Shown here in pieces: positions 1-64,000 of a stretch of DNA of 64,000 bases. Each line of letters opens with the position of its first letter. Within the stretch, counting starts at the first letter, position 1. The stretch is taken from positions 1 through 64,000 of the forward strand of contig JAUNJY010000005.1 of the NCBI GenBank assembly GCA_030535455.1, in the 5' to 3' direction. The translations under genes were made by a program, and so were the position numbers. The notes beneath the pieces were generated by a model, which worked only from the letters and a program-made list of their open reading frames with translations, ran no database searches and had not been told where the DNA came from. Source of the stretch: a bacterium (GTDB taxonomy: Bacteria; Bacillota; Clostridia; Lachnospirales; Lachnospiraceae).

Positions 1-2
1 AG

Positions 3-42
3 CAAAATAGTTCTAGGATTTTTCAATCCTAGAACCATTTTG
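3..42 (-). terminator. Terminator-like hairpin after the secreted-protein gene
   Basis: An 11-bp perfect stem (10-20 with 25-35, TTTC loop) is extended by a further 6 bp (3-8 with 37-42) after one mismatch. On the minus strand it follows the stop codon at 95 and ends in a short T-rich stretch, so it probably ends the transcript of that gene. Confidence 0.6.
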
Positions 43-80
43 TCTACGGTCTGAAAGAACCTTTTTACGGTTCTCCCTTT
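40..80 (+). terminator. Plus-strand terminator preceded by the TTGTCTACGGTCTGA motif
   Basis: AGAACC (56-61) pairs with GGTTCT (69-74) and is followed by CCCTTTTTATT, a plus-oriented intrinsic terminator. It may serve a gene left of the window. Immediately before it, at 40-54, is a 15-mer that recurs with one change beside terminator hairpins at 24225-24239 and 57075-57089. Confidence 0.5.
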
Positions 81-94
81 TTATTATCATTATG

Positions 95-1141
95 CTATTT
101 TTTCAAATCTATGGTAATCTTATCTGAAATTGGTTTCATAGAACTTCCTTTATAGGTGCAGCCTCGGAACGTCTCCGTTAACTCCATTACCTGTACCGTT
201 ATACTGGTTGCCTTGGCATCATATTCTACGGCATTTTTATTATCCACAAAATCATAAGTATTACCGGTAATTCCATAATCATTTTCTCCATTTGTTATGC
301 AGTGATAGAGGATATAGAGATTCCCTAAATTATCTTTTCCTTCTACAACAATGCTGTGGCTAATTGAATCTCCATTTTCCCCTGTGTCATCTTGCTCCAT
401 AACCATAGGGCTGTTTCCATAAAAATGAATGCCGTCCTTGGCTACCTCATATCCGTTTAAATCAAAGGTGCCTCCCCAGGAGGAGGTTGCATTTAATGAC
501 ATTGGTGTCTTATTTACCTTTTTTGCATTATAGGACTCTTTAATCTCACATTGGTCTGTCCAAACACCAGTAATAATCCCATCATCTGTCACTAAGTCTG
601 AATAGGTTATGTTACACTGTAACTCTTCTTTGATGAAACTATCTTTAAAATAAATGCGATATGTCTGAATATAGTCTTTTGTACCATCAAGATCCACATC
701 TTCTCCAATTACAGTATCTTCAACTGTAACCTTTTCTACAAGCCCTGTTTCAATTGGATCCAAACCATTGATGGACAAGATACCTGTTCCAAATAGTTCT
801 TTGTTATTATACAAAGATTCGCCTTCTTTTCCTTCTTTTGCAGCTGCCTTAAACTTATTCATCGCATTTTTATAGTTGAGTTTTACTCTGATGGAAATAC
901 AATTAGGTCGATCACTGCAATAATAAATACCTTTCATAATGCTCATATTGATATTCTTTTTCTCCAATGTTGGGTGTGCCGTCTCAGTTGGCTTATTGTT
1001 TCCACTTACTGTAGTCTCTTGCTGGCTTGCTAATAAATTGGATACCAAGTGGGAACCTACCCCTGTAATTGTAGACAAATTAGGTACAACGATTGCTGCG
1101 CTGACAGCCACAGCAATTACTGGCTTTACTAATCTTCTCAT
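95..1141 (-). CDS. Secreted or membrane-anchored protein of unknown function
   Basis: I do not recognise this 348-residue protein. Residues 1-30 form a signal peptide or anchor: basic MRRLVKP, then an Ala/Val-rich hydrophobic run. The rest is hydrophilic with several cysteines (for example YYCSDRPNC near residue 75), as in an extracellular beta-rich domain. Its general look recalls the extracellular parts of clostridial anti-sigma-like proteins of the DUF4179/DUF5643 kind, but no motif proves this. The start is well placed behind GGAGGAGGAAAAGGA. It lies 98 nt downstream of another unknown membrane-protein gene on the same strand, so the two may be co-transcribed. Confidence 0.6.
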   Translation of the reverse strand: MRRLVKPVIAVAVSAAIVVPNLSTITGVGSHLVSNLLASQQETTVSGNNKPTETAHPTLEKKNINMSIMKGIYYCSDRPNCISIRVKLNYKNAMNKFKAAAKEGKEGESLYNNKELFGTGILSINGLDPIETGLVEKVTVEDTVIGEDVDLDGTKDYIQTYRIYFKDSFIKEELQCNITYSDLVTDDGIITGVWTDQCEIKESYNAKKVNKTPMSLNATSSWGGTFDLNGYEVAKDGIHFYGNSPMVMEQDDTGENGDSISHSIVVEGKDNLGNLYILYHCITNGENDYGITGNTYDFVDNKNAVEYDAKATSITVQVMELTETFRGCTYKGSSMKPISDKITIDLKK

Positions 1142-1239
1142 TCCTTTTCCTCCTCCATATGATCCCTTTTTGTTTGGCGATCATGTTATTCATCTATAGA
1201 TACGAGGCGAAAAAAGGAAATCTATCACATTACTCTATT

Positions 1240-1872
1240 TTATTGTGAATTTGTTTGTTGTGTCTGGTCCGTCTTATCAAGTCCAAGCAATGGCAGTACC
1301 TTTTCTTTTGCAAAGGCTGAAACCGTTTCTTCCATGGTCTCTATGCCATCATTTTGAGACATAGCTGTTTCAATCTGCTCCCCACTGATAAATCCCTTCA
1401 CTCCAAAATAATCTATGGTAATTACGAACAAGGCAACTACTACCGCTGCTGCAAACCTTACACCAAGTTTTGTTACATAAGACCACTTAATTGGTTCAAG
1501 GTCCTTCACATCAATTGCTCCGTCATATTGTGTTGCATGGAGTTTGGGCTTTCTAAAAAGGAATGGTTCTTCCTCTTCCTCTAATTCTTCAGCTTCTTTC
1601 TCTATACTCTTTCTGCCTCTCGGTCTCTCTTCTTCGTAAAAACTTACCTGATCATTATCCTCTTTTGGCATGTTCTTTGCCGGTATATACACTGCATGAA
1701 GAATTTCAGGAACTATATCCTGCTCACACTCTTCCTCTTCTACTATTTCCTCAAAGACTGGAAGCTGCTTTTCACATTCCTCCCTGGCATATTTCACCCA
1801 TTCTGCACGGGTCATTGGTTGGTAATCGTCCTCAATTCTCCTACGGTTATCCCGTTCGTCTATCTCAATCAT
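1240..1872 (-). CDS. Acidic single-pass membrane protein, unknown function
   Basis: A 210-residue protein of unknown family. The first 135 residues are very acidic, with repeated Glu runs between about residues 40 and 105, and should be cytoplasmic. One hydrophobic segment (about residues 138-158) would cross the membrane, leaving about 50 residues outside. The start ATG follows AAAGGAGCTATATA. An acidic soluble arm on a single transmembrane helix is typical of small regulatory or scaffold membrane proteins, but nothing identifies a partner except the secreted protein encoded downstream. Real gene: good start, good length, same-strand neighbour. Confidence 0.6.
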   Translation of the reverse strand: MIEIDERDNRRRIEDDYQPMTRAEWVKYAREECEKQLPVFEEIVEEEECEQDIVPEILHAVYIPAKNMPKEDNDQVSFYEEERPRGRKSIEKEAEELEEEEEPFLFRKPKLHATQYDGAIDVKDLEPIKWSYVTKLGVRFAAAVVVALFVITIDYFGVKGFISGEQIETAMSQNDGIETMEETVSAFAKEKVLPLLGLDKTDQTQQTNSQ

Positions 1873-1983
1873 TATATAGCTCCTTTATTATGTACAATCT
1901 CTTACTCCATATATATCCTGTCCGTTTTAGAAATATGCCTGTTTATACCCCTTCCATTAAGGAAAGATATGACTTTTCTTTGC

Positions 1984-2012
1984 TTGAATTTTAGGCCTCG
2001 GTATGTTACGAT
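1984..2012 (+). promoter_or_regulatory. Candidate sigma-A promoter of tyrS
   Basis: TTGAAT (1984-1989) and TACGAT (2007-2012) are separated by 17 nt, giving a leader of about 55 nt before the tyrS start. The leader is too short for a T-box, and I see no T-box sequence. Confidence 0.45.
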
Positions 2013-2071
2013 AGGTTTTGAACTGTGACTAAAAATATCAGTCATAAATATATCTAGGAGGTCTTTTATTA

Positions 2072-3304
2072 ATGTCTACAAATGTATACGATATTCTACT
2101 TGAACGTGGATTTATCGAACAAACTACACACGAAGCTGAAATACGCGAATTATTAGGTAAGGAAAAAGTTACTTTTTATATAGGCTTTGATGCTACTGCT
2201 GACAGTCTTACAGCTGGTCACTTTCTTACTGTAATGGCAATGATGCACATGCAAAGAGCTGGTCATAGACCAATCGCTTTACTTGGTGGCGGAACTACTA
2301 TGATTGGGGATCCAACTGGTAAATCCGACATGAGAACTATGATGACTAAAGAAACAATTCAACACAACGCTGACTGTTTCTACAAACAATTAAGCCGCTT
2401 CATCGATTTCGATGATGACAAGGCTATTATCGCTAACAACGCAGACTGGTTATTAGATCTTAACTATGTTGAATTCTTACGTGAAATCGGCGTTCATTTC
2501 TCCGTTAACAAAATGTTAACTGCTGAATGCTACAAACAACGTATGGAAAAAGGTCTTACTTTCTTCGAATTCAACTACATGTTAATGCAATCTTATGACT
2601 TCTGGAAATTAAATAAATTATATGGTTGTACATTAGAACTTGGTGGTAACGATCAATGGTCTAACATCCTTGGTGGTGTTGATCTTATCCGTCGTAAAGA
2701 ACAAAAATCCGCTTATGGTTTAACATTCAAACTTCTTACTACTTCTGAAGGTATTAAGATGGGTAAAACTATGAAAGGTGCTGTATGGCTAGATCCTGCT
2801 AAGACATCTCCATATGAATTCTTCCAATACTGGAGAAACATTGAAGACGCTAAGGTAGAAGAATGTCTTGGTCTTCTTACTTTCCTTCCAATGGATGAAG
2901 TTCGTAGACTTGGTGCTTTAGAAGGCAGCGAAATCAACCATGCAAAAGAAGTATTAGCTTATGAGATCACTAAGATCGTTCATGGTGAAGAAGAGGCTGC
3001 AAAAGCTTTAGAAGCTTCCAAAGCTTTATTTGGCGGTAACTTAAGTACTGAGGATATCCCTACTACTTCTTACACAAAAGAACAATTTGAAGCTGGTATT
3101 GATTTAATTACTTTATTAGTAGATGGCAAGCAAGCTGCTTCTCGTTCTGATGCTAGAAGAAATATCACTCAAGGCGGTGTCTCTGTAAACGAAGAAAAAG
3201 TTACAGACTTCGCTCGTGTATTTACTCCTGCTGATTTCAATGCAGATGGTGCATTATTAATCAAAAAGGGTAAAAAATCATATCACTTATATAAAGTGGA
3301 CTAA
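2072..3304 (+). CDS. tyrS: Tyrosyl-tRNA synthetase (TyrRS)
   Basis: Class I aminoacyl-tRNA synthetase that charges tRNA-Tyr with tyrosine in the cytoplasm; 410 residues, the normal bacterial length. The N-terminal Rossmann domain has the HIGH-equivalent AGHF (about residues 48-51) after FDATADSLT. The second signature is KMGKT, matching the KFGKT form of Bacillus-type TyrRS rather than [14 protein letters not shown] and [11 protein letters not shown] are typical tyrosine-pocket segments. The last 65 residues form an S4-like tRNA-binding domain ([18 protein letters not shown]). AGGAGGT at 2056-2062 sets the start. Codon choice is visibly more biased than in the neighbours, as expected for a highly expressed gene. 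No T-box leader is visible. Confidence 0.97.
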
Positions 3305-3329
3305 TTCAAACGAAAGAAACACGCACTAC

Positions 3330-3366
3330 AGGCACGATTTAGCTAGACTCTAAATCGTGCCTGATT
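3330..3366 (+). terminator. Terminator-like hairpin downstream of tyrS
   Basis: A perfect 13-bp stem (3330-3342 with 3350-3362, 7-nt loop) is followed by GATTTT. The T-run is weak, so it may end most tyrS transcripts while letting some reach the zinc-ribbon gene that starts 19 nt later. Confidence 0.6.
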
Positions 3367-3384
3367 TTAAAGGAGGTAATAACT

Positions 3385-4230
3385 ATGGCATGGTGTCCAA
3401 ACTGTAAAACGGAATATCGTGATGGTGTTACAAAATGTGCCGATTGTGGAGCAGATTTAGTGGATGAACTGAAAGAAGATGAAACTATTTGTGTTGCTAC
3501 ATTCGAAGAAAAAAAACTTGCTAATAAATTTCAAGAGTTTTTGGTTTATTCTGAAATTGAAGAAAGCGATATCACTTTCGATCCAAATGAAGATGTTTTT
3601 TTAGTCAACGTAATAAGCTCTAAGGCAGATGAAGCCAAGAAGCTTTTCCAAGCTTTTAAGGCAAATGAGGCTGCCAATGAGGAACCTTCTTCGAAGGAAG
3701 AATCAGAAGAGGAATTCGAAACATTATCCGACGAACATGAAGTTGATGTTCCAATCAAAGAAGTCATGCCTGAATCCACAACTACATACGTGAAGAAGAA
3801 AGACCGTTATGCGGACTTACGTTCCACATTCTGGATCTTTATCGTATTTGGTATTGGTGGCTTAATCTTTACAGGACTAAATATGGCGGAAGTAATTACA
3901 TTCTTAAATAACTATTTCCAATACACCATCATGTCCTTGGTATCTTTATTCTTTATCTTTGTCGCAGTCAAATCCCTGCTTGATTCCAAACGTATCTATC
4001 AAGAAATTGACCAAGAAGAAGAAAGTACGACTCAAATTAAGAACTGGCTGAAAGAAAATATGACAAGAGAAGCCCTTTCCAAGTTTGATGATGACACTCT
4101 ATCTCCTGAAATCATTTACTTAAAGAAGACGGAATTTATGAAAGCTCAGATTTACGAAGCATTCGACATTGATAATGATCTGTTTACAGACGAAATAATT
4201 GAAGAATACTATAACGAGTATATTGAATAA
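3385..4230 (+). CDS. Zinc-ribbon, DUF2007-like membrane protein
   Basis: A 281-residue protein. It opens with a zinc ribbon (CPNCKTEY...CADCGADL, four Cys in residues 4-21). A stretch at about residues 34-90 then looks like a DUF2007 ferredoxin-like fold (VATFEEKKLANKFQEFL...DVFLVNVISSKADEAKKLFQ), a family called putative signal-transducing. An acidic linker leads to two transmembrane helices (about 148-170 and 177-195) and a soluble C-terminal tail. Start set by AAAGGAGGTAATAACT. It follows tyrS, but a hairpin lies between them. The role is unknown; the domain assignment is by eye. Confidence 0.7.
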   Translation: MAWCPNCKTEYRDGVTKCADCGADLVDELKEDETICVATFEEKKLANKFQEFLVYSEIEESDITFDPNEDVFLVNVISSKADEAKKLFQAFKANEAANEEPSSKEESEEEFETLSDEHEVDVPIKEVMPESTTTYVKKKDRYADLRSTFWIFIVFGIGGLIFTGLNMAEVITFLNNYFQYTIMSLVSLFFIFVAVKSLLDSKRIYQEIDQEEESTTQIKNWLKENMTREALSKFDDDTLSPEIIYLKKTEFMKAQIYEAFDIDNDLFTDEIIEEYYNEYIE

Positions 4231-4232
4231 GC

Positions 4233-4278
4233 AAACAGCCAGAAGAGACAATAGGTTCTCATCTGGCTGTTTTTTTCT
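4233..4278 (+). terminator. Intrinsic terminator
   Basis: AAACAGCCAGA (4233-4243) pairs with TCTGGCTGTTT (4262-4272) and is followed by a T-run. It ends the zinc-ribbon gene. Confidence 0.85.
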
Positions 4279-4356
4279 CTCTACGTTACGTAGGTTGTTT
4301 TCATAGTACTTCTCGGTTATCCTAGTACTAGAAGCAAAGAAGGGAATGAAACATTT

Positions 4357-4941
4357 ATGAATCACTATATAGCAAGTAGTACAATTAAGACATTACGGGA
4401 GCAAAAAGGCTATACACAAAAGCAGCTTGCCGATTTACTTTCCGTCAGCGATAAAACAATCTCCAAATGGGAAACTGGAAAGGGACTGCCGGATTTAAGC
4501 CTGATTGAACCATTGGCAAAAGCCCTATCTGTTTCGGTAGCCGAACTTCTCTCCGGAGAATGCATGGTAAACCGTAACCGTTCTGGCAATATGCTCCGAT
4601 CTAGATTTTATGTATGTCCCATCTGTGAAAATGTAATTTTCTCCACAGGGGAAGGTGCATTTAGCTGTCACGGCATCACTCTTCCGCCCCTTTTAGTGGA
4701 AGACTCTGATGAAACTCATGAAATAAAGGTAGAAAAAATTGAACATGATTATTATGTCACAATGGATCATTCCATGAAGAAAGAACATTTTATTTCCTTT
4801 TATGCATATGTGACATGTGACCGTGTACAGATTGTAAAGCTTTATCCGGAACAAAATGCAGAAACCCGTTTCCCAATCCGGGGACATGGATTAATTTTAG
4901 CCTACTGTAATAAAGATGGGCTATTCAAACAAAAAGTATAA
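4357..4941 (+). CDS. XRE-type HTH regulator with a superoxide-reductase-like C-terminal domain
   Basis: A 194-residue protein with two parts. Residues 8-62 are a Cro/CI helix-turn-helix (YTQKQLADLLSVSDKTISKWE). The C-terminal part begins with a rubredoxin-like CPICENVIFSTGE segment (about 86-98). It then follows the desulfoferrodoxin/superoxide reductase pattern: DHSMKKEHF (in place of HPMxxEHY), a strand region ending VQIVKLYPEQNAETRF, and a final CNKDGLF in place of the family CNxHGxW. In characterised enzymes that Cys and His ligate the catalytic iron, so His to Asp, and no clear EKHVP-type first histidine, point to a modified or non-catalytic centre. I infer a redox- or metal-sensing regulator. 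Its targets cannot be read from the window. Confidence 0.8.
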   Translation: MNHYIASSTIKTLREQKGYTQKQLADLLSVSDKTISKWETGKGLPDLSLIEPLAKALSVSVAELLSGECMVNRNRSGNMLRSRFYVCPICENVIFSTGEGAFSCHGITLPPLLVEDSDETHEIKVEKIEHDYYVTMDHSMKKEHFISFYAYVTCDRVQIVKLYPEQNAETRFPIRGHGLILAYCNKDGLFKQKV

Positions 4942-4990
4942 GCGTTCTCACTATTCTGTCATTCTTAGTGATTAAGATAAACGCAGATAT

Positions 4991-5037
4991 AAAAAGACGA
5001 AAAATGCAATTTTTAAAGGCATTTTTCGTCTTTTTTT
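4991..5037. terminator. Bidirectional terminator between convergent genes
   Basis: A perfect 17-bp stem (4991-5007 with 5019-5035) has A-runs on the left and T-runs on the right. It can end both the HTH gene from the left and the DUF6179 gene from the right. Confidence 0.9.
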
Positions 5038-5047
5038 GAGCCTCCTG

Positions 5048-5899
5048 TTAAAGTGGAAACATGACATCAAGCACTTGATTTTCTGCAGCATTTCTTAGTT
5101 CTGTCACGAAATCATCAAGATCCTTCCTGAGATACTCAAATACTTCAGAATTTTTATCATACAGTTGTTTCGTCAGTTCATAGAGTGCCAGTTCTAATTG
5201 CTCTTTTAATTCTTTATTTGTATTACTTATGATTGCAATTCCAAGCCTCTCATACTCTTCTTTGGAGTAGCCTCGTTCTGCCAAAGGCTTATTGGCAAGC
5301 AGATGGAAGGTCATGGCTCGGTAGACCACCCTAGCTATATTATAAAACATTTCCTCATAGTCTTCATCGTATGCCCGCAACACATCGATTACATATTCAC
5401 GTGGAAATGCTGATAAAAAGGTCTGTTCGATTAAGACATTGGACAGATACGTATAGATTGCATCAATTCCCTGTAATGCATAATTAAAATCAAGCACCGG
5501 ATAGTCCAATGTCAAAAGAGTATCTTGTGGGGAAAATCGCACATCATAATGTTTAAAAAATGCTTCCATCCCCTTCTTTATGGTTTCGTCATAGCAGATG
5601 CTGCCGTAAGAATCAAAAGTTTCCATTATAGCAATATAAAGCTGATTTGTCTTTAGCACTTTCTTACACACAAGATCGTATCCTTCCTCATACGTTTGCA
5701 TTGCCACTTTACCCTTATCTGCCTCTGGGTCTTGAACCTGATTTTTCTTTCCCTGATCATATTCCTTTATACAATATAGAACGGCCTCCATCAGCTGATT
5801 GGCTTTTTCATAGGTAATGGAACTGCTCTCTTTGCTTGTATATTTTTCTGCTAACACAGCCACCACCGGAAGTAAATCTTCCATTTCAAATCTACTCAT
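5048..5899 (-). CDS. DUF6179 family protein
   Basis: A 283-residue soluble, alpha-helical, acidic protein without transmembrane segments. The opening LLPVVAVLAEKYTSKESSSITYEKA...MEAVLYCI and the middle QDTLLTLDYPVLDFNYALQGIDAIYTYL match my memory of the Lachnospiraceae family DUF6179, whose function is unknown. It overlaps the upstream gene by ATGA (5896-5899), so the two are translationally coupled. The neighbour is the DUF6323-type protein that I recall as its usual partner. It ends at the bidirectional terminator. Some family members are longer, so the C-terminal part may be reduced here. Confidence 0.7.
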   Translation of the reverse strand: MSRFEMEDLLPVVAVLAEKYTSKESSSITYEKANQLMEAVLYCIKEYDQGKKNQVQDPEADKGKVAMQTYEEGYDLVCKKVLKTNQLYIAIMETFDSYGSICYDETIKKGMEAFFKHYDVRFSPQDTLLTLDYPVLDFNYALQGIDAIYTYLSNVLIEQTFLSAFPREYVIDVLRAYDEDYEEMFYNIARVVYRAMTFHLLANKPLAERGYSKEEYERLGIAIISNTNKELKEQLELALYELTKQLYDKNSEVFEYLRKDLDDFVTELRNAAENQVLDVMFPL

Positions 5900-6372
5900 T
5901 CTTCGTCCTCTTTATTTCTATATAGTCCCATAAAACGTCTCGTTCCCACTCTGATTTCGCGTGCGAACTTTTCCAGACTGGTATCCTCTAGATACTCTAC
6001 AGACCCCTGGCACTCTCCGTTAAATTCATCTCGCATATATTCGATTAGCTCATCGTCTGTCACTTCATCTAACGCTTCATTTTTATAAAGATAGAATATA
6101 TCTTGCAAATATCCCATTACCTCGACATAATTGTCCTCATAAATATATGGCGAGTCACAAAATGCATAAATTAACTTCGGCAAGATCCCTTCTCCAAACT
6201 CTACCCGTGCTTGTTCCTTAAGGCTGTCTTTACGGTCGTTCAACAGCTGTAATGCTTGTTCTTTGGAAAGCTCAAGACCAAACTTTTTTGTATACTGATT
6301 ACATGCTTCTACCTTCTCCAGCTGATTTGCGTTATTTCCTGTAATTAAAGAGAACAAATCTATATCCTTCAT
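5896..6372 (-). CDS. DUF6323 family protein
   Basis: A 158-residue soluble helical protein of unknown function. Its core EFGEGILPKLIYAFCDSPYIYEDNYVEVMGYLQDIFYLYKNE (about residues 58-99) and the later FNGECQGSVEYLEDTSLEKFAREIR fit the DUF6323 family as I remember it, a family found next to DUF6179. The first gene of a two-gene unit, it overlaps the second by 4 nt (ATGA). The start ATG follows the purine-rich GGAAGTGGTACT. Co-occurrence plus translational coupling suggests a two-protein complex; no biochemical role can be inferred. Confidence 0.7.
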   Translation of the reverse strand: MKDIDLFSLITGNNANQLEKVEACNQYTKKFGLELSKEQALQLLNDRKDSLKEQARVEFGEGILPKLIYAFCDSPYIYEDNYVEVMGYLQDIFYLYKNEALDEVTDDELIEYMRDEFNGECQGSVEYLEDTSLEKFAREIRVGTRRFMGLYRNKEDEE

Positions 6373-6505
6373 AGTACCACTTCCTTCCTGTATGAGTCAT
6401 CTCATACTACTATCTCCTTTAATCCTAATTTTATAAAATCTTGGAGATATCTTATCGCCCCTTGTTAGGCCACATTTTACGCCACCATTGTTTCTCATGC
6501 AAGAC

Positions 6506-6534
6506 TTGAAAAAACATTGATTTTATGGTAATAT
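6506..6534 (+). promoter_or_regulatory. Candidate sigma-A promoter of the HD-domain gene
   Basis: TTGAAA (6506-6511), a 17-nt spacer and TAATAT (6529-6534) make a good match to the vegetative promoter. This gives a leader of about 118 nt in the divergent intergenic region 6373-6658. I see no conserved RNA element in the leader. Confidence 0.6.
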
Positions 6535-6658
6535 ATAGATAAGATAAGGGACAAGAAAATTTATTAATTGAATTTCTGTCCATTTTTTTTGCGTTAATGT
6601 TATGCTCATCCAGAATGGATGGAGATACTTTTATACTTATTAAGAATGGAGAATACAA

Positions 6659-7150
6659 ATGAACCTACAAAATACCCTTGCTCTACGTATGATCAGTTTC
6701 TATGAAAATGATCCAAAAAGAATTCAGCATTTTATGAAAGTACATAGTTTTGCCAAATTAATCGCCGAGGAAGAAGCACTTGATAAAGAAACACAGTTCA
6801 TCGTGGAAACTGCTGCTCTTATTCATGATATTGGAATTAAGCCGGCAGAAGAAAAATACGGCAGCTCCAATGGAAAACTGCAAGAAATCGAAGGGCCATT
6901 AGCAGCACATAAAATGCTTGCCGAACTAGGATATAAAGAAGAGGTTATTAAACGTGTCTGCTATCTTGTAGCACATCATCACACATATGTAGATGTGGAT
7001 GGGATTGACTATCAAATCCTGATTGAAGCGGATTTCCTTGTAAATCTTTATGAAGACGGATTAAATAAAAAGGCAGCTCTTACTGCTTACGATAAAATCT
7101 TTAAGACCAATTGTGGTAAGCAGATCTGTCATACAATGTTCTGCCTATAA
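6659..7150 (+). CDS. HD-domain phosphohydrolase
   Basis: A 163-residue cytoplasmic protein of the HD superfamily, metal-dependent phosphohydrolases acting on nucleotides and similar phosphomonoesters. The ligand series is visible: His in FMKVHSFAKLIA (residue 24 region), the HD pair in AALIHDIGIK (about residues 56-63), the histidines of VAHHHTYVDV and the distal Asp in LIEADFLVNLYED. The size fits the small single-domain members. Start behind GGAGAATACAA. The substrate cannot be read from the sequence. A membrane-anchored protein follows 43 nt downstream and may be co-expressed. Confidence 0.88.
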   Translation: MNLQNTLALRMISFYENDPKRIQHFMKVHSFAKLIAEEEALDKETQFIVETAALIHDIGIKPAEEKYGSSNGKLQEIEGPLAAHKMLAELGYKEEVIKRVCYLVAHHHTYVDVDGIDYQILIEADFLVNLYEDGLNKKAALTAYDKIFKTNCGKQICHTMFCL

Positions 7151-7193
7151 AGCAGTTTCTAATAAAACTACTACATACGAAAACGAGGAAAAT

Positions 7194-7682
7194 ATGAAAA
7201 GAAAAAAATTAACCATCCTTATACTCTTTCTACTTCTGTTGTTAGCCGGTACCCTGTATAGTTACCCACGTTCCATGGATTCCTTGCTAAATGCAGATGA
7301 TACACTATTTATTGTCTATCACGAAGACATTTTTTCAAGCCAGGGTCCTGTTATGAAATCTGCAACCTACGAGATTGCTACTAGTTCAGATACCTATGCA
7401 CAGATGAAAGACCTTTTTTCCAAGTATAAGTTCTTTCGATATCCAAGAACATTAATTAAGTCAAACGGAATAAGATATGGTGAACGTAGTAAAAACTATA
7501 GTTTTAGTATTACCGCTCCACATACTGATGATTGGAACCATATCACCTTCGGTGGAGATGGCCGAGTTCTTATTGATGATCGACTTTATAGAATGGACCT
7601 ATGGGGAAACGATACCCAGACAAAGTTGATGGAAGAATTAAAATCGATTATTGATGGATTAGAACCCACTTCACGTGGTTAA
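7194..7682 (+). CDS. Membrane-anchored protein, unknown function
   Basis: A 162-residue protein using the ATG at 7194, which has CGAGGAAAAT in front; an in-frame ATG at 7113 lies inside the previous gene and is unlikely. Residues 1-23 (MKRKKLTILILFLLLLLAGT) are a signal anchor. The remainder would be extracytoplasmic and shows no family motif I know; VLIDDRLYRMDL and ITFGGDG suggest a small beta-rich domain. It follows the HD-domain gene closely and ends just before a strong terminator. Confidence 0.6.
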   Translation: MKRKKLTILILFLLLLLAGTLYSYPRSMDSLLNADDTLFIVYHEDIFSSQGPVMKSATYEIATSSDTYAQMKDLFSKYKFFRYPRTLIKSNGIRYGERSKNYSFSITAPHTDDWNHITFGGDGRVLIDDRLYRMDLWGNDTQTKLMEELKSIIDGLEPTSRG

Positions 7683-7703
7683 TTAATAAAAATCACCAAC
7701 CTA

Positions 7704-7739
7704 AAAAAAGCCTGCCGCTAAACAGCGACAGGCTTTTTT
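7704..7739. terminator. Bidirectional terminator
   Basis: AAAAAAGCCTG-C-CGCT (7704-7719) pairs with AGCG-A-CAGGCTTTTTT (7724-7739): a 15-bp stem with one mismatch, with A and T runs on the two sides. It lies between convergent genes and also flanks repeat copy A. Confidence 0.9.
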
Positions 7740-7830
7740 ACTCTATAGGAAAGAAGATGTCGCTGTTGCGACCGAGTTTGGCGCGGCAAAGTGTCTTCTC
7801 CCGGGGGATTGAGGAAGAAGACACTTTGTT
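7734..7830 (-). repeat. Dispersed intergenic element, copy A (3'-truncated)
   Basis: Read on the minus strand. A 12-bp perfect inverted repeat (arms 7817-7828 and 7787-7798, AAAGTGTCTTC type) is followed by the conserved core (about 7756-7786). The core has the hairpin GTCGC-AACA-GCGAC (plus 7759-7772), then sequence shared with copies B-D. The 3' strands of core helices P1 and P2 are missing. At 7734-7753 it joins TTTTTTACTCTATAGGAAAG, also found twice beside copy B. Confidence 0.75.
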
Positions 7831-7833
7831 CTC

Positions 7834-10800
7834 TTAATCTCTAAATAAATCTTCGATTTCTTCACGAGTAAGTTTATTAATAAATACTTCTTTGGATTGA
7901 ATAACGGCTTCCGATAATGCTTTCTTACGTTGCTGTAACTTGTAGATTTTCTCTTCAATTGAGCCTTTTGTAAGAAGCTTGATTACGTGAACCTTATTCT
8001 TTTGTCCAATACGGTAAGCACGGTCAGTTGCCTGCTCTTCTACCGCTGGATTCCACCATGGATCAAAGTGGATTACCGTATCTGCACCTGTTAAGTTAAG
8101 ACCAGTACCACCAGCTTTTAAGGAAATCAAGAAGACGCTGCCTTCACCAGCATTAAATCGGTTTACATATTCCTGACGGTCTTCCATTGCTGTAGATCCT
8201 TCTAAGTAGAAGTATCCAATATTTTGTTTCTTTAATTCCTCTTCAATTAATCCTAACATAGAAGTGAATTGAGAGAAGATTAAAATTCTATGGCCATTTA
8301 AGATAATATCTGGAAGTAAATCCATAAGAAGGTCTAACTTACCACTACCACCTGTATAGTTGTCAATAAACGTAGATGGATGACAACAAATCTGACGAAG
8401 TCTTGTAAGTGCTGCAAGAATCTTCATCTGACTCTTTGCAATACCATTTTCGTTAATTTCCTTAGTAATATCATTACGGATACTTTCCATGTAAGAAAGA
8501 TAGATATTACGCTGTTCGTCTGTCATATCTGTTAAATACTTGCTTTCGATCTTTTCTGGAAGCTCTTCTAATACGTCTTTCTTCATTCTTCGTAAGATGA
8601 ATGGCTGAATATGACGACTTAAGTCTTCTAACACTTCCTGATTGTTTTCACGAATAATTGGCTTTTCATAACGCTCTGCAAACTTGGCATGGCTAAATAA
8701 ATAGTATGGCATGATAAAGTCAAAGATTGACCATAACTCTGATAAACTATTTTCAATCGGCGTACCCGTTAATGCAAAACGATATTTTGCACGAACTTGT
8801 TTTACCACTTTCGCACTGATGGAGTTGGCATTCTTAATAAACTGTGCTTCATCGATAAACATAGTATGGATTTTCACAGCTTCATAATGCTCGATATCAC
8901 GACGGATTAATGGATAAGAAGTAATGATTACATCATTATCTACGTGAGTCTCGATTAATTCCTTACGAATTTCTGGACTTCCACTTACTACTACCGTACG
9001 TATATGCGGAGCAAAGTTGTGGAACTCATCCTGCCAGTTATACACTAGGGAAGTTGGACAGATTATAAGGAATGGCATCTTTTCAGATCCACTTGCTTCC
9101 ATTTCTTCAATACAGCTTGTAATATATACAATTGTCTGAAGTGTCTTACCAAGCCCCATATCATCCGCTAAGATACCGCCAAGGCCGTTCTTTGCCAAAG
9201 TTCTAAGCCATTTGTAACCAGTTACCTGGTATGGACGAAGGCTTACTTCAATACCGTCTGGAAGTTCAAAATTAGTTGCACTAGGTTCAACGATTCCATT
9301 TACTAATTCAACGAATTCTTCATTCTTTTCAATAAAGAAATCCTTTCCTTCCTCTAAAATGTTGTTTACATACACAGCAGAATTCTTAGGAAGCATTAAC
9401 CCATTTTCACCAATATTCTCTTCATCCACATCTAATTTATCAAAAATATCATTAATAGATGCAAAGTTTTCATCTTCAAGAGAGATAAAGGCACCATTTT
9501 TCAGTCTATGGTACTTCTTCTTTAATTGCAGGGATTGGAATAAGGCATGAAGTTCATCTTTTGGAATCTCTTCATAATTGAATTCCATCTCTAACATATT
9601 AATTTCGTTATTTACCTTTAAGGCAGTCGTTAACTTACCTGGGTTACGTAACGTAAAGTTTTTAAAGTCATCCGAATAGTATAAATCGCATGTATCACTT
9701 AATTCCGTAACGCCAATCGTTAAGAACTCAAAGATATAACGTTCGTCACGAAGCGCGTAATAATTACAGCTTGGAACAAAATGCATATCTTCTAATAAGG
9801 AGATAATTGCACTTTCTTTTTCTGGCTGACGTACAATGATCAGACCATCTTTTGCTACATAATCAAGTGGATTAATTTCATAATCGCCATATTGGAACTT
9901 CACAGTAGCACGAACATTGGCTTTGTGCTTATCTAGGTAAATCGAAGGTTTTAAATCCGCAACGATATATTTGTCTTGAAGTTCGGATGGAATATCAAGT
10001 TCCATCGTCTCAAAGATCTTTGGAAGAACCATGGATAAGAATTTATCTTTTGCTTCCTTATGGAATACTAAAGGCTTGTCCTGTTTCCCAAAAATAGAAT
10101 AGAATGGCAAATAATTTGAAATAAACTTGCGATTAGGGCGGTATAATACGTTATCAACAAGCATCAATTCCCCTTTGTCTGTCAGTGGAATGATGTTCGC
10201 ATTCTCCTTATCCTCTAATTGGATGGAGTCCTCGTCTGTTACCAGACCAAGCTTGATCACCGGATTACCTTTTACATAACGTGCGCGTTCTAATTCATTG
10301 TTGTACACCTGAATATTGAACGGTTGATCCTCTAATTGCTCTAATAATTTGAAAAACATGTGTTTCGATAATGCAACCATGTTCTTCTGGAAGATAAGAT
10401 TGCTAAGTGAGCTTCCAAGAACCTCCTGCACCTCAAAAATTTCTAAAAAGAAATCTAAGATTGCCTGAGATTCTTTCGTAAATGTGCTTTCACCATGGAT
10501 AAATTTAAATTCTTTACCAAGCACGATTGTTTCTTTTCGCATATATTCAGATAAGAATTTACGAACATTCTGGATCTTATACTGACGTCCCGCACCCGCT
10601 GATAGCTGCACATAGACTCTAGATTCATCATTACGAAGTAGGTTCGGAATTCGAACGGTTACTTCAATGTCATAAACTTCACCATAAGTTGTCAAAAAGT
10701 CTTGTTTTTCAAAATACTGCAAGATACGATATGCTGCCATATCCTCCGATGTATTCGGCTTTTTCGCAGTTTTTTGTTCATAATAATCAGCGATAAATAA

Positions 10801-11064
10801 AAGTAATGCAACAACGTGCTTACATGGCCCTGTGTGTTTGGCATGTCCTGGACAGTTGCAGGAATGGTTTACTACCTTTCCTTCTTCTAACGTAACACTA
10901 ACATTATAGTCGTTACTTCCTTTTACAATTGCAAAATATTGCTGACTAGCTTTTGACCAACGCACATTTGTTACAGCCTGACTTTTATAGTAACGCGCGC
11001 CACGTAAATAAGTTGTTTCGTTCGCGGTCAATTTTTTAATTTCGTCTCGAGTTAATACATTCAT
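7834..11064 (-). CDS. SNF2-family DEAD/DEAH helicase with SWIM zinc finger
   Basis: A 1076-residue ATP-dependent DNA translocase of the bacterial Rad54/HepA-like SNF2 group. An N-terminal SWIM zinc finger (CNCPGHAKHTGPCKHV, about residues 70-85) is followed by a long SNF2-associated region. The ATPase core shows Walker A DDMGLGKT, the DEAQ box MFIDEAQFIKN, ALTGTPIENSLSELWSIFDF, then helicase-C motifs LIFSQFTSM, LISLKAGGTGLNL and QATDRAYRIGQ. I use the second ATG (11064): AGAAGG lies 9 nt before it but touches the first ATG at 11073. Likely roles are chromatin or transcription-complex remodelling or repair; the substrate is unknown. A -10-like TATAAT lies at 11103-11108. It is monocistronic. 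Confidence 0.95.
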   Translation of the reverse strand: MNVLTRDEIKKLTANETTYLRGARYYKSQAVTNVRWSKASQQYFAIVKGSNDYNVSVTLEEGKVVNHSCNCPGHAKHTGPCKHVVALLLFIADYYEQKTAKKPNTSEDMAAYRILQYFEKQDFLTTYGEVYDIEVTVRIPNLLRNDESRVYVQLSAGAGRQYKIQNVRKFLSEYMRKETIVLGKEFKFIHGESTFTKESQAILDFFLEIFEVQEVLGSSLSNLIFQKNMVALSKHMFFKLLEQLEDQPFNIQVYNNELERARYVKGNPVIKLGLVTDEDSIQLEDKENANIIPLTDKGELMLVDNVLYRPNRKFISNYLPFYSIFGKQDKPLVFHKEAKDKFLSMVLPKIFETMELDIPSELQDKYIVADLKPSIYLDKHKANVRATVKFQYGDYEINPLDYVAKDGLIIVRQPEKESAIISLLEDMHFVPSCNYYALRDERYIFEFLTIGVTELSDTCDLYYSDDFKNFTLRNPGKLTTALKVNNEINMLEMEFNYEEIPKDELHALFQSLQLKKKYHRLKNGAFISLEDENFASINDIFDKLDVDEENIGENGLMLPKNSAVYVNNILEEGKDFFIEKNEEFVELVNGIVEPSATNFELPDGIEVSLRPYQVTGYKWLRTLAKNGLGGILADDMGLGKTLQTIVYITSCIEEMEASGSEKMPFLIICPTSLVYNWQDEFHNFAPHIRTVVVSGSPEIRKELIETHVDNDVIITSYPLIRRDIEHYEAVKIHTMFIDEAQFIKNANSISAKVVKQVRAKYRFALTGTPIENSLSELWSIFDFIMPYYLFSHAKFAERYEKPIIRENNQEVLEDLSRHIQPFILRRMKKDVLEELPEKIESKYLTDMTDEQRNIYLSYMESIRNDITKEINENGIAKSQMKILAALTRLRQICCHPSTFIDNYTGGSGKLDLLMDLLPDIILNGHRILIFSQFTSMLGLIEEELKKQNIGYFYLEGSTAMEDRQEYVNRFNAGEGSVFLISLKAGGTGLNLTGADTVIHFDPWWNPAVEEQATDRAYRIGQKNKVHVIKLLTKGSIEEKIYKLQQRKKALSEAVIQSKEVFINKLTREEIEDLFRD

Positions 11065-11226
11065 ACAAAACATCCTTCTAAACGTTTTTTAATCATCAAA
11101 CTATTATATCACATTAAAGGGATTAATTGTAGTTTTTTTTGTAATACTTAATAAATTTCTATGGCACCTCTACCACAAATTGCATAAAAAGCTGCTGGAA
11201 AAGTAGTTTTCTGTTCCTAAATAAAG

Positions 11227-11261
11227 AAGACCCCAAAAGCAACAATAGCTTTCAAGGTCTT
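11227..11261 (-). terminator. Intrinsic terminator
   Basis: The 14-nt arms 11227-11240 and 11248-11261 pair with a few G-U pairs and are followed on the minus strand by CTTTATTT. It lies directly after the stop codon of the membrane-protein gene at 11267. Confidence 0.7.
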
Positions 11262-11266
11262 TGTTC

Positions 11267-12673
11267 TTAGCGCTCACCGCAATATGTACGCTGTTCATAA
11301 AAGGTACTGCTAAAATCTGTTTCGTCTAGTTTTCTCCATTTTTGAAAATTAATTTTATGTTGATACCATAAGGAATAATACAACGGTAGCTTTGTCTCAT
11401 CAACCTCTTCTTCCTCACTATATGATAAACTCACAGGAGCTACAGTCTGAGCGGCGATAAATCGATAATTATTTCCCTTTGTGGGAATGGTATACTGATA
11501 TACATTTCCTCCAAACCACTCTGTGAATGCTCCATTATTTATCTCTGTAATATCATAATAGGCATCTTCCCCTGAAGACGTTGTATATATTCCATAAACT
11601 ACTGGCTGCCAATTAATATTTCCATCGTAATAAAAATTAAAATAATCCGTAAACGTACGGGATGGTTTCTCCCTCCACTTCCCATACGTAAGCACCCGCA
11701 CTGTCCCTGGATACTCAGCATCTTCATTAAAATAGCTATAGACAAAGGTTACATCTAGCTTATTCAGATCTTCTTGTTCTAATTCTCTTCTAGTTTCATC
11801 ATCCTCCATATAGGAAAATCCCGTATCTTTTTGGACAACAACCTTATTTATTCCATCATAATTTGCAATTTCTTCCGAGGACAGCTGACTTAAGATTTCT
11901 TCTGGAAAACCTGCTTTTCTCATCTGTTCTACAATTGTGGCCTCATTTGCACTTGCAACTGTACTATTGTATGTCTCTAACGGCTTTAGTAAAGACAAAT
12001 AGCGAACGGCCGGTACCAGTGTTATTACAGCAATTAGACAGATCCCAGCAACCAGATATAGGATTACTTTATCCTTAAGATAATACTCCTCGACTTCCTT
12101 TTGCTCGTTTGCCAAGGAGATATTAACAGGTGACAGATTTACAACTATGACAATAACTAGTGCAATTAACACTATAAATCCTAACCACGACAGCTCTATT
12201 ACATAAGTAGAAAACAAGGTAATCACAGTAATCGCAATCAGACTCTTCTTGATTTTTGTGTAACTATCTACGATAGGCAAAACTAATCCTGGCAGGCTGT
12301 TGGCCTCATACATACCATTTTCGATGCTATCTAGCATGGCATACAGCAGCCCCATTTGCACAAGAAATGCAGTTCCTGATACCAGTGACAGATATAACTC
12401 ATTATCATACTGACATATAATGATTGCCAGGCATCGAAACACGAAATATCCAATTGATAAGCAATATGCTTTATGTAAACTTTTATTTCCGTCTTTCATC
12501 AAAAACATTCCATGAAGCATTAAAAATGCCCCCAGTAGTGTTGTAATCTCACCTAGTGGAAACGACGTCAATGAAATCGTTATAAATGATAAGACAATCC
12601 CCCATTTCATCTGAAACATACATGTTCCCCAAGGCAGACCATATTTCTTATTTTCTTCTAATAAGCTTTCCAT
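11267..12673 (-). CDS. Polytopic membrane protein with extracytoplasmic C-terminal domain, paralog 1
   Basis: A 468-residue protein of unknown family. Residues 20-180 contain about five hydrophobic helices and another lies near 205-225; the C-terminal half is hydrophilic. It is a clear paralog of the next gene upstream. Shared blocks are KWGIVLSF, PLGEITTLLGA, KSLHKAY, STYVIELSWLG, GFPEEILSQLSSEEIANYD, TVRVLTYGKW and YRFIAAQT. The block GFPEEIL..LSSEEIANYD..KVVV begins the extracytoplasmic part. A TGCTATAAT extended -10 lies at 12722-12727 (TATAAT), after the previous gene's terminator, so it has its own promoter. Function unknown. Confidence 0.75.
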   Translation of the reverse strand: MESLLEENKKYGLPWGTCMFQMKWGIVLSFITISLTSFPLGEITTLLGAFLMLHGMFLMKDGNKSLHKAYCLSIGYFVFRCLAIIICQYDNELYLSLVSGTAFLVQMGLLYAMLDSIENGMYEANSLPGLVLPIVDSYTKIKKSLIAITVITLFSTYVIELSWLGFIVLIALVIVIVVNLSPVNISLANEQKEVEEYYLKDKVILYLVAGICLIAVITLVPAVRYLSLLKPLETYNSTVASANEATIVEQMRKAGFPEEILSQLSSEEIANYDGINKVVVQKDTGFSYMEDDETRRELEQEDLNKLDVTFVYSYFNEDAEYPGTVRVLTYGKWREKPSRTFTDYFNFYYDGNINWQPVVYGIYTTSSGEDAYYDITEINNGAFTEWFGGNVYQYTIPTKGNNYRFIAAQTVAPVSLSYSEEEEVDETKLPLYYSLWYQHKINFQKWRKLDETDFSSTFYEQRTYCGER

Positions 12674-12721
12674 TTTCCCTCCAAATACTTCATTTTACTT
12701 TTTTCCTCTCAATTCCCTTTT

Positions 12722-12727
12722 ATTATA
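12722..12727 (-). promoter_or_regulatory. Extended -10 promoter element
   Basis: TATAAT preceded by TG-C on the minus strand, about 50 nt before the ATG of the first paralog. I see no good -35, which is common with extended -10 promoters. Confidence 0.45.
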
Positions 12728-12740
12728 GCATAATTCATAT

Positions 12741-12767
12741 AAAAAGACACCCATTTTTCAGGGTGTC
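12741..12767 (-). terminator. Intrinsic terminator
   Basis: GACACCC (12746-12752) pairs with GGGTGTC (12761-12767) and is followed on the minus strand by TTTTT. It ends the second paralog. Confidence 0.8.
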
Positions 12768-12796
12768 AATTACGTCAACATGCTTTGTATCTCTGA

Positions 12797-14215
12797 TTAT
12801 CCCGTTATAAAATAATACTGGCGCTGCTCATGAAACGAAGTATAATAATCGGACAAATCCATGGTATTCCATATAGGAAAGCCTACCCTATGGTAATAAT
12901 TAAGCTGATATCGATCAAAATACTCCTGTTCTTGCCCGCCTAGTTCATCGTATTCTTCCTGTTCCACTTCAATCGTCTGTGCTGCTATAAATCGATAATT
13001 ATAACCATTTCTAGGAATAGTATAACGATACGTATCAATGGTACTATAATTCCAAAAATCATCACGTAACATGCTGTCTGCATCAATCCTATACTGCTTC
13101 TCCATTCCTAAATCTGCCGTATAAATTCCATATGCTATGGGATTTAAAGTCATATTAACATCATGATTGAAATAAAAACAATCTGTATAAGCATGACCCG
13201 GAGTTTCCTTCCATTTTCCATACGTAAGCACTCGAACTGTTCTAGGAGATGTAAGCTGCTCTTCAAAATAACTATAAACAACAGTAAGCTCCAGCTTACT
13301 TAAATCTTCTCGTTTCCTTCTGGTCTCGTCATCCTCATCGCTATTTCCATCATGCCTTAAAAACTGAGACGAAAGATTTTTTCGTACTACAACCTTTGTT
13401 ACTTTATCATAATTTGCAATTTCCTCTGAAGATAGGTCAATCAAGATTTCTTCCGGAAAACCTGCCTTCTTCATCTGATTTACTATATCATCAAGATCCA
13501 TATTTACTTGATTTCCAGTATACTCGTGTAAGGAATCATGTAAAGAAACATAACGTGCGGCTGGTACTAACAATAGCACCAAAAGAGTTCCGCTTACTAT
13601 GATGGTATATAGCCTTGCACTGCCTTTTGGTCTGTTTTTCTCTTTTGTATCTGCTATATTATCCAATACAAGCTCTACAGGTTCCAGGTTTTTTAAAATA
13701 CTAATTACAAAGGCTAGAAGTAGACACAGTCCGATCCATGATAATTCCATAACGTATGTTGAAAACAATTGAATTACAAGGATTCCAATCAAGGATCTAC
13801 GTATGGTTGAATAGGCATGTGCAATTGACTGAACTTGATCTGGATCATGATTTTCCTGATACATCCCTTTTTCTAACTGTACTGCAATTTCATAAAAAAG
13901 CCCAGTTCGTAAAAATAAAGCAAGTACTGTCAGCAGTCCTTCACTTTGATATTCAAATACAATGGTGATTATGACTCGGTATGCAAAAAATCCTATTCCT
14001 AACAGATACGCCTTATGTAACGATTGGTTCTCCTCTTTTAACAAAAATAGCCCATATAATAATAGGATACTGCCCAAAAATCCAGTAATCTGAGCAAGTG
14101 GAAATTCCGCTAACGATATATTTACAAACGTCAGGAATACTCCCCACTTAACCTTGGCCATGGCATCTTTCCATCTACCTCTATATGGTTCTATTGTTTG
14201 TGTGTTTTCTTCCAT
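12797..14215 (-). CDS. Polytopic membrane protein with extracytoplasmic C-terminal domain, paralog 2
   Basis: A 472-residue tandem paralog of the 11267-12673 product with the same architecture: about six hydrophobic segments in the first half and a hydrophilic C-terminal domain starting near GFPEEILIDLSSEEIANYDKVTKVVV. Similarity runs over the full length but the copies have diverged well, so the duplication is old rather than an assembly artefact. It has its own sigma-A-type promoter (TTGGAA, 17 nt, TATAAT) and its own terminator, so the copies are independent transcription units. No family is recognised. The conserved extracytoplasmic block suggests an envelope function. Confidence 0.75.
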   Translation of the reverse strand: MEENTQTIEPYRGRWKDAMAKVKWGVFLTFVNISLAEFPLAQITGFLGSILLLYGLFLLKEENQSLHKAYLLGIGFFAYRVIITIVFEYQSEGLLTVLALFLRTGLFYEIAVQLEKGMYQENHDPDQVQSIAHAYSTIRRSLIGILVIQLFSTYVMELSWIGLCLLLAFVISILKNLEPVELVLDNIADTKEKNRPKGSARLYTIIVSGTLLVLLLVPAARYVSLHDSLHEYTGNQVNMDLDDIVNQMKKAGFPEEILIDLSSEEIANYDKVTKVVVRKNLSSQFLRHDGNSDEDDETRRKREDLSKLELTVVYSYFEEQLTSPRTVRVLTYGKWKETPGHAYTDCFYFNHDVNMTLNPIAYGIYTADLGMEKQYRIDADSMLRDDFWNYSTIDTYRYTIPRNGYNYRFIAAQTIEVEQEEYDELGGQEQEYFDRYQLNYYHRVGFPIWNTMDLSDYYTSFHEQRQYYFITG

Positions 14216-14292
14216 CTAACATCCTCCAAATCATTTCCTTCTGCCTCTTTCATTTTGAAACTCATTCTGAAAAAAATGTACGCAGAATACTA

Positions 14293-14321
14293 ATTATAGC
14301 ATAATAGAAAAGTCCTTCCAA
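14293..14321 (-). promoter_or_regulatory. Candidate sigma-A promoter with extended -10
   Basis: On the minus strand TTGGAA (14316-14321), a 17-nt spacer ending TATGC, and TATAAT (14293-14298). It is about 78 nt upstream of the second paralog's ATG. Confidence 0.65.
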
Positions 14322-14396
14322 CATCACCGCCTATATTACTATATATTGGATTCTTGAACTTCAAAGAATTACTTCCTGCTAAACTACTGACAACAA

Positions 14397-14435
14397 AAAG
14401 AGAGCACCGAACAATCTAAGGATTGTTAAGTGCTC
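14397..14435 (-). terminator. Intrinsic terminator
   Basis: GAGCAC (14402-14407) pairs with GTGCTC (14430-14435), and AACAATC (14410-14416) pairs with GATTGTT (14421-14427), followed on the minus strand by TCTTTTTG. It lies directly after the radical SAM gene. Confidence 0.85.
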
Positions 14436-14445
14436 CCATTGTTAT

Positions 14446-15315
14446 TTAAAACCTTGTAGCATATCCACATCTTTTACATAAGTCTTCGACCGCTCTTCGA
14501 TTTGAGAAGCCATTGTAAATATTCTGTGCACGTTCACCTTCTAATATGTCCTTTAGAGGAGTTTCAAATACATTGCCAAGGGCAATATGTCCTTCACTAT
14601 CGAGACAGCATGGAACAACGGTTCCATCTACCAAGACACCAATCTGGTTGCGAAGGCCATGGCAGAATACTTCATCTGTAATATCTGCTACCTTAAGATC
14701 CGGCCAAGCAAACTTCTCAGCCATATTAAGATATACGTTGTTTTTAAGTTTAATTTGGCGGGTTTCTTGTAACTTCTCAGCGAGTGAGAAATCAAGAGCC
14801 AGCTCTTCTTCTAGCATTCTTAAAATATCAGCATTTAAGCCATTTGCTCCTTTTAATTCCTCGCTATCGATATTCCAGAGTCGGATGGCACAAATAATAT
14901 TTGTATTTTCGTTCACATGATTTATAAAATCAGTGACTTCTGTAATATATTGTTCCAATTCCACAGTTTTGGTATTTGCCTCAAAACTATGCAACGAAAT
15001 ATTTACTTGTCTTAATGCAGTTGCATTTGCTAATGTTTCAGTACTATTCTTTAATAAGGTTCCATTTGTCGTAATATTTACCTTTAAGCCGTGACGTTCA
15101 CTTTCGCTTAAAAAGTATTCAATTTCCTTGTTTAACGTTGGTTCCCCCATAAGGTGGAAATAAACATGGTCCGTATAGTCTTTCACATGATCTAGGATAT
15201 GCGAAAATTCCTTACGTCCCATAAACTTGGATTTTCTGCTTGTCTTCGGGCAGAAATTACAACTCAAATTACATACATTTGTGATTTCAATATAAACTTT
15301 TTTAATTTTTTTCAT
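14446..15315 (-). CDS. Radical SAM protein with SPASM-like C-terminus
   Basis: A 289-residue radical S-adenosylmethionine enzyme. The cluster-binding CNLSCNFC motif (Cys15, Cys19, Cys22) binds the 4Fe-4S cluster that cleaves SAM. FHLMGEPTLNKE and ITTNGTLL are the usual following strands. The C-terminus (VPCCLDSEGHIALGNVFETPL...LCKRCGYATRF) has the cysteines of a SPASM-type auxiliary cluster, found in enzymes maturing peptides or modifying small molecules. I see no precursor peptide gene beside it, so the substrate is open. No good Shine-Dalgarno precedes the ATG, so initiation may be weak. It is monocistronic with its own terminator. Confidence 0.88.
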   Translation of the reverse strand: MKKIKKVYIEITNVCNLSCNFCPKTSRKSKFMGRKEFSHILDHVKDYTDHVYFHLMGEPTLNKEIEYFLSESERHGLKVNITTNGTLLKNSTETLANATALRQVNISLHSFEANTKTVELEQYITEVTDFINHVNENTNIICAIRLWNIDSEELKGANGLNADILRMLEEELALDFSLAEKLQETRQIKLKNNVYLNMAEKFAWPDLKVADITDEVFCHGLRNQIGVLVDGTVVPCCLDSEGHIALGNVFETPLKDILEGERAQNIYNGFSNRRAVEDLCKRCGYATRF

Positions 15316-15390
15316 GCTATTATTTAAACATAATAAGCATTTATTGTCACTTGGTAATATTACGCAGTAGTTATTGGAATATTATGTCGA

Positions 15391-16770
15391 TTAAGCTTCG
15401 ATTAAGAATGCTTCGTATCCACGCATTGCTTCATAAAGATCTGCTTTGCTTACTACTTCCCATGGAGCATGCATATTTTGAACAGCAATACCTGCATCGA
15501 TAACTTCCATATTGTAGTTTGCCATGATGTAAGCGATAGTACCGCCGCCACCTTGATCTACCTTGCCAAGCTCAGCAGTCTGGAATGTCACGTCATGTTT
15601 ATCCATTATTCTGCGGATTTCAGCCATGTATTCTGCATTTGCATCATTACTGCCAGATTTTCCTCTTGCGCCTGTGTATTTGTTAAATACAAATCCTCTG
15701 CCAAAATATGCGGAGTTTTTCTTTTCATTCACGCTTGCATAGTTTGGATCGAATGCTGCACTTACGTCAGAAGAAAGCATCTTTGAATTTGTAAATGCTC
15801 TTCTAAGTTTTAATTCAGAATATGTTCCAGTGCATTCCATAAGTTCAGCAACCATGTTTTCAAAGAAACGAGAATGCATACCAGTTGCACCAACACTTCC
15901 GATTTCTTCTTTATCCACTAAGATGCATACGCTTGTTTTTCTTGGATTTTCTACAAGGAACATAGCTTCTAATGAAGTATATGCACAACAACGATCATCA
16001 TGGCCATAGCCGATTACCATGCTTCTGTCAATTCCATAATCTCTAGCTTTTCCAGCTGGTACTACTTCTAACTCTGCAGAAAGGAAATCTTCTTCTTCCA
16101 TTCCGTATTTTTCTTTTAACAATGCTAAAATATTAGCTTTTACTTTTTCTTTTTCATCTGTCTTAGATGGGATACTGCCGATAAGTACGTTTAAGTCCTC
16201 ACCTTCTACAACTTTTGCGCCTTTTTTATCTAATTGATCTGCTGCTAAATGAATTAATAAGTCGGAAATACCTACTACAGGATCACAATCATCTTCACCA
16301 ATCACAACATCAACTACACTGCCATCTTTTAAAGCAACAACACCGTGGATTGCTAATGGCTGTGCTACCCATTGATATTTCTTAATTCCGCCATAGTAAT
16401 GAGTATCTAAAAGTACTAAAGATGAATCCTCATATAACGGATTTTGTTTAATATCAATTCTTGGAGAGTCGATATGAGCACCTAAGATATTCATACCTTT
16501 TTCAATTGGTTCTTGTCCTACGCAGAATAAAACAATATTTTTGCCCATATTTGTAGCATAAACCTTATCACCAGCTTTTAAAGTTTCGCCTGCTTCAATC
16601 ACTGCTTTTAAATCTCTAAAACCAGCATCTTCTGCTAGCTTTACTGTTTCTCTTACACATTCACGTTCTGTTTTACAATCAGAGATAAAGCTTCTGTAAC
16701 GGTCTGCTAATTGGAATACTTGATCCATTTCTCCGTCATTATACTTTTCCCATGCGTTTTTTCTTTCCAT
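15391..16770 (-). CDS. M18-family aminopeptidase
   Basis: A 459-residue cytoplasmic metallo-aminopeptidase of family M18, which removes N-terminal residues in peptide turnover. Zinc-site signatures: LGAHIDSPRIDIK (His and Asp, about residues 95-107), the catalytic Glu of VDKEEIGSVGATGM, the Asp-bearing GYGHDDRCCAYTSLEA, and VQNMHAPWEVVSKAD near the C-terminus. The start is the ATG at 16770, with AAGGAGG 6 nt upstream; the longer in-frame reading to 16812 has no ribosome site. Length is normal. It stands alone, between the radical SAM gene and the amylase pair. Confidence 0.92.
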   Translation of the reverse strand: MERKNAWEKYNDGEMDQVFQLADRYRSFISDCKTERECVRETVKLAEDAGFRDLKAVIEAGETLKAGDKVYATNMGKNIVLFCVGQEPIEKGMNILGAHIDSPRIDIKQNPLYEDSSLVLLDTHYYGGIKKYQWVAQPLAIHGVVALKDGSVVDVVIGEDDCDPVVGISDLLIHLAADQLDKKGAKVVEGEDLNVLIGSIPSKTDEKEKVKANILALLKEKYGMEEEDFLSAELEVVPAGKARDYGIDRSMVIGYGHDDRCCAYTSLEAMFLVENPRKTSVCILVDKEEIGSVGATGMHSRFFENMVAELMECTGTYSELKLRRAFTNSKMLSSDVSAAFDPNYASVNEKKNSAYFGRGFVFNKYTGARGKSGSNDANAEYMAEIRRIMDKHDVTFQTAELGKVDQGGGGTIAYIMANYNMEVIDAGIAVQNMHAPWEVVSKADLYEAMRGYEAFLIEA

Positions 16771-16847
16771 AATTGTCCTCCTTGGTATGTTAATAAATGC
16801 TAAATCTGTCATATTATATCACATTAATAATGATTTGTCGAAAAAAC

Positions 16848-17543
16848 TCATAGATTTTTCCTGGTCCACTGTTCTAATACTTCTAGTTGCTCCGTTGTAT
16901 GGAAAAAATGCTCACTTCCTTCCAAAACTGTAAGTTTGCAGGAAAACTTGTCCGTAAATTCTTGGACCGTCTGTCTTTCCTGAAGGTAATCCTTAGAGCC
17001 ATATAGGATACAGGTTGGTGAGTCCCATTTTACAATCGGATGCGCTTTTACATAACAATAATAGTCGTAATCCAGTACCTCTCCAATCTTGGTTGGAATG
17101 ATGTGACGTTCTTGCAGTTCCTGTTCTGTCACATTGGTCCACGTCATCATATTTTGAATTAATCGCTCCATATTTACAATTGGAGACAAGAATAGACACT
17201 TTTCAAATTGGCAAGTCTGGTAGGCCACAAGGCTGAAGTAGGCTCCTACACTGCTGGCAAATAGGCTGATCTTACTCCATCGTGTTTTTATGTAGTCATG
17301 CACGATCATTAGCTCGTCTACTCCGTTTTGTATATTGAAAGGAGTTGTCTCTTCCTTTCGAGCCCCATGCTCCGGAAAATCAAAGCTAAGTACTTGATAT
17401 CCTTGTTCTGTTGCGATTTCGGCAAGCCCCTCGGCAGCTTCTTTGCTTGACAGCTTCCCGTGAACATAAAGGTATAGCTTGTTGGAGTCGTTTCCCCATA
17501 AAATTGCCGGTATCTGTTCAATCTGAATGGCTCGTTGTCTCAT
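16848..17543 (-). CDS. Alpha/beta-hydrolase
   Basis: A 231-residue serine hydrolase. The fold is visible from the N-terminal strand LYLYVHGKLSSKEAA (HGxxS oxyanion region) and the nucleophile elbow LFASSVGAYFS (Ser in a G/A-x-S-x-G variant, about residues 93-103). The acid lies in LYGSKDYLQER and the histidine in LEGSEHFFHTTEQ at the end. The substrate is unknown. The start overlaps the stop of the alpha-amylase gene by ATGA (17540-17543), so it is translationally coupled to an enzyme of cytoplasmic glucan breakdown and might act on modified sugars, though that is only inference from context. Confidence 0.88.
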   Translation of the reverse strand: MRQRAIQIEQIPAILWGNDSNKLYLYVHGKLSSKEAAEGLAEIATEQGYQVLSFDFPEHGARKEETTPFNIQNGVDELMIVHDYIKTRWSKISLFASSVGAYFSLVAYQTCQFEKCLFLSPIVNMERLIQNMMTWTNVTEQELQERHIIPTKIGEVLDYDYYCYVKAHPIVKWDSPTCILYGSKDYLQERQTVQEFTDKFSCKLTVLEGSEHFFHTTEQLEVLEQWTRKNL

Positions 17544-19042
17544 TCACATTTCTCCTGTTCTATAAATAGTTCAGTATAGGCATCCTGCCTAATCCATACG
17601 CTTAACTTTCCTTGGATTACTGGAAAGCTTGCCCTTCCATCTTCCCCAATGATCACCGGATCTGTTATGGTGTGCATAACATCAATATAGGCTGTCTGAT
17701 GCTCACTTCCTCCAACATACATGGTAATAGGATTGGAACCGTCTTTTGAAAGGACCACTGCCACACCCGACCTTCCATCTACACTCTCCCTTGTCCAGCC
17801 AATCTCATTTAGATCGCTTACATAGTCATGCTGTGATCCATAGGCAAGCGTTCTACGAATTTTCATTAAGGCTGTAATTACCGCTACAAGGCTGCCCTCT
17901 TTTGTCTCAGTATCCGGATAGTCCTTATAGAATACGCATGGATAGCCGGCCTCCCTTAATAGAATAAATGCATAAGCATGAGGACGAAACCATTCCTTAA
18001 CCTCCCTGGCCTGGGTTCCTGGATCTTGAACCAGACGGTTTTGTGTATCATGATTATCCACAAAGGTTACTGCATTTAATGGACAGCTGCTTACCAAAGT
18101 ATCATGTAAAAGATTTTTAAGAGGGTAGTTCATCTGGTCAGAGGCCAGATAGAAACGTTCATGCAACGGAAAATCAAACAGGTGCATGGTTACTTTGTCC
18201 GTAGTTATATGCCCCAAATAGTTTTGAAGCTCTCTATTGTCAAGGTCATAATATTCCCCAACTGCGAAAATCTGCTTTTTACTCCCCATAAAATCAAGCC
18301 ATTCATTATAAAACTTAGGTCCAATATGCTTTAGTGCATCCAGTCGTACTCCATCCACATTGGTCGTATTCAAATACCACTCCCCCCAGGACTTCAGTTC
18401 TTTAATTACCTCAGGGTTCTGCACATCCAAATCAGAGCAGTTTAAGAAATCAAAATTGGTATCCGGGTCCCATTCTTTTCCCGCAAAAAGATAAACCTTA
18501 TTTGGGTCCGCAGGAAGCATGCCATTGGTATCTGCTCCATCAAAACAATCTTTATTCCATTGAAAAGACGAATATTTTCCACCTCGTTTCTCAAATAGGA
18601 ATTTAGTCCATGCCTCAATGGTCTCATGCTCATTTGTACAATACCAGCTCTCTGATCTCGAGTTTCTTCTCCAAACGATGGTATCTACTGTTTCTGTCAT
18701 TTCTGCACCGGTCATATGGTTTAATACCACATCGGCGTACACCTGTATTCCCGCTTTATGACAAGCTTCGATTGCTTCTATGTATTGTTCTTTTGTTCCA
18801 TACTTTGTCCGCACTTCACCCGTTTGTGATTTTTGAGGAAATTCTCCAAGATCGTAAATGTCATATACGGCGTAACCGCTGTCATTTGTGCCATCGTAAC
18901 CTTTGTATGCAGGTGGCAGCCAAAGTGCTGTAATTCCAGCCTCAGCTAATGCACCTGCTTTCTCTTTTACTTGGGTCCAAAGGCTTCCATCGGCTGGTAG
19001 GTCCCATTCAAAATACTGCATCAGAATACCATTTATACTCAT
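17540..19042 (-). CDS. Cytoplasmic alpha-amylase, GH13 (subfamily 5 type)
   Basis: A 500-residue alpha-amylase of glycoside hydrolase family 13, hydrolysing alpha-1,4-glucan bonds. The four conserved regions are present: DVVLNHM; VDGVRLDALKHI with the nucleophile Asp; FAVGEYYD with the acid/base Glu; and FVDNHDTQ with the third carboxylate. The opening LMQYFEWDLPADGSLW is typical of GH13_5, the Bacillus liquefying and E. coli AmyA group. There is no signal peptide, so it should work inside the cell on glycogen or imported maltodextrins. Start behind AAGGGTGAGAAA. First gene of a coupled pair with the downstream hydrolase. Confidence 0.95.
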   Translation of the reverse strand: MSINGILMQYFEWDLPADGSLWTQVKEKAGALAEAGITALWLPPAYKGYDGTNDSGYAVYDIYDLGEFPQKSQTGEVRTKYGTKEQYIEAIEACHKAGIQVYADVVLNHMTGAEMTETVDTIVWRRNSRSESWYCTNEHETIEAWTKFLFEKRGGKYSSFQWNKDCFDGADTNGMLPADPNKVYLFAGKEWDPDTNFDFLNCSDLDVQNPEVIKELKSWGEWYLNTTNVDGVRLDALKHIGPKFYNEWLDFMGSKKQIFAVGEYYDLDNRELQNYLGHITTDKVTMHLFDFPLHERFYLASDQMNYPLKNLLHDTLVSSCPLNAVTFVDNHDTQNRLVQDPGTQAREVKEWFRPHAYAFILLREAGYPCVFYKDYPDTETKEGSLVAVITALMKIRRTLAYGSQHDYVSDLNEIGWTRESVDGRSGVAVVLSKDGSNPITMYVGGSEHQTAYIDVMHTITDPVIIGEDGRASFPVIQGKLSVWIRQDAYTELFIEQEKCE

Positions 19043-19135
19043 TTTCTCACCCTTATTCCATTCATTTTTCTCCTTTTATGGTACTCCTTTTCCAGATTTT
19101 TGTAAATGCGAATTGAATACCCTTACTTCTGTAGA

Positions 19136-20563
19136 CTATTTCCACTGTGCAGTAATCATTTTGGAAACAATGGTGGTGTCATTTCTGACAAAGACAATAT
19201 CATTTGTCTCTTTATGCCCGTCTTTAAACGTAACGGTAACATGGACCACGTTTTCTTTTAATGCATCTGCAAGGGTTTCGTAAACCGTCTCTCTTCCTGC
19301 CCCCTCTGTCACATTTTTTGCAGTAACACCAATTGCGTAGAAGTTTCCTACTGTATTTTGTTTGTCATAAGCTACTGTATAGGAGTTTCCTGCTTTGCTA
19401 AGAAGCCACTCTCTCTTGGATTTATCCCCCATTACTTGGTCAGCTACATCTCCTGGCGTTTTTCCATCTATCATCTCTTTAGAAATACTGCCTTCATACT
19501 TCGTTTCATCATAGTTGGCCGCTTCTTCCTCGGTTGCCTCAGTTTTCTTGTAGAATACGTCTTTATCCAGAGTATACGTAATCGTTTCTATGTTGCCGCC
19601 TTTAATCTCAGCATATAGTCCATAAAATGACTTTGTATCACTTGCCCCTGCAAATCGATTGGCAGGAATCAAACTGTAAGTAATGTTATTTTTCTTTATT
19701 TGTTGTTTTTCTCTGTCAATTTGAGGGGATTTTTGCGTAGCTACATCCGTTGGTTCCTCTGCTTTTTTGTGTTCTTCAAAGTCTTTGATAAATCGGTTTA
19801 CTGCGTCTGAAACTGCTTTGGAAGTATCCAATGATACAGAAAACAGTACGTTCATTCCTTGATACCTTTCATTTCTTGTAATCGTACCATCTTGTTCATC
19901 ATAGATATAAGCAGCATCCTTATACTGTAAGCCATCCTGAACAGCTAAATAAACATTTCTATTTGCAAACTTCTCCAGCTCATCACATTCAATCACACGA
20001 TAAAGAACACCATCTTTAACTGCTCCGGCAGAAGATCCGTTCATACTATGGATATTATATTTTGCTGGGTTTAGGTTTTGCACAAACGGGCTGATATAGA
20101 CAGGATCCGTTAACGTCATAGGTGTACCGTCTTTTCTCTCTATCGCTACTACCAAATACGTTCTGTCCTCTTTTATTTCTCCATCGACTTCAATTGACGA
20201 ACCAATCTGCTTTCCTGAAACACTTCCAAGATAAGCAACCTGGTACTCCCCTGACTCTTTGACTACCGCTTCACTTTCGGCCTTTCCGAAAGTTTCTGCC
20301 AGCTTCTTATCCTCGATTTCAGTTGCCACTTGTTTTGGAGACATGCATTTATATGCGGCATAAGTTCCTGCTGGAACGATACATACTGCTGCCAAACATG
20401 CAGCTCCTATTACTAATTTCTTCATTGTTTTCTTCCTTTCCAAATTCACTACTGTTTGTCTGGAAGAAGAAGCCTCCGTAAGTATCCTCTGATAAAGTTC
20501 CTCTTTTTCTGTTTCACTTAACTTCGCTTGATCAAAGGAATTCTTTATAGTTCTATTGATCAT
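19136..20563 (-). CDS. Anti-sigma factor-like membrane protein (DUF4179 type)
   Basis: A 475-residue single-pass protein. The first 45 residues are cytoplasmic (FDQAKLSETEKEELYQRIL resembles the sigma-binding arm of such proteins), a transmembrane helix spans about residues 48-69, and the rest is extracytoplasmic, rich in beta-type sequence. It overlaps the ECF sigma gene upstream by ATGA (20560-20563), the classic arrangement in which the membrane protein holds the sigma factor until an envelope signal arrives. Lachnospiraceae proteins with this layout are usually assigned to DUF4179. The signal is unknown. No convincing terminator follows before the amylase gene. Confidence 0.82.
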   Translation of the reverse strand: MINRTIKNSFDQAKLSETEKEELYQRILTEASSSRQTVVNLERKKTMKKLVIGAACLAAVCIVPAGTYAAYKCMSPKQVATEIEDKKLAETFGKAESEAVVKESGEYQVAYLGSVSGKQIGSSIEVDGEIKEDRTYLVVAIERKDGTPMTLTDPVYISPFVQNLNPAKYNIHSMNGSSAGAVKDGVLYRVIECDELEKFANRNVYLAVQDGLQYKDAAYIYDEQDGTITRNERYQGMNVLFSVSLDTSKAVSDAVNRFIKDFEEHKKAEEPTDVATQKSPQIDREKQQIKKNNITYSLIPANRFAGASDTKSFYGLYAEIKGGNIETITYTLDKDVFYKKTEATEEEAANYDETKYEGSISKEMIDGKTPGDVADQVMGDKSKREWLLSKAGNSYTVAYDKQNTVGNFYAIGVTAKNVTEGAGRETVYETLADALKENVVHVTVTFKDGHKETNDIVFVRNDTTIVSKMITAQWK

Positions 20564-21045
20564 AGATCATCACCGCCTAACTTTTCTTTCAATAATTTTC
20601 TGGCCTTACTTAAATAACTTCGTACGGTCGAATTTGGTTTATGTAGCATCGATGCGATTTCTGCACTGTCATAGCCCTGATAATAATATAGGTAAACTGC
20701 AGTCTTATATTTATCAGGCAATTCCATGACCGCCATAAGTGTCGTGTCGATAGAAACTCCATCAGTATTTTCTTGATACTCTTCATAAGTGGTCCTCTTC
20801 TTCCACCAATGTTTTAGTTGATCTTTACATAGATTGGTTGCTGTTACTATAAGCCATGCTTTTTTGTGTTCTTCATTCTCAAATTCTTTTTCACTCTTTA
20901 TGTATCTGACAAATGTCTCTTGCACAATATCCTCTGCATCATGCTTATTTTTCATATAAGAAATGCAAATATGAAATATCAGATCCACATAGGCTTCATA
21001 GTCTTTTGCAAAACCGACATCCGTACGCAATTCTGGTTCTGCCAT
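20560..21045 (-). CDS. ECF RNA polymerase sigma factor
   Basis: A 161-residue extracytoplasmic-function sigma-70 factor. Region 2 covers about residues 18-85 (LIFHICISYMKNKHDAEDIVQETFVRYI, then HKKAWLIVTATNLCKDQLK). Region 4 covers about 105-155 (LPDKYKTAVYLYYYQGYDSAEIASMLHKPNSTVRSYLSKARKLL), with the helix-turn-helix that reads the -35. Start behind AAAGGAGGACAAGC. It directs a regulon answering to the membrane anti-sigma encoded next to it. Such loci are usually autoregulated, but I could not define the recognition sequence in 21046-21197. Confidence 0.95.
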   Translation of the reverse strand: MAEPELRTDVGFAKDYEAYVDLIFHICISYMKNKHDAEDIVQETFVRYIKSEKEFENEEHKKAWLIVTATNLCKDQLKHWWKKRTTYEEYQENTDGVSIDTTLMAVMELPDKYKTAVYLYYYQGYDSAEIASMLHKPNSTVRSYLSKARKLLKEKLGGDDL

Positions 21046-21156
21046 GCTTGTCCTCCTTTATCTTGAAGTAAGTCCCGGTTAACTACCTCTTTACTAATAA
21101 CACGATTAGGTAACGTAATGTGACGAATTAATTTAAAATTTTTTTCAAAAAAACAA

Positions 21157-21189
21157 ATGAGCCGACCGTATTAATTACGATCCGCCCAT
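21157..21189 (-). terminator. Intrinsic terminator
   Basis: Arms 21157-21170 and 21176-21189 pair over 14 nt with one mismatch and are followed on the minus strand by TTTGTTTTTTTG. It ends the methyltransferase gene. Confidence 0.75.
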
Positions 21190-21197
21190 TAAATACT

Positions 21198-21974
21198 TTA
21201 TTTTTTTCTTACGATATCAAGTGTGTGCCCGCTTGCACCTAGTAACTCTTTTCGTTCACATGTGGATAAATGATACTTCACAAAGAGTTCAAACGTCTCT
21301 TCATCCATCTCGTTCAACGTGTTTCTCATATAGTTTGCCGGACCATCCGCAGCAATTAATTTGATGCGTTCCACATCCGCATCTTTATTTAAACGATCAA
21401 TATCATCAATCCTAACATAGTCGTATAAATCCTTTGGCTGCGCTACCACATGGAAGTCTTCCGTTACCTGGCCATTTTCAATACACGCCTTAATGTTATT
21501 CTTTTTAAAACCATGCGTTAAGATACTGTATTCATTCATAATGTATGCCACCAAGATCAAACCACCGGATTTTGTTACACGCTTTGCTTCCGTTAGCGCC
21601 TTTAACTTGTCTTCATACGTATATAAATGGTACATTGGTCCAAATACAAGGGTCAGATCAAACGTATTCTCTTCAAATCTGGACAAATCAAGAGCAGTGC
21701 CCTGATATGCCTTTGCAGTGCTTCCTTTGGACTTTAAAATGCCTAAGTTGTATTTTACAAGCTCAATTGCTGTCACATCATATCCTTCATTGGCAAGTGT
21801 GACAGAATATCTTCCTGTTCCTGCCCCTACATCCAAAATCTTAGGCGATTCCATTGTATCCAAGCATTCATGGATATATTTAAGTGAGGTAATATACTCA
21901 ACTTGTCCATGTCTTCTTGTCAAACGTTTATCTTCACAGAATTTATTATAATGTTTCTCTAGTTCCATTGTCAT
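21198..21974 (-). CDS. Class I SAM-dependent methyltransferase
   Basis: A 258-residue Rossmann-fold methyltransferase. Motif I ILDVGAGTGRYSVTLA (about residues 45-60) binds S-adenosylmethionine, VTAIELV holds the acidic residue contacting the ribose, and NTFDLTLVFGPMYHLYT is motif IV with the GPMYHL signature of the UbiE/Methyltransf_11-like group. The acceptor substrate cannot be inferred. AAGGAACTGTAAAACG favours the first ATG over the one two codons later. It lies alone between an ECF locus and the hydrogenase gene, with terminators on both sides. Confidence 0.88.
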   Translation of the reverse strand: MTMELEKHYNKFCEDKRLTRRHGQVEYITSLKYIHECLDTMESPKILDVGAGTGRYSVTLANEGYDVTAIELVKYNLGILKSKGSTAKAYQGTALDLSRFEENTFDLTLVFGPMYHLYTYEDKLKALTEAKRVTKSGGLILVAYIMNEYSILTHGFKKNNIKACIENGQVTEDFHVVAQPKDLYDYVRIDDIDRLNKDADVERIKLIAADGPANYMRNTLNEMDEETFELFVKYHLSTCERKELLGASGHTLDIVRKK

Positions 21975-22080
21975 CGTTTTACAGTTCCTTATCTCTAATC
22001 TATTTCAATAGTATTTATGTTCGACATTATTATATACAATATTCACAACTTCTTCAATGAAAAACCTTCACAAACGAAAA

Positions 22081-22124
22081 AAGGGCCCCAAACTTATTCG
22101 TTACGAATTATTTTGGGACCCCTT
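22081..22124 (-). terminator. Intrinsic terminator
   Basis: A GC-rich stem with a small bulge (GGGCCCCAAA region at 22083-22092 pairing with TTTTGGGACCCC at 22111-22122) is followed on the minus strand by CCTTTTTTCG. It ends the hydrogenase gene. Confidence 0.8.
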
Positions 22125-22154
22125 ATCTATATTCTCTTACTCGAGGCTTCCGGA

Positions 22155-23552
22155 TTAACCTACAAGTTCGTCTTCTTCAGACATTCCTAAGCTTTCACTT
22201 CTGTCAACATAAGAAGTATGAAGTAATTCTTCAGAAAGCTCGCTTAATGGTTTTTGATAGAATTCTTCGTATAATGCTTTGATTTCCATATTTTCATAGC
22301 TAGCACGTTTTGCCATTTGCTTGTCTACGTTGTAAAGGCTATCAATTCTTGCTTGTCTAACACCAGCAATCTTGTTACGTTTGTGTTTAGGCTGACCTGC
22401 ACCACCGATACATCCACCTGGACAAGTCATTACTTCGATGAAGTGGTATTCTTTTTCACCATTTTCTAATTGTTCTAATAACTTACGTACGTTTCCAGTT
22501 CCGTAAATTACAGCAACATTAAGAGTGTATTCTCCAATTGTAACAGTCGCTTCTTTCATTTCTTCCATACCACGAACTGGAACTAATTCATAGAATTCTT
22601 CTGGAGCTTTTTCTTTTGTAATGAATTCATAGCTTGTACGAAGTGCTGCTTCCATTACACCACCAGTATTACCAAAAATAAGACCAGCGCCACTACCTTC
22701 ACCCATTAAAGGATCAAATGCAGAATTTTCTAATGCTTCAAATTCAATGTTTTCTTCTTTTGCCCAATCAGCAAGTTCTTTTGTAGTAAGAAGGAAGTCA
22801 GTATCGCGCATTTCTTCCATACCGTGGTATCTTCCTGCTGCATTCATTTCTTCTCTGCGAACTTCAAATTTCTTAGCTGTACATGGAGCAATTGTTACAT
22901 GCACGATTTTTGCTGGATCAAGGTTCATTTTCTTAGCGAAGTAAGTCTTGATTGTTGCACCTTGCATTGCAATTGGACTCTTAGCTGTAGAAAGGTTTGG
23001 AATGATTTCTGGATAGAAAGTTTCTGCAAACTCTACCCAAGAAGGACAACAGCTTGTGAATTGAGGTAATTTTCCGTGTCCAGTTGTCACACGTTCAATT
23101 AACTCGCTTGCTTCTTCCATAATTGTAAGATCGGCACCAAAGTTAACATCAGTAACATAATCTGCACCTAATTTTCTTAACATAGCAACCATTTTACCTT
23201 CAACGAAAGATCCTTCTTCTACTCCAAAACAATCACCTAACGCGATACGAACTGCTGGTGCTGTACTGAATACTACGATTTTTTCAGGATCTGCAATTGC
23301 TTCTTTTACCATTGCATATTCTGTTTTTTCAACGATTGCATCTGTTGGACATGCAGTAATACATTGTCCACAGTGAATACAGATTGCTTCATCATTTGTA
23401 CGTTCTAAATCATAGTAGCCCTGTACTGTAACGTAATCCTTACATACTCTTTTACATAATCCGCATTTGATACATTTATCCTCAATTAATTCAAGTGATG
23501 GATTGCATAATTCAATCGGAACTCTTTTTTCAAGACATGTGTGTTTACTCAT
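22155..23552 (-). CDS. [FeFe]-hydrogenase-type iron-sulfur protein
   Basis: A 465-residue protein with two N-terminal 4Fe-4S ferredoxin motifs (CIKCGLCKRVC at 27-37; CIHCGQCITAC at 58-68) and an [FeFe]-hydrogenase H-cluster domain. L1 is TSCCPSW (166-172), L2 is IAPCTAKKFE (221-230) where prototype enzymes have MPCxxKxxE, and L3 is MTCPGGC (375-381). All cysteines that ligate the H-cluster are present, so catalysis of proton/hydrogen interconversion is plausible. The Ala for Met before the L2 cysteine fits a less studied clade (group B-like, from memory). No partner subunits or maturases lie beside it. Start behind AAAAGGGGATAAGAAATT. Confidence 0.88.
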   Translation of the reverse strand: MSKHTCLEKRVPIELCNPSLELIEDKCIKCGLCKRVCKDYVTVQGYYDLERTNDEAICIHCGQCITACPTDAIVEKTEYAMVKEAIADPEKIVVFSTAPAVRIALGDCFGVEEGSFVEGKMVAMLRKLGADYVTDVNFGADLTIMEEASELIERVTTGHGKLPQFTSCCPSWVEFAETFYPEIIPNLSTAKSPIAMQGATIKTYFAKKMNLDPAKIVHVTIAPCTAKKFEVRREEMNAAGRYHGMEEMRDTDFLLTTKELADWAKEENIEFEALENSAFDPLMGEGSGAGLIFGNTGGVMEAALRTSYEFITKEKAPEEFYELVPVRGMEEMKEATVTIGEYTLNVAVIYGTGNVRKLLEQLENGEKEYHFIEVMTCPGGCIGGAGQPKHKRNKIAGVRQARIDSLYNVDKQMAKRASYENMEIKALYEEFYQKPLSELSEELLHTSYVDRSESLGMSEEDELVG

Positions 23553-23996
23553 AATTTCTTATCCCCTTTTGTAACAACTTTTTTATGATCACCCATGCCA
23601 CATCTACAACTAGCTTATTCAAGCACTGCTGTTTGCCTGTGACGTGAGCATCTCTCCTTGGCAGTACTTAACAAACTTTATTCTCAAACTATAAAAATGT
23701 GCCTTCGACACATTAATTCACCCTTATAAATACATGTTCTGCAATGGTCAGTGTACTTTGTTCCTGCCCAATTCAATACGTATTCCCCATTACAACCTTC
23801 ATATGTATCAAAGGATTATTCATCACTTTTCCTTCCATCTCCTCCTTTTATTTGTCAAAATTACTCAATAATAACAAAAATAAAACTCTCTGTCAATAGT
23901 AGTAGAGGTTACTGTTATTGGTTATTTCTTGTTTTTATGACATTTTATGGCACGGTATGATTTCAACAAAGTGATTGAAAGTTATCGTCCAGAAAT
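23553..23996. other. Long intergenic stretch upstream of the hydrogenase-like gene
   Basis: About 440 nt without a supportable gene on either strand. It should contain the hydrogenase promoter on the minus strand, but I found no convincing -35/-10 pair. GTGACGTGAGC-ATCTCTCC near 23639-23658 faintly resembles the core of the dispersed element in copy B and could be a decayed copy. Confidence 0.4.
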
Positions 23997-24009
23997 TTCT
24001 TATCACGAA

Positions 24010-24202
24010 CAAAGTATCTTCGACACTCGTGGCTCCCCTATCACTCAATCTCCCGGGAGAAGACACTTTGTCTGCACCGAGCCCGGTCACGTAAGCGATA
24101 TCTCTCCATCGGGTGAGTGTGCAATCTGGCTTTCTGTTTTTCGAAAGCCTTTTTTATTCTATAGGGAAGGACTCGGAGAGAACTTTCCAATAGAGTAAAA
24201 AA
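24010..24202 (+). repeat. Dispersed intergenic element, copy B (complete)
   Basis: Inverted repeat arms CAAAGTATCTTC (24010-24021) and GAAGACACTTTG (24059-24070) precede the core at 24074-24122. P1 is GCAC (24074-24077) with GTGC (24119-24122). P2 is GCCCG (24081-24085) with CGGGT (24110-24114). P3 is GTCAC/GCGAT (24086-24090, 24095-24099) around GTAA. A terminator follows. The TTTTTTATTCTATAGGGAAG segment (24150-24169) and an inverted relative of it (24183-24202) close the element. Confidence 0.8.
24128..24155 (+). terminator. Plus-strand terminator at the end of repeat copy B
   Basis: GGCTTTC (24128-24134) pairs with GAAAGCC (24143-24149), followed by TTTTTT. No plus-strand gene lies upstream, so it would end an RNA made from the repeat itself. 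Confidence 0.75.
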
Positions 24203-24239
24203 GAAGGTAGCAATCACTACCTTCTCAGACTGTAGACAA
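24197..24239 (-). terminator. Terminator preceded by the TTGTCTACAGTCTGA motif
   Basis: On the minus strand TTGTCTACAGTCTGA (24225-24239) is followed at once by GAAGGTAG/CTACCTTC (24217-24224 with 24203-24210) and TTTTTT. It ends the gene whose stop codon is at 24241. Confidence 0.85.
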
Positions 24240-24240
24240 C

Positions 24241-25371
24241 TTAATATATCCCATACTCACAACCCACATGTTTTGTAAGTACTTCGTCGACCAATAGAAC
24301 TCCTTCTGGTCCCTTCTCATATAACTTTAGCACACCATATCCTGTACCACCGTTCCATAAACGGTTATGTCGCTTCGTGCCATTTGGTGCCTCATAATTA
24401 ATATGCAGCATTTCATCCTTATTACAATGAATTTCTACTAGCAGACGAGCTGTCTTAGTTTCTTGCCGAACTTTCCATATCAGCTCAGTCTCAGTTTCTT
24501 CACAATGAAACTTAGTTCTGGCAAGGGTCCAGAACTTAGAGAAATTGAATTCATAGTTGGTTCCTTCATAATAAAAGGCACCTAATAACTTACGGTTTAA
24601 CGGAATACCAAAAGCTTTTGGCCTTCCACCCCCAAGGTCAAATACGCTGTTATGAAGTCGTCTGCCATATTTCTTACTATAAAGGTCATTGGACGACAGC
24701 CATACCCATGGACTTGTAAAATCCCTTCCCCAATTCTTGTCTGCATATCCAAAAGAGCCTTCTTTGGTCACAATATACTTTTCGCCATTGACCGTAATTG
24801 TTCCCTCATATAATGTCTTCATTCCTTCTGCATGCCAATACATTTCAAATGCATTTAGCTTACGAAACATCTTACTGGCACCATACCCCACATGAAAAGC
24901 TACTTGCTTGTCGATTGTTAAGTCCCACTCCATTTCTCCGCTGTCACAAAGATATTCTGGATGCTTCTTTATTTCTTCTTTGCTGACCGTTACCTTTCCT
25001 TTTGTCACAGTCTCGCTTAAAAAGCAATCCTCTACCATGATTTGAAAAGATGGTTCATTTCTTAACCTTGCTGACTTCCAAGGGAAAAAACGATGTAATT
25101 GTGCTGCATCCTTCCCCCACCAGCCAGCCTTCACCATAATATAGGAAGGATGGATCTTGTTCTCCTTATGTAAGGGAAGTTGCCCTAATACTGGTACTTC
25201 TTGATGCTCTCTTGGATTACACGTATAAAATTCAATAAAGAAGGATTTCTCTTCACCGGTGCGTTCATTAATCCCTGTTAATGAATGCCACCACCAATCA
25301 TAGCCTTGTTCCCTTAACGGCCCTTCTAACATAAAAAAATCACGAGTGATATCACTTTTGTTCATCGCCAT
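24241..25371 (-). CDS. Tocopherol cyclase-like / lipocalin-type protein
   Basis: A 376-residue soluble protein without signal peptide, rich in Trp and Tyr and alternating strands. FFMLEGPLREQGYDWWWHSLTG at the start and GSFGYADKNWGRDFTSPWVWLSSNDL in the middle fit the tocopherol-cyclase / AttH-like fold family as I remember it from clostridial genomes. A real cyclase reaction is unlikely in an anaerobe with no tocopherol pathway, so treat this as fold-level only. The ATG at 25371 is chosen because CGGAG precedes it; the longer in-frame reading to 25413 lacks a ribosome site. Monocistronic. Confidence 0.65.
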   Translation of the reverse strand: MAMNKSDITRDFFMLEGPLREQGYDWWWHSLTGINERTGEEKSFFIEFYTCNPREHQEVPVLGQLPLHKENKIHPSYIMVKAGWWGKDAAQLHRFFPWKSARLRNEPSFQIMVEDCFLSETVTKGKVTVSKEEIKKHPEYLCDSGEMEWDLTIDKQVAFHVGYGASKMFRKLNAFEMYWHAEGMKTLYEGTITVNGEKYIVTKEGSFGYADKNWGRDFTSPWVWLSSNDLYSKKYGRRLHNSVFDLGGGRPKAFGIPLNRKLLGAFYYEGTNYEFNFSKFWTLARTKFHCEETETELIWKVRQETKTARLLVEIHCNKDEMLHINYEAPNGTKRHNRLWNGGTGYGVLKLYEKGPEGVLLVDEVLTKHVGCEYGIY

Positions 25372-25441
25372 TATTTCTCCGTTTCTGTCAATCTTTATAC
25401 TAGTACTATACAACGGAAGGAAATAGATGTAAAGAATGGTT

Positions 25442-25482
25442 AAAAAAAGACGACATTTCTCCGAGAAGAAAGCCGTCTTTTT
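25442..25482. terminator. Intrinsic terminator
   Basis: AAAAAAAGACG and CGTCTTTTT arms enclose a second short stem (TTCTCCGAGAA). T-runs occur on both strands. It lies after the DUF1846 gene and upstream of the tocopherol-cyclase-like gene. Confidence 0.75.
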
Positions 25483-25515
25483 GATTATTTTATAATATTA
25501 ATTAAATAGAAGTAA

Positions 25516-26985
25516 TTATTTCTTATTTTCAACCACTGGCTCGCAAGTAATGTGGACACCAAGTTTCTTAAATACATCAGTATCAATAGAACCTAATAAT
25601 ACGGAAGAGTGAGCTTCACATCCTCTTAATTTAGGTAATTGTTCTAATGCAAGTCTAGCATTCTCATCTGTAGCAGCACTTGCAGATAATGCGATCAAGA
25701 TTTCATCTGTATGAAGTCTTGGGTTGATGCTTCCAAAATATTGTGTCTTAAGTGTTTGGATTGGCTCAATTGCATCCGGAGAAACAAGATGTAAGTCATG
25801 GTCAATTCCTGCTAACTCTTTTAATGCATTTAAGATCATTGCTGCAGAACCACCTAATAACGCACTTGTCTTACCTGTAATGATTTTACCGTCTGCAAGG
25901 CAGATTGCAACTGCTGGACCGTCTGTAGCATCACTTACTGCTAATGCTTCTTTGATTACTTTGCGATCATCAACTGTAATATTTGCCTGTTTCATCAATA
26001 ACTCTAATTTTAATACGATATCTTTTGATCCAAGACCTTTTTTAAGATCACCAAGTGCCTGGTAATAACGACGGATGATTTCCTGAGTTGATGCTTCAAT
26101 ACAAGCTTCATCATCAACGATACAGTAACCAGCCATATTTACTCCCATGTCTGTTGGAGACTTGTATGGACTTTCCCCATTGATCTGTTCAAACATAGCA
26201 TTTAATACAGGGAAGATTTCAATATCACGATTATAGTTTACTGTCGCTTTTCCATATGCTTCTAAATGGAATGGATCAATCATATTAAGATCGTTTAAGT
26301 CAGCTGTAGCAGCTTCATATGCAAGGTTAACTGGGTGTTTTAATGGTAAATTCCAGATTGGGAATGTTTCGAATTTGGCATATCCTGCTTTTAGACCACG
26401 TTTGTTTTCATGATAAAGCTGAGATAAACAAGTAGCCATCTTACCGCTTCCTGGGCCAGGAGCTGTTACTACGACTAATGGACGGCTTGTTTCAATATAA
26501 TCATTTTTTCCAAAACCATTTTCACTTAAGATATATGGTACGTTACTTGGGTATCCTTCAATTGGATAATGTAAATAAGATTTGATTCCTAAATGAGTTA
26601 ATCGTTCACGGAACTTATCTGCGGAAGGCTGTCCTGCATATTTTGTAATGACAACGCTTCCAACCATAAGGCCACGTCCTTCAAACATCTTAACTAAACG
26701 TAACACATCTAGATCGTATGTGATTCCTAAATCGCCACGCACCTTGTTCTGTTCAATTGAATCAGCACCAATTACAATTACGATTTCTGCTTGTTCTTTT
26801 AATTCTAAAAGCATTCTTAACTTGCTGTCTGGCTCAAAGCCTGGTAAAACGCGGGAAGCATGGAAATCATCAAATAACTTTCCACCAAACTCAAGATACA
26901 ATTTGTTGTCAAATTGTGAAATTCTTTCTCTGATATGTTCAGACTGCATTTTAAGATACTTCTCGTTATCAAATCCTATTCTCAC
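25516..26985 (-). CDS. DUF1846 (UPF0371) family protein
   Basis: A 489-residue cytoplasmic protein, the usual length for DUF1846. The start RIGFDNEKYLKMQSEHIRERI, the segment EIVIVIGADSIEQNKVRGDLGITYD and TAPGPGSGKMATCLSQLYHE (a P-loop-like glycine stretch near residue 175) are characteristic. The family is widespread in Firmicutes, has a Rossmann-like nucleotide-binding core and no firmly established reaction. The reading frame begins with GTG at 26985 behind GAGAGGTAATTAGTA. It is monocistronic, with a terminator after it and a long leader in front. Confident on family, not on function. Confidence 0.92.
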   Translation of the reverse strand: MRIGFDNEKYLKMQSEHIRERISQFDNKLYLEFGGKLFDDFHASRVLPGFEPDSKLRMLLELKEQAEIVIVIGADSIEQNKVRGDLGITYDLDVLRLVKMFEGRGLMVGSVVITKYAGQPSADKFRERLTHLGIKSYLHYPIEGYPSNVPYILSENGFGKNDYIETSRPLVVVTAPGPGSGKMATCLSQLYHENKRGLKAGYAKFETFPIWNLPLKHPVNLAYEAATADLNDLNMIDPFHLEAYGKATVNYNRDIEIFPVLNAMFEQINGESPYKSPTDMGVNMAGYCIVDDEACIEASTQEIIRRYYQALGDLKKGLGSKDIVLKLELLMKQANITVDDRKVIKEALAVSDATDGPAVAICLADGKIITGKTSALLGGSAAMILNALKELAGIDHDLHLVSPDAIEPIQTLKTQYFGSINPRLHTDEILIALSASAATDENARLALEQLPKLRGCEAHSSVLLGSIDTDVFKKLGVHITCEPVVENKK

Positions 26986-27244
26986 TACTAATTACCTCTC
27001 TCTAAGCTAAATTATTAATTCGTAAATTCTAAAACATCTCTTTAGTAAATAGTATGTACCTCAATTCATACATATATCGCCAAAACTTGTCTTAAAATTA
27101 AGTTTTTATTATACGTTACTTTCTTAAAAATATCTATTGTGTATAGTAGCGAATATTTCTTTTGAACCTTATAAGCTTTTGTGCAATGTCACCATCTTGT
27201 AAATATTTTCTAATTCAGTCGTATAAAAGGAATTTTCAACCAAC
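26986..27244 (-). other. Leader and promoter region of the DUF1846 gene
   Basis: No gene is visible on either strand. A TATAAT -10 candidate lies at 27118-27123 on the minus strand without a clear -35, giving a leader of about 125 nt. I see no recognisable riboswitch. Confidence 0.4.
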
Positions 27245-27286
27245 TAAAAAACGGTAGTTTAAGATTTTTCTCAAACTGCCGTTTCT
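27245..27286 (-). terminator. Intrinsic terminator
   Basis: AAACGGTAGTTT and AAACTGCCGTTT arms pair (one G-U) around AGA/TCT and are followed on the minus strand by TTTTTTAG. It lies directly after the AlaX stop codon. Confidence 0.85.
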
Positions 27287-27290
27287 CTAA

Positions 27291-28454
27291 CTATTTTAAA
27301 ACACTCATAATCTCGTCTTTTTTGGCCATAATGGAGCCTTGCACCATGGCTGGGCTTCCTCCGCCCCTTACTTCCCACTTCTCTTTTAGAAGGTTTAATG
27401 CCACTCTAGCATCAGCATTACCACTGCCAATGATAAATCGATACCCTTCCTCATCGGATCCGGTAAAGATTCCACTAATTCCAGCATGTCTTGTCACAAG
27501 GGTATTAACAGCATTTCGCATTACCTGTGCATCCAGGTCTGTTTCAAACAAATATGCATTTTCCTGTTCTGCCGGAATAGATGCCAGTTTCACTTCCATA
27601 TATTCATGTTTTGCATCAATAAGCTCAGTCTTTAACATTTGATTGGCATTCTTTACTTTGTCCACTGCTTCAATCAAAGTATCCTGATTTGCCGAGAAGG
27701 ACTTAGATAGTACGGTCACCACTTCTGTTTTCTTTCTAAAGTCTTCTAATGCACGAAATCCGCATAGTATACTAATACGAATTCCACCTTTGTAATTCTG
27801 CATGGAGACAATTTTAAGCATACCAATTTCTCCAGTTCTTTTTACATGAGGTGCACAACATGCGCAGACATCAACATTTGGAATGGTAATGATACGCACT
27901 TGTCCGTCAATTTCAATCTTACTTCTATAATCTAAGACTGCCAATTCTTCTTTGCTTGGGTAACTCACCTGTATTTCCAAATTACTAATAATTGCTTGAT
28001 TAGCAGCATATTCAATCTCTGCTGCTTCTTCTGGTGTAATCATTCCGTTAAAGTCCATGGTTACCACCTGGTCGCTTAGATGAAATCCCACATTGTCATA
28101 TCCAAATCTTGCATGCACCAATCCCGAAAAAATATGTTCCCCGGAATGCTGCTGCATATTATTAAAGCGGTGCTTCCAGTCTAAGACTCCCTGCACCATG
28201 CTTCCTGTTTCTAATTCCCCATCTAAGGTGTGGACGATGACACCATCTTTGATCTGCACATCGAGTACTTGTCTTCCTCCAAGAGTCCCTTTATCTGGTG
28301 TCTGTCCACCTTCCTCTGGAAAGAATATGGTTTTATCTAGCACGACCTGATATCGTTTCAGTTCATCCACTGTGATCGGATTACATGATACAACCGTTGC
28401 ATCTAATGAGGTTAGATAGGCATCTTGATCATATACTTTTTCTGTGAGTTTCAT
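27291..28454 (-). CDS. alaX: Alanyl-tRNA editing protein (AlaX type, with DHHA1 domain)
   Basis: A 387-residue free-standing trans-editing enzyme that removes wrongly attached amino acids (typically serine or glycine) from tRNA-Ala. It resembles the C-terminal half of AlaRS. The second-additional-domain zinc site is clear: HSGEHIFSG (HxxxH, about residues 89-97) and CACCAPHVKRTGEIG (Cys and His, about 193-207). A DHHA1-like end carries RGGGSPAMVQGSI. FFPEEGGQTPDKGTL is the N-terminal beta-barrel signature. The ATG at 28454 is used because AAAGGAG lies 9 nt before it. It may share a transcript with the small membrane-protein gene that starts elsewhere, but its own terminator follows. Confidence 0.9.
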   Translation of the reverse strand: MKLTEKVYDQDAYLTSLDATVVSCNPITVDELKRYQVVLDKTIFFPEEGGQTPDKGTLGGRQVLDVQIKDGVIVHTLDGELETGSMVQGVLDWKHRFNNMQQHSGEHIFSGLVHARFGYDNVGFHLSDQVVTMDFNGMITPEEAAEIEYAANQAIISNLEIQVSYPSKEELAVLDYRSKIEIDGQVRIITIPNVDVCACCAPHVKRTGEIGMLKIVSMQNYKGGIRISILCGFRALEDFRKKTEVVTVLSKSFSANQDTLIEAVDKVKNANQMLKTELIDAKHEYMEVKLASIPAEQENAYLFETDLDAQVMRNAVNTLVTRHAGISGIFTGSDEEGYRFIIGSGNADARVALNLLKEKWEVRGGGSPAMVQGSIMAKKDEIMSVLK

Positions 28455-28525
28455 TTCTAGTTTCTCCTTTATTTCATTTTTATCTACTATTCTAACCATA
28501 TTTTATCTCAATTGACTTATTATGA

Positions 28526-28891
28526 CTAGCGTTTCTTTTCTATATATCTTCCAATCAGTAAGCCTATAAATATTCCAAGTACATAGATCTGCGAGGAGAT
28601 GTCAATTTCAAATCCTAGTTTCAACACAACGTTTACAATGGAAGCGGCCAGCATTCCGATTATGATTCCTTTGAATGGATAGGTATCTTTCCCCTCTTCC
28701 TTGTGTTTCTCCTTTTCACTTTGATCCAAGGTATCTTTGTCATTAATGGCTTCAATGTCGTCCTCGACCAGCTCAGGATTTGTCTCTTTCTTCTTTACTG
28801 ACTTAAAATCTGCCAATAGATATTGCAAGGATGCGATTATAATTGAAGTAGATAAAATGATCAGTATGATTCCCCAAAATAAATCTCTCAA
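28526..28891 (-). CDS. Small membrane protein, unknown function (TTG start)
   Basis: A 121-residue protein with one N-terminal hydrophobic helix (about residues 5-25), an acidic, lysine-rich loop, and two C-terminal helices (about 74-92 and 98-116). The start is TTG at 28891, supported by AGGAGGAAACAAA in front. It is last in a same-strand series after two ABC-2 permeases, 91 nt below the second, so it may be an accessory part of that exporter locus. No family recognised. Confidence 0.65.
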   Translation of the reverse strand: MRDLFWGIILIILSTSIIIASLQYLLADFKSVKKKETNPELVEDDIEAINDKDTLDQSEKEKHKEEGKDTYPFKGIIIGMLAASIVNVVLKLGFEIDISSQIYVLGIFIGLLIGRYIEKKR

Positions 28892-28982
28892 TTTGTTTCC
28901 TCCTGCCTGTTATAACATACCTTCATTATTGGATTTATTTTGCTTGTTGTCAATGCCTACCCCTTTACAAATGGCAAATCAC

Positions 28983-30230
28983 TTAAACCTGTCTTCTTTG
29001 TTCATGCCATCTTATAAATACAATGCAAAGCACACTTCCTACAATGATTACCAAATATGACATAATTGGAAGTCTAATCACAACAGGTCCAATTGTATAT
29101 CCAACATACATCTGGAACGTATTAAATGCTCCCATCAGTTGCGTTGGTTGCAATACTTTGATCTTATCTACAAGATGAAAGATTTGTGTTTCGTCTCCAA
29201 ATTGGAATTTATCATTGATCGTCAGGCCCGTCATCAAAAGATAGAGTGCCCCAAATCCTAGTGCAATTCTTCGTTTAAACAAGGAGGATAACACACAGAT
29301 TATCAGACTAAAGAAGATTGTCCCAAGAAAGCTCACGGTTAACTGCAACAAATAATATTGTAAATAAGTAACTCCGTATGGACATGGAAAAAAAGCATCA
29401 AGTACTGTACAATTTGCCCCTTCTAAGCCGAATTTGTAGGCTGTATATGCAATCACCATCAGTTGGAATACCGCCCACAACACAGTAGATACTAAAGTAA
29501 CATAAACTAGTTTTGCACGAATCAAACGCTTTCTACCATGCTTCGACGTCAGTAAATGCGCATCCATCCCATAGGTTTTCTCATTTCCAAAAATTCCGGA
29601 GAATATAACAACTAACAGTAATCCTAATGTAATTGGAAGCTTTCCATTAATAGAGACAAGCACGTCCCATCCAAAATGAAATCCACTTACAATTTCCTGA
29701 TCCTTCACATAGGTATCCATGCATTTTAAATAGTCTTCTAACTCTTTTCCTTTATAATTATGTAGAGGATCGTATTCTATTAGCATTCCTTTGGGATCTT
29801 TTGCTTTTTCAACGGAAGCTAACGCATCATAAAACAGGTCACGCTCTGTTGAGTTAAAAGCCTCTTCCGTCAAAATAAGATACTCATGGTCCCAATCATA
29901 AAGGATATCTTTCACCGTATACTCTATCCCCTCATACATTATGGTTCCATCAAGGTTTAATTCTGGTTTCAGATTGGCATCTACAAACTTCTTATAATTT
30001 TCAAAAAGCTGCTCCTTGAATGCTTCATTTACAACTCCTGCCTGCTCAGTTTTTAATTGCTCATAATAATCTTTATGAGTTATAATATACTCCATATTCT
30101 GTGGTGATGTATACACAATATTTGGAGATGTCATCGAAAATAAGTAAAACAGTAACGTAACTGCAGCAACAACGCCAATCAGCGGTTTGCCCGGCAGCTT
30201 CTTCCACTCGTATTTTATGTAGTCGATCAT
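28983..30230 (-). CDS. ABC-2-type transporter permease (second subunit)
   Basis: A 415-residue membrane protein. One N-terminal helix (about residues 17-35) is followed by a long extracytoplasmic loop of some 150 residues. Five to six helices make up the C-terminal half (ITLGLLLVVIFSGIFGNEKTYGMDAHLLTSKHGRKRLIRAKL is typical of ABC-2 permeases, where the NEKTYG segment contacts the ATPase). It overlaps the preceding permease gene by ATGA (30227-30230). With that gene and the ATPase it should form an exporter, perhaps for a peptide or lipid-targeting antibiotic; the substrate is unknown. Confidence 0.85.
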   Translation of the reverse strand: MIDYIKYEWKKLPGKPLIGVVAAVTLLFYLFSMTSPNIVYTSPQNMEYIITHKDYYEQLKTEQAGVVNEAFKEQLFENYKKFVDANLKPELNLDGTIMYEGIEYTVKDILYDWDHEYLILTEEAFNSTERDLFYDALASVEKAKDPKGMLIEYDPLHNYKGKELEDYLKCMDTYVKDQEIVSGFHFGWDVLVSINGKLPITLGLLLVVIFSGIFGNEKTYGMDAHLLTSKHGRKRLIRAKLVYVTLVSTVLWAVFQLMVIAYTAYKFGLEGANCTVLDAFFPCPYGVTYLQYYLLQLTVSFLGTIFFSLIICVLSSLFKRRIALGFGALYLLMTGLTINDKFQFGDETQIFHLVDKIKVLQPTQLMGAFNTFQMYVGYTIGPVVIRLPIMSYLVIIVGSVLCIVFIRWHEQRRQV

Positions 30231-31315
30231 AGTAACTCCCTTCGTTCTTTACGCCATGCAAGGCTTATGGTAGCAATACTTAAAGCTATAAGGATTCCTG
30301 CTGCAATAATCCAATTACTAAAGCAGATCCTTCCAATACTCGTCCGTTCATATGATATAAAGAAATATTCCGGTGTCAAAAACTTCGAGAACCAGTAATA
30401 GATTGATATATGAAATAACTTCAGTTTAAAGAACATAGGAACAAGTAAGAAGGTAACCATCACTACTCCAGACTGAATCATCGATTTACTATATCTTGCA
30501 ATGGTTGCAATGACAGCCGAGCATACAATGGATGCAAGAAAACTAAAGATGCAGACAATTACCGTATATTTTTTACTGTCCCACATATAAGGGCAAAAAT
30601 TTTCAAGGAAATCTTGAATACATGTGTTACCGCCTTCAAATCCTGTCCTGTTGTAGATTGTTACAAGCACCACCGCTAATAAAACAAGGTAAATAAATCC
30701 TCCTGATAAAATACAACAGTTAAACTTTCTGCGTGACAATTCCTTCTTTCCCTGTTTCATTGTCAGAATCATTTCTTTCATATCAGTTTCCTTTTCTCTT
30801 GTAAATACATCCACACATAGGAAAATCATCACAACAAGGAATACCCTTGCAAGAATTGTAATTGCATCTAAAAACATATAGTATCCCATCCCATAGCCAT
30901 ATACCAATTGATCTGAGTGCGCTTTCAGATTACTATAGGTAGACTCCACATCATCAAGCTGACCCGAATGTCCTTCCAACTTAAGCTGTGCTTGGAGCGT
31001 AGCAACCGTACGATCGACATTCTGATCAAATGACGTGAAATAATAGGCATTTCGAAGTACAACATAATCGAGATTCGTCTGTAGCTCTCGATCACTAATA
31101 CGGCTTCCATCTCCAATTACTTTATCGTACGTCTTAGTAACTTTTTCCTTCCATTCTTCATTCATTGTACCTTCATATGCATCCATTATGAATTTCGTTT
31201 CTTCATACAAGGCTGGTAGTGTACTCTCTGTATATGCATATAAGAACAAACAGGCTGCAAGTAATACAAGCAGTACTTCCCATCTTCCCCACATCTTTCT
31301 TAATTCGTATCTCAT
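30227..31315 (-). CDS. ABC-2-type transporter permease (first subunit)
   Basis: A 362-residue permease: N-terminal helix (about residues 12-30), a large extracytoplasmic loop, then about five helices from residue 155 on, with FTREKETDMKEMILTMKQGKKELSRRKF as the cytoplasmic coupling segment before helix 3. It is a distant relative of the next gene in layout, suggesting a heterodimeric membrane domain. The start is the ATG at 31315, immediately after the ATPase stop, and the end overlaps the next gene by 4 nt, so all three are translated together. Confidence 0.85.
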   Translation of the reverse strand: MRYELRKMWGRWEVLLVLLAACLFLYAYTESTLPALYEETKFIMDAYEGTMNEEWKEKVTKTYDKVIGDGSRISDRELQTNLDYVVLRNAYYFTSFDQNVDRTVATLQAQLKLEGHSGQLDDVESTYSNLKAHSDQLVYGYGMGYYMFLDAITILARVFLVVMIFLCVDVFTREKETDMKEMILTMKQGKKELSRRKFNCCILSGGFIYLVLLAVVLVTIYNRTGFEGGNTCIQDFLENFCPYMWDSKKYTVIVCIFSFLASIVCSAVIATIARYSKSMIQSGVVMVTFLLVPMFFKLKLFHISIYYWFSKFLTPEYFFISYERTSIGRICFSNWIIAAGILIALSIATISLAWRKERRELL

Positions 31316-32185
31316 TTACACGACTTCCTCTCCAAAGACTGATAGATATAAATCCTCCAGATTAGGAGCAATCAGTACAGCACCCTCACAAGGCATCGTA
31401 TCACTTATGATTCGAAGCTGCATTCCTGCTTCTACTGGAAGCATACCGGTAACGATATGATTGTTACGGTATACTTCCACCTGGTCCATTGGACAAGTGA
31501 TTGTATAAACTTTATCCTGAATCGACTCAAGGATTGTTTGATGTGTATCATTCAGAGCTACCTTGCCCTTCTTTAACATAATAATATTCGTTGCTACACT
31601 TTCCACATCCGACACAATATGAGTAGACAAAATTACAATTCGATCCTTAGAAAACTGAGCCAGTATATTACGGAAACGAATGCGCTCGGTAGGATCCAGT
31701 CCTGCGGTAGGCTCGTCTAAAATCAGTACTTTCGGATCATTTAAAAGTGCTTGCGCAATGCCAAGACGCTGCTTCATTCCCCCCGAAAAAGTCTTAATTT
31801 TATGATTTCTTTCCTCGGTAAGCGATACAAACTCCAATACTTCCTTGGTACGTTTTTTTGCCTCTTTCTTCTCCATTCCCTTAAGCTGCGCAAGATACAT
31901 CAAGTAATCTTTTGCCGTAAAGTTTGGATAATACCCAAGTTTCTGAGGCAAATAGCCAAGAATATTACGATAGTCCTCATCAAGGATATGAACGTCTTCC
32001 CCATCTAGCTTGACAATGCCCTCCGTCGGCTTTAAAATATCGCAAATAATACGGATTAATGTTGTCTTTCCGCTTCCATTCGGCCCAAGAAGCCCATAAA
32101 TCCCATTTTCAAATTCCAGATTAATTCCATCAATTGCATTCTTGTTTCCATAACTTTTAACTAAATCGATAACCGATAACTTCAT
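31316..32185 (-). CDS. ABC transporter ATP-binding protein (exporter type)
   Basis: A 289-residue ATPase of the CcmA/BcrA-like exporter group. Walker A is GPNGSGKTT, the Q-loop is LGYLPQKLGYYPNF, the signature is FSGGMKQRLGIAQAL and Walker B is VLILDEPTAGLDP, followed by the switch histidine in ILSTHIV. The C-terminal 70 residues are an accessory domain. The ATG at 32185 is preferred: GAGG lies 9 nt before it, and the gene overlaps the end of the preceding gene by 29 nt. It powers the two ABC-2 permeases downstream. Control is probably by the ECF sigma factor two genes upstream. Confidence 0.93.
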   Translation of the reverse strand: MKLSVIDLVKSYGNKNAIDGINLEFENGIYGLLGPNGSGKTTLIRIICDILKPTEGIVKLDGEDVHILDEDYRNILGYLPQKLGYYPNFTAKDYLMYLAQLKGMEKKEAKKRTKEVLEFVSLTEERNHKIKTFSGGMKQRLGIAQALLNDPKVLILDEPTAGLDPTERIRFRNILAQFSKDRIVILSTHIVSDVESVATNIIMLKKGKVALNDTHQTILESIQDKVYTITCPMDQVEVYRNNHIVTGMLPVEAGMQLRIISDTMPCEGAVLIAPNLEDLYLSVFGEEVV

Positions 32186-32897
32186 CCTCACAAACCTCAC
32201 TTATCATTTTTTTCATCAGTACAGCAAATACAACACAAACGGCAAGAAAACTTCCTGCTAGCGCCCATTTTGAATATTCCATAAAATACTTATACGCATA
32301 GAACATATCATTTACTAACAAGGTAATCACTAAAAACAGCATCAACAGGATCGAGTTTCTTTTAATGCGAGCAATCATACTCACAAGCAGCGTAACCGTT
32401 ATACTAATAAGAAACGGTAAATCCAAAAGGATCAATGTATACAAAAATGACTTTTTCCAAACAACTGATAATACTACTTCCACAGCTGCACTCATTCCGC
32501 CAACAATCATAAGAATGACAAGGACCTTTGCAAGAAATATCTTTGCATATCCATAGGTGCAGCTTCGCTCCAACTCTTCCATCTGATAGAAATTAATCTT
32601 AAACAACTCATAGGTAGCAGCTAATAATAGTGCAAGAAAGATACTCTGTGCGGCTAGAATCTGCTGCTTCCTGCCTACCTGCATTGCAATTGGGATATAG
32701 CTTAACACCAATACAACTGCAACTAGATATAGCCATTTGGATATGTAACTACACTGCAGCTTTATAAGTGGAACTATTCGCTTTCCTCTCTTTACATCGG
32801 GAAGGCTTTTAATACATAACTCCATCTTGCTTTCATCCATTGGAATCGGTATGTTCTTATGCTTCTGCAATTCGTTCTTTACATCCAACATTTTCAT
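32157..32897 (-). CDS. Polytopic membrane protein, possible anti-sigma factor
   Basis: A 246-residue protein: a cytoplasmic N-terminus of about 50 residues (KMLDVKNELQKHKNIPIPMDESKMELCIKSL), then six hydrophobic helices. It sits between an ECF sigma gene, which it overlaps by 41 nt, and an ABC exporter, and its hydrophilic N-terminus could hold the sigma factor at the membrane. That role is inferred from position only, since I see no zinc anti-sigma motif. The ATG at 32897 has AAGGGG 9 nt upstream; the one at 32906 touches the ribosome site. Confidence 0.75.
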   Translation of the reverse strand: MKMLDVKNELQKHKNIPIPMDESKMELCIKSLPDVKRGKRIVPLIKLQCSYISKWLYLVAVVLVLSYIPIAMQVGRKQQILAAQSIFLALLLAATYELFKINFYQMEELERSCTYGYAKIFLAKVLVILMIVGGMSAAVEVVLSVVWKKSFLYTLILLDLPFLISITVTLLVSMIARIKRNSILLMLFLVITLLVNDMFYAYKYFMEYSKWALAGSFLAVCVVFAVLMKKMISEVCEDEVIGYRFS

Positions 32898-33411
32898 ACT
32901 GCTCATCCCCTTCCATAATTACTTTACATTTTTTAAGACCCAATCGCACCCTTGTCTTCACCGTTGATACGGGAAGGTTCAGAATGGTAGCGATTGCATT
33001 ATATTTGAGTCCCTCATAATAATATAATTCAATACATTCCACCTGCTCCTTTGGGAGCTGCTTCAGTACACTTTCAATATACATTTTTTGATCTACTTCC
33101 TCGTATGGACTACAGGAGGGTTCCTCCACTACGCCTTCTTCCTTTCGATTACTACTCCAGCGATAGTAATCAATTACTACATTTCGAGCAATCGTATACA
33201 AAAATGTTGTAAACTTTGCTTCGATCTTATACTGCGGAAATGCTTTTGTTAATTTCAAAAAAGTTTCCTGTGTTAAATCCATCGCAATCTGCTCATTGGA
33301 AACTTTGCGATATATGTAACGGTAAATATCTTCATAGTATATCTTAACTAACTGTTCTAACGAGTTCCGGTTCCCGTTTTTCGCCTGCAGGGCTAACAAT
33401 AACACGTGCAT
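32857..33411 (-). CDS. ECF RNA polymerase sigma factor
   Basis: A 184-residue ECF sigma-70 factor. Region 2 is at about residues 18-85 (YYEDIYRYIYRKVSNEQIAMDLTQETFLKLTKAFPQY, FTTFLYTIARNVVIDYYR). Region 4 is at about 113-165 (LPKEQVECIELYYYEGLKYNAIATILNLPVSTVKTRVRLGLKKC). First gene of a five- or six-gene unit running into an ABC-2 exporter, so it probably controls that exporter in response to envelope stress. Start behind AAGGAGAAGTAAA. The upstream stretch 33412-33524 is AT-rich; I could not define an autoregulatory promoter with confidence. Confidence 0.94.
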   Translation of the reverse strand: MHVLLLALQAKNGNRNSLEQLVKIYYEDIYRYIYRKVSNEQIAMDLTQETFLKLTKAFPQYKIEAKFTTFLYTIARNVVIDYYRWSSNRKEEGVVEEPSCSPYEEVDQKMYIESVLKQLPKEQVECIELYYYEGLKYNAIATILNLPVSTVKTRVRLGLKKCKVIMEGDEQYENVGCKERIAEA

Positions 33412-33524
33412 TTTACTTCTCCTTATCCTTGCTGCTATCTATATAAACGTATCAAGTTGTAAAAAAGTTTTCTTTTCGAGTGATTTTTTTATTTTATCTT
33501 GTTTAGTGGGGAAAATGCAAACAA

Positions 33525-33566
33525 AAAAAGAAAAGGAGACCCGTTACGGAATCTCCTTTTCTTTTT
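33525..33566 (-). terminator. Strong intrinsic terminator of the sugar ABC operon
   Basis: A perfect 15-bp stem (33525-33539 with 33552-33566) contains a second inner stem CCGT/ACGG and is followed on the minus strand by TTTTTTTG. It overlaps the last codons of the final permease gene. Confidence 0.9.
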
Positions 33567-34599
33567 ATTCTATCTTCTTGATGTTCTTCTTTTTTGTATA
33601 TGCAATGATTGCCTGTAATACAATGAAGAAACATAACAAAGCAGATAACGTGATTCTTACCCACCAGCTGGATAATGTACCTTGTGTTGTAATCAAACTG
33701 GAAATGGTACCTTTGATCAGTACACCGAATAACGTACCAATAACGGTACCAACACCACCACTAAGTAATGTTCCGCCTATAACTGCGGCTGCAATGGCAT
33801 CCATCTCAAGTCCTTTTGCCTGCTCTACAAATCCGGCGCAGCTATTTAAGCAGAATAAGAATCCGCCAAGACCAGCTAAAAATCCATCTAATATATAGGC
33901 TTGCATCTTTGTGCGTTTCACGTTAAGTCCCATCATCAAAGCACTTTGCTGATTGCCACCGATGGCATACAGCGCACGGCCAAACTTACTGTATTTTAAG
34001 ACAACCGTTAATATGATGACCACGATAAGAGCTATGATTACGGTTGGATATATGTAAGCCGCCTGATAAGCCCCGTGCTTATTATAGGTACCAAATGGAA
34101 GATAAATCTTGCAGTTTGCCCAGCTTAAGAACACTTCATTTTTGATTGAAATCATTTCCGTACTGATGACTGCAGTTAACCCACGGCCAAAGAACAATCC
34201 TGCAAGAGAAACGATAAATGGCTGAATCTCAAGGTAAGATACCAAATATCCTTGTACGATACCAAATAAAATACCAATGCCAATGGAGATCAGGACTGCA
34301 GTATAAGCGCTCATGCCCTTCTTTTCCATAGCATATGCAGCAGACATACAAACAAGTGCAGTAACGGAACCAACGGAAATATCAATACCTCCGGTAATCA
34401 TTACAAGTGTCATGCCACATCCAATTACAATCAATCCTGCATTGGAAATAAACAGGTTTAAAAACATCTGAGGACTTGCAAATCCACGATCATTAAAGAT
34501 AATCATTCCTGCGATATACATCACGGCGAATAATGCAATGGTAACTAATAATAAAAAGGTACTGCTGTTTAAAGATTTTTTAGATTTGTTTTTATTCAT
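33565..34599 (-). CDS. yjfF: Sugar ABC transporter permease (YjfF-like)
   Basis: A 344-residue inner-membrane permease of the ribose/galactose (BPD_transp_2) family with about ten hydrophobic segments. GCGMTLVMITGGIDISVGSVTAL and GGTLLSGGVGTVIGTLFGVL are the family signatures, and the ALYAIGGNQQSALMMGLNVKRTKMQ loop couples to the ATPase. The order ATPase, permease, permease after a YtfQ-like binding protein matches the E. coli galactofuranose importer, in which this position is YjfF. It starts within the stop of the preceding permease gene (TAATG). Galactofuranose, arabinose or fructose are possible substrates; homologous systems in bifidobacteria import fructose. Confidence 0.88.
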   Translation of the reverse strand: MNKNKSKKSLNSSTFLLLVTIALFAVMYIAGMIIFNDRGFASPQMFLNLFISNAGLIVIGCGMTLVMITGGIDISVGSVTALVCMSAAYAMEKKGMSAYTAVLISIGIGILFGIVQGYLVSYLEIQPFIVSLAGLFFGRGLTAVISTEMISIKNEVFLSWANCKIYLPFGTYNKHGAYQAAYIYPTVIIALIVVIILTVVLKYSKFGRALYAIGGNQQSALMMGLNVKRTKMQAYILDGFLAGLGGFLFCLNSCAGFVEQAKGLEMDAIAAAVIGGTLLSGGVGTVIGTLFGVLIKGTISSLITTQGTLSSWWVRITLSALLCFFIVLQAIIAYTKKKNIKKIE

Positions 34600-35672
34600 T
34601 ATGATCGCCCGCCTTCCATCGCTTGTTTACTTACTGCTCTTTTCTTTTTGAAATCTGTAATGTATTTACGAAATACAGGACTTTGTAAGATTACAATGAT
34701 AATTACTACGATTGCCTTATATACTGGCAGCTGGTCAGAAGAAACGTTCATTGCATATAACGTTGTAGTCAGTGCCTGAATGGTGTAAGCACCAATTACA
34801 GAACCCATAAGTGAGAATTTACCACCACTCAGTAAGTTACCGCCTAAAGCAACTGCTAAGATTGCATCCATTTCCAAGTTTAAACCGATATTATTGGCAT
34901 CTGCAGAATAAATTCTGGAAGAAGCAACTAAACCGGCAACACCGGATAGCAAGCCACAGATGACATAGGTTAAGAATTTGATCTTAGTAGAATTAAGACC
35001 TACCAGACGAGAAGCACTTCCATTTACACCAACACTTTCTATATAAAGGCCAAGAGCTGTCTTTTTCAGCACCAGATAGGCAATCAGTACCGCTATAATT
35101 GCAAAAAAGATAGGAGTTGGAATTGGACATTTACCAATGTAACCACCTGCTACTTTGTAACTGTCAACACGAACGTAAGTAATCTGTCCCTTGGTAACCA
35201 ATTGAGCAATACCTCGCCCTGCTGTAAATAAGATCAATGTGGCAACCATAGGCTGAATATGCAGGTTTGCCACCAGAAATCCATTAAATGCTCCACATAA
35301 AGCGCTTACAACCAATGCTGCTACGATTGCAAGTACAAAGGAGTTGGCAAATTCGTTGGTAGAAACCTCTCCACCGGATAAGATTTCACAGCATACAGCT
35401 GCTGCTACAGCCATTACGGCACCAACGCTGATATCCTGCCCTCCTGATGATGCTGTAACCAGCGTCATACCGATTGCAAGAATGACCAGCTCGGAAGCAC
35501 GGTTAATAATATCAATCAAATATCCATATAAAACGCCGTTGTTAATGGAAATCTTAAAGAAATCCGGACGTTTAATTACATTTACCAACAATACGATAAT
35601 CAAACATACGATTGGCATAAACAAATGATGGGATGTCACCCTTTTTAATAACGATGTCTTTTCATTACTCAT
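34599..35672 (-). CDS. ytfT: Sugar ABC transporter permease (YtfT-like)
   Basis: A 357-residue permease of the same BPD_transp_2 family. AIGMTLVTASSGGQDISVGAVMAV carries the TASSGGQDISVGA variant that I associate with YtfT rather than RbsC, and GGNLLSGGKFSLMGSVIGAY is the second signature. The ATG at 35672 follows GCAGGAGGTG by 9 nt and overlaps the ATPase stop (ATGAGTAA); a TTG at 35693 is less likely. With its partner permease it forms the membrane channel of the importer. Confidence 0.88.
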   Translation of the reverse strand: MSNEKTSLLKRVTSHHLFMPIVCLIIVLLVNVIKRPDFFKISINNGVLYGYLIDIINRASELVILAIGMTLVTASSGGQDISVGAVMAVAAAVCCEILSGGEVSTNEFANSFVLAIVAALVVSALCGAFNGFLVANLHIQPMVATLILFTAGRGIAQLVTKGQITYVRVDSYKVAGGYIGKCPIPTPIFFAIIAVLIAYLVLKKTALGLYIESVGVNGSASRLVGLNSTKIKFLTYVICGLLSGVAGLVASSRIYSADANNIGLNLEMDAILAVALGGNLLSGGKFSLMGSVIGAYTIQALTTTLYAMNVSSDQLPVYKAIVVIIIVILQSPVFRKYITDFKKKRAVSKQAMEGGRS

Positions 35673-37182
35673 TGGTTGCTTCACCTCCTGCAATTGTCTC
35701 CATGATCTTTTCTTGTGTCAGATCGTCGCCTTCAACCTCGCCAACCTTCTTACCATCACGAAGAACTGCCATTCTTGTACATGTACGAAGCATTTCCTCG
35801 ATTTCCGAAGAAATAAAGGTAATCGCCTTTCCTTCCTCTGCAAGCTGCAAAACTAATTTCTGAATTTCTGTCTTCGTACCAATATCAATACCTCTTGTAG
35901 GTTCATCCAATATCAAATATTCTGGATTGGTAAGCAGCCATCTTCCGATAATAACTTTTTGCTGATTACCCCCAGACAAGCTTTTGATTGGTGTCTCTCT
36001 GCTTGCTGTCTTAATCTGCAATAAGTCAATATAACGGTCTGCTGCTTCTTCCATCTCTTTACGGCTCATCAAATGGAACATGCCACGTTTTGCCTGCATT
36101 GCAATTATGATATTTTCACGTACAGACAAGTCAGCTATAATTCCATCGCGCTTTCTGTCCTCTGGAAGATATGCCATGCCTTGCATCATTGCGTCTAACG
36201 GTGTATTAATCTTGACGGACTTGCCATTAACCTTTAACTCTCCGCTGTCTGCCTTATCTGCACCATAGATGGCACGTACTAGTTCAGATCGTCCAGATCC
36301 TAGCAGACCTGTAAGCCCAACGACCTCTCCTTTATTAAACGTAATGTCAAATGGCTTGATTGTTCCAGTATGGCCAACGCCAATTGCTTCAATAACAGGT
36401 TCTTGTTTATCGCTGTCAAAGGTATGCTCACCTTTGATATCTGCAAGATCATCAAAATCCTTACCCATCATCTTTGCAACCAATTGGACTCTTGGAAGCT
36501 TCTCTACTTCGTATTCTCCAACCAATTCACCATTTCGAAGTACCGTAATTCGGTCACACACTGCATATACCTGTTCAAGAAAGTGAGTAACAAAGATAAT
36601 TCCAACGCCCTCTTTCTTTAACTTTCTCATAAGGACAAATAACTTTTCTACTTCCTCTTCATCCAAAGATGATGTAGGTTCATCAAGGATTAGTACCTTA
36701 CACTGCATATTTACAGCACGGGCAATTGCAATCATCTGTTGAACAGCTATTGAACATTCCTCCAGACTAACGGTAGGTGAAACCTCTATATCAAGACTCT
36801 TTAACAAATCACTTGATTTCTTATTCATTGTCTTCCAATCAATAAATCCAGCCTTTCTAGGCTCTCTTCCAAGAAATAAATTTTCTGCAACTGAAAGGTT
36901 TGGGCATAGATTTACTTCCTGATAAACGGTACTAATTCCGTGTTCCTGGGCATCCTTTGGAGAATGATTTACAATCTTCTTTCCATCCATCGTGATCTCA
37001 CCTGTATCAAACTCATATACACCGGTAAGTACTTTGATCAACGTGGATTTACCTGCTCCATTCTCTCCCATCAATGCATGGATTTCACTTTTTCTTAATT
37101 TAAAATCCACATGTGTAAGCGCCCTGACCCCAGGAAATGTCTTACTGATCTTCTTCATTTCTAATATAATATTTTGATCCAT
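35665..37182 (-). CDS. ytfR: Sugar ABC transporter ATP-binding protein, two-domain (YtfR-like)
   Basis: A 505-residue protein with two fused ATPase domains, as in MglA/RbsA/YtfR. Domain 1 has Walker A GENGAGKST, a signature-region variant ECSIAVQQMIAIARA and Walker B VLILDEPTSSLD. Domain 2 has a degenerate P-loop GLLGSGRSE, the signature SLSGGNQQKVIIGRWL and YLILDEPTRGID. This asymmetry is normal for the carbohydrate-importing class. The start ATG at 37182 follows GGTGGAGTGTAAGG; the reading extending to 37233 has no ribosome site. It lies 118 nt after the binding-protein gene. Confidence 0.93.
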   Translation of the reverse strand: MDQNIILEMKKISKTFPGVRALTHVDFKLRKSEIHALMGENGAGKSTLIKVLTGVYEFDTGEITMDGKKIVNHSPKDAQEHGISTVYQEVNLCPNLSVAENLFLGREPRKAGFIDWKTMNKKSSDLLKSLDIEVSPTVSLEECSIAVQQMIAIARAVNMQCKVLILDEPTSSLDEEEVEKLFVLMRKLKKEGVGIIFVTHFLEQVYAVCDRITVLRNGELVGEYEVEKLPRVQLVAKMMGKDFDDLADIKGEHTFDSDKQEPVIEAIGVGHTGTIKPFDITFNKGEVVGLTGLLGSGRSELVRAIYGADKADSGELKVNGKSVKINTPLDAMMQGMAYLPEDRKRDGIIADLSVRENIIIAMQAKRGMFHLMSRKEMEEAADRYIDLLQIKTASRETPIKSLSGGNQQKVIIGRWLLTNPEYLILDEPTRGIDIGTKTEIQKLVLQLAEEGKAITFISSEIEEMLRTCTRMAVLRDGKKVGEVEGDDLTQEKIMETIAGGEATNE

Positions 37183-37300
37183 CCTTACACTCCACCTGCT
37201 TTCCCTAAACGAAAAAAACATATTTGATTTCATAAATGGCGTGATACGCTAGCAATCGTTACCATATCACGCCACCTTAATTTACTTAACCCTGATATTT

Positions 37301-38359
37301 TTAATAAGCACGTTTTGAAATTACATCTTTCGTTGTAGCAGTTACAGCATATTCTTTTCCATCTACAGTAACTGATTTTACAGTGTCATCTGCAGCGAAG
37401 ATTTCTTCATCTACATATTGTTGTTTATCAACTGTTTGATTTGCCTGTAATTTGTCGATGATTTCTTTAACACGTGGGCCGTGAAGTGGGTTACATTCTG
37501 TATCAAGAATGATTTTTCCGTTGGTTACATCTGTTAAACCAGCGTTTGTTGAGTCAAAGGACATAACGATTACATCGCCATCTGGACCTACTTTATAGCC
37601 TGCAGTCGTAAGTGCATCAATTGCACCAAATGCTTCATTATCATTTTCACAATATACTACGTCAATATCTTTTCCATATTGTTTGATCATAGATTCCATA
37701 ACTTCTTGGCCTTTTGCCTGAGTGAATTCACCACTCTCTTTTGCAAGAAGGTTCCAGTTGCTATGCTCTTTTACAGCTGCTTCTAATCCATTAGTACGGC
37801 CGATTTGAGCAGATGCACCGATTGTTCCTTGGATATCAACGATATTGATTTTCTCAGAGTCTTTCTTGTTTGCTTTTAAATAAGCATCTAACCAAGCACA
37901 AGCTTTTTTACCTTCAAGTTCAAAGTTTGAACCAACCCAAGCAGTATATAAGCTGTCATCAGAAACTTTAACCATACGGTCAACGATGATTACTGGAATT
38001 TTAGCATCTTTTGCTTCTTTTAATACAGTGTCCCATCCAGACTCAGTTACAGGTGCTAATACTATGTAGTCAACTTCTTGTTGAATAAAGTTACGAATTG
38101 CAGAAATTTGATTTTCCTGTTTTTGTTGTGCATCATCAAAAATCAGCTTGTAACCATTTGCTTCACTAAATGTCTCTTTCATGGATTTTGAGTTTGCAGT
38201 ACGCCAGTCTGACTCTGCTCCTACCTGTGAAAAACCTACGGTAATCTGTTTGTTGTCGCCACTGTCAGCACTTCCCCCTGTGCTCTTTGAGCTTCCACAT
38301 GCTGCAAGCGATAAAGCCATGCAAGCGGTCATTAAAACTGCAACTAATTTCTTCCTCAT
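37301..38359 (-). CDS. ytfQ: Sugar ABC transporter substrate-binding lipoprotein (YtfQ-like)
   Basis: A 352-residue periplasmic-binding-protein-like lipoprotein. The signal peptide ends in the lipobox LAACGSS (Cys21), anchoring it to the outer face of the membrane. The mature part is strikingly like E. coli YtfQ: TVGFSQVGAESDWRTANSKS, QQKQENQISAIRNFI, APVTESGWDTVLKEAKDAKIPVI and VDIQGTIGASAQIGRTNGLEAA. YtfQ binds galactofuranose; related proteins bind fructose or arabinose. Start behind AAGGAGGAGAAAGT. First gene of the importer operon, directly after the two-component system that probably regulates it. Confidence 0.9.
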   Translation of the reverse strand: MRKKLVAVLMTACMALSLAACGSSKSTGGSADSGDNKQITVGFSQVGAESDWRTANSKSMKETFSEANGYKLIFDDAQQKQENQISAIRNFIQQEVDYIVLAPVTESGWDTVLKEAKDAKIPVIIVDRMVKVSDDSLYTAWVGSNFELEGKKACAWLDAYLKANKKDSEKINIVDIQGTIGASAQIGRTNGLEAAVKEHSNWNLLAKESGEFTQAKGQEVMESMIKQYGKDIDVVYCENDNEAFGAIDALTTAGYKVGPDGDVIVMSFDSTNAGLTDVTNGKIILDTECNPLHGPRVKEIIDKLQANQTVDKQQYVDEEIFAADDTVKSVTVDGKEYAVTATTKDVISKRAY

Positions 38360-38406
38360 ACTTTCTCCTCCTTAAAAGCTTTCGGTATTTGTTATTTACA
38401 AGTATT

Positions 38407-38412
38407 ATTATA
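38407..38412 (-). promoter_or_regulatory. -10 element of the sugar importer operon
   Basis: TATAAT on the minus strand, about 48 nt before the YtfQ-like ATG, without a good -35. This is what an activator-dependent promoter looks like and fits control by the AraC-type response regulator encoded upstream. Confidence 0.45.
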
Positions 38413-38504
38413 GCCAACTTGTATGTATAAGCTATGCAGATTCTTCTTAAGATGGTTCAATATTTTCCGCACCTTTGTTTAAAATGTAACAACGGTTTGT
38501 TTTC

Positions 38505-39932
38505 TTACGAATTTGGTTCACTTTTTAACGGAAGCCGCATTGTAACCACAGTTCCTTTCCCTTTCTCGGAGTCAATCGTAATGCCATATTGTTCCCCATA
38601 ATAAAGCACAATCCGCTCTTCCACCGCTCTAAGTCCAAAACCACTCTTTTGCTTGTTCTTAAGCCTGCTTCGAATTTCCTCTAGCTCTTCCTTGGTCATT
38701 CCAACTCCGTTATCCACCACAATAATCTTTATTTCCTGCTTATCTTTCTGACAGATAATCTTAATATAACTCTTGCCCCGCTTCTCTTTCACCCCATGAT
38801 ACAATGCATTTTCCACAAGAGGCTGCAATGACAGTTTGGGAAGACGACACGATAATAACTCTTCCGGACATTCCATAGAAAAGTCTAAAATATCACGGTA
38901 CCTGGATTGTTGAATAGACAAGTAGCTTCTTGTATGTTTTATCTCATCTTCCAATGTAATCACATCATCTCCATTGGAAAGCATAGTACGAAAGAAAACA
39001 GACAAGTCTGAAATCATCAAAACCGCATCGTCATTCTTTCCTGATTCTACCAGCCAAATAATCGTATCCAGTGTATTGTATAAGAAATGGGGACTGACTT
39101 GAGCCTGGATCAACATCAGCTCTGTCTTATGTTGTAACAACTGCTCTTCCTTAACATTTTGAAGCAGCACGGAAATCCTGCTGGCCATCTGCTGAATTCC
39201 TATATCTAAATTGGTGATTTCATAGCTGTCACTATCCACACATCCAATGGAAAATTCCCCTTTTCCAACCTTCTTTATATTACTGCAAAGCTTTTCGATG
39301 GGGTCTGTAATAGAATGGGTAAATCGAAAGGACCTGCTTAATACAACGATCATCATAATTACAACGATCACGATGGTACTAACGATAAGCAATACTGTAT
39401 TTCTAGTCATGACCTGCTGTAATTGGGCCATGTCTCCTGCCTCATAATACAGATAGTCCATCATTCGCTTTTGTATCAGATTGGTCAATATGTAAATGTT
39501 ATTTTCTAGCTGTGCATTACGCTCTTCATACCCTTTTGTATCCGCAATTTCATACATTCGTTTTTTCAGATTGTAGCAATAATTACGAATGTTATTGATT
39601 GCCTCCCTGCTTTCCTTCTTATGGGTTGTTTTTTGAAGGGACATGGCAAGTACAATGGCATCGTCCACCTCTTTAATGGGCAGATCCTTTTGCTCCTTAC
39701 TTCCTACCGTATAGTGATACATCTTCAAGTCAATATCTGACTTAAAATCTATGCTGAACTTGCTGCTAACGCTAACATTATGGGTTATCTGAGAATATTT
39801 ATAGGCATACACGGATAAACAAGTCAGAATAAATACCATGCAAATTAAAAGAGGAATGACGATAGTCAGAATAATATAAGACAATTTTTCATGAAGGCTT
39901 CGTGTCCTTACGCTTCTAAATCGTTTTCTCAT
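38505..39932 (-). CDS. Sensor histidine kinase (YesM/LytS-type)
   Basis: A 475-residue sensor kinase. Transmembrane helices lie at about residues 16-40 and 178-200, enclosing an extracytoplasmic sensor of about 135 residues. A HAMP domain follows (RFTHSITDPIEKLCSNIKKVGKGEF), then the His_kinase family with phospho-acceptor in QAQVSPHFLYNTLDTIIW and a GHKL ATPase (NALYHGVKEKRGKS, VDNGVGM, GFGLRAVEERI). This class usually pairs with an AraC-type regulator and controls carbohydrate uptake. It overlaps the response regulator gene by ATGA (39929-39932). The sensor may read the sugar through the neighbouring binding protein, an inference from related systems. Confidence 0.93.
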   Translation of the reverse strand: MRKRFRSVRTRSLHEKLSYIILTIVIPLLICMVFILTCLSVYAYKYSQITHNVSVSSKFSIDFKSDIDLKMYHYTVGSKEQKDLPIKEVDDAIVLAMSLQKTTHKKESREAINNIRNYCYNLKKRMYEIADTKGYEERNAQLENNIYILTNLIQKRMMDYLYYEAGDMAQLQQVMTRNTVLLIVSTIVIVVIMMIVVLSRSFRFTHSITDPIEKLCSNIKKVGKGEFSIGCVDSDSYEITNLDIGIQQMASRISVLLQNVKEEQLLQHKTELMLIQAQVSPHFLYNTLDTIIWLVESGKNDDAVLMISDLSVFFRTMLSNGDDVITLEDEIKHTRSYLSIQQSRYRDILDFSMECPEELLSCRLPKLSLQPLVENALYHGVKEKRGKSYIKIICQKDKQEIKIIVVDNGVGMTKEELEEIRSRLKNKQKSGFGLRAVEERIVLYYGEQYGITIDSEKGKGTVVTMRLPLKSEPNS

Positions 39933-41560
39933 AGGCTCTTCTCCCTGCCATTACGATACTCACTAGGGGTCATTTTCTGGGTCTTTTTAAATAAAAAGCT
40001 AAAATAATGTGCGTCTTTGTAGCCCACCTCCAATGCAATTCTTCCAGAACGCATATTGGTACAGCGAAGCAGCTCCTTTGCCTTCTTCATACGGATTTCA
40101 GTAAGATATTCCACAAATGTCTGTTTCATCTGCTGGCTAAACAAGGCGCTAAAATGGTTGGCACTTACATTGGCAACACATGCCACTTTATTTAAAGAGA
40201 TCTCCTCTTCCATATAGTGCTGATTAATATATTCAACCGCTGTCTCAATCATATTTTTATATTGGTTTCTTGATTTTTCTTCCCGTAGTGCAATTGTATG
40301 ATTTATCCGCTGTTCTAGAAACTGTTCCATATCCTGAAAGCTGATCAGGGAGTCCATTGCAATTCCTTCTTGTTTTTCCTGTTCTGCTTCCTTCACCTCG
40401 CCAAGCTTTTGTAGAAATGAAACAATATTAAAATGAATATTTAGCAGAACATACTGGCGGAACATCCTTGAGCGCAAGGCACCTTCACCAATCAGACTTA
40501 AATAGTTATGTACAAAGCTCTTTGTTTCTTCAAACAAGCCATTGTTAAGGAAATTACGGATGATATCCGGATTTAATGCATCAATATCGATTCCCTCCAT
40601 ATCAATCGTTTCATTTTCCTTATAAGGAGACTCTACCTGCTCACCATATTCAATTACCTTTCGATCCTCCATATAGCGGAATGCAAAGGATTTGATGGCA
40701 CATTGATAACTTTCATTTAGCTTGCTTAATCGATCTACCGGCTTTCCTGTACAGATAAACCAGTCCACTTTCTCTTTACTCCTAGAAAATAGTGACTGAA
40801 GTTCTTTAATACACTCTTTACTCAGTTGCTCCACCTTATCTTTTTTCCCTTTAATGACAACAGCATAACTGAAAATCTGATAACGGAATAAGATGTAATC
40901 CTTTTTTGCTTGGAAATACTGCTCCATGTCCTGCTGCATTGTTGCCATATCTTCAGAATACCCATCCAGTACTGCCGTCTCATCCTCCATGGAATTCATA
41001 GAGAACAATAAGACAATGTAGGACTCTGCCATAATATCAATGGCTAGCTTGTCCGCCTTTGCATAAAGCTCGGGCAGTGGCAGCTCTCCACGAACAATGG
41101 TTTCAAAAAAATCTTGTCTGGAATGCTGTTCATACTCTTGCTTTTCCTGCTTAAATTTCTCATAATACATTTTCTGCTCATTCTCTTTTGTATAGGCATT
41201 GCGTATTTCTTCTAAAATACTGATGAATTTATTCTTACTGATTGGCTTTAACAGATATTGCTCCACCCCTAAAGCAATAGCCGTCTGTGCATACGTAAAA
41301 TCATCATATCCGCTGATGATTACGATCTTCATTTCTGGAAGTTCTTTCTTTACCAGCTTGCTTAATGTCAGACCATCCATAAATGGCATCTTGATATCGG
41401 TAATCAAGACATCCGGTCTTTTCTCCTTGATCATAGGCAATGCCATTTCCCCATCAGTTGCCTCTCCTACCAGTTCGTATCCATATTCGGACCAGGGAAT
41501 CATTTTCTGTATCGATTCACGAATGATAATTTCGTCTTCCACCAAAAATACCTTAATCAT
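39929..41560 (-). CDS. Response regulator with AraC-type DNA-binding domain (YesN-type)
   Basis: A 543-residue regulator. The receiver domain (residues 1-125) has the phospho-acceptor Asp55 in VLITDIKMPFMDG and the Lys of YLLKPI. A long middle segment of unknown fold follows. The C-terminal AraC domain (about residues 440-540: YINQHYMEEEISLNKVACVANVSANHFSALFSQQ, ALEVGYKDAHYFSFLFKKTQKMTPSEYR) binds DNA. Translationally coupled to the kinase and placed upstream of a sugar importer, it probably activates that operon. Start behind AGAGGATGAAACT. Typical YesN length. Confidence 0.94.
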   Translation of the reverse strand: MIKVFLVEDEIIIRESIQKMIPWSEYGYELVGEATDGEMALPMIKEKRPDVLITDIKMPFMDGLTLSKLVKKELPEMKIVIISGYDDFTYAQTAIALGVEQYLLKPISKNKFISILEEIRNAYTKENEQKMYYEKFKQEKQEYEQHSRQDFFETIVRGELPLPELYAKADKLAIDIMAESYIVLLFSMNSMEDETAVLDGYSEDMATMQQDMEQYFQAKKDYILFRYQIFSYAVVIKGKKDKVEQLSKECIKELQSLFSRSKEKVDWFICTGKPVDRLSKLNESYQCAIKSFAFRYMEDRKVIEYGEQVESPYKENETIDMEGIDIDALNPDIIRNFLNNGLFEETKSFVHNYLSLIGEGALRSRMFRQYVLLNIHFNIVSFLQKLGEVKEAEQEKQEGIAMDSLISFQDMEQFLEQRINHTIALREEKSRNQYKNMIETAVEYINQHYMEEEISLNKVACVANVSANHFSALFSQQMKQTFVEYLTEIRMKKAKELLRCTNMRSGRIALEVGYKDAHYFSFLFKKTQKMTPSEYRNGREKSL

Positions 41561-41726
41561 AGTTTCATCCTCTTTTCACATCTTCTCCAAAAACAATACC
41601 TATATTATATAATATTTTAGAATATATTTCCATCCGACAAAATAGCTCTTTAAGATTGATTTAGTCTGCATAATTGCAAGTTTTAGTTTTCATACTAATA
41701 GTATCATCTTGAAAGGAGAACTTGCT

Positions 41727-42056
41727 ATGATTACAAATAATCCTCTTCAAACGACAAATAACAACGTCTCTTCCAATGTGGACGGACATGCCTTGGCTAT
41801 GGCAGCCATGGATGTAATTCCAACACCGGATGCAGGTGCAAAAGAGATTACCGGCCTGGTAAAGGAAAGTGGAAAAGTAACCGGATATCAGCTATCTGAT
41901 GGAAATATAGTTTCGAAACAAGAAGGCGTCGCTCTTGCTAAGGATGGACAGATCAAAGGTGTGGGCGTTGCACATCGAAAAGATACTGAATACTTAAAAT
42001 CCCTTCCTGACGATTCAGAAGCCAATAATTTAAGCAGTCTTCCTACTGTTAACTAA
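41727..42056 (+). CDS. DUF3892 family small protein
   Basis: A 109-residue soluble protein. The middle (KEITGLVKESGKVTGYQLSDGNIVSKQEGVALAKDGQIKGVGVA, about residues 37-81) matches the DUF3892 pattern of a short beta-rich domain, whose function is unknown. The ATG at 41727 follows AAAGGAG by 7 nt; an in-frame TTG at 41709 would sit before that ribosome site and is rejected. The first 30 residues are low in structure (many Asn, Thr, Ser). Transcribed alone on the plus strand, divergent from the two-component operon. Confidence 0.8.
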   Translation: MITNNPLQTTNNNVSSNVDGHALAMAAMDVIPTPDAGAKEITGLVKESGKVTGYQLSDGNIVSKQEGVALAKDGQIKGVGVAHRKDTEYLKSLPDDSEANNLSSLPTVN

Positions 42057-42057
42057 A

Positions 42058-42100
42058 AAAAGAGGAATGTCGTTATTAAAATACAACGACATTCCTCTTT
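42058..42100. terminator. Bidirectional terminator
   Basis: A perfect 16-bp stem (42058-42073 region with 42085-42100), with A-run left and T-run right, lies between the convergent DUF3892 and GNAT genes. Confidence 0.9.
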
Positions 42101-42139
42101 CTTATTTAATCGTCCATTAGACCAGTTATGTATACCTTT

Positions 42140-42643
42140 TTAGTTCTTTAATAAGCCAAACATGCACTTGTCATAGTACATATTATCCTTAAAAATTCCC
42201 TTTTTCACAATTCCTTCAAGAATAAATCCATTCTTTTCAAGCACACGGATGGATGCGATATTGGGAGAATACACAATACCTGAAATTCTTACAATATCCA
42301 GTTGTTCAAAGGCTTCTTTACATATAAGACTGACTGCCTTAGTTGCAATCCCCTTAGACCACTCTTTTGTCACAAGGATATATCCGATCTCTCCATCCTT
42401 TTTGCATACATTCTCTTGGCAAATGACTGATATATTGCCTACATATTGACCATCTACAGTAATAGCACGGAAAATGCCAGCCTTTCCATCCTGTTTTTCT
42501 ACCATCTTAAGCCACATCTTTGCATCATTTTCCGTATAGGGTTCAGGTAATCCATCTGCAATATAGCTTTTGTCTACGTGATTACAAATGTCCATAAGTT
42601 CCTGCTTATCTTTTAGTGACCATTTTTTCAACTGAATTTCCAT
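42140..42643 (-). CDS. GNAT-family N-acetyltransferase (RimJ/RimL-like)
   Basis: A 167-residue acetyltransferase. The acetyl-CoA region is GEIGYILVTKEWSKGIATKAVSLICKEAFE (Q/RxxGxG/A variant, about residues 83-112), and the end RISGIVYSPNIASIRVLEKNGFILEGIVKKGI is diagnostic of the RimJ/RimL type that acetylates protein N-termini or small amines. The ATG at 42643 is used with GGGAG 10 nt upstream. It lies 56 nt after a MerR gene on the same strand and may be under its control. The real substrate is open. Confidence 0.9.
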   Translation of the reverse strand: MEIQLKKWSLKDKQELMDICNHVDKSYIADGLPEPYTENDAKMWLKMVEKQDGKAGIFRAITVDGQYVGNISVICQENVCKKDGEIGYILVTKEWSKGIATKAVSLICKEAFEQLDIVRISGIVYSPNIASIRVLEKNGFILEGIVKKGIFKDNMYYDKCMFGLLKN

Positions 42644-42699
42644 CAAAACTTCACTCCCTGTTTCTATGAAAAGTAATCTTATCTTAATCGGTCTTTTCG

Positions 42700-43335
42700 T
42701 TATTTACGCCTATTAAAGATATTATGTTTGGCAGATGTATTCTTAAGTGCAGTATCTTCTTTTAATACTTCTACCATTTCTTTTTGAAGTGCAATAATAT
42801 GATCAAGTTTATCCGCTAAAAGCTCCCTTGATTGGTCATTTTCTTCAGTTCCTACCGTACTCACTAATTCTGTACATGCAATCTCGTCCTTTACTGTACT
42901 AAGTCTGGCTTTTTGGATAATGTCTAGCAATGACTCTTTCACTACGTTTAATGGTATATCAAACATCTTAATCATTTCCATGTATAAATGTAATAATTCT
43001 TGCAATTCATCCTCTTTTGGATCAGAAACGATCACGTCCTCCTTCTCATCCTGTGTCACAGTATGTTCTGATATGGAGCTGTCCGGGCCAAGGCTTGTCT
43101 CACTAACTTTCCCATCTTTTGATAACATTGACTTTATGATTGCCAATGTATACCCGGCTTCCTTTAAACGTTTCGTTTCTAAAAACAGTCTGATGTTTTC
43201 ATCCGTATAAAAACGACATCCTGCACTATTTCTCTGTATCTCTAGACCTAACTCTTCTTCCCAGTAACGTAATGTGTGTTGTTTCAATCCGGTGTTCTCT
43301 GCAACTTCAGAGATTGTATATTCCTTATTTGGCAT
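42700..43335 (-). CDS. MerR-family transcriptional regulator
   Basis: A 211-residue regulator. The N-terminal winged helix-turn-helix (YTISEVAENTGLKQHTLRYWEEELGLEIQRNSAGCRFYTDENIRLF, residues 4-50) is clear. The C-terminal part has no metal-binding cysteines; it is acidic and ends in a probable coiled-coil (LADKLDHIIALQKEMVEVLKED, about 178-200). This layout resembles regulators of chromosome or development genes rather than metal sensors. The ATG at 43335 follows GGAGGGTGACT; an upstream GTG is inside the ribosome-site region. It lies 106 nt below the deacylase-like pair and upstream of the GNAT gene. Confidence 0.9.
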   Translation of the reverse strand: MPNKEYTISEVAENTGLKQHTLRYWEEELGLEIQRNSAGCRFYTDENIRLFLETKRLKEAGYTLAIIKSMLSKDGKVSETSLGPDSSISEHTVTQDEKEDVIVSDPKEDELQELLHLYMEMIKMFDIPLNVVKESLLDIIQKARLSTVKDEIACTELVSTVGTEENDQSRELLADKLDHIIALQKEMVEVLKEDTALKNTSAKHNIFNRRK

Positions 43336-43441
43336 AGTCACCCTCCTACAGATCCTTAAAGAAATATATAGAACTACTATTTATAATAGCATTATATGCT
43401 TCATTTTGGGAACATATGAAACAAACACGATTTCTATTATA

Positions 43442-44374
43442 TTATTTAAATGATTCTTCTAATATCTTAAAGATTACTGTATGAGAATTTACCATTGGAT
43501 TATTATTAATATAAAAGACAATCCCCTCGTTGATTGCTCGAATTTCTTCTAGCACGCTACCTTCATAAGGATCATAGATTTCAGCCAAAAGTTCGTTTTT
43601 TCTAACCATCTGATTTACTTCCACTTTATAATCTAAAAGACCTGCCTTACTGCTTTTTAATCTTCTTAACGCGCTTTCTTCTACTACCTCACTGTTGCTT
43701 CCCTTATGCCCACGATATGTACAGATGCCTTTCTCCTCCATAAAGCGAAAGACTGCCGCTATGCTTTCATAAGCACTTTTTTTATCAATGCGATCAGTCT
43801 CACTTGTATATAGCGAGAATGCCTTACAGTCCCAGATCTGCCAGTTGTAATTTAGCGTGGTCGTATCATATGGCTTTGGCTTCTTTGTAATGATATAAGG
43901 CAAGCCAAAATGTTTTGCTTCCTCCACATCTTCAAATCCAGTCTCTGTAATTCTGACATGGGGGATAAACTGACCTGGCATATAATAGCTTGCAAACTGA
44001 ATACCATATTCATAATCTTTTATTTGTTCAAAGACTCCTGCTGCAATTCGCTGGGTCGTCTCACCTCGGCTATATCCAGGAAACATGCGATTGATGTCTG
44101 TATTGTCGGTAGGCCAAAACCGTTTTCCTATATTTAATGAAGCACTATTGATGCAGGGAATAACCAACACGGACTTTTCCTTGCTGATCAAACCGCGAGA
44201 CTGCATCTCTTTTAGACGTCTGATTAACTGGGAACAAATATATAACTGCTGGATTTCATTTCCACGTAATGTACCTATGATACATAAGGTCTTCTCTCCG
44301 CCGCCAAACCGATAGCCGGTTACCCTTAGATTATCACGATATAAGGAATTCAGTTCATATACTATCTCTTTCAT
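43442..44374 (-). CDS. Succinylglutamate desuccinylase/aspartoacylase-family pseudoenzyme
   Basis: A 310-residue paralog of the neighbouring deacylase-like protein. The first zinc motif reads GTLRGNE (residues 34-40) instead of GxHGDE, so the first His is Arg37 while Glu40 remains. The second site, DIH in the paralog, aligns with QFA (126-128), and the catalytic Glu of VVEMG aligns with Tyr189. The arginine loop DINRMFPG (93-100) and the C-terminal biotinyl-lipoyl-like domain (about 230-308) are kept. I infer a binding or regulatory partner, not a hydrolase. It starts 6 nt after the active paralog, behind GGAGGTGTAGCAGAAA. The alignment is by eye. Confidence 0.82.
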   Translation of the reverse strand: MKEIVYELNSLYRDNLRVTGYRFGGGEKTLCIIGTLRGNEIQQLYICSQLIRRLKEMQSRGLISKEKSVLVIPCINSASLNIGKRFWPTDNTDINRMFPGYSRGETTQRIAAGVFEQIKDYEYGIQFASYYMPGQFIPHVRITETGFEDVEEAKHFGLPYIITKKPKPYDTTTLNYNWQIWDCKAFSLYTSETDRIDKKSAYESIAAVFRFMEEKGICTYRGHKGSNSEVVEESALRRLKSSKAGLLDYKVEVNQMVRKNELLAEIYDPYEGSVLEEIRAINEGIVFYINNNPMVNSHTVIFKILEESFK

Positions 44375-44380
44375 TTTCTG

Positions 44381-45322
44381 CTACACCTCCAGAATTCTGG
44401 CAATTAGAGACCCCTCATCAACAACTGGATATTCACGAATTGTAAATAATACGCCATTACATGGGGCGTAGATTTCTTCTACTACTACCAAATGTAATGG
44501 ATCCACAATTTGACCTAGCCTTTCCCCTTGTTTCACATTGCTTCCTATCTCTGCTTTTTTTATAAAGATGCCTGCTTCTTTGGCATTAATAAACTGCACT
44601 TGTTCTTCTTTGGCCATCAGCGGTTCACGTGGCGTAATCGTAGTTCCCTTCCACATGCCTAGCTCTTTCATTAGTGCAAGAATTCCATCTACTAGCTGCT
44701 TTGTGTACTCTTTTGTAATACGCATTCCTACTCCCATCTCTACGACCAAAGTAGGAACCTGAATGGAATTCAAGGAATACGCCAATGTGGACTCTAGTAC
44801 GGTTGCTGCACCATGTATCCATATAAAATCCATATTCAAGTGTCTGGCATACGGAACTAGCTGTTCTTTTGTCTTTTCATTGATACGGATTTGCGGAAGC
44901 TCTGTCAAAAAAATATTACTGGCATGAATATCAATACAAAAATCTGCATCTTTTAAGTCTTCAATAATCTGTGATGCGATATATTCCGTCATAGTTCCTT
45001 CTGAATCTCCAGGAAATACACGGTTCATATCTAAATCAAATCCTGGTATCCCCCTTGTAATGGAATCAATGCCAAGTGGATTGATTGCTGGATAGAGATC
45101 TACAATACCATCGAGGTTCTCCATGTTCTGTATAATCGTCCTCCCTAAATCAAAACAGACAGACTGTCCTTCTAACTCATCACCATGAATTCCTGTGACA
45201 ATACAAATTCTCTTAGGCCTTCCTTCTGTCATTTTGGGGTATCCTTTGGGGAGTATCCTTCGTTTCTTAATCTCCAATTGTTCATCCACAGGAAGCCCTA
45301 TGGATGTAATGCTCTCTATCAT
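44381..45322 (-). CDS. Succinylglutamate desuccinylase/aspartoacylase-family zinc hydrolase
   Basis: A 313-residue enzyme of the AstE/AspA group (M14-like zinc carboxypeptidase fold), which splits N-acyl or C-terminal amide bonds of amino-acid derivatives. Zinc ligands His46 and Glu49 (GIHGDE) and His133 (DIH) are present, the catalytic Glu195 is in VVEMGVG, and DMNRVFPG (about 98-105) would bind the substrate carboxylate. Residues 235-313 form a biotinyl-lipoyl-like domain, as in the COG3608 branch. It overlaps the transglutaminase gene by ATGA (45319-45322) and precedes its pseudoenzyme paralog. I infer that it trims or recycles the product of the ATP-grasp ligase in the same operon. Confidence 0.88.
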   Translation of the reverse strand: MIESITSIGLPVDEQLEIKKRRILPKGYPKMTEGRPKRICIVTGIHGDELEGQSVCFDLGRTIIQNMENLDGIVDLYPAINPLGIDSITRGIPGFDLDMNRVFPGDSEGTMTEYIASQIIEDLKDADFCIDIHASNIFLTELPQIRINEKTKEQLVPYARHLNMDFIWIHGAATVLESTLAYSLNSIQVPTLVVEMGVGMRITKEYTKQLVDGILALMKELGMWKGTTITPREPLMAKEEQVQFINAKEAGIFIKKAEIGSNVKQGERLGQIVDPLHLVVVEEIYAPCNGVLFTIREYPVVDEGSLIARILEV

Positions 45323-46140
45323 GTTGTCTCATTTCCCTCCTCTCTGGTTACACGGGCACACACTGACTGTGTTTGAAGCACAACTCCTTCAAAATTCCCC
45401 TTGCTCATAATACAGTCCAAGTAATCCCGCCCCGATGATAACTTGATATAGCTGTCGTCCACCCATTTCTGGTTTGTTGGATCAATTCCATACCAATATC
45501 CATCCTGACATACTTCGACCCATGCATGGCTTTCTCCTTCTCCACACATTAGTCCTACTACATATCTTGCCGGTATACTTGACATTCTCAGTAAGGTAAT
45601 CAAAATATGAGCATAGTCTTGACAGACTCCGCCCCCCTGCTCCATTGCTGATTCTGCCACAGTATCTATGGAGGAGCTTCCCTTTTTATACTGGAGGACC
45701 CGTCCCAATTGTCTCATATAATAATCTGCCACATCGCAAGGCCGGTCTTTGTCGTATTCCAGACAGCCGTTTCTATGTATTTCTTTATAATAATCATGCA
45801 ATCGTTTTCCAGGCATGGTAAACCTGGTCGGACATTTAAAAATAATAGACTCCGAATCATCCGCTTTTTCTTCTTTCGCCTGGTTGCTTGTCGTCGCTTG
45901 TCCTTCCATTACAATCTGAAATTGATTGTGTGGTGTAACGATGCTCCCATAAACCACCAAATTCCCAAACCCATCCTGATTTGACTCGATCATTTCACAA
46001 GGATTGATTTCATAGCGAAGCCGAATAATCTGCTGCCTCAAAGTCGACTTTGGTTCAATCTTATTTCGGAAATGATGGTTTACAATCGGATTTGAGAAAT
46101 CCAATTTAAGTTTATAGAAAAAATGCCATTGTTGACCCAT
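45319..46140 (-). CDS. Transglutaminase-like cysteine peptidase/transferase
   Basis: A 273-residue protein of the COG1305 group. The N-terminal 120 residues are a beta-rich bacterial transglutaminase N-region (LRQQIIRLRYEINP). The catalytic triad is visible in the C-terminal half: Cys in GGGVCQDYAHIL, His in GESHAWVEV, Asp in GIDPTNQKWV. Members hydrolyse or transfer amide bonds. Such a gene regularly accompanies the ATP-grasp/alpha-E pair upstream. I use the ATG at 46140; AAAGGGG lies 11 nt before it, and a nearer ATG at 46149 is almost on top of the ribosome site. No signal peptide, so it is cytoplasmic. Confidence 0.9.
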   Translation of the reverse strand: MGQQWHFFYKLKLDFSNPIVNHHFRNKIEPKSTLRQQIIRLRYEINPCEMIESNQDGFGNLVVYGSIVTPHNQFQIVMEGQATTSNQAKEEKADDSESIIFKCPTRFTMPGKRLHDYYKEIHRNGCLEYDKDRPCDVADYYMRQLGRVLQYKKGSSSIDTVAESAMEQGGGVCQDYAHILITLLRMSSIPARYVVGLMCGEGESHAWVEVCQDGYWYGIDPTNQKWVDDSYIKLSSGRDYLDCIMSKGNFEGVVLQTQSVCARVTREEGNETT

Positions 46141-46165
46141 TGTTATCATTTCCCCTTTAATCGAT

Positions 46166-46834
46166 TTACATCTCAACGATTCCTTCTATTTTGCTAATAG
46201 CCTGTCTGTAATTGATCGTGTCATTCTGCGCATGTAAAAGAAGCTGATCTAGTTGTTCCTTATCATATTGAAGCTCTGTCTTTTTAATCCGACTGCTTAA
46301 TTTGGTAAGTTCTCGTAGTATGGAAGAATTGGACAGTTCAAATCGTAAATAAAGATCGATTCGTTCAATTCTTCTGCCTGTCTTAATTATATCTCGAATT
46401 TTGGGGTCATCAATATAATCGTCCACGCATCCCCAGAATGCCAGCAAATGGTCTAATACGCTTTGCATCTCAATTAAAGGGGCTTTACTAATTTGGGCCT
46501 TTTTCATATCATAAATTGCCATCTCAATATAGGCAAGCGTCTCCGATCCAATTTCATTTCTTAAAATAATTGCATTGTCATACGCTCTGTTTAGATTGCT
46601 AAGAATAGAATCCGGATTTGTAAGGTCAAAGGGATACTTACTTAAAAATATCTCTTTGGAGCCGTAAACATCCGGTACATCAATCCGCTTGCAAAAGGTA
46701 ATATAAGAATCCTCCTGCTCATCTATCATACGATCAAATCCAACAAAAAATGTTCGTACTGTTGTATATACCCTTTCAGAATATCTTCCTAACCATAACA
46801 ATTGTTTTGCTCTTTCTACTGTGATAATACCCAT
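46166..46834 (-). CDS. Alpha-E domain protein (COG2307)
   Basis: A 222-residue all-helical protein. The opening ITVERAKQLLWLGRYSERVYTTVRTFF is the alpha-E signature, and KTGRRIERIDLYLRF followed by LSSRIKKTELQY supplies the conserved basic helices. The family is the constant partner of circularly permuted ATP-grasp ligases of the COG2308 type, either fused or adjacent, and is predicted to act in the same peptide or amide-forming reaction. It starts 18 nt inside the ligase gene's end behind GGAGG, so the two are coupled. A normal alpha-E is about 300 residues, so this is a short member. Confidence 0.9.
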   Translation of the reverse strand: MGIITVERAKQLLWLGRYSERVYTTVRTFFVGFDRMIDEQEDSYITFCKRIDVPDVYGSKEIFLSKYPFDLTNPDSILSNLNRAYDNAIILRNEIGSETLAYIEMAIYDMKKAQISKAPLIEMQSVLDHLLAFWGCVDDYIDDPKIRDIIKTGRRIERIDLYLRFELSNSSILRELTKLSSRIKKTELQYDKEQLDQLLLHAQNDTINYRQAISKIEGIVEM

Positions 46835-48129
46835 GTGTCTTTAAATCCTCCTCCCTGAGATGAATTCACAATAAAGGAATCTGGGTTTCTTGAAAATCTT
46901 GTCAAGCCACTCTTCCAAACCTTTACGTCTTTTCCTGTTAGTACAAATGCTCTTAAATCTGCTTTTCTTGGAACGACACCTTCCTCATCCATAATATCGA
47001 TATCAATAAAGTCTATGACCTCCTGAGCGATAAATCGTCTTGGCTCTCGTTTTAATAATTCTATAAATTCCTTTTTCTTTTCACTGCTTAAGCTATTGCC
47101 AAATACTACTCCGTAGCCACCTGCTTCTGCTACATCCTTTAGCACAAGGGTATCAAAGTTCTCTAATACATAATCCATGTCTTCTTTATAAAATGGCAGG
47201 TAGGTTGGCGCATTATGTAGAATCGCCTCTTCCTTTAAATAGTACTTCACAATCCTTGGCACAAAATAATAAAGTCCTTTATCATCTGCAATGCCATTTC
47301 CCGGTGCATTGACAATTGCAACATTTCCTTTTCGATATACTTCCATAAGATGAGGAACTCCAATCACAGACTCTGGTACAAAGGTCATTGGATCTAGGTA
47401 TTCATCGGATACCCTTCTGTAAACTGCGCCGACTTTTACCTTCTTTCCGGTATAATCTTTATAGTAAAGATATTCGTTTTCCACTACCAGGTCCTGTCCG
47501 GTTACCAAAGTGGCGCCTGTCTTCTCGGCCAAATAAGAATGTTCAAAGAATGCTGCATTATAACGTCCTGGAGTTAAAATAACATTAATTCCACCTGTAT
47601 TTACATAATCCATCATTTCTCTTAGCATTACGCTATAATTGCGGTTATCCTCCAATTGATTATGTCGAAATGTATCTGGGCTAGATTTTCTACAAATATC
47701 TCTTGCAATCATAGGATAGGATGCTCCCGAAGGAATTCTCAGATTATCCTCTAGCACGTACCATGTACCATCTTTGGCCTGCACTAAATCAATTCCTGAA
47801 ATATGGCTGTAGATATTCTTCGGTGGCTTGATATTCTGGCATTCTGGAAGAAAACCTTTCGATGCAAATATAAATTCTTCTGGTACCACCCCATCTTTTA
47901 CGATCTGTTTCTCCCCATAAATATCGGCAAGAAACATATTCAATGCGGTAACCCTTTGTTTTAATCCCTGTTCTAGGTATGTAAACTCCTCTTTTCCTAT
48001 TACTCTAGGAATTGAGTCAAATGGAAATAACTCTTCTTTAAATTCATTATTCTTATAAATTCCAAATCGAACACCATATCTTGCTAAAAGCTGATTTACC
48101 ACGTCTGACTGCATTGTAAGGTCTTCCAT
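46816..48129 (-). CDS. Circularly permuted ATP-grasp amidoligase (COG2308)
   Basis: A 437-residue ligase of the DUF404/DUF407 family. LFPFDSIPRVI near the N-terminus, GIDLVQAKDGTWYVLEDNLRIPSGASYPMIAR (about residues 132-163), NAPGNGIADDKGLY, VLKDVAEAGGYGVVFG and FIAQEVIDFIDIDI are its characteristic blocks. They carry the permuted ATP-grasp lysine and acidic Mg-binding residues. Such enzymes are predicted to form amide bonds with ATP, making small peptides or modifying proteins. The ATG at 48129 follows AAGGAGATGGTAAT. First gene of the cluster ligase, alpha-E, transglutaminase, deacylase, pseudo-deacylase. Repeat copy C lies only 36 nt upstream of the ATG, inside its promoter or leader. Confidence 0.92.
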   Translation of the reverse strand: MEDLTMQSDVVNQLLARYGVRFGIYKNNEFKEELFPFDSIPRVIGKEEFTYLEQGLKQRVTALNMFLADIYGEKQIVKDGVVPEEFIFASKGFLPECQNIKPPKNIYSHISGIDLVQAKDGTWYVLEDNLRIPSGASYPMIARDICRKSSPDTFRHNQLEDNRNYSVMLREMMDYVNTGGINVILTPGRYNAAFFEHSYLAEKTGATLVTGQDLVVENEYLYYKDYTGKKVKVGAVYRRVSDEYLDPMTFVPESVIGVPHLMEVYRKGNVAIVNAPGNGIADDKGLYYFVPRIVKYYLKEEAILHNAPTYLPFYKEDMDYVLENFDTLVLKDVAEAGGYGVVFGNSLSSEKKKEFIELLKREPRRFIAQEVIDFIDIDIMDEEGVVPRKADLRAFVLTGKDVKVWKSGLTRFSRNPDSFIVNSSQGGGFKDTWVLSQ

Positions 48130-48164
48130 ATTACCATCTCCTTCTTTACTTCTCATTCTTTCCC

Positions 48165-48245
48165 GCGCCGAGTCGGGTCGCATAAGCGACATCTTCCTTT
48201 CCGGCGAGTGTGCATCGTTTGCCCTGTTTTTTAGGGCATTTTTTT
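48165..48245 (+). repeat. Dispersed intergenic element, copy C
   Basis: Core 48165-48213. P1 is GCGC (48165-48168) with GTGC (48210-48213). P2 is GTCGG (48172-48176) with CCGGC (48201-48205). P3 is GTCGC-ATAA-GCGAC (48177-48190). The 5' AAAGTGTCTTC inverted repeat is absent. A plus-strand terminator follows: GCCCT (48221-48225) with AGGGC (48233-48237) and seven T (48239-48245). Confidence 0.8.
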
Positions 48246-48293
48246 AATGAATAGAAGGCTGCTTGAAAAGAAGCCTTCTATTCATTAAAAAAA
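48239..48293. repeat. Perfect 22-bp inverted repeat
   Basis: TTTTTTTAATGAATAGAAGGCT (48239-48260) is exactly repeated in inverse at 48272-48293 around an 11-nt spacer. Its left arm is the T-run of the terminator in copy C and its right arm is the T-run (minus strand) of the next terminator, so three hairpins are nested end to end. It could be a transposition footprint or a double-sided insulator. Confidence 0.75.
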
Positions 48294-48327
48294 GCGATAG
48301 TGTTCCTGTCATAAGAACACCATCGCT
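48287..48327 (-). terminator. Terminator of the amino-acid ABC / kinase-like operon
   Basis: AGCGAT (48293-48298) with ATCGCT (48322-48327) and GTGTTC (48300-48305) with GAACAC (48315-48320) form one stem, followed on the minus strand by TTTTTTT. It lies after the stop codon at 48374. Confidence 0.9.
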
Positions 48328-48373
48328 CTGGTTTACTTAATTGTAATAAAATATACAAAATTTGTCAAACATT

Positions 48374-48970
48374 TTATTTTATTTGGTTTTCCCTTACAAT
48401 ATTACACAAGATTTGTGCTGTTTTCTCCACCCCATATTTACTGCTATCAATTAATAAATCATACTCTTCTAGCAGACTCTCGCTTTGTCCTCCAAATCTT
48501 CGACGATAATTTTCCCTAGCGCGATCCACTGTCTTTATATACTTATAAGCTGTCTTTTTATCCATTTGCAATGTCTCAATACAATTGGCAAGTCGTTTCT
48601 TGTATGGTGCATATATGTATATGTTCAAGCAGTTTTTATGATCTTTCAAAATAGAATTGGCACATCTTCCTACAATGATACAAGACTCGTTCTTAGCAAG
48701 ATCTCGAATGATATTCTCTTGTACACTAAAGATTTCCTGCTGCATGCTAAGAAGTCCCATTCCAAGAGGATACTGCCTTCCATAAAACAGGGAACCGGAT
48801 TGTTCCTCTTCTTCACTAATTCTAGAGGTAGGCAGTCCCATCCTTTTTGCAGTTGCTTCAACAATGTCCCTATCATAAAAGCTAATTCCTAAACTCTCTG
48901 ACATCTTTTTGGAAATCAATCTTCCTAGACTGCCAAATTGTCTTGAAATTGTAATTACATACTTTTCCAT
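48374..48970 (-). CDS. Cytidylate kinase-like protein
   Basis: A 198-residue P-loop kinase-like protein. The N-terminus KYVITISRQFGSLGRLISKKMSESLGISFYDRDIV matches the cytidylate-kinase-like family (AAA-type P-loop SRQFGSxGR, residues 9-17), and CIIVGRCANSIL and the YRRRFGG segment are also typical. This family is distinct from true Cmk and its substrate is usually not known. It starts 16 nt after the last permease gene of the amino-acid ABC operon, behind AAAGGAGGGCGG, so it is probably co-transcribed with it. A strong terminator follows. Confidence 0.88.
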   Translation of the reverse strand: MEKYVITISRQFGSLGRLISKKMSESLGISFYDRDIVEATAKRMGLPTSRISEEEEQSGSLFYGRQYPLGMGLLSMQQEIFSVQENIIRDLAKNESCIIVGRCANSILKDHKNCLNIYIYAPYKKRLANCIETLQMDKKTAYKYIKTVDRARENYRRRFGGQSESLLEEYDLLIDSSKYGVEKTAQILCNIVRENQIK

Positions 48971-48986
48971 AACCGCCCTCCTTTTG

Positions 48987-49748
48987 TTATGATCTGAGCT
49001 GTGGCATCAGCTTCCTTCTCTTTTGAAGCCTTCGAACAGCCAGGGATAATGAGAAGTTAATCACAAAATATAGCAAAGCTGCTGTCCCAAACAATACGAA
49101 AACATCTGATACATTAATAGTACCTGTTCCATTATAACGGTTTGCTGAGCTAAGCAGTTTCTTTACCCTGCTCATAAGCTCTATGGTTGCAATGTTGGCC
49201 AGATAGGACGAGTCCTTTACCGTTGTAATCACCTGACTAAGTAATGTTGGAACTACACTTCTATATGCCTGAGGAAGTATGATATATCGCATAATCTGAA
49301 CCGTACTAAACCCTTGCGAATGTCCAGCTTCGAATTGTCCAAGAGGTACTGCATTTAATCCTCCACGTATAATCTCCGCTATGACGGATGACGTAAATAA
49401 GACCAACGCCACTGCCGCCTTAAATAATAACTTAGTTTCAACCGATGTTAGACCAAACATGGCATTGGAGAAAATTGATGGCGCCGGGCAGAATACCAGG
49501 CAGATAAAGATCCATAGTAACAATGGCGTATTACGAAATACCTCAATATATATGATGGCAAGTATTTTAAACACCTTGGTCTTTTTGCTTGTACAGTAGT
49601 TTCGTACCATTGCAAGTACAGATCCAATTAAAATTCCTAATATGACTGAAAGTGCCGATAAGATTAAGGTAAATGCTACCCCTTTTAAAATATAGGTTAT
49701 AATGGCACTATTCTTAAGTATTGCAAAACTACCTTCTAAATCCGTCAT
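48987..49748 (-). CDS. Polar amino-acid ABC transporter permease (second)
   Basis: A 253-residue inner-membrane permease of the HisM/GlnP type with about five helices. IYIEVFRNTPLLLWIFI and the EAA-loop segment EIIRGGLNAVPLGQFEAGHSQGFSTVQIMRYIILPQAYR, which docks on the ATPase, are diagnostic. It overlaps the first permease gene by ATGA (49745-49748). The pair forms a heterodimeric channel for a polar amino acid, most often glutamine or glutamate. Confidence 0.92.
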   Translation of the reverse strand: MTDLEGSFAILKNSAIITYILKGVAFTLILSALSVILGILIGSVLAMVRNYCTSKKTKVFKILAIIYIEVFRNTPLLLWIFICLVFCPAPSIFSNAMFGLTSVETKLLFKAAVALVLFTSSVIAEIIRGGLNAVPLGQFEAGHSQGFSTVQIMRYIILPQAYRSVVPTLLSQVITTVKDSSYLANIATIELMSRVKKLLSSANRYNGTGTINVSDVFVLFGTAALLYFVINFSLSLAVRRLQKRRKLMPQLRS

Positions 49749-50470
49749 GCCACGCTCACCTTACCTTTCTTATCTGCTCCCATCGTGTCACGCTCCCTTT
49801 TCTTTAACGCACTTTCCCATTTCGTTGCAATCGTGGAAAGTGGGAAACAAATGATAAAGAACAAGACTCCGCTTAATAAATATGCTGGTGCATAAGCACC
49901 GCCTGTATTTACTCCTGTAACAAAGCTATACGTTAACGATATTAAGTCTGCCCCTCCTACAATATAAAGGCAGGAGGTATTCTTAATTAAATTTACAATC
50001 TGATTTACCATTGGCGGAAGGATGATCTTAATACTTTGAGGAAGAATGACATAATACATTCTTCCAAGATACCCAAAGCCTTGGGCCTGTGCTGCTTCAA
50101 ACTGGCCTTTTGGAATTGCCTCGATACCTGCCCGGATAACTTCTGCCATGTAAGCTCCATGATAAATTCCAAGTGTCAGGATACCGACAATGATAATATT
50201 CATACTATGATTGGAAAATGCCAGTGTATAATATAAGAAGCACATTTGCAGAAGCAGTGGCGTATTCTGTATGATTTCAATATAAATTCTACTGATGATC
50301 CGAAGCAGTTTCTTTGAACTGGTTGCCATAAGCCCCAGTATTATTCCTAACAGAAAGGCTAGAAACACTCCAAAAACTGCTGTCTTTAACGTATTTTCCA
50401 GGCCTAGAAGGAATGTGGAACGGTATTGCCATACTTTTTCCCAATTGCTTGCTGAAAAAATTTCAGACAT
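49745..50470 (-). CDS. Polar amino-acid ABC transporter permease (first)
   Basis: A 241-residue permease of the same family: about five helices, IYIEIIQNTPLLLQMCFLYY near residue 65 and the EAA loop EVIRAGIEAIPKGQFEAAQAQGFGYLGRMYYVILPQ. The start ATG at 50470 lies 20 nt after the binding-protein stop, with GGGGGGAT in front. It works with the second permease and the ATPase encoded first in the operon. Confidence 0.92.
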   Translation of the reverse strand: MSEIFSASNWEKVWQYRSTFLLGLENTLKTAVFGVFLAFLLGIILGLMATSSKKLLRIISRIYIEIIQNTPLLLQMCFLYYTLAFSNHSMNIIIVGILTLGIYHGAYMAEVIRAGIEAIPKGQFEAAQAQGFGYLGRMYYVILPQSIKIILPPMVNQIVNLIKNTSCLYIVGGADLISLTYSFVTGVNTGGAYAPAYLLSGVLFFIICFPLSTIATKWESALKKRERDTMGADKKGKVSVA

Positions 50471-50490
50471 CCTATCCCCCCCTTATGTAA

Positions 50491-51378
50491 TTATTTTAAT
50501 TTATTGTCAGTGATAAGCTTATCCGTTGTTCCATCGGAATTCCAGCCTTTAACTAACTCATCAACAACACTTGATAATTCAGAACCTTTTTTCGTTGCTA
50601 CACCATATTCCTGAGGTGAAAACTGGTCATCAATATAGGAACGTCCATCTGTAAGGTATACTGCAAGAATTGATTTATCTACGCAGAACGCATCAACTTC
50701 TCCGGCACTAAGGGCTGTTGAAATAGTTGGATAATCATCATATTGCTGGAAGGTCACTCCTTCTTTCCACGTTGCTGGATCAAATTTATCTTCGTTAAAT
50801 CCTTCTCCTGTAATGACCTTTTTATCAATCATTTCTTTTACTAAGGATTTTGCAGATGTAGAACCAGAGGAAACACCGACTTTTTTATCTTTTAAATCTG
50901 CAATGCTCTTGATATTCTTGGAATTTTCAACAAGTACGGTTACATAATCGGTATAATATGGAGTGGAGAAATCCCAGCTCTTCTTTCTTTCGTCTGTGAT
51001 TGTAAATGTTGCAAGTACACAGTCGATATCACCAGAATCTAATAATTCGGTCCTTGTAGCTGCTGTAACTGCTGTATATTCTACTTTTACTCCTAGATAA
51101 TCTGCTATATTCTTAGCCAATGAAATTTCCATTCCGGTATATTCATTGGTCAATGGATCCTGATAGCCAAATCCGATTACTGCATTTTTTACACCAACAC
51201 GAAGGACTCCACGGCTGACAATGTCCTTCACTTCTTTTGACCATTTTGATGTATCTGCCGTCTTTGTGGCATCCCCACTTGCATCTGTCTTTTCAGAATC
51301 GCTCCCACAGCCTGTAAATAACATGGCACTCATTACTACGCTAAGTGCCAACGACACTAACTTTTTCATTTTTCTCAT
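50491..51378 (-). CDS. Polar amino-acid ABC transporter substrate-binding lipoprotein
   Basis: A 295-residue lipoprotein of the SBP_bac_3 family. The signal peptide ends in MLFTGCGSDSE (lipobox Cys23). The mature domain carries GVLRVGVKNAVIGFGYQDPLTNEYTGMEISLAKNIADYLG and DIDCVLATFTITDERKKSWDFSTPYYTDYVTVLV, the normal signatures of glutamine/glutamate binders; the Arg in TDERKK usually contacts the ligand carboxylate. Start behind AAGGAGGAATTTAT. Second gene of the operon after the ATPase, an order common in clostridia. Confidence 0.93.
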   Translation of the reverse strand: MRKMKKLVSLALSVVMSAMLFTGCGSDSEKTDASGDATKTADTSKWSKEVKDIVSRGVLRVGVKNAVIGFGYQDPLTNEYTGMEISLAKNIADYLGVKVEYTAVTAATRTELLDSGDIDCVLATFTITDERKKSWDFSTPYYTDYVTVLVENSKNIKSIADLKDKKVGVSSGSTSAKSLVKEMIDKKVITGEGFNEDKFDPATWKEGVTFQQYDDYPTISTALSAGEVDAFCVDKSILAVYLTDGRSYIDDQFSPQEYGVATKKGSELSSVVDELVKGWNSDGTTDKLITDNKLK

Positions 51379-51414
51379 ATAAATTCCTCCTTAACAGTTC
51401 TATTTTTAGTCTCC

Positions 51415-52140
51415 TCATGAACGAATAATTTTTCCTAAAAATTGTTTTACTCGCTCATTTTCCGGATTTTCGAAGAAATGCTCCGGCTTTCCTTCTTCAA
51501 TAATTTGTCCATCTGCCATAAATACAATGCGGTCGGCTACCTGTCTCGCAAATCCCATCTCATGGGTAACCACTACCATGGTTATGTTTTCTTTGGCCAG
51601 ACGGATCATAACATCCAATACTTCCTGAATAGTTTCCGGATCAAGGGCTGAAGTAGGCTCATCAAATAAAATGATCTTCGACTCTGCACATAGGGCACGG
51701 GCAATTGCAATTCGCTGCTGCTGCCCCCCGGATAATGTGGTTGGATAGACATGCGCCTTATCCCTTAATCCAACTACGTCCAAATAGTGATAGGCCAGTT
51801 TTTCTGCTTCTTCTTTGCTTTTATGGTGAAGCTTCATTGGTGCCAATGTAAGATTTTTTAGCACCGTCATATGAGGGTACAGATTAAACTGCTGAAATAC
51901 CATGGACATGCTTTCGCGGATTACATGTGTTTTATTATGTGACGTTATAAGCTTCCCATCGACATATACATGACCGCTTGTTGGCTCCTCCAAATAATTC
52001 ATGCAGCGGACAGTGGTTGACTTGCCGGATCCTGAAGGACCGATAATTACCAACTTTTCGCCTTCTTTTACTTCCAAATTCACGTCTTTTAATACATGCA
52101 AATCGCCAAAATATTTATCTACATGTTCAAGTTTGATCAT
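51415..52140 (-). CDS. Polar amino-acid ABC transporter ATP-binding protein
   Basis: A 241-residue ATPase of the GlnQ/HisP group: Walker A GPSGSGKST (about residues 34-42), Q-loop FQQFNLYPHMTVLKNL, signature LSGGQQQRIAIARAL, Walker B IILFDEPTSALDPE and the switch His in VVVTHEMGFARQVADR. First gene of the operon, behind AAAAGGAGGGAGAAT. Its leader contains an intrinsic terminator just after the promoter, so expression may be controlled by attenuation. Confidence 0.95.
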   Translation of the reverse strand: MIKLEHVDKYFGDLHVLKDVNLEVKEGEKLVIIGPSGSGKSTTVRCMNYLEEPTSGHVYVDGKLITSHNKTHVIRESMSMVFQQFNLYPHMTVLKNLTLAPMKLHHKSKEEAEKLAYHYLDVVGLRDKAHVYPTTLSGGQQQRIAIARALCAESKIILFDEPTSALDPETIQEVLDVMIRLAKENITMVVVTHEMGFARQVADRIVFMADGQIIEEGKPEHFFENPENERVKQFLGKIIRS

Positions 52141-52168
52141 ATTCTCCCTCCTTTTCTGCTTTTAGAAA

Positions 52169-52226
52169 GCCTTTTTTCAATAGTAGGAGACTGCTCGAAG
52201 AAATGTTTCCTGCTATGAAAAAAGGC
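52169..52226. repeat. Long inverted repeat in the amino-acid ABC leader
   Basis: GCCTTTTTTCAATAGTAGGA (52169-52188) is inversely repeated as TCCTGCTATGAAAAAAGGC (52208-52226), with one bulge and one G-U. Its right arm contains the T-run and last stem bases of the terminator at 52218-52248. Confidence 0.65.
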
Positions 52227-52248
52227 ACCCGGAATTTTTCCGAGCACC
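52218..52248 (-). terminator. Terminator in the leader of the amino-acid ABC operon
   Basis: GGCACCCGGAA (52224-52234) pairs with TTCCGAGCACC (52238-52248) over 11 positions including G-U pairs, followed on the minus strand by TTTTTT. It lies only a few nucleotides below the predicted start of transcription of the ABC operon. Confidence 0.75.
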
Positions 52249-52261
52249 TTTGCTTTTCCAT

Positions 52262-52291
52262 AGTATAGAGGAACTTTACATTTTATGTCAA
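52262..52291 (-). promoter_or_regulatory. Strong sigma-A promoter of the amino-acid ABC operon
   Basis: On the minus strand TTGACA (52286-52291), an 18-nt spacer and TATACT (52262-52267). Transcription should start near 52255, giving a leader of about 115 nt that begins with a terminator hairpin. Confidence 0.75.
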
Positions 52292-52407
52292 TATTAATAG
52301 CGTTAAACGTTCTATTCTTACAAACTTTTGGACTTTTAGTTAATTATCCTAAATGATTTATAACATTTACTTTAGTTCCTATCGTTTGTAATGCTTTCCT
52401 ATGAAAT

Positions 52408-52641
52408 CTATTTTCGGTCAGCATATCGTTTTACTTTTCGTAGAAAAGTTTCACAAGCTTCCGCTTCAGAGGAATATTCTTTTTCCCCAGTTCGTTTTCC
52501 TCTTTCACTATAATATATTTTCCATTCATCTTCATGCACTAAACATAGTTTTTCATTTAGAAAACCACCTTGCATTATAGAATACAAATTTTTCGAAATT
52601 CCTAATCGTTCTAATTCATTTTCTAATTCTTTTACATTCAT
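52408..52641 (-). CDS. Small soluble protein, possible immunity-type fold
   Basis: A 77-residue protein: an N-terminal helix (VKELENELERLGI), a central strand pair (LCLVHEDEWKIYYSERGKRTGEKEY) and a C-terminal helix (SEAEACETFLRKVKRY). The WxxYYSERGxxTGEKxFxSExEAC pattern resembles small immunity-like proteins found near contact-dependent or polymorphic toxins (Imm59-like from memory), but no toxin gene lies beside it. It could be an orphan immunity gene. Start behind AGGAGGATTAATTCACA. It is isolated between repeat copy D and the ABC promoter. Confidence 0.6.
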   Translation of the reverse strand: MNVKELENELERLGISKNLYSIMQGGFLNEKLCLVHEDEWKIYYSERGKRTGEKEYSSEAEACETFLRKVKRYADRK

Positions 52642-52711
52642 TGTGAATTAATCCTCCTGAAAAATCCAGCATCGATTAATTTATGTATCGGCTACAAAGC
52701 ATGTGCAGGAT

Positions 52712-52790
52712 GCGCACTCACCTGACAGGAGAATATCGCTAGCGTGACCAGGTTCGGCGCGGAGTGTTTTGCAAGTAAGACACTTTATTC
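52712..52790 (-). repeat. Dispersed intergenic element, copy D
   Basis: Read on the minus strand. AATAAAGTGTCTT (from 52790) is followed by the core at 52760-52712. P1 is GCGC (52757-52760) with GCGC (52712-52715). P2 is ACCTG (52749-52753) with CAGGT (52720-52724). P3 is GTCAC (52744-52748) with GCGAT (52735-52739) around GCTA. The second long inverted-repeat arm and the T-run terminator have been lost. Confidence 0.78.
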
Positions 52791-52814
52791 CCATAAACTT
52801 CTCGATAAAATGAA

Positions 52815-52845
52815 CAAAAGAGGCGTATCTTCAAAGATACACCTC
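52815..52845 (-). terminator. Intrinsic terminator of the MATE gene
   Basis: GAGGCGTATCTT (52820-52831) pairs with AAGATACACCTC (52834-52845), with one mismatch, followed on the minus strand by TTTTG. Confidence 0.75.
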
Positions 52846-52873
52846 CGAATTTTTCCACAAGATTGCCAAGGCT

Positions 52874-52897
52874 TGGATGAAATCCTGATTTCATTCA
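52874..52897. repeat. Near-perfect palindrome, second copy at 57261
   Basis: TGGATGAAATC-CT-GATTTCATTCA: 11-nt arms with one G-U, 5 nt downstream of the MATE stop codon. The same 24-mer with one change occurs at 57261-57284, also just after a stop codon, which suggests a small repeated 3'-end element. Confidence 0.65.
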
Positions 52898-52902
52898 CAG
52901 CT

Positions 52903-54246
52903 TTAGTTTCTATCATATCTACGTAAGAACCAAGCAAACCAACTAACTAACACAACACCTTTTAAAATACTGCTGATGCTAATACTCCACCAGATACCGT
53001 TCAGTCCCAATGCCGTCGCAGCAAGTACCATGGCCATTGGAATTCTTGCAGCGCTAAAAGTAATGCCTACCACTGATGGTGGAATTGTCTTGCCCATACC
53101 GCCAAATGCACCTTGCGTTGCAATTTCCATGCACATAAATAATTGGGATACTCCAAGGATACGTAAATATTCTACGCCCATAGGCTGTACTGCTTTCTCC
53201 TGAATAAAGATATTGAAGATTGGTCCTGGTAAAAATACTAAAAGGAAAGTACATATAATGCCCCATCCAATTACAACAAACATGGATACCTTGTATCCTC
53301 TTTTTACACGGTCATGATTTCCGGCACCATAATTTTGTGCAATAAAGGAATTTACAGCTGCAGAAAATCCTTCTGCAGTCATCCAGCTGATCGACTCAAT
53401 CTGGCTTCCCACCTTCTGAACTGCTACTGCATCATCGCCAAAGCCGGCTACCAGTCTGGAAATGATCATGGAAATTCCAGTAAAGATCATGCTTTGCAAG
53501 GAAATAGGAAATCCAATCTTAGTAATCTGCGCCATATCTTTAAAATTTGGCTTAGAAAGCACTTTGATTTGATGGAATAACAACTGATCTTTCTGGCATG
53601 CGACTAAGAACATAAGAGTTACTACTCCCTGTGCCACTACGGTTGCAATTGCCGCACCTGCTACGCCTAATCCAGTAATCGGTCCTACGCCAAAGATTAA
53701 TAGGGGATCCAACACAATGTTGATGACTAAGCCGACAGCTGTTGCGCGAAATGATACCCTGCTGTTTCCCATAGCCGTAAATATACCGGTCAATACCTGA
53801 TTGATAAAGGTAAATAAGATACCGATGCTTACAATACGAAGATAACTTGTTCCGTCCTTGATTGTCTGACTGCCGTTTAGCCCTAAAAATCGAATAAATG
53901 GATCTGCCATCATAAATATTATACAAGTAATCAGGATTCCTAATACTAAGGACAGCTGAATGCCGCTTGTTGCGTATTCACCTGCCTCTTTTTTATTTCC
54001 TGCACCGAGGGCTTGTCCTACCTTGATCTGTCCACCCATTTTCGTTAATGTGGAAATACCGTTACCAAGCCACATATACATACCTGCTGCACCAACGGCA
54101 GCCACAGCGGCACTTCCAACTCTTCCGATCCAAATCATATCGATCAGGTTATAAGCCATTTGTACCAAAGATGTTGCCATAATCGGCACTGCCAGCTTCG
54201 TCAAGTTTGGAAAGATTGGCCCTTCTACTAAGTTTACATTTTTCAT
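52903..54246 (-). CDS. MATE-family multidrug/sodium efflux transporter
   Basis: A 447-residue membrane protein with about twelve helices in two similar halves, typical of MATE exporters, which use a sodium or proton gradient to expel drugs or metabolites. MATSLVQMAYNLIDMIWIGRVGSAAVAAVGAAG (residues 23-55) and the matching FPISLQSMIFTGISMIISRLVAGFGDDAVA (about 244-273) are the two half signatures. Start behind AAGGACGAAAAATA. It ends before a short repeat and a terminator. The substrate cannot be inferred. A second MATE lies 5 kb away. Confidence 0.94.
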   Translation of the reverse strand: MKNVNLVEGPIFPNLTKLAVPIMATSLVQMAYNLIDMIWIGRVGSAAVAAVGAAGMYMWLGNGISTLTKMGGQIKVGQALGAGNKKEAGEYATSGIQLSLVLGILITCIIFMMADPFIRFLGLNGSQTIKDGTSYLRIVSIGILFTFINQVLTGIFTAMGNSRVSFRATAVGLVINIVLDPLLIFGVGPITGLGVAGAAIATVVAQGVVTLMFLVACQKDQLLFHQIKVLSKPNFKDMAQITKIGFPISLQSMIFTGISMIISRLVAGFGDDAVAVQKVGSQIESISWMTAEGFSAAVNSFIAQNYGAGNHDRVKRGYKVSMFVVIGWGIICTFLLVFLPGPIFNIFIQEKAVQPMGVEYLRILGVSQLFMCMEIATQGAFGGMGKTIPPSVVGITFSAARIPMAMVLAATALGLNGIWWSISISSILKGVVLVSWFAWFLRRYDRN

Positions 54247-54399
54247 TATTTTTCGTCCTTTGTTTCTAGTCTCGGCTAGTATTATACCAATTCTTTTATA
54301 TAAATGGAATTAAATTTTACTATTGTACTGTTATTTAAGCAAATTGCTTCTTTTTCTCTATTATGTTCCATCATTCTTTGAGTTATAAATAAGATACGA

Positions 54400-54435
54400 G
54401 AATAAAGTGTCTTCGAGTCTCTCAGCTCCCCATTG
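54400..54435 (+). repeat. Dispersed intergenic element, fragment E
   Basis: AATAAAGTGTCTTCGAG followed shortly by CTCCCC matches the first 35 nt of copy B (ACAAAGTATCTTCGACAC...GGCTCCCC). The core and terminator parts are missing, so this is a 5' remnant. Confidence 0.55.
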
Positions 54436-54576
54436 CCTTAACCTTGAGGTTTTTGCTTTTATGGCAGCCCGGTATATAAGCAGATGAAATCCTTAGAAAT
54501 GACCAATTGCAGGTCTATGTACTGGATTGAAGATACGATGAAGTGCTATCTTTCCTGATACTGCATCCATAACATA

Positions 54577-54601
54577 AGTAAAAGAGCTAATATCTTTTAC
54601 T
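54577..54601 (-). other. Short hairpin after the small membrane-protein gene
   Basis: AGTAAAAGA (54577-54585) pairs with TCTTTTACT (54593-54601). There is no clear T-run on the minus strand, so it is at best a weak terminator. Confidence 0.4.
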
Positions 54602-54606
54602 CCCCT

Positions 54607-54780
54607 TTACTTTTTATGAAGCCTTACCGTACTAAATGATATTGTGACGATCATAAGCAATAGAATACTTCCTACAATACGTACGATCCAATCATTTAGT
54701 GGATGTATAAAAAAATTAACTCCCATAAGCACTAAACAAATAATTACTATAATGCAGCTAATTCGCTGTAACAATCTCAT
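54607..54780 (-). CDS. Small membrane protein, 57 residues
   Basis: An open reading frame of 57 codons starting at ATG 54780 behind an excellent AAAGGGGGAGCAAAG ribosome site and ending TAA at 54607. The product (MRLLQRISCIIVIICLVLMG... to ...TVRLHKK) has two hydrophobic helices (about residues 7-24 and 33-52) with basic ends, a normal two-span membrane protein. It is in a gap otherwise without genes. Function unknown. The strong ribosome site and good topology are the reasons to believe it. Confidence 0.65.
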   Translation of the reverse strand: MRLLQRISCIIVIICLVLMGVNFFIHPLNDWIVRIVGSILLLMIVTISFSTVRLHKK

Positions 54781-54837
54781 CTTTGCTCCCCCTTTACTTA
54801 TTTATCATACTATTTTATCCCATTCACGGGTAATATT

Positions 54838-54874
54838 AAAGGCTCTAGATGAGTTACAACACCATCCAGGGCCT
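54838..54874 (-). terminator. Intrinsic terminator
   Basis: AAGGCTCTAGATG and CATCCAGGGCCTT arms pair with two mismatches and are followed on the minus strand by TTAATATT. It lies 7 nt after the acyltransferase gene. Confidence 0.65.
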
Positions 54875-54880
54875 TACTAT

Positions 54881-56026
54881 TTACTTTCTGTCTTTAACCA
54901 CGCAGACTTCCTCAATTGGAATCAATTCAAATAATCCAGGATCAGCGGACTGATTATGATATAGCATGTCTTCAGTTTGGTCAGTGATTTCCTGGTCTAC
55001 ATAAAAATCAATAAACCCATTTTCAGCTTCGCCTAGCCAACAGATGCTAAAGCGACGCTCCACAGTATCTAAAACAACTGTCTTTATTGTACCAAACCAA
55101 TCCTCATAAAAATGAGTCGTCATGCCTGTTGGATACTCTGTTAACATAAACTGTTTCACCTCATGTTCCGAAAGCTGCTTCTTGCTTTCAGCAAATGAAT
55201 GAAGTGCTTTATAACGAACAATGGAATTGCTCATTCCGACCGGCTCATTACTTCGAAACTCTGGAATTACAATATGATTGGTTCCACATAAGCAAGTTGC
55301 ATCCTCTTTCATTGTCTGACACTTCCATGCTTTCTTTCCATCCATTGTCTCAAATAGTATTGTATTTCCTGTCTCATCAGCCAAATAAAGATTGACATTA
55401 AACCCAATTGGCAAGTCCTTTAGTAAGCTTAGTGCCTCCTCTGTATTCTTACAATTCTCTAACAGAGTTCGGTTGACAGCCCAAAACTGCAGGCCTTTGA
55501 CCTTTGGAGGCCTCATTCCCTCCAGATTGCTTACCGGAAATCCGCATGAGGACATGGAAACCGCCAGGCCACACTCATTAATCCCTTCACAGCGTCCAAA
55601 AACTGCAATTGTCCCGCTTACATGGGCATACTTTCCCTTTGGAACCGTCCTGCACACAGCAAGATCTTCATCCTCTATACTAAACTCATAGTTACGGTAG
55701 ATCTTCGTATGTCCATCCGTCGATTTTTTTCCTGAGACAATCAGGCTAGAGCACCCCGGTACTAAATAGGACATCCAGATAAATGCAATGTTTTCTACCG
55801 GAATTCCAGATTCCTTTGAAAATCCAGTCAATTCTTCTACCAAGCCGGGACAATAAGTCTGATACAACGTTAGGGCATCCTCTATGTCCTGCCTTGTCAG
55901 CCGATCAATTGGCGGAACTACCATATATTCCATTGCTTTAGTCCCTGCCATCTTCTTTGCCATCTGTCTTCCCATTTCTTCATAGGTTCCCTCTAGCTGA
56001 TAATACCTTACTACTTGTTTTTCCAT
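54881..56026 (-). CDS. C45-type Ntn hydrolase / acyl-CoA:6-APA acyltransferase-like protein
   Basis: A 381-residue protein of the penicillin acyltransferase-like (C45, choloylglycine-hydrolase-related) family. The N-terminal GTYEEMGRQMAKKM and the segment VPGCSSLIVSGKKSTDGHTKIYRNYEFS (about residues 109-136) carry the expected nucleophile Cys; in known enzymes autocleavage before this Cys creates the active N-terminus. GINECGLAVSMSSCGFPV is also typical. These enzymes cleave or form amide bonds of acylated amino acids or peptides. No signal peptide. Start behind GAGGAAGA. It has its own terminator and is not in the amidoligase operon 7 kb away. Confidence 0.86.
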   Translation of the reverse strand: MEKQVVRYYQLEGTYEEMGRQMAKKMAGTKAMEYMVVPPIDRLTRQDIEDALTLYQTYCPGLVEELTGFSKESGIPVENIAFIWMSYLVPGCSSLIVSGKKSTDGHTKIYRNYEFSIEDEDLAVCRTVPKGKYAHVSGTIAVFGRCEGINECGLAVSMSSCGFPVSNLEGMRPPKVKGLQFWAVNRTLLENCKNTEEALSLLKDLPIGFNVNLYLADETGNTILFETMDGKKAWKCQTMKEDATCLCGTNHIVIPEFRSNEPVGMSNSIVRYKALHSFAESKKQLSEHEVKQFMLTEYPTGMTTHFYEDWFGTIKTVVLDTVERRFSICWLGEAENGFIDFYVDQEITDQTEDMLYHNQSADPGLFELIPIEEVCVVKDRK

Positions 56027-56116
56027 TCTTCCTCAATCCTTTCCGTTTGGATGAGTTCATTGTATAACTTGCTTAAAAAATAATCCTGTCATTTTGAGTT
56101 TAGAATTGTCCGACTG

Positions 56117-56977
56117 CTATACCTCTTTGATTGGAAGCCAAATATGGCTCTGATATGTATCAGCCAATGTATCTCCATTATCATACAGTTCCACATTATA
56201 TCCGCCTGCAATTGTATATTCTGGGTGGCTAGGAAGCCATTCTTCATAAATACGGCGGTTCATAGATTGCAAAGCACTTGGCATTGGCCCTGTACAGTGA
56301 AATTTGGCCCATGTATACGCTGGAATTTCTACTACACTAAAACCTTCCGGTACTTCCTCCCCATGGTAATCTCCCGCAATCAAGTAGACAAAATCCTTTT
56401 TATTTTCCTCTTGTTCCATACAGATGCCATACATTCCAATACAGCACCCAGGAAGTTGTTGATTTACTTTCGGTAAAATGTTTTTACAATAGTTGTCCCA
56501 ATAACCTGGAATACAGTCAAACGCACTATCATAGCAGACGGTATAAGGTAGCCCGATTACCTTCCAAGCATGCATTTTCTCAATCGTAACGGAAAGCTTG
56601 CTTCCACCCTTAAGTGAAACAGTAAGTTCAATTGGAAGAAACGGCTTCACCTTATAGCACCTTGTTCGCATCTGCATTGGAGATACACCATGAAACCTGC
56701 GAAATGCCTTTGAAAAGCTTTCCGGAGTCTCATATCGATACTTCTCTGACAAGTCTATAATTTTCTCGTCCCCCTTTAGCACATCCAATGCCGCCATATA
56801 TAGCCTACGATTTCTTATGTACTCGCCAATGCCGTAGCCTGTCATGACTTTAAATCCATTTTGCAAATAAAAACCTGAAATATTTAGTTCTTGTCCTATC
56901 TCTTCTGCCGTAATTGGCTCCAGAAGATTTAATTCTATGTAGGATAGCGTATTCTTAACCAGCTCAATCCAATCCAT
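56117..56977 (-). CDS. AraC-family regulator with GyrI-like effector domain
   Basis: A 286-residue regulator. The N-terminal AraC DNA-binding domain has two helix-turn-helix units (residues 8-105; LEPITAEEIGQELNISGFYLQNGFKVMTGYGIGEYIRNRRLYMAALDVL and YRYETPESFSKAFRRFHGVSPMQMR). The C-terminal half (about 120-286) is a GyrI-like effector-binding fold (KVIGLPYTVCYDSAF, FSVVEIPAYTWAKFHCTGPMP, YNVELY), as in Rob and BmrR-like drug sensors. It probably senses an amphipathic compound and controls efflux; the two nearby MATE genes and the acyltransferase are candidates. Start at ATG 56977 with GAGGTGA rather far upstream. Confidence 0.92.
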   Translation of the reverse strand: MDWIELVKNTLSYIELNLLEPITAEEIGQELNISGFYLQNGFKVMTGYGIGEYIRNRRLYMAALDVLKGDEKIIDLSEKYRYETPESFSKAFRRFHGVSPMQMRTRCYKVKPFLPIELTVSLKGGSKLSVTIEKMHAWKVIGLPYTVCYDSAFDCIPGYWDNYCKNILPKVNQQLPGCCIGMYGICMEQEENKKDFVYLIAGDYHGEEVPEGFSVVEIPAYTWAKFHCTGPMPSALQSMNRRIYEEWLPSHPEYTIAGGYNVELYDNGDTLADTYQSHIWLPIKEV

Positions 56978-57044
56978 ATGGGATAAGTCACCTCACTTTA
57001 TCTTACTATCTTGTATTATACCCACTATTACCGCTTCTGGCAAA

Positions 57045-57089
57045 ACAAAAAAGGATGCGATTATATCGCATCCTTCAGACTGTAGACAA
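57045..57089 (-). terminator. Terminator preceded by the TTGTCTACAGTCTGA motif
   Basis: On the minus strand TTGTCTACAGTCTGA (57075-57089) leads directly into AAGGATGCGAT/ATCGCATCCTT (57051-57061 with 57065-57075) and TTTTTTGTTTTG. It ends transcription coming from the 57317-57583 gene. Confidence 0.85.
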
Positions 57090-57116
57090 TTAAACTCTAG
57101 CAGTTACTTCAGCGCA

Positions 57117-57315
57117 CTGCTTATAGGAAAGTTTGAAAACCATAGGTTTTCATTAAAATCGATATCCGGAAACCGCGCTTTTCGGATATCGGATTAGTGC
57201 GAATAGGTCCTGTTCTTTAAGGACTTGCACGAATGAGCACTAATCAGTTCCTACAGGGAATGGATGAAATCCTGATTTCATCCAAAGCTTGGCGACCCTG
57301 TCGCCAAGCTTTTTA
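57117..57315. other. Highly structured intergenic region
   Basis: Five successive inverted repeats occupy about 180 nt: GAAAACC/GGTTTTC (57135-57151), CGATATCCG/CGGATATCG (57160-57191), GATTAGTGC/GCACTAATC (57192-57245) enclosing GTCCT/AGGAC, the palindrome TGGATGAAATC/GATTTCATCCA (57261-57284), and a perfect stem at 57284-57312 followed by TTTT on the plus strand. No reading frame is convincing. It may be a structured RNA or a stack of mobile repeats. Confidence 0.6.
57284..57314 (+). terminator. Plus-strand terminator hairpin
   Basis: AAGCTTGGCGAC and GTCGCCAAGCTT (arms within 57284-57312, loop CCT) form a perfect GC-rich stem followed by TTTT. No annotated plus-strand gene leads into it. 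Confidence 0.7.
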
Positions 57316-57316
57316 G

Positions 57317-57583
57317 TCAAACATCCAACTGTCGATATTTTACTACTCGAGTGGTAAAGCTGCAATTGCTTGCTATGAAAAGCTCAAGTTCCAGCTCATA
57401 TACATAGCCTGCCTCTATTCCCTCTCCCATATATATGCATCGGAAGTTTCCTTTATCTAGCTCCAACGCACGCAGTTTGTTCTCTACTACTTCCGTTACA
57501 TCGAGTGCTAAATACGTTTGTCCCTTTTCTTCATTGCTCTGTTTGTTACAATCAGTTACATAAAAGATACCCTTTGCCTGCAT
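57317..57583 (-). CDS. Small soluble protein, unknown function
   Basis: An 88-residue protein of unknown family. LALDVTEVVENKLRALELDKGNFRCIYMGEGIEAGYVYELELELF alternates helix and strand and suggests a compact alpha/beta domain without membrane segments. Start ATG behind GAGGACACT. It lies 65 nt after the MATE gene stop on the same strand and may be the third gene of the MarR-MATE unit. Transcription would then run through the structured region to the terminator at 57045-57075. Confidence 0.6.
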   Translation of the reverse strand: MQAKGIFYVTDCNKQSNEEKGQTYLALDVTEVVENKLRALELDKGNFRCIYMGEGIEAGYVYELELELFIASNCSFTTRVVKYRQLDV

Positions 57584-57647
57584 AGTGTCCTCTTTTTCAT
57601 TCTTTCTTTAGAATATATGCCGGATGGGACAAATTTATATATGAAGT

Positions 57648-59033
57648 TTACGCAGTCTGATATTCTTTTCCACGTAATTCACGAATAATTAAAAGAATAC
57701 AGATACCACCTGCCAAGAAGTCAGCAATTGGTCCAGAATACATAATTCCATCAATTCCAACAAAGATTGGTAACACGACTAACACTGGAAGCAAGAAGAT
57801 AATCTGTCTTGTAAGGGATAAGAATACACCCACTCCTGGCTTTCCGATTGCCGTATAGAAGTTTGAAGTAATTGGCTGCATAAAGTTTACAAAAGTAAAG
57901 AATAAGAATACTCTGAAGTATTGAATAGCAAACTGATAATACTCTTCCGAACCATTTCCAAAGATGGAGATAATCTGTCTTGGTGCAAATTGGAATAAGA
58001 CAAATGCAATAATAGAAATTGCACAACCATAAGTAACGGAAATTCGGTAGGATTTCTTCACTCGATCATAATGTCCAGCTCCATAGTTATAGCTTACAAT
58101 TGGCTGTAACCCTTGGGAAATACCGATGATAAAGGACATATATACCATGTTTACCTTAGAAATAATTCCTACACATGCAATTGGAATGGCTTCCCCATAT
58201 ACCGATAAGGAACCATAATATTTTAAAGACTGATTCATAACGATCTGAACAATCATCATAGCAATCTGGTTACTACAAGGTGCTGCACCAAGTGCTGAAA
58301 TTCTACTAACTAAGTGTCTCTTAAGCACAAAATGTTTTTTCTGTAATTTCACAGTCTTACAATGTGCTAAAAACCATATAATTAAAAGTCCGGAGATTAC
58401 CTGTCCGATAATGGTAGCATATGCTGCACCAGCCATGCCCCATCCAAATCTGAATACAAATAATGCATCTAAGATTGTATTGATTACTGCACCAGCAAGG
58501 TTACAGATCATTGTAAATTGAGGCCTTCCATCGGCACGAACTAAATGTCCGCCTCCTGTTGCAAGAATTAAGAATGGGAACCCAAAAGATACAATTCTTG
58601 TATATGTTTTTGCATATTCTAAAACGTTATCCGGGGATCCAAAGAAACGTAGCATTGGAGTTAAGAACAGCTGTGTAATTACAAGGAGGACTACACCACA
58701 TCCAAATAACATAGTGATGGAATTTCCCATAAAGTAAACTGCCTTTTCTTTTTCCTCCTCATTGATTTCTCCTTTTCCCATGGAGATATTGAATGCCGAA
58801 GCACCACCAATACCAAATAATAGTGCAATTGCTACACAAGAAATGGAAAGTGGAAATGCTATGTTTGTTGCCGCATTTCCCAACTCACCAACACTTCTTC
58901 CGATAAAGAACTGATCCACGATGTTGTAAAGGGAACTTACTAACATTGCAATAATACTTGGGATTGCGAACTTACGTAATAGCAGATTTACCTTCTGCTC
59001 GGCTAAAGGATTTTTTGATCCAGTCATTTTCAT
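57648..59033 (-). CDS. MATE-family efflux transporter under MarR control
   Basis: A 461-residue MATE exporter with about twelve helices: PSIIAMLVSSLYNIVDQFFIGRSVGELGNAATNIAFPL in the first half and APCSNQIAMMIVQIVMNQSLKYYG in the second. It starts 15 nt after the MarR gene behind AAGGAAAAATACGT, so the two form an operon. This arrangement predicts a drug- or metabolite-induced exporter: a ligand releases MarR and allows both genes to be made. It is only distantly similar to the MATE at 52903. Confidence 0.94.
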   Translation of the reverse strand: MKMTGSKNPLAEQKVNLLLRKFAIPSIIAMLVSSLYNIVDQFFIGRSVGELGNAATNIAFPLSISCVAIALLFGIGGASAFNISMGKGEINEEEKEKAVYFMGNSITMLFGCGVVLLVITQLFLTPMLRFFGSPDNVLEYAKTYTRIVSFGFPFLILATGGGHLVRADGRPQFTMICNLAGAVINTILDALFVFRFGWGMAGAAYATIIGQVISGLLIIWFLAHCKTVKLQKKHFVLKRHLVSRISALGAAPCSNQIAMMIVQIVMNQSLKYYGSLSVYGEAIPIACVGIISKVNMVYMSFIIGISQGLQPIVSYNYGAGHYDRVKKSYRISVTYGCAISIIAFVLFQFAPRQIISIFGNGSEEYYQFAIQYFRVFLFFTFVNFMQPITSNFYTAIGKPGVGVFLSLTRQIIFLLPVLVVLPIFVGIDGIMYSGPIADFLAGGICILLIIRELRGKEYQTA

Positions 59034-59048
59034 ACGTATTTTTCCTTT

Positions 59049-59483
59049 CTATTTATGTCGTTCTAATTGGTCTTGTACATTGTCTACGATCTGATGTAAC
59101 AGTCTCATAAGCTCATCTAGCTGTTCCGTTGGAATGTTCTTTGTCTGAATATCATTCCATTCTTCCATAGTCTGTTCAATCGAAGTTTTACAACGAAGTC
59201 CTTGTTCCGTTAGATATATATGATTGCATCGTTTATCTATCGCATCTTTCTGTTTCTCCACAAAGCCCTTTTCTACTAAGGACTGTACCACTCTTGTAAT
59301 GGCTGATTTATCAATTACAAGTTCCGCAGATAATTCTTCCTGTGTTCTTCCATCCTTTTTAAGAAGCAAGATCATCACAGGATATTCTGCCGAAGTCAGG
59401 CCATGCTCTTTTAACATCTGAGCAAAAAAGCTCTGACTCTTTCTATAGAGAATCGAAATTAATTTACCTGGATACTCTTTCAT
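59049..59483 (-). CDS. MarR-family transcriptional repressor
   Basis: A 144-residue regulator with the MarR winged helix: LTSAEYPVMILLLKKDGRTQEELSAELVIDKSAITRVVQSLVEKGFVEKQKDAIDKRCNHIYLTEQG (about residues 27-93), flanked by dimerisation helices. It should bind the two identical inverted repeats TAGTTG-N6-CAACTA that overlap its own promoter and thereby repress itself and the MATE exporter that follows. Start behind AGGAGGAGTCCCT. The ligand is unknown. Confidence 0.94.
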   Translation of the reverse strand: MKEYPGKLISILYRKSQSFFAQMLKEHGLTSAEYPVMILLLKKDGRTQEELSAELVIDKSAITRVVQSLVEKGFVEKQKDAIDKRCNHIYLTEQGLRCKTSIEQTMEEWNDIQTKNIPTEQLDELMRLLHQIVDNVQDQLERHK

Positions 59484-59505
59484 AGGGACTCCTCCTAAAG
59501 ATAAT

Positions 59506-59523
59506 TAGTTGACAAGACAACTA
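59506..59523. promoter_or_regulatory. MarR operator 1
   Basis: TAGTTG-ACAAGA-CAACTA: perfect 6-bp arms with a 6-bp spacer, just downstream of the -10 of the marR promoter. The same arms and spacing recur at 59542-59559. Confidence 0.75.
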
Positions 59524-59527
59524 TCTT

Positions 59528-59556
59528 AGTATACTTGCAATTAGTTGCGCTGTCAA
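59528..59556 (-). promoter_or_regulatory. Strong sigma-A promoter of the MarR-MATE operon
   Basis: On the minus strand TTGACA (59551-59556), a 17-nt spacer and TATACT (59528-59533). The consensus -35 lies inside operator 2 and the start site falls beside operator 1, so a bound repressor would block RNA polymerase. Confidence 0.85.
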
Positions 59557-59559
59557 CTA
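59542..59559. promoter_or_regulatory. MarR operator 2
   Basis: TAGTTG-CGCTGT-CAACTA with the same arms as operator 1, 36 bp away centre to centre. It covers the -35 and overlaps the last codon of the upstream GH28 gene. Confidence 0.75.
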
Positions 59560-60897
59560 TTTTTCTCTAAGTGCAATTTGCTCTTTTTGACAGCCTATTA
59601 TTTCATATAATCCATTTTCCTCTAAACTATAGCCTTCCCCAAATTTTACTCTTCCATGAACCTGAATGCCGTCAACATATCTTAAATACACCGCCGGTAT
59701 CTTGTGTGGATACACATGGCGGTTGGATGGCTGCTCATCAAAGTAGCCGGAGGCTTGCGTTCCTTGTTTCACTAATGTAAGGTCAATATCCGAAAGGATC
59801 ACATCTTCAATTTTGGAATACTCCTCACCTCCAATAAAAATGGAGGACTCTGCTTTCATATAGATATGGTCAAACGTTACATTTTTTATTTTTCCTGGAT
59901 AATTTACCTTGCCCTTACGATTTGTGGCATTAATAAAGATTGCCTCACCATTTCCCCACCACATAGCTGGTCCGTCTTCTCGTATAGCATCTGCGTATTT
60001 TCTTACACTCCCTGTAACATTATGTATATGTATATCTTCAATAGTTGCACCGTCTCTTACCCAGATACCAACACCTCTAGAACAATCCTTTGCAATACAG
60101 TCACTTAATATAACATTTCGGATATCCCCATGGGTTTCGGTACCAATCTTTAATGCGGAGTCGTGAGAATACAAGATACAATTACTGATTACGATATTTT
60201 CACAGCTTCCATATTTTTCAGCCATAGGTTTTGTAGACTTTACAACAATTGCATCGTCTCCTGTTTTTACAATACAGCCAGTAATGATTACATCCTTGCA
60301 GCAATCCGGGTCAATTCCGTCATTATTTGCGCCTCGAACATCGTTAAGGATTTTAATTTGTGAAACAAGGACATGGTTGCATCCTGCCATATGAAGGGTC
60401 CAAAAGGCAGCGTCTTTGATTGTGATATCTTTGATTGTCAAGTTTGTCACGTCCTCGAAAAAGGTCGTCCTTGGGCGAAATGCGGTTACATTCTTTGGTG
60501 ACTCATGAAATCCTCCATCCGTGTCATCATCAAAGAATACCTTGTCTCCTTGTCCATAAATAGTCCCTTCTCCTGAGATTGTGATATTCTTCTGATGACA
60601 TGCAAATAAGAAGCATCCGCCGTCCCATCCGGTCTCTTTATTTTCATCTTCAAACAGGCTTGCAAAGTCTAAGATATCTTCTTCTTTTAAACTACTGATT
60701 AAGACTGCACCAGCTTCCAAATGAAGCTCAATATTGCTCTTTAATACAATCGTGCCGCTTAAAAAGTTACCTGCTGGAACGATTACAGTTCCTCCTGTGA
60801 CTGCTGCCTTATTAATTGCTTTCTGGATTGCCTTTGCATTATTTGTGACTCCATCTGAAATGGCTCCAAATTCTGTAATTCTATAGATTTTACTCAT
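59557..60897 (-). CDS. Glycoside hydrolase family 28 protein (polygalacturonase-like)
   Basis: A 446-residue right-handed beta-helix enzyme of GH28. The start YRITEFGAISDGVTNNAKAIQKAINKA is the usual family opening, GGTVIVPAGNFLSGTIVLKSNIELHLEAGAVL is the first turn, ANNDGIDPDCCKDVIITGC supplies NxDGID, GDDAIVVKS the DD pair, and ETHGDIRNVILSDC the HG motif. Catalytic aspartates are therefore intact. No signal peptide, so it should act inside the cell on imported pectin oligosaccharides. Start behind AAGGAAGTTAAATACAT. It is monocistronic; no terminator separates it from the MarR promoter. Confidence 0.93.
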   Translation of the reverse strand: MSKIYRITEFGAISDGVTNNAKAIQKAINKAAVTGGTVIVPAGNFLSGTIVLKSNIELHLEAGAVLISSLKEEDILDFASLFEDENKETGWDGGCFLFACHQKNITISGEGTIYGQGDKVFFDDDTDGGFHESPKNVTAFRPRTTFFEDVTNLTIKDITIKDAAFWTLHMAGCNHVLVSQIKILNDVRGANNDGIDPDCCKDVIITGCIVKTGDDAIVVKSTKPMAEKYGSCENIVISNCILYSHDSALKIGTETHGDIRNVILSDCIAKDCSRGVGIWVRDGATIEDIHIHNVTGSVRKYADAIREDGPAMWWGNGEAIFINATNRKGKVNYPGKIKNVTFDHIYMKAESSIFIGGEEYSKIEDVILSDIDLTLVKQGTQASGYFDEQPSNRHVYPHKIPAVYLRYVDGIQVHGRVKFGEGYSLEENGLYEIIGCQKEQIALREK

Positions 60898-60957
60898 ATG
60901 TATTTAACTTCCTTTCGCTTATTTTTAATTCGACATAAACTGATTTTATATTTGTAG

Positions 60958-60985
60958 TTGAAGTATAAAAAACTACTGCTAAAAT
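60958..60985 (+). promoter_or_regulatory. Candidate promoter of the trmO gene
   Basis: TTGAAG (60958-60963), a 16-nt spacer and TAAAAT (60980-60985), about 45 nt before the ATG. Confidence 0.45.
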
Positions 60986-61030
60986 AAAGGTTAACGGTAC
61001 CGCAAATAACTCGTTAAAGGAGATTTCTTT

Positions 61031-61507
61031 ATGGAAAAATATTTTATCACACCTATTGGCACACTTTCTGTCTCTGACAGTGAAGCAAAAATACGGATAG
61101 AGAAACAATACCTTGCTGCTATTACTGGTCTTGAAGGCTTTGGCAATCTGCAGGTGCTTTGGTGGTTTGATCATTGCGATACATTTACTTGCCGCAGCCA
61201 TCTTACAGAGCAGAAACCATATGTACATGGACCAGAAGTACTTGGCACATTTGCTACCAGGTCTCCTATGCGTCCTAATCCGATTGCGCTTTCCTGCGTT
61301 GAGATTACCTATGTTGATTTGGAGCAAGGCATTATTGGCATATCCTATATTGATGCCTTAGATGAAAGCCCTGTCCTAGATATAAAGCCTTATACGCCAA
61401 GCCTTGACCGGGTAGAAAAGCCAGAGGTTCCTGACTGGTGCCGCCACTGGCCTGATTCTGTAGAAACTTCAGGCGACTTTGACTGGATAAATGAATTTAA
61501 CTTTTAA
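61031..61507 (+). CDS. trmO: tRNA (t6A37) N6-methyltransferase TrmO (TsaA family)
   Basis: A 158-residue protein of the TsaA/VirR-like beta-barrel family. TrmO of E. coli uses SAM to methylate the N6-threonylcarbamoyl-adenosine at position 37 of certain tRNAs. FGNLQVLWWFDHCD and the block GTFATRSPMRPNPIALSCVEI (about residues 77-97) are diagnostic, and LDIKPYTPSLD is the usual end of the barrel. The start follows AAAGGAGATTTCTTT. A short family member without the C-terminal extension of the E. coli protein. Clostridial members of this family are not all tested, so the exact reaction is inferred. Confidence 0.9.
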   Translation: MEKYFITPIGTLSVSDSEAKIRIEKQYLAAITGLEGFGNLQVLWWFDHCDTFTCRSHLTEQKPYVHGPEVLGTFATRSPMRPNPIALSCVEITYVDLEQGIIGISYIDALDESPVLDIKPYTPSLDRVEKPEVPDWCRHWPDSVETSGDFDWINEFNF

Positions 61508-61541
61508 CCTTCATACTAATTGATGATACAACAGGTGTTTT

Positions 61542-61574
61542 GGGCATATACGAAAGCAGTTATCCTATATGCCC
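61542..61574. other. Hairpin between convergent genes
   Basis: GGGCATATA (61542-61550) pairs with TATATGCCC (61566-61574). There is no T-run on either side, so it may be a weak terminator for trmO and msrAB. Confidence 0.4.
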
Positions 61575-61596
61575 ATCCACTAATTTAAGTTTCACC

Positions 61597-62553
61597 TTAT
61601 AGATAATTCAGGTATTCTCCATAGCCCTTCTCTTCCATCTGTTCCTTAGGAATGAATTCTAATGCTGCGGAATTAATACAATACCGAAGTCCGCCGGTTT
61701 CCTTTGGCCCATCCTCAAATACATGTCCAAGATGGGAGTCTGCCAGGCGGCTTCTCACCTCCGTACGAAACATGCCATGACTCAAGTCCCTTTCCTCTTT
61801 CACAAATCCTTGATTAATAGGTTTTGTAAATGCAGGCCAGCCACATCCAGAGTTATATTTATCTCTGGATGAGAATAAAGGCTTCTTGCTTACCACATCT
61901 ACATAGATGCCCTCTTCAAAATGCTCATCGAATTCATTCTGATATGGAGGCTCTGTACCATTCTCCTGAGTCACCTTGTATTGTAGTGGTGTCAGTGTTT
62001 GTTTCAGCTCTTCCTTGGTCATCATAGGCATCTTCCAAGCCTTCTCCACAAACTCTTTTCTTCCGGATGCTTGATAATAGTTGCGATAACGGAATGGATT
62101 TTTCTTATAATACTCCTGATGATACTCTTCTGCCTTATAAAAAGGCTCTGCAGGCAATATCGGAGTGACAATTTCACCCGGAAACCGCTTGCTTTCGTTT
62201 AGTTCCCTTTTATAGTGCTCCGCAATCTTTCTCTGTTCCTCATCCAGATAAAAGACAGCAGTTTGATAACTTTTTCCACGATCATGGAACTGCCCGCCTG
62301 CATCTGTTGGGTCAATGCTCATAAAAAATGCTTCCACAAGGTCTCTGTAACCTAGTTTGCTTTCATCATAGATAATCTCCACTGCCTCATAATGTCCCGT
62401 ATCTCCGGCACACACCTGTTCATATGTGGGATCATTTACATGACCGCCGGTATAACCAACGGTTACCGCACTGACTCCATCAAACGCATCAAACGGCTTA
62501 ACCATGCACCAAAAACAGCCGCCTGCAAACATTGCCTTCTTTTCTGTTCCCAT
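61597..62553 (-). CDS. msrAB: Bifunctional peptide methionine sulfoxide reductase MsrA/MsrB
   Basis: A 318-residue fusion that repairs both stereoisomers of methionine sulfoxide. The MsrA domain (residues 1-160) has GGCFWC with catalytic Cys13, and [20 protein letters not shown]. The MsrB domain (about 175-318) has [12 protein letters not shown] and the catalytic Cys in [13 protein letters not shown]. The zinc-binding CxxC pairs of many MsrB proteins are absent, as in other fused forms. The domain order A then B is the common one in Firmicutes. Its ATG overlaps the stop of the uracil-DNA-glycosylase-like gene by one base (TAATG), so an oxidative-damage repair unit is plausible. Confidence 0.96.
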
Positions 62554-63317
62554 TAAAACCCTCTTTTCCTGTCTTCTTTGGACCAGGCTTCTAAAAATGC
62601 CATCATTTCCGGCTTATTCTCTCTAAGCTGGGACAAACGATTTACATTGGCACCTGATGGATGCGGAAAGCCAAGTAAGATCTGATTACGTTCCACTTTT
62701 CCTTCATCTGAAAGTCTTACAAGTACCTCTTCTACCGCTCTTCCTAGGGGAATTAACAGCACTTCTTTTGGACATTGTAACTGGTTATACTCCTCTAAAA
62801 AGTTTTCATAAATATACTTCATAAGGAATTCGCTTTTTAAAAGTTTTGGCGTATGTCCCGAGTAATTTGCGCCCTTAACAAATACAGAGTAAGGAATTAA
62901 AGATACGGTATGAAGCAGTTCATCCTTGGCTGTAAAAAGTTCTTCACATGTTGTAATTCCTAAGGCTTGATTTAAGCCGATTTCATCTAACATGCTTATT
63001 ATATTCTTACGAAGCGAGCCAGAAAAACGGGCTGCCGCCTTGCATTCATATTGTATTTGTGGAATGCTTTTTCCTTCTTCTAATCCTTTTCTTGCTGTCA
63101 CAATTGCCTCATTCAATTGCTGAAATCCTGGCGTTATACCGATAATAAATACCTTGGCCTTTGGATTGATATGCTCATTATGGGGAGCATAGTAAATCTC
63201 CACATTCCCTTCTTTTTCGATTTGCAGTGGAGGAATTAGTAGTTCCTCTTTCTTATAGGTATTTTTTAATGGTAAGCTTAAAATTGCTTCTTTATAGTCT
63301 TGTATGGTCTTTTTCAT
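62553..63317 (-). CDS. Uracil-DNA-glycosylase superfamily protein
   Basis: A 254-residue protein with the two UDG superfamily motifs: [11 protein letters not shown] (about residues 56-66, the GxxPG loop that carries the water-activating residue in active enzymes) and [13 protein letters not shown] (about 218-230, the HPS minor-groove loop). The middle does not fit a named UDG family that I know, so base specificity is uncertain. It starts one base after the stop of the RnfC-like gene (TAA-G-ATG) and couples to msrAB. A role in base-excision repair of damaged DNA is a reasonable inference. Confidence 0.78.
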
Positions 63318-63318
63318 C

Positions 63319-64000
63319 TTACTTTAATCTTTCCTTTTGTTGTTGTACCATTTCCATAATGTTACGGCCTGCTGCACAATAATAGGAACAAGTTCCACAG
63401 CCAATGCAGTCCATGATCTTATAGTCTTTTAAATGCTCCGTATTGTTTTCCTTGATGGAATGAAGAATTTTGACAACTTCCACATGCATTGGACATTTTC
63501 GCTTACACGCCCCGCACATCTTGCATTTTGCCTCATTATCAAATGTTGCTGCAGGTCCAAACGCAACTAAATTCGTTTGCTCCGTTATGGTATCTGTAAT
63601 GGCCCTCTTTTCGGCATCCATGACTCCGGTGCCTGCATAAACGTCAGCACTCTTCTCATAGCCAAGTGTGGTATTTGCTAAAATTTCTGCAATTGACGCT
63701 CCAATATAGGCATTTAGCACCTGTCCTTGTCCTGATTGTAAATTTGCTACCGTTATGTATTTTGTCTTGCGACTGCTATTTTTATAAAAGGTTTCGTAGA
63801 TTTTTAGTATGGTCTGTATGTTAAGCACTAAAATGCCTTGCTCTGCAGGAAATTGTTCTCTTGATAGTGGAATTTGTAACAGCTGATGAATCAGGATTTT
63901 TTCTTCTCCCATTGGATATCGATTGGGTGTATTCTCCTTAGAGCCAATGACTACACGTTTAAATGGTATGCATTTCTTTAACAGGGCAATGCCCTTTTGT
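63319..64000 (-). CDS. RnfC-like 4Fe-4S protein (5' end outside the window)
   Basis: The C-terminal 227 codons of a larger gene. The frame stays open from 63912 to the window edge, so the ATG at 63912 (MGEEKIL) is internal: the reading upstream continues ...KRVVIGSKENTPNRYP before it. YPMGEEKILIHQLL and LVLNIQTILKIYE are RnfC/PduS-like. Two 4Fe-4S motifs (CKMCGACKRKC and CIGCGTCSYYC) lie near the end. Members pass electrons between NADH or flavin and ferredoxin. It is the first of three closely spaced genes (then UDG-like, msrAB), and I infer only a redox function. Confidence 0.85.
   Translation of the reverse strand, partial: QKGIALLKKCIPFKRVVIGSKENTPNRYPMGEEKILIHQLLQIPLSREQFPAEQGILVLNIQTILKIYETFYKNSSRKTKYITVANLQSGQGQVLNAYIGASIAEILANTTLGYEKSADVYAGTGVMDAEKRAITDTITEQTNLVAFGPAATFDNEAKCKMCGACKRKCPMHVEVVKILHSIKENNTEHLKDYKIMDCIGCGTCSYYCAAGRNIMEMVQQQKERLK

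Follow-up and report, generated by a model that had tools for sequence, protein, structure and literature searches.

Hairpins at the ends, a lack of terminal inverted repeats, and dispersed copies characterize both the REP/REPIN-RAYT systems and the ends of IS200/IS605 elements. Group IIC introns are large ribozymes with a reverse transcriptase and lie in sense orientation to the terminator. They are described, under the name group IIC or bacterial-C introns, as inserting immediately 3′ of rho-independent terminators (passage of PMC8919778). The bcr1–bcr18 repeats of the Bacillus cereus group are described as intergenic, high-copy sequences, some of them MITE-like and some with a conserved secondary structure; about half of the copies are transcribed (passage of PMC3446304). 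The covarying multi-copy motifs termed MRSC, such as MRSC-65-2, have been taken as selfish elements (passage of PMC11109978). The literature considered, which included passages of PMC8040213, PMC11109978, PMC8919778, and PMC3446304, contained no paper recognisably on the element family reported here; a listing in a supplementary table is possible.

This family is represented in a 64,000-nt stretch of a Lachnospiraceae genome (the window). The full element consists of a 5′ hairpin (H1), a core (P1–P3), a terminator-like hairpin with a T-run, and a hairpin H4; with about 130–190 bp, it is longer than first reported. The core is laid out as P1, a tandem GA loop, P2, P3, and a conserved bulge, and no ORF was seen within the element. 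All stretches named in the initial annotation exist, but its count of four copies and one fragment has to be modified: the window contains three complete cores (copies B, C, and D), a deletion derivative (copy A), the 5′ fragment (54400–54436, plus strand), which on its sequence represents only the left part of a long-type H1, and a previously unlisted 3′ fragment (52151–52225, plus strand), in whose sequence a terminator-arm remnant is followed by a T-run, H4, and an A-run.

Copy B lies on the plus strand and comprises H1 (AAAGTATCTTC ... GAAGACACTTT; 24011–24069, recognised by sequence), the core P1–P2–P3 (24074–24122), the terminator-like hairpin with its T-run (24128–24155), and H4 with an A-run (24156–24202). 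This A-run is the T-run of a minus-strand terminator-like site (24226–24201) beside a convergent ORF (24241–25413). Copy C, also on the plus strand, is without H1 and consists of the core (48165–48213), the terminator-like hairpin and T-run (48220–48246), and H4 with an A-run (48247–48293), the end of which abuts a minus-strand terminator-like site (48329–48291); the adjacent convergent ORF (48374–48970) is cytidylate kinase-like. Both copies had been thought to end in a T-run terminator; such a hairpin and T-run are present, but the element runs on into the palindrome H4. No promoter-like site was found on the plus strand around either copy. On the minus strand, copy D has a core (52712–52760) and a short, damaged H1 (52762–52786, by sequence) and is without terminator hairpin and H4. 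Copy A, also on the minus strand, retains an intact H1 (7788–7827, by sequence) and a truncated core fused to the right arm of H4 and the A-run (7734–7785), the 3′ strands of P1 and P2 having been lost. Covariance model R1, whose training set of 44 sequences includes B, C, and D, scores these three cores at 63.7, 73.4, and 72.7 bits, respectively, and the remnant in copy A at 20.7 bits. The inverted repeat AAAGTGTCTTC, initially considered common to the family, is intact in A and B (one change) but absent in C, and D carries a different, damaged short hairpin.

The pairings of P1, P2, and P3 in copies B, C, and D are those originally listed, and their conservation extends well beyond the window. 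Among 44 aligned cores, 95.3% of the cells are paired, compared with 90.1% in column shuffles (0/500), and in alignment A3, double changes occur at 7 of 15 pairs and in 46 cells (reached by 14/500 and 0/500 shuffles, respectively). In the across-genera alignment A5 (90 distinct sequences, fitted to the covariance model), 12 of the 15 pairs, distributed over all three core helices, show compensatory change (155 cells; 0/500 shuffles), 97.1% of the cells are paired, and eight unpaired core columns have identities of 90–98%; the independent variation of P1 and P2 that the initial annotation had named as counter-evidence was not seen. In a narrow set (A4), further pair types did not exceed the shuffles (259/500). 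Without guidance, RNAalifold arrived at almost this fold (14 pairs). Because folding of single sequences yielded the consensus core in only one of four minimum-energy structures (z-scores of the four element sequences, −0.70, −5.29, −6.30, and −4.65), the core structure rests on the alignments. Also the outer arms of H4 covary, with perfect complementarity in 40 of 65 distinct arm combinations versus 0.9 by shuffling (maximum 5) among the 103 copies recognised by the pattern, and 876 of 900 cells in H1 (88 copies) are Watson-Crick pairs. Compensatory covariation, as expected of a functional structured RNA, is thus present; the alignments demonstrate that the helices are kept by compensatory change and that one strand is predicted to be capable of folding into H1, core, terminator-like hairpin, and H4.

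In A5, G-U cells outnumber A-C cells 58 to 19, which favors the plus strand as the folded strand. The bias leans on one P1 pair, which contributes 27 of the 58 G-U cells (31 to 18 without it), and is not shared by H1 (4 G-U, 10 A-C); it would also be expected of a folded DNA strand. As in the initial annotation, no known riboswitch or ribozyme was recognised: Rfam 15 gave no match in the whole window at gathering cut-offs, and permissive scans returned nothing but sub-threshold matches, 11 of 15 being miRNA-type hairpins. Likeness to kink-turn, twister, and hammerhead motifs was considered and dropped.

Counting fragments, the genome of the window contains at least 54 copies. A BLAST search with copy B gave 45 matches at E ≤ 10, 44 of these at E ≤ 1e-8; a 15-nt match was taken as chance, as was a match in genome G093. 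For the copy B list, 40 of 124 candidates had been scored; it does not contain copies A, C, and D of the window. The covariance-model search called for in the initial annotation added seven places in the same genome and located relatives in 97 of 397 sampled Lachnospiraceae genomes as well as in two further families of that order. The element is present in many gut and rumen Lachnospiraceae, with dozens of copies in some genomes. Two strict patterns matched no stretch in viral_contigs, and a Butyrivibrio copy used as query had no match in PLSDB; the same copy matched 14 of 50,697 phage records, all of them human-faecal contigs that lack annotation and could be chromosomal.

Mobility is evident from five orthologous loci at which Butyrivibrio relatives are without the element: four pairs of occupied and empty alleles (G248 and G456, G594 and G476, G476 and G594, G676 and G725, the occupied genome given first) and the gyrB–gyrA locus of G553 compared with six other Butyrivibrio genomes. 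Two of the pairs are clean. One locus (G248/G456 site 1) represents the remnant of a deletion, and another site, in G456, has no cleanly empty counterpart in G248. The insertion point is a T-run, preceded by a terminator-like hairpin at four of the five empty-site loci (the gyrB–gyrA copy is not at a terminator), and T-runs flank the insert on both sides. At the two clean sites, these homopolymers comprise 5–8 nucleotides on either side. The T-run at the right end, which reads GAACAAAG in all five copies fetched from G144, might stem from a duplicated target or belong to the element itself. With both occupied and empty alleles at orthologous loci, the family behaves as a non-autonomous mobile element, and the allele comparisons demonstrate that copies have evidently entered new places, namely T-runs that follow genes.

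Copies are mostly intergenic; of the 124 that were scored, 109 have a convergent ORF as their 3′ neighbor (p = 9e-19). Of 115 copies, 55 have a stem behind the A-run and 60 fail the stem threshold; among control intergenic A-runs, 75 of 874 are followed by a stem. As judged from these positions, the 3′ end of the element evidently lies mostly against the target T-run. This fixed position and orientation at gene ends, with the terminator of the element facing that of the neighboring gene across H4, would also suit a host regulatory or 3′-end RNA, such as a two-way terminator, that is kept for its function and mobile only as a by-product. Such a role is improbable, because presence at the same locus differs between close species, 300 of the 397 sampled family genomes have no match at the threshold used, and decayed copies exist.

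A mobilising enzyme was sought by comparing 20 draft genomes with at least five listed core matches with 20 draft genomes that had none at the threshold. Y1 was present in 12/20 versus 9/20 genomes (not found by Y1_Tnp at E ≤ 1e-10 in 8/20 many-match drafts), RVT_1 in 15/20 versus 13/20 (not found at E ≤ 1e-10 in 5/20 many-match drafts, including the genome of the window; past loss is possible), and IS110 in 12/20 versus 13/20 (no match of the DEDD transposase PF01548 at E ≤ 1e-6 in 8/20 many-match drafts). None of the three was found in G253 and G128, which have at least 12 and at least 13 core matches. Genes for reverse transcriptase, Y1, and IS110 do not track copy number, and membership in IS200/IS605 or REPINs (Y1/RAYT), in IS110 bridge-RNA elements (DEDD transposase), and in group II introns or other retroelements (reverse transcriptase) finds no support in these draft-genome counts. 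The terminal inverted repeats of a classical MITE derived from a DDE transposon were not seen when the ends were compared by eye (H4 arm versus GAACAAAG/A-run plus H1). Likeness to a transposon end was judged from this absence and from 50 fetched Y1, RT, and IS110 loci (L356–L405), none of which had an H4-like hairpin by the pattern used. In the search for an autonomous relative, 232 H4-like hairpins in fetched loci left 21 rows in which the usual core signature was missing; these rows include places counted on both strands. Within the 60 nt shown per side, most had a variant core, an ordinary core missed by the pattern, or a following H1; the H4-like hairpin of L232 is solitary, accompanied neither by a core within 420 nt nor by an ORF of at least 90 amino acids within about 200 nt.

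These results bear on two further explanations. The A-run that meets a target T-run in one orientation, the flanking T-runs, the lack of visible terminal inverted repeats, and the ORF-less, structured core are reminiscent of SINEs: a plus-strand RNA ending in H4 and the A-run might anneal to the terminator T-run and be copied there by a reverse transcriptase acting in trans. Such a bacterial SINE counterpart, for which intrinsic terminators would be safe landing sites, is improbable given the distribution of RVT_1 in the draft genomes and a terminator in the element that would stop the RNA ahead of H4. A T-run that adjoins one end resembles the use of targets by Y1 transposases. Together with the near-perfect palindromes H1 and H4 and dozens of mostly intergenic copies, the T-run beside one end is compatible with a DNA-only MITE moved by a single-strand transposase (HUH/Y1 or RAYT-like), whose core would fold as DNA, like attC or REPIN, with RNA irrelevant. 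This possibility deserves more weight but is still doubtful, since Y1 was not found in 8/20 many-match drafts and is present in 9/20 without matches, H1 and H4 have no obvious sequence in common, the G-U bias and the terminator fall on the same strand, and the 50 fetched transposase and RT loci yielded no H4-like hairpin by the pattern used.

Where the initial annotation offered selection on RNA structure or a MITE that folds, the data speak for a mobile element whose fold is under selection. We consider it probable that the family is a non-autonomous mobile element that lands at terminator T-runs and has a core folded in a strand-specific manner, probably as RNA. The mobilising machinery would recognise this folded strand, more likely as RNA but possibly as single-stranded DNA, and selection for mobilisation would preserve the core. 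The terminator T-run may be located because it pairs with, or resembles, the T/A arms of H4; this would also keep insertions out of coding sequence. The mobilising enzyme would be supplied in trans and probably belongs to none of the three types examined; after insertion, the element and its neighbor would have opposing terminators on the two sides of H4.

Dozens of gene-end insertions are due to this element in some genomes of the Lachnospiraceae, which rank among the major bacteria of gut and rumen. It combines three features seldom seen together: covariation of an RNA-like core across genera, evidence for mobility, and a mostly one-way insertion at terminator T-runs. The element offers a test of whether small bacterial mobile elements are recognised or copied through RNA. 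By description rather than by sequence, it resembles the bcr1–bcr18 repeats in being intergenic, high-copy, and MITE-like or structured, but bcr1 is confined to the B. cereus group according to a title cited in PMC3446304, whereas the present element spans several families of another order. It shares multiple copies and covariation with the MRSC motifs; however, MRSC-65-2, taken as an example of the 250 motifs, forms a single long stem with UYCCGG repeats and comes from diverse phyla (passage of PMC11109978), and the present element has a three-helix core with bulge loops. It shares insertion at terminators with group IIC introns but measures less than 200 bp, lacks an ORF, and is antisense, and the stretches scanned gave no Rfam match above cut-off. 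With REP/REPIN-RAYT and IS200/IS605, it has in common the hairpins at its ends, the lack of terminal inverted repeats, and the dispersed copies, but it differs from them in that the presence of Y1 has no link to copy number and that a complex core lies between its hairpins.

All five stretches that the initial annotation assigned to a dispersed intergenic element are present in the window, with complete cores in copies B (24010-24202, plus strand), C (from 48165, plus strand), and D (52712-52790, minus strand) and a fragment at 54400-54436; copy A (7734-7830, minus strand) is a deletion derivative. The AAAGTGTCTTC repeat regarded as common to the copies is intact in copy A and has one change in copy B, but is not intact elsewhere. 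A sixth, partial copy (52151-52225, plus strand), absent from the earlier list, is a 3' fragment comprising a terminator-arm remnant, the T-run, the H4 hairpin, and the A-run. A BLAST search of the window's own genome with copy B gives at least 45 matches at E<=10 and at least 44 at E<=1e-8 (40 of 124 candidates scored). Seven more places found with a covariance model lie outside this list, as do window copies A, C, and D; counting fragments, the genome therefore contains no fewer than 54 copies. Some copies are arranged in tandem, on contigs C19 (three copies spaced 187 nt), C92 (two), and C126 (two).

On the plus strand, the element consists of hairpin H1, a core of ~49 nt, an ATCTT/ATCC stretch, a terminator-like hairpin with a T-run, and hairpin H4. 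H1 is near-perfect but variable in sequence, with a long type (AAAGTGTCTTCGACACT...GAAGACACTTTG or AAAGTGTGTGTTC...) and a short type (e.g. GAATGTCGCTTGCGACATTC). The long type, whose interior resembles TCAACTCCCCTGCCCCTCAATC, is seen repeatedly in different genera (loci L112, L153, and L160, window copies A and B); it could also fold into a short local hairpin that competes with the long stem. In the core, P1 (GCGC/GYGC) is followed by a C-G pair that has a U bulged out, the GA/GA loop, P2 (5 bp), P3 (5 bp, loop variable), and a 10-nt bulge 3' of P3. H4 has the form (T4-6)NNNNN-ATAGGAA...TTCCTAT-NNNNN(A4-6), and in many copies the next feature is a terminator-like hairpin belonging to the convergent neighbour; the A-run of H4 is then the T-run of that hairpin. 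Subfamilies with a changed core (GAGCTGCGCATCC or CACCAGTCGCATCC) and an ordinary H4 are present at L121, L280, L281, L282, L278, and L317, and an isolated H4-like hairpin with T-run and A-run lies near position 5868 of L232, with no core within 420 nt. A second palindromic repeat with the core GTCA(C/T)TGGGGACGT is located beside or within Butyrivibrio copies (L241, L243, and L258; genome G553).

The compensatory change claimed from the window is borne out by an alignment of 95 matches (90 distinct) from many genera (A5), with double changes in 12 of 15 pairs, 155 such cells, and 32 further pair types; on each of five measures, all 500 shuffles scored lower. Its unpaired columns are conserved (98% identity at 13, 44, 67, and 70; 90-94% at 12, 50, 52, and 65). 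Among 44 cores, 41 from the own genome and three from relatives (A3), double changes affect 7 of 15 pairs (14/500 shuffles as high) and 46 cells (0/500); the analyst's structure pairs 95.3% of cells (slid controls, 11-61%), and RNAalifold, unaided, yields a nearly identical fold with 14 pairs, seven with double change. In 81 matches (59 distinct) picked by a strict pattern (A4), 4 of 15 pairs show double change (2/500 shuffles as high), with no excess of further pair types over shuffles (259/500); both A4 and A5 were fitted to the covariance model and are biased towards it. The outer arms of H4 are perfect in 75 of 103 pattern-recognised copies (14 with one mismatch, 14 with more) and in 40 of 65 distinct combinations (shuffled mean 0.9, maximum 5). 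Four element sequences folded singly have z-scores of -0.70, -5.29, -6.30, and -4.65; only one of the four adopts the consensus core in its minimum-energy structure. G-U cells outnumber A-C cells in the core (A5, 58 vs 19, with 27 of the 58 supplied by one P1 pair; A4, 4 vs 2) and in H4 (103 vs 53) but not in H1 (4 vs 10), so that the strand preference is moderate; it would fit RNA and folded single-stranded DNA equally well and does not separate them. The initial annotation recognised no known riboswitch or ribozyme, and in an Rfam scan of the window nothing reached its gathering score. When copy B and six other stretches were scanned permissively, the 15 matches obtained, 11 of them miRNA-type, were all under the cut-offs.

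Within the window's family, the model R1, trained on 44 core sequences, has matches at E<=1e-4 in 97 of the 397 genomes (75 of 319 among the good ones), with one to at least 13 matches per genome among the matches listed. Across the order it matches 12 of 295 genomes at E<=1e-5, among them members of two further families. A pattern scan of named genomes found at least 118 stretches; the 80 titles among the matches listed, from which absence in other lineages is not inferable, refer to Lachnospiraceae or its genera (Butyrivibrio, Clostridium fessum, Coprococcus comes, Kineothrix, [Clostridium] aminophilum, and others), some labelled just Clostridiales, Eubacteriales, Eubacteriaceae, or Eubacterium. 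One Butyrivibrio copy is matched by 14 'phage' records (e.g. MT835472.1), all from human faeces and without annotation, and two strict patterns found no element stretch in viral_contigs.

Evidence of mobility comes from occupied and empty sites in related genomes. In gene orientation, the empty site GTGGC-TTTTTT-CATTAATTTC of G456 corresponds to GTGG-TTTTTT-[element]-TTTTT-CATTAGTTTC in G248, and CTTA-TTTTTTT-ACCCATTATAG of G476 to CTTA-TTTTTT-[element]-TTTTTTTT-CATTATAG in G594. Two further comparisons (genes named by eye from sequence) agree with insertion: a triosephosphate isomerase-like locus (G594 vs G476), whose target contains ATATCATAGGAG, a match to the H4 arm that could be an old relic, and a hup-like gene (G676 vs G725), whose right flank is only 71% alike. 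The gyrB-gyrA interval (also named by eye) holds a copy in G553, with no terminator seen at the site, and none there in six other Butyrivibrio genomes; a seventh, G625, differs at the insertion place. At another locus, a G456 copy is matched in G248 by a remnant in which AATAAAGAATGTC is joined to ATAAAAAAACC (L271 vs L291), which suggests loss through internal deletion; for a further G456 site, the G248 counterpart is no clean empty site. Near-identical copies within each of G144, G263, and G553 fit a recent spread.

A4 and A5 together comprise 176 matches (170 distinct copies), of which 46 lie too close to a locus end; of the 124 scored, 109 have a convergent 3' neighbouring ORF and the other 15 have one on the same strand (p=9e-19; ORFs called by length only). 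A stem that passes score 8 directly follows the A-run in 55 of 115 copies; among 874 intergenic A-runs used as controls, 75 have such a stem (odds ratio 9.8). With a threshold of 6 the counts are 73 of 115 and 130 of 874. The minimum A-run was 4 in copies and 5 in controls. The 5' ends of the 170 copies are mixed (GAA[C/T]AAAG, 34; at least five A then G or T, 53; other, 83), so that a target duplication and an element-borne end are generally indistinguishable. Judged from sequence, these comparisons establish a repeated, covarying, mobile element that strongly favours one orientation at gene-end T-runs.

Candidate mobilisers were compared between 20 draft genomes with at least five listed core matches and 20 without, in which past gene loss is possible: Y1_Tnp occurs in 12 vs 9, RVT_1 in 15 vs 13, and IS110 in 12 vs 13. 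The own genome has Y1 and IS110 matches and no RVT_1 match; none of the three was found in G253 and G128. No autonomous copy was recognised among the fetched loci, which were mostly picked for bearing a core. The folded strand, as RNA or single-stranded DNA, would be recognised by the mobilising machinery, mobilisation would occur in trans, and the T/A arms of H4 would pick the T-run.

By kind the element is MITE-like and non-autonomous; because the terminal-inverted-repeat test failed, it is not filed as a classical MITE. Although the element is no member of the group IIC introns, its choice of target is like theirs (PMC8919778).
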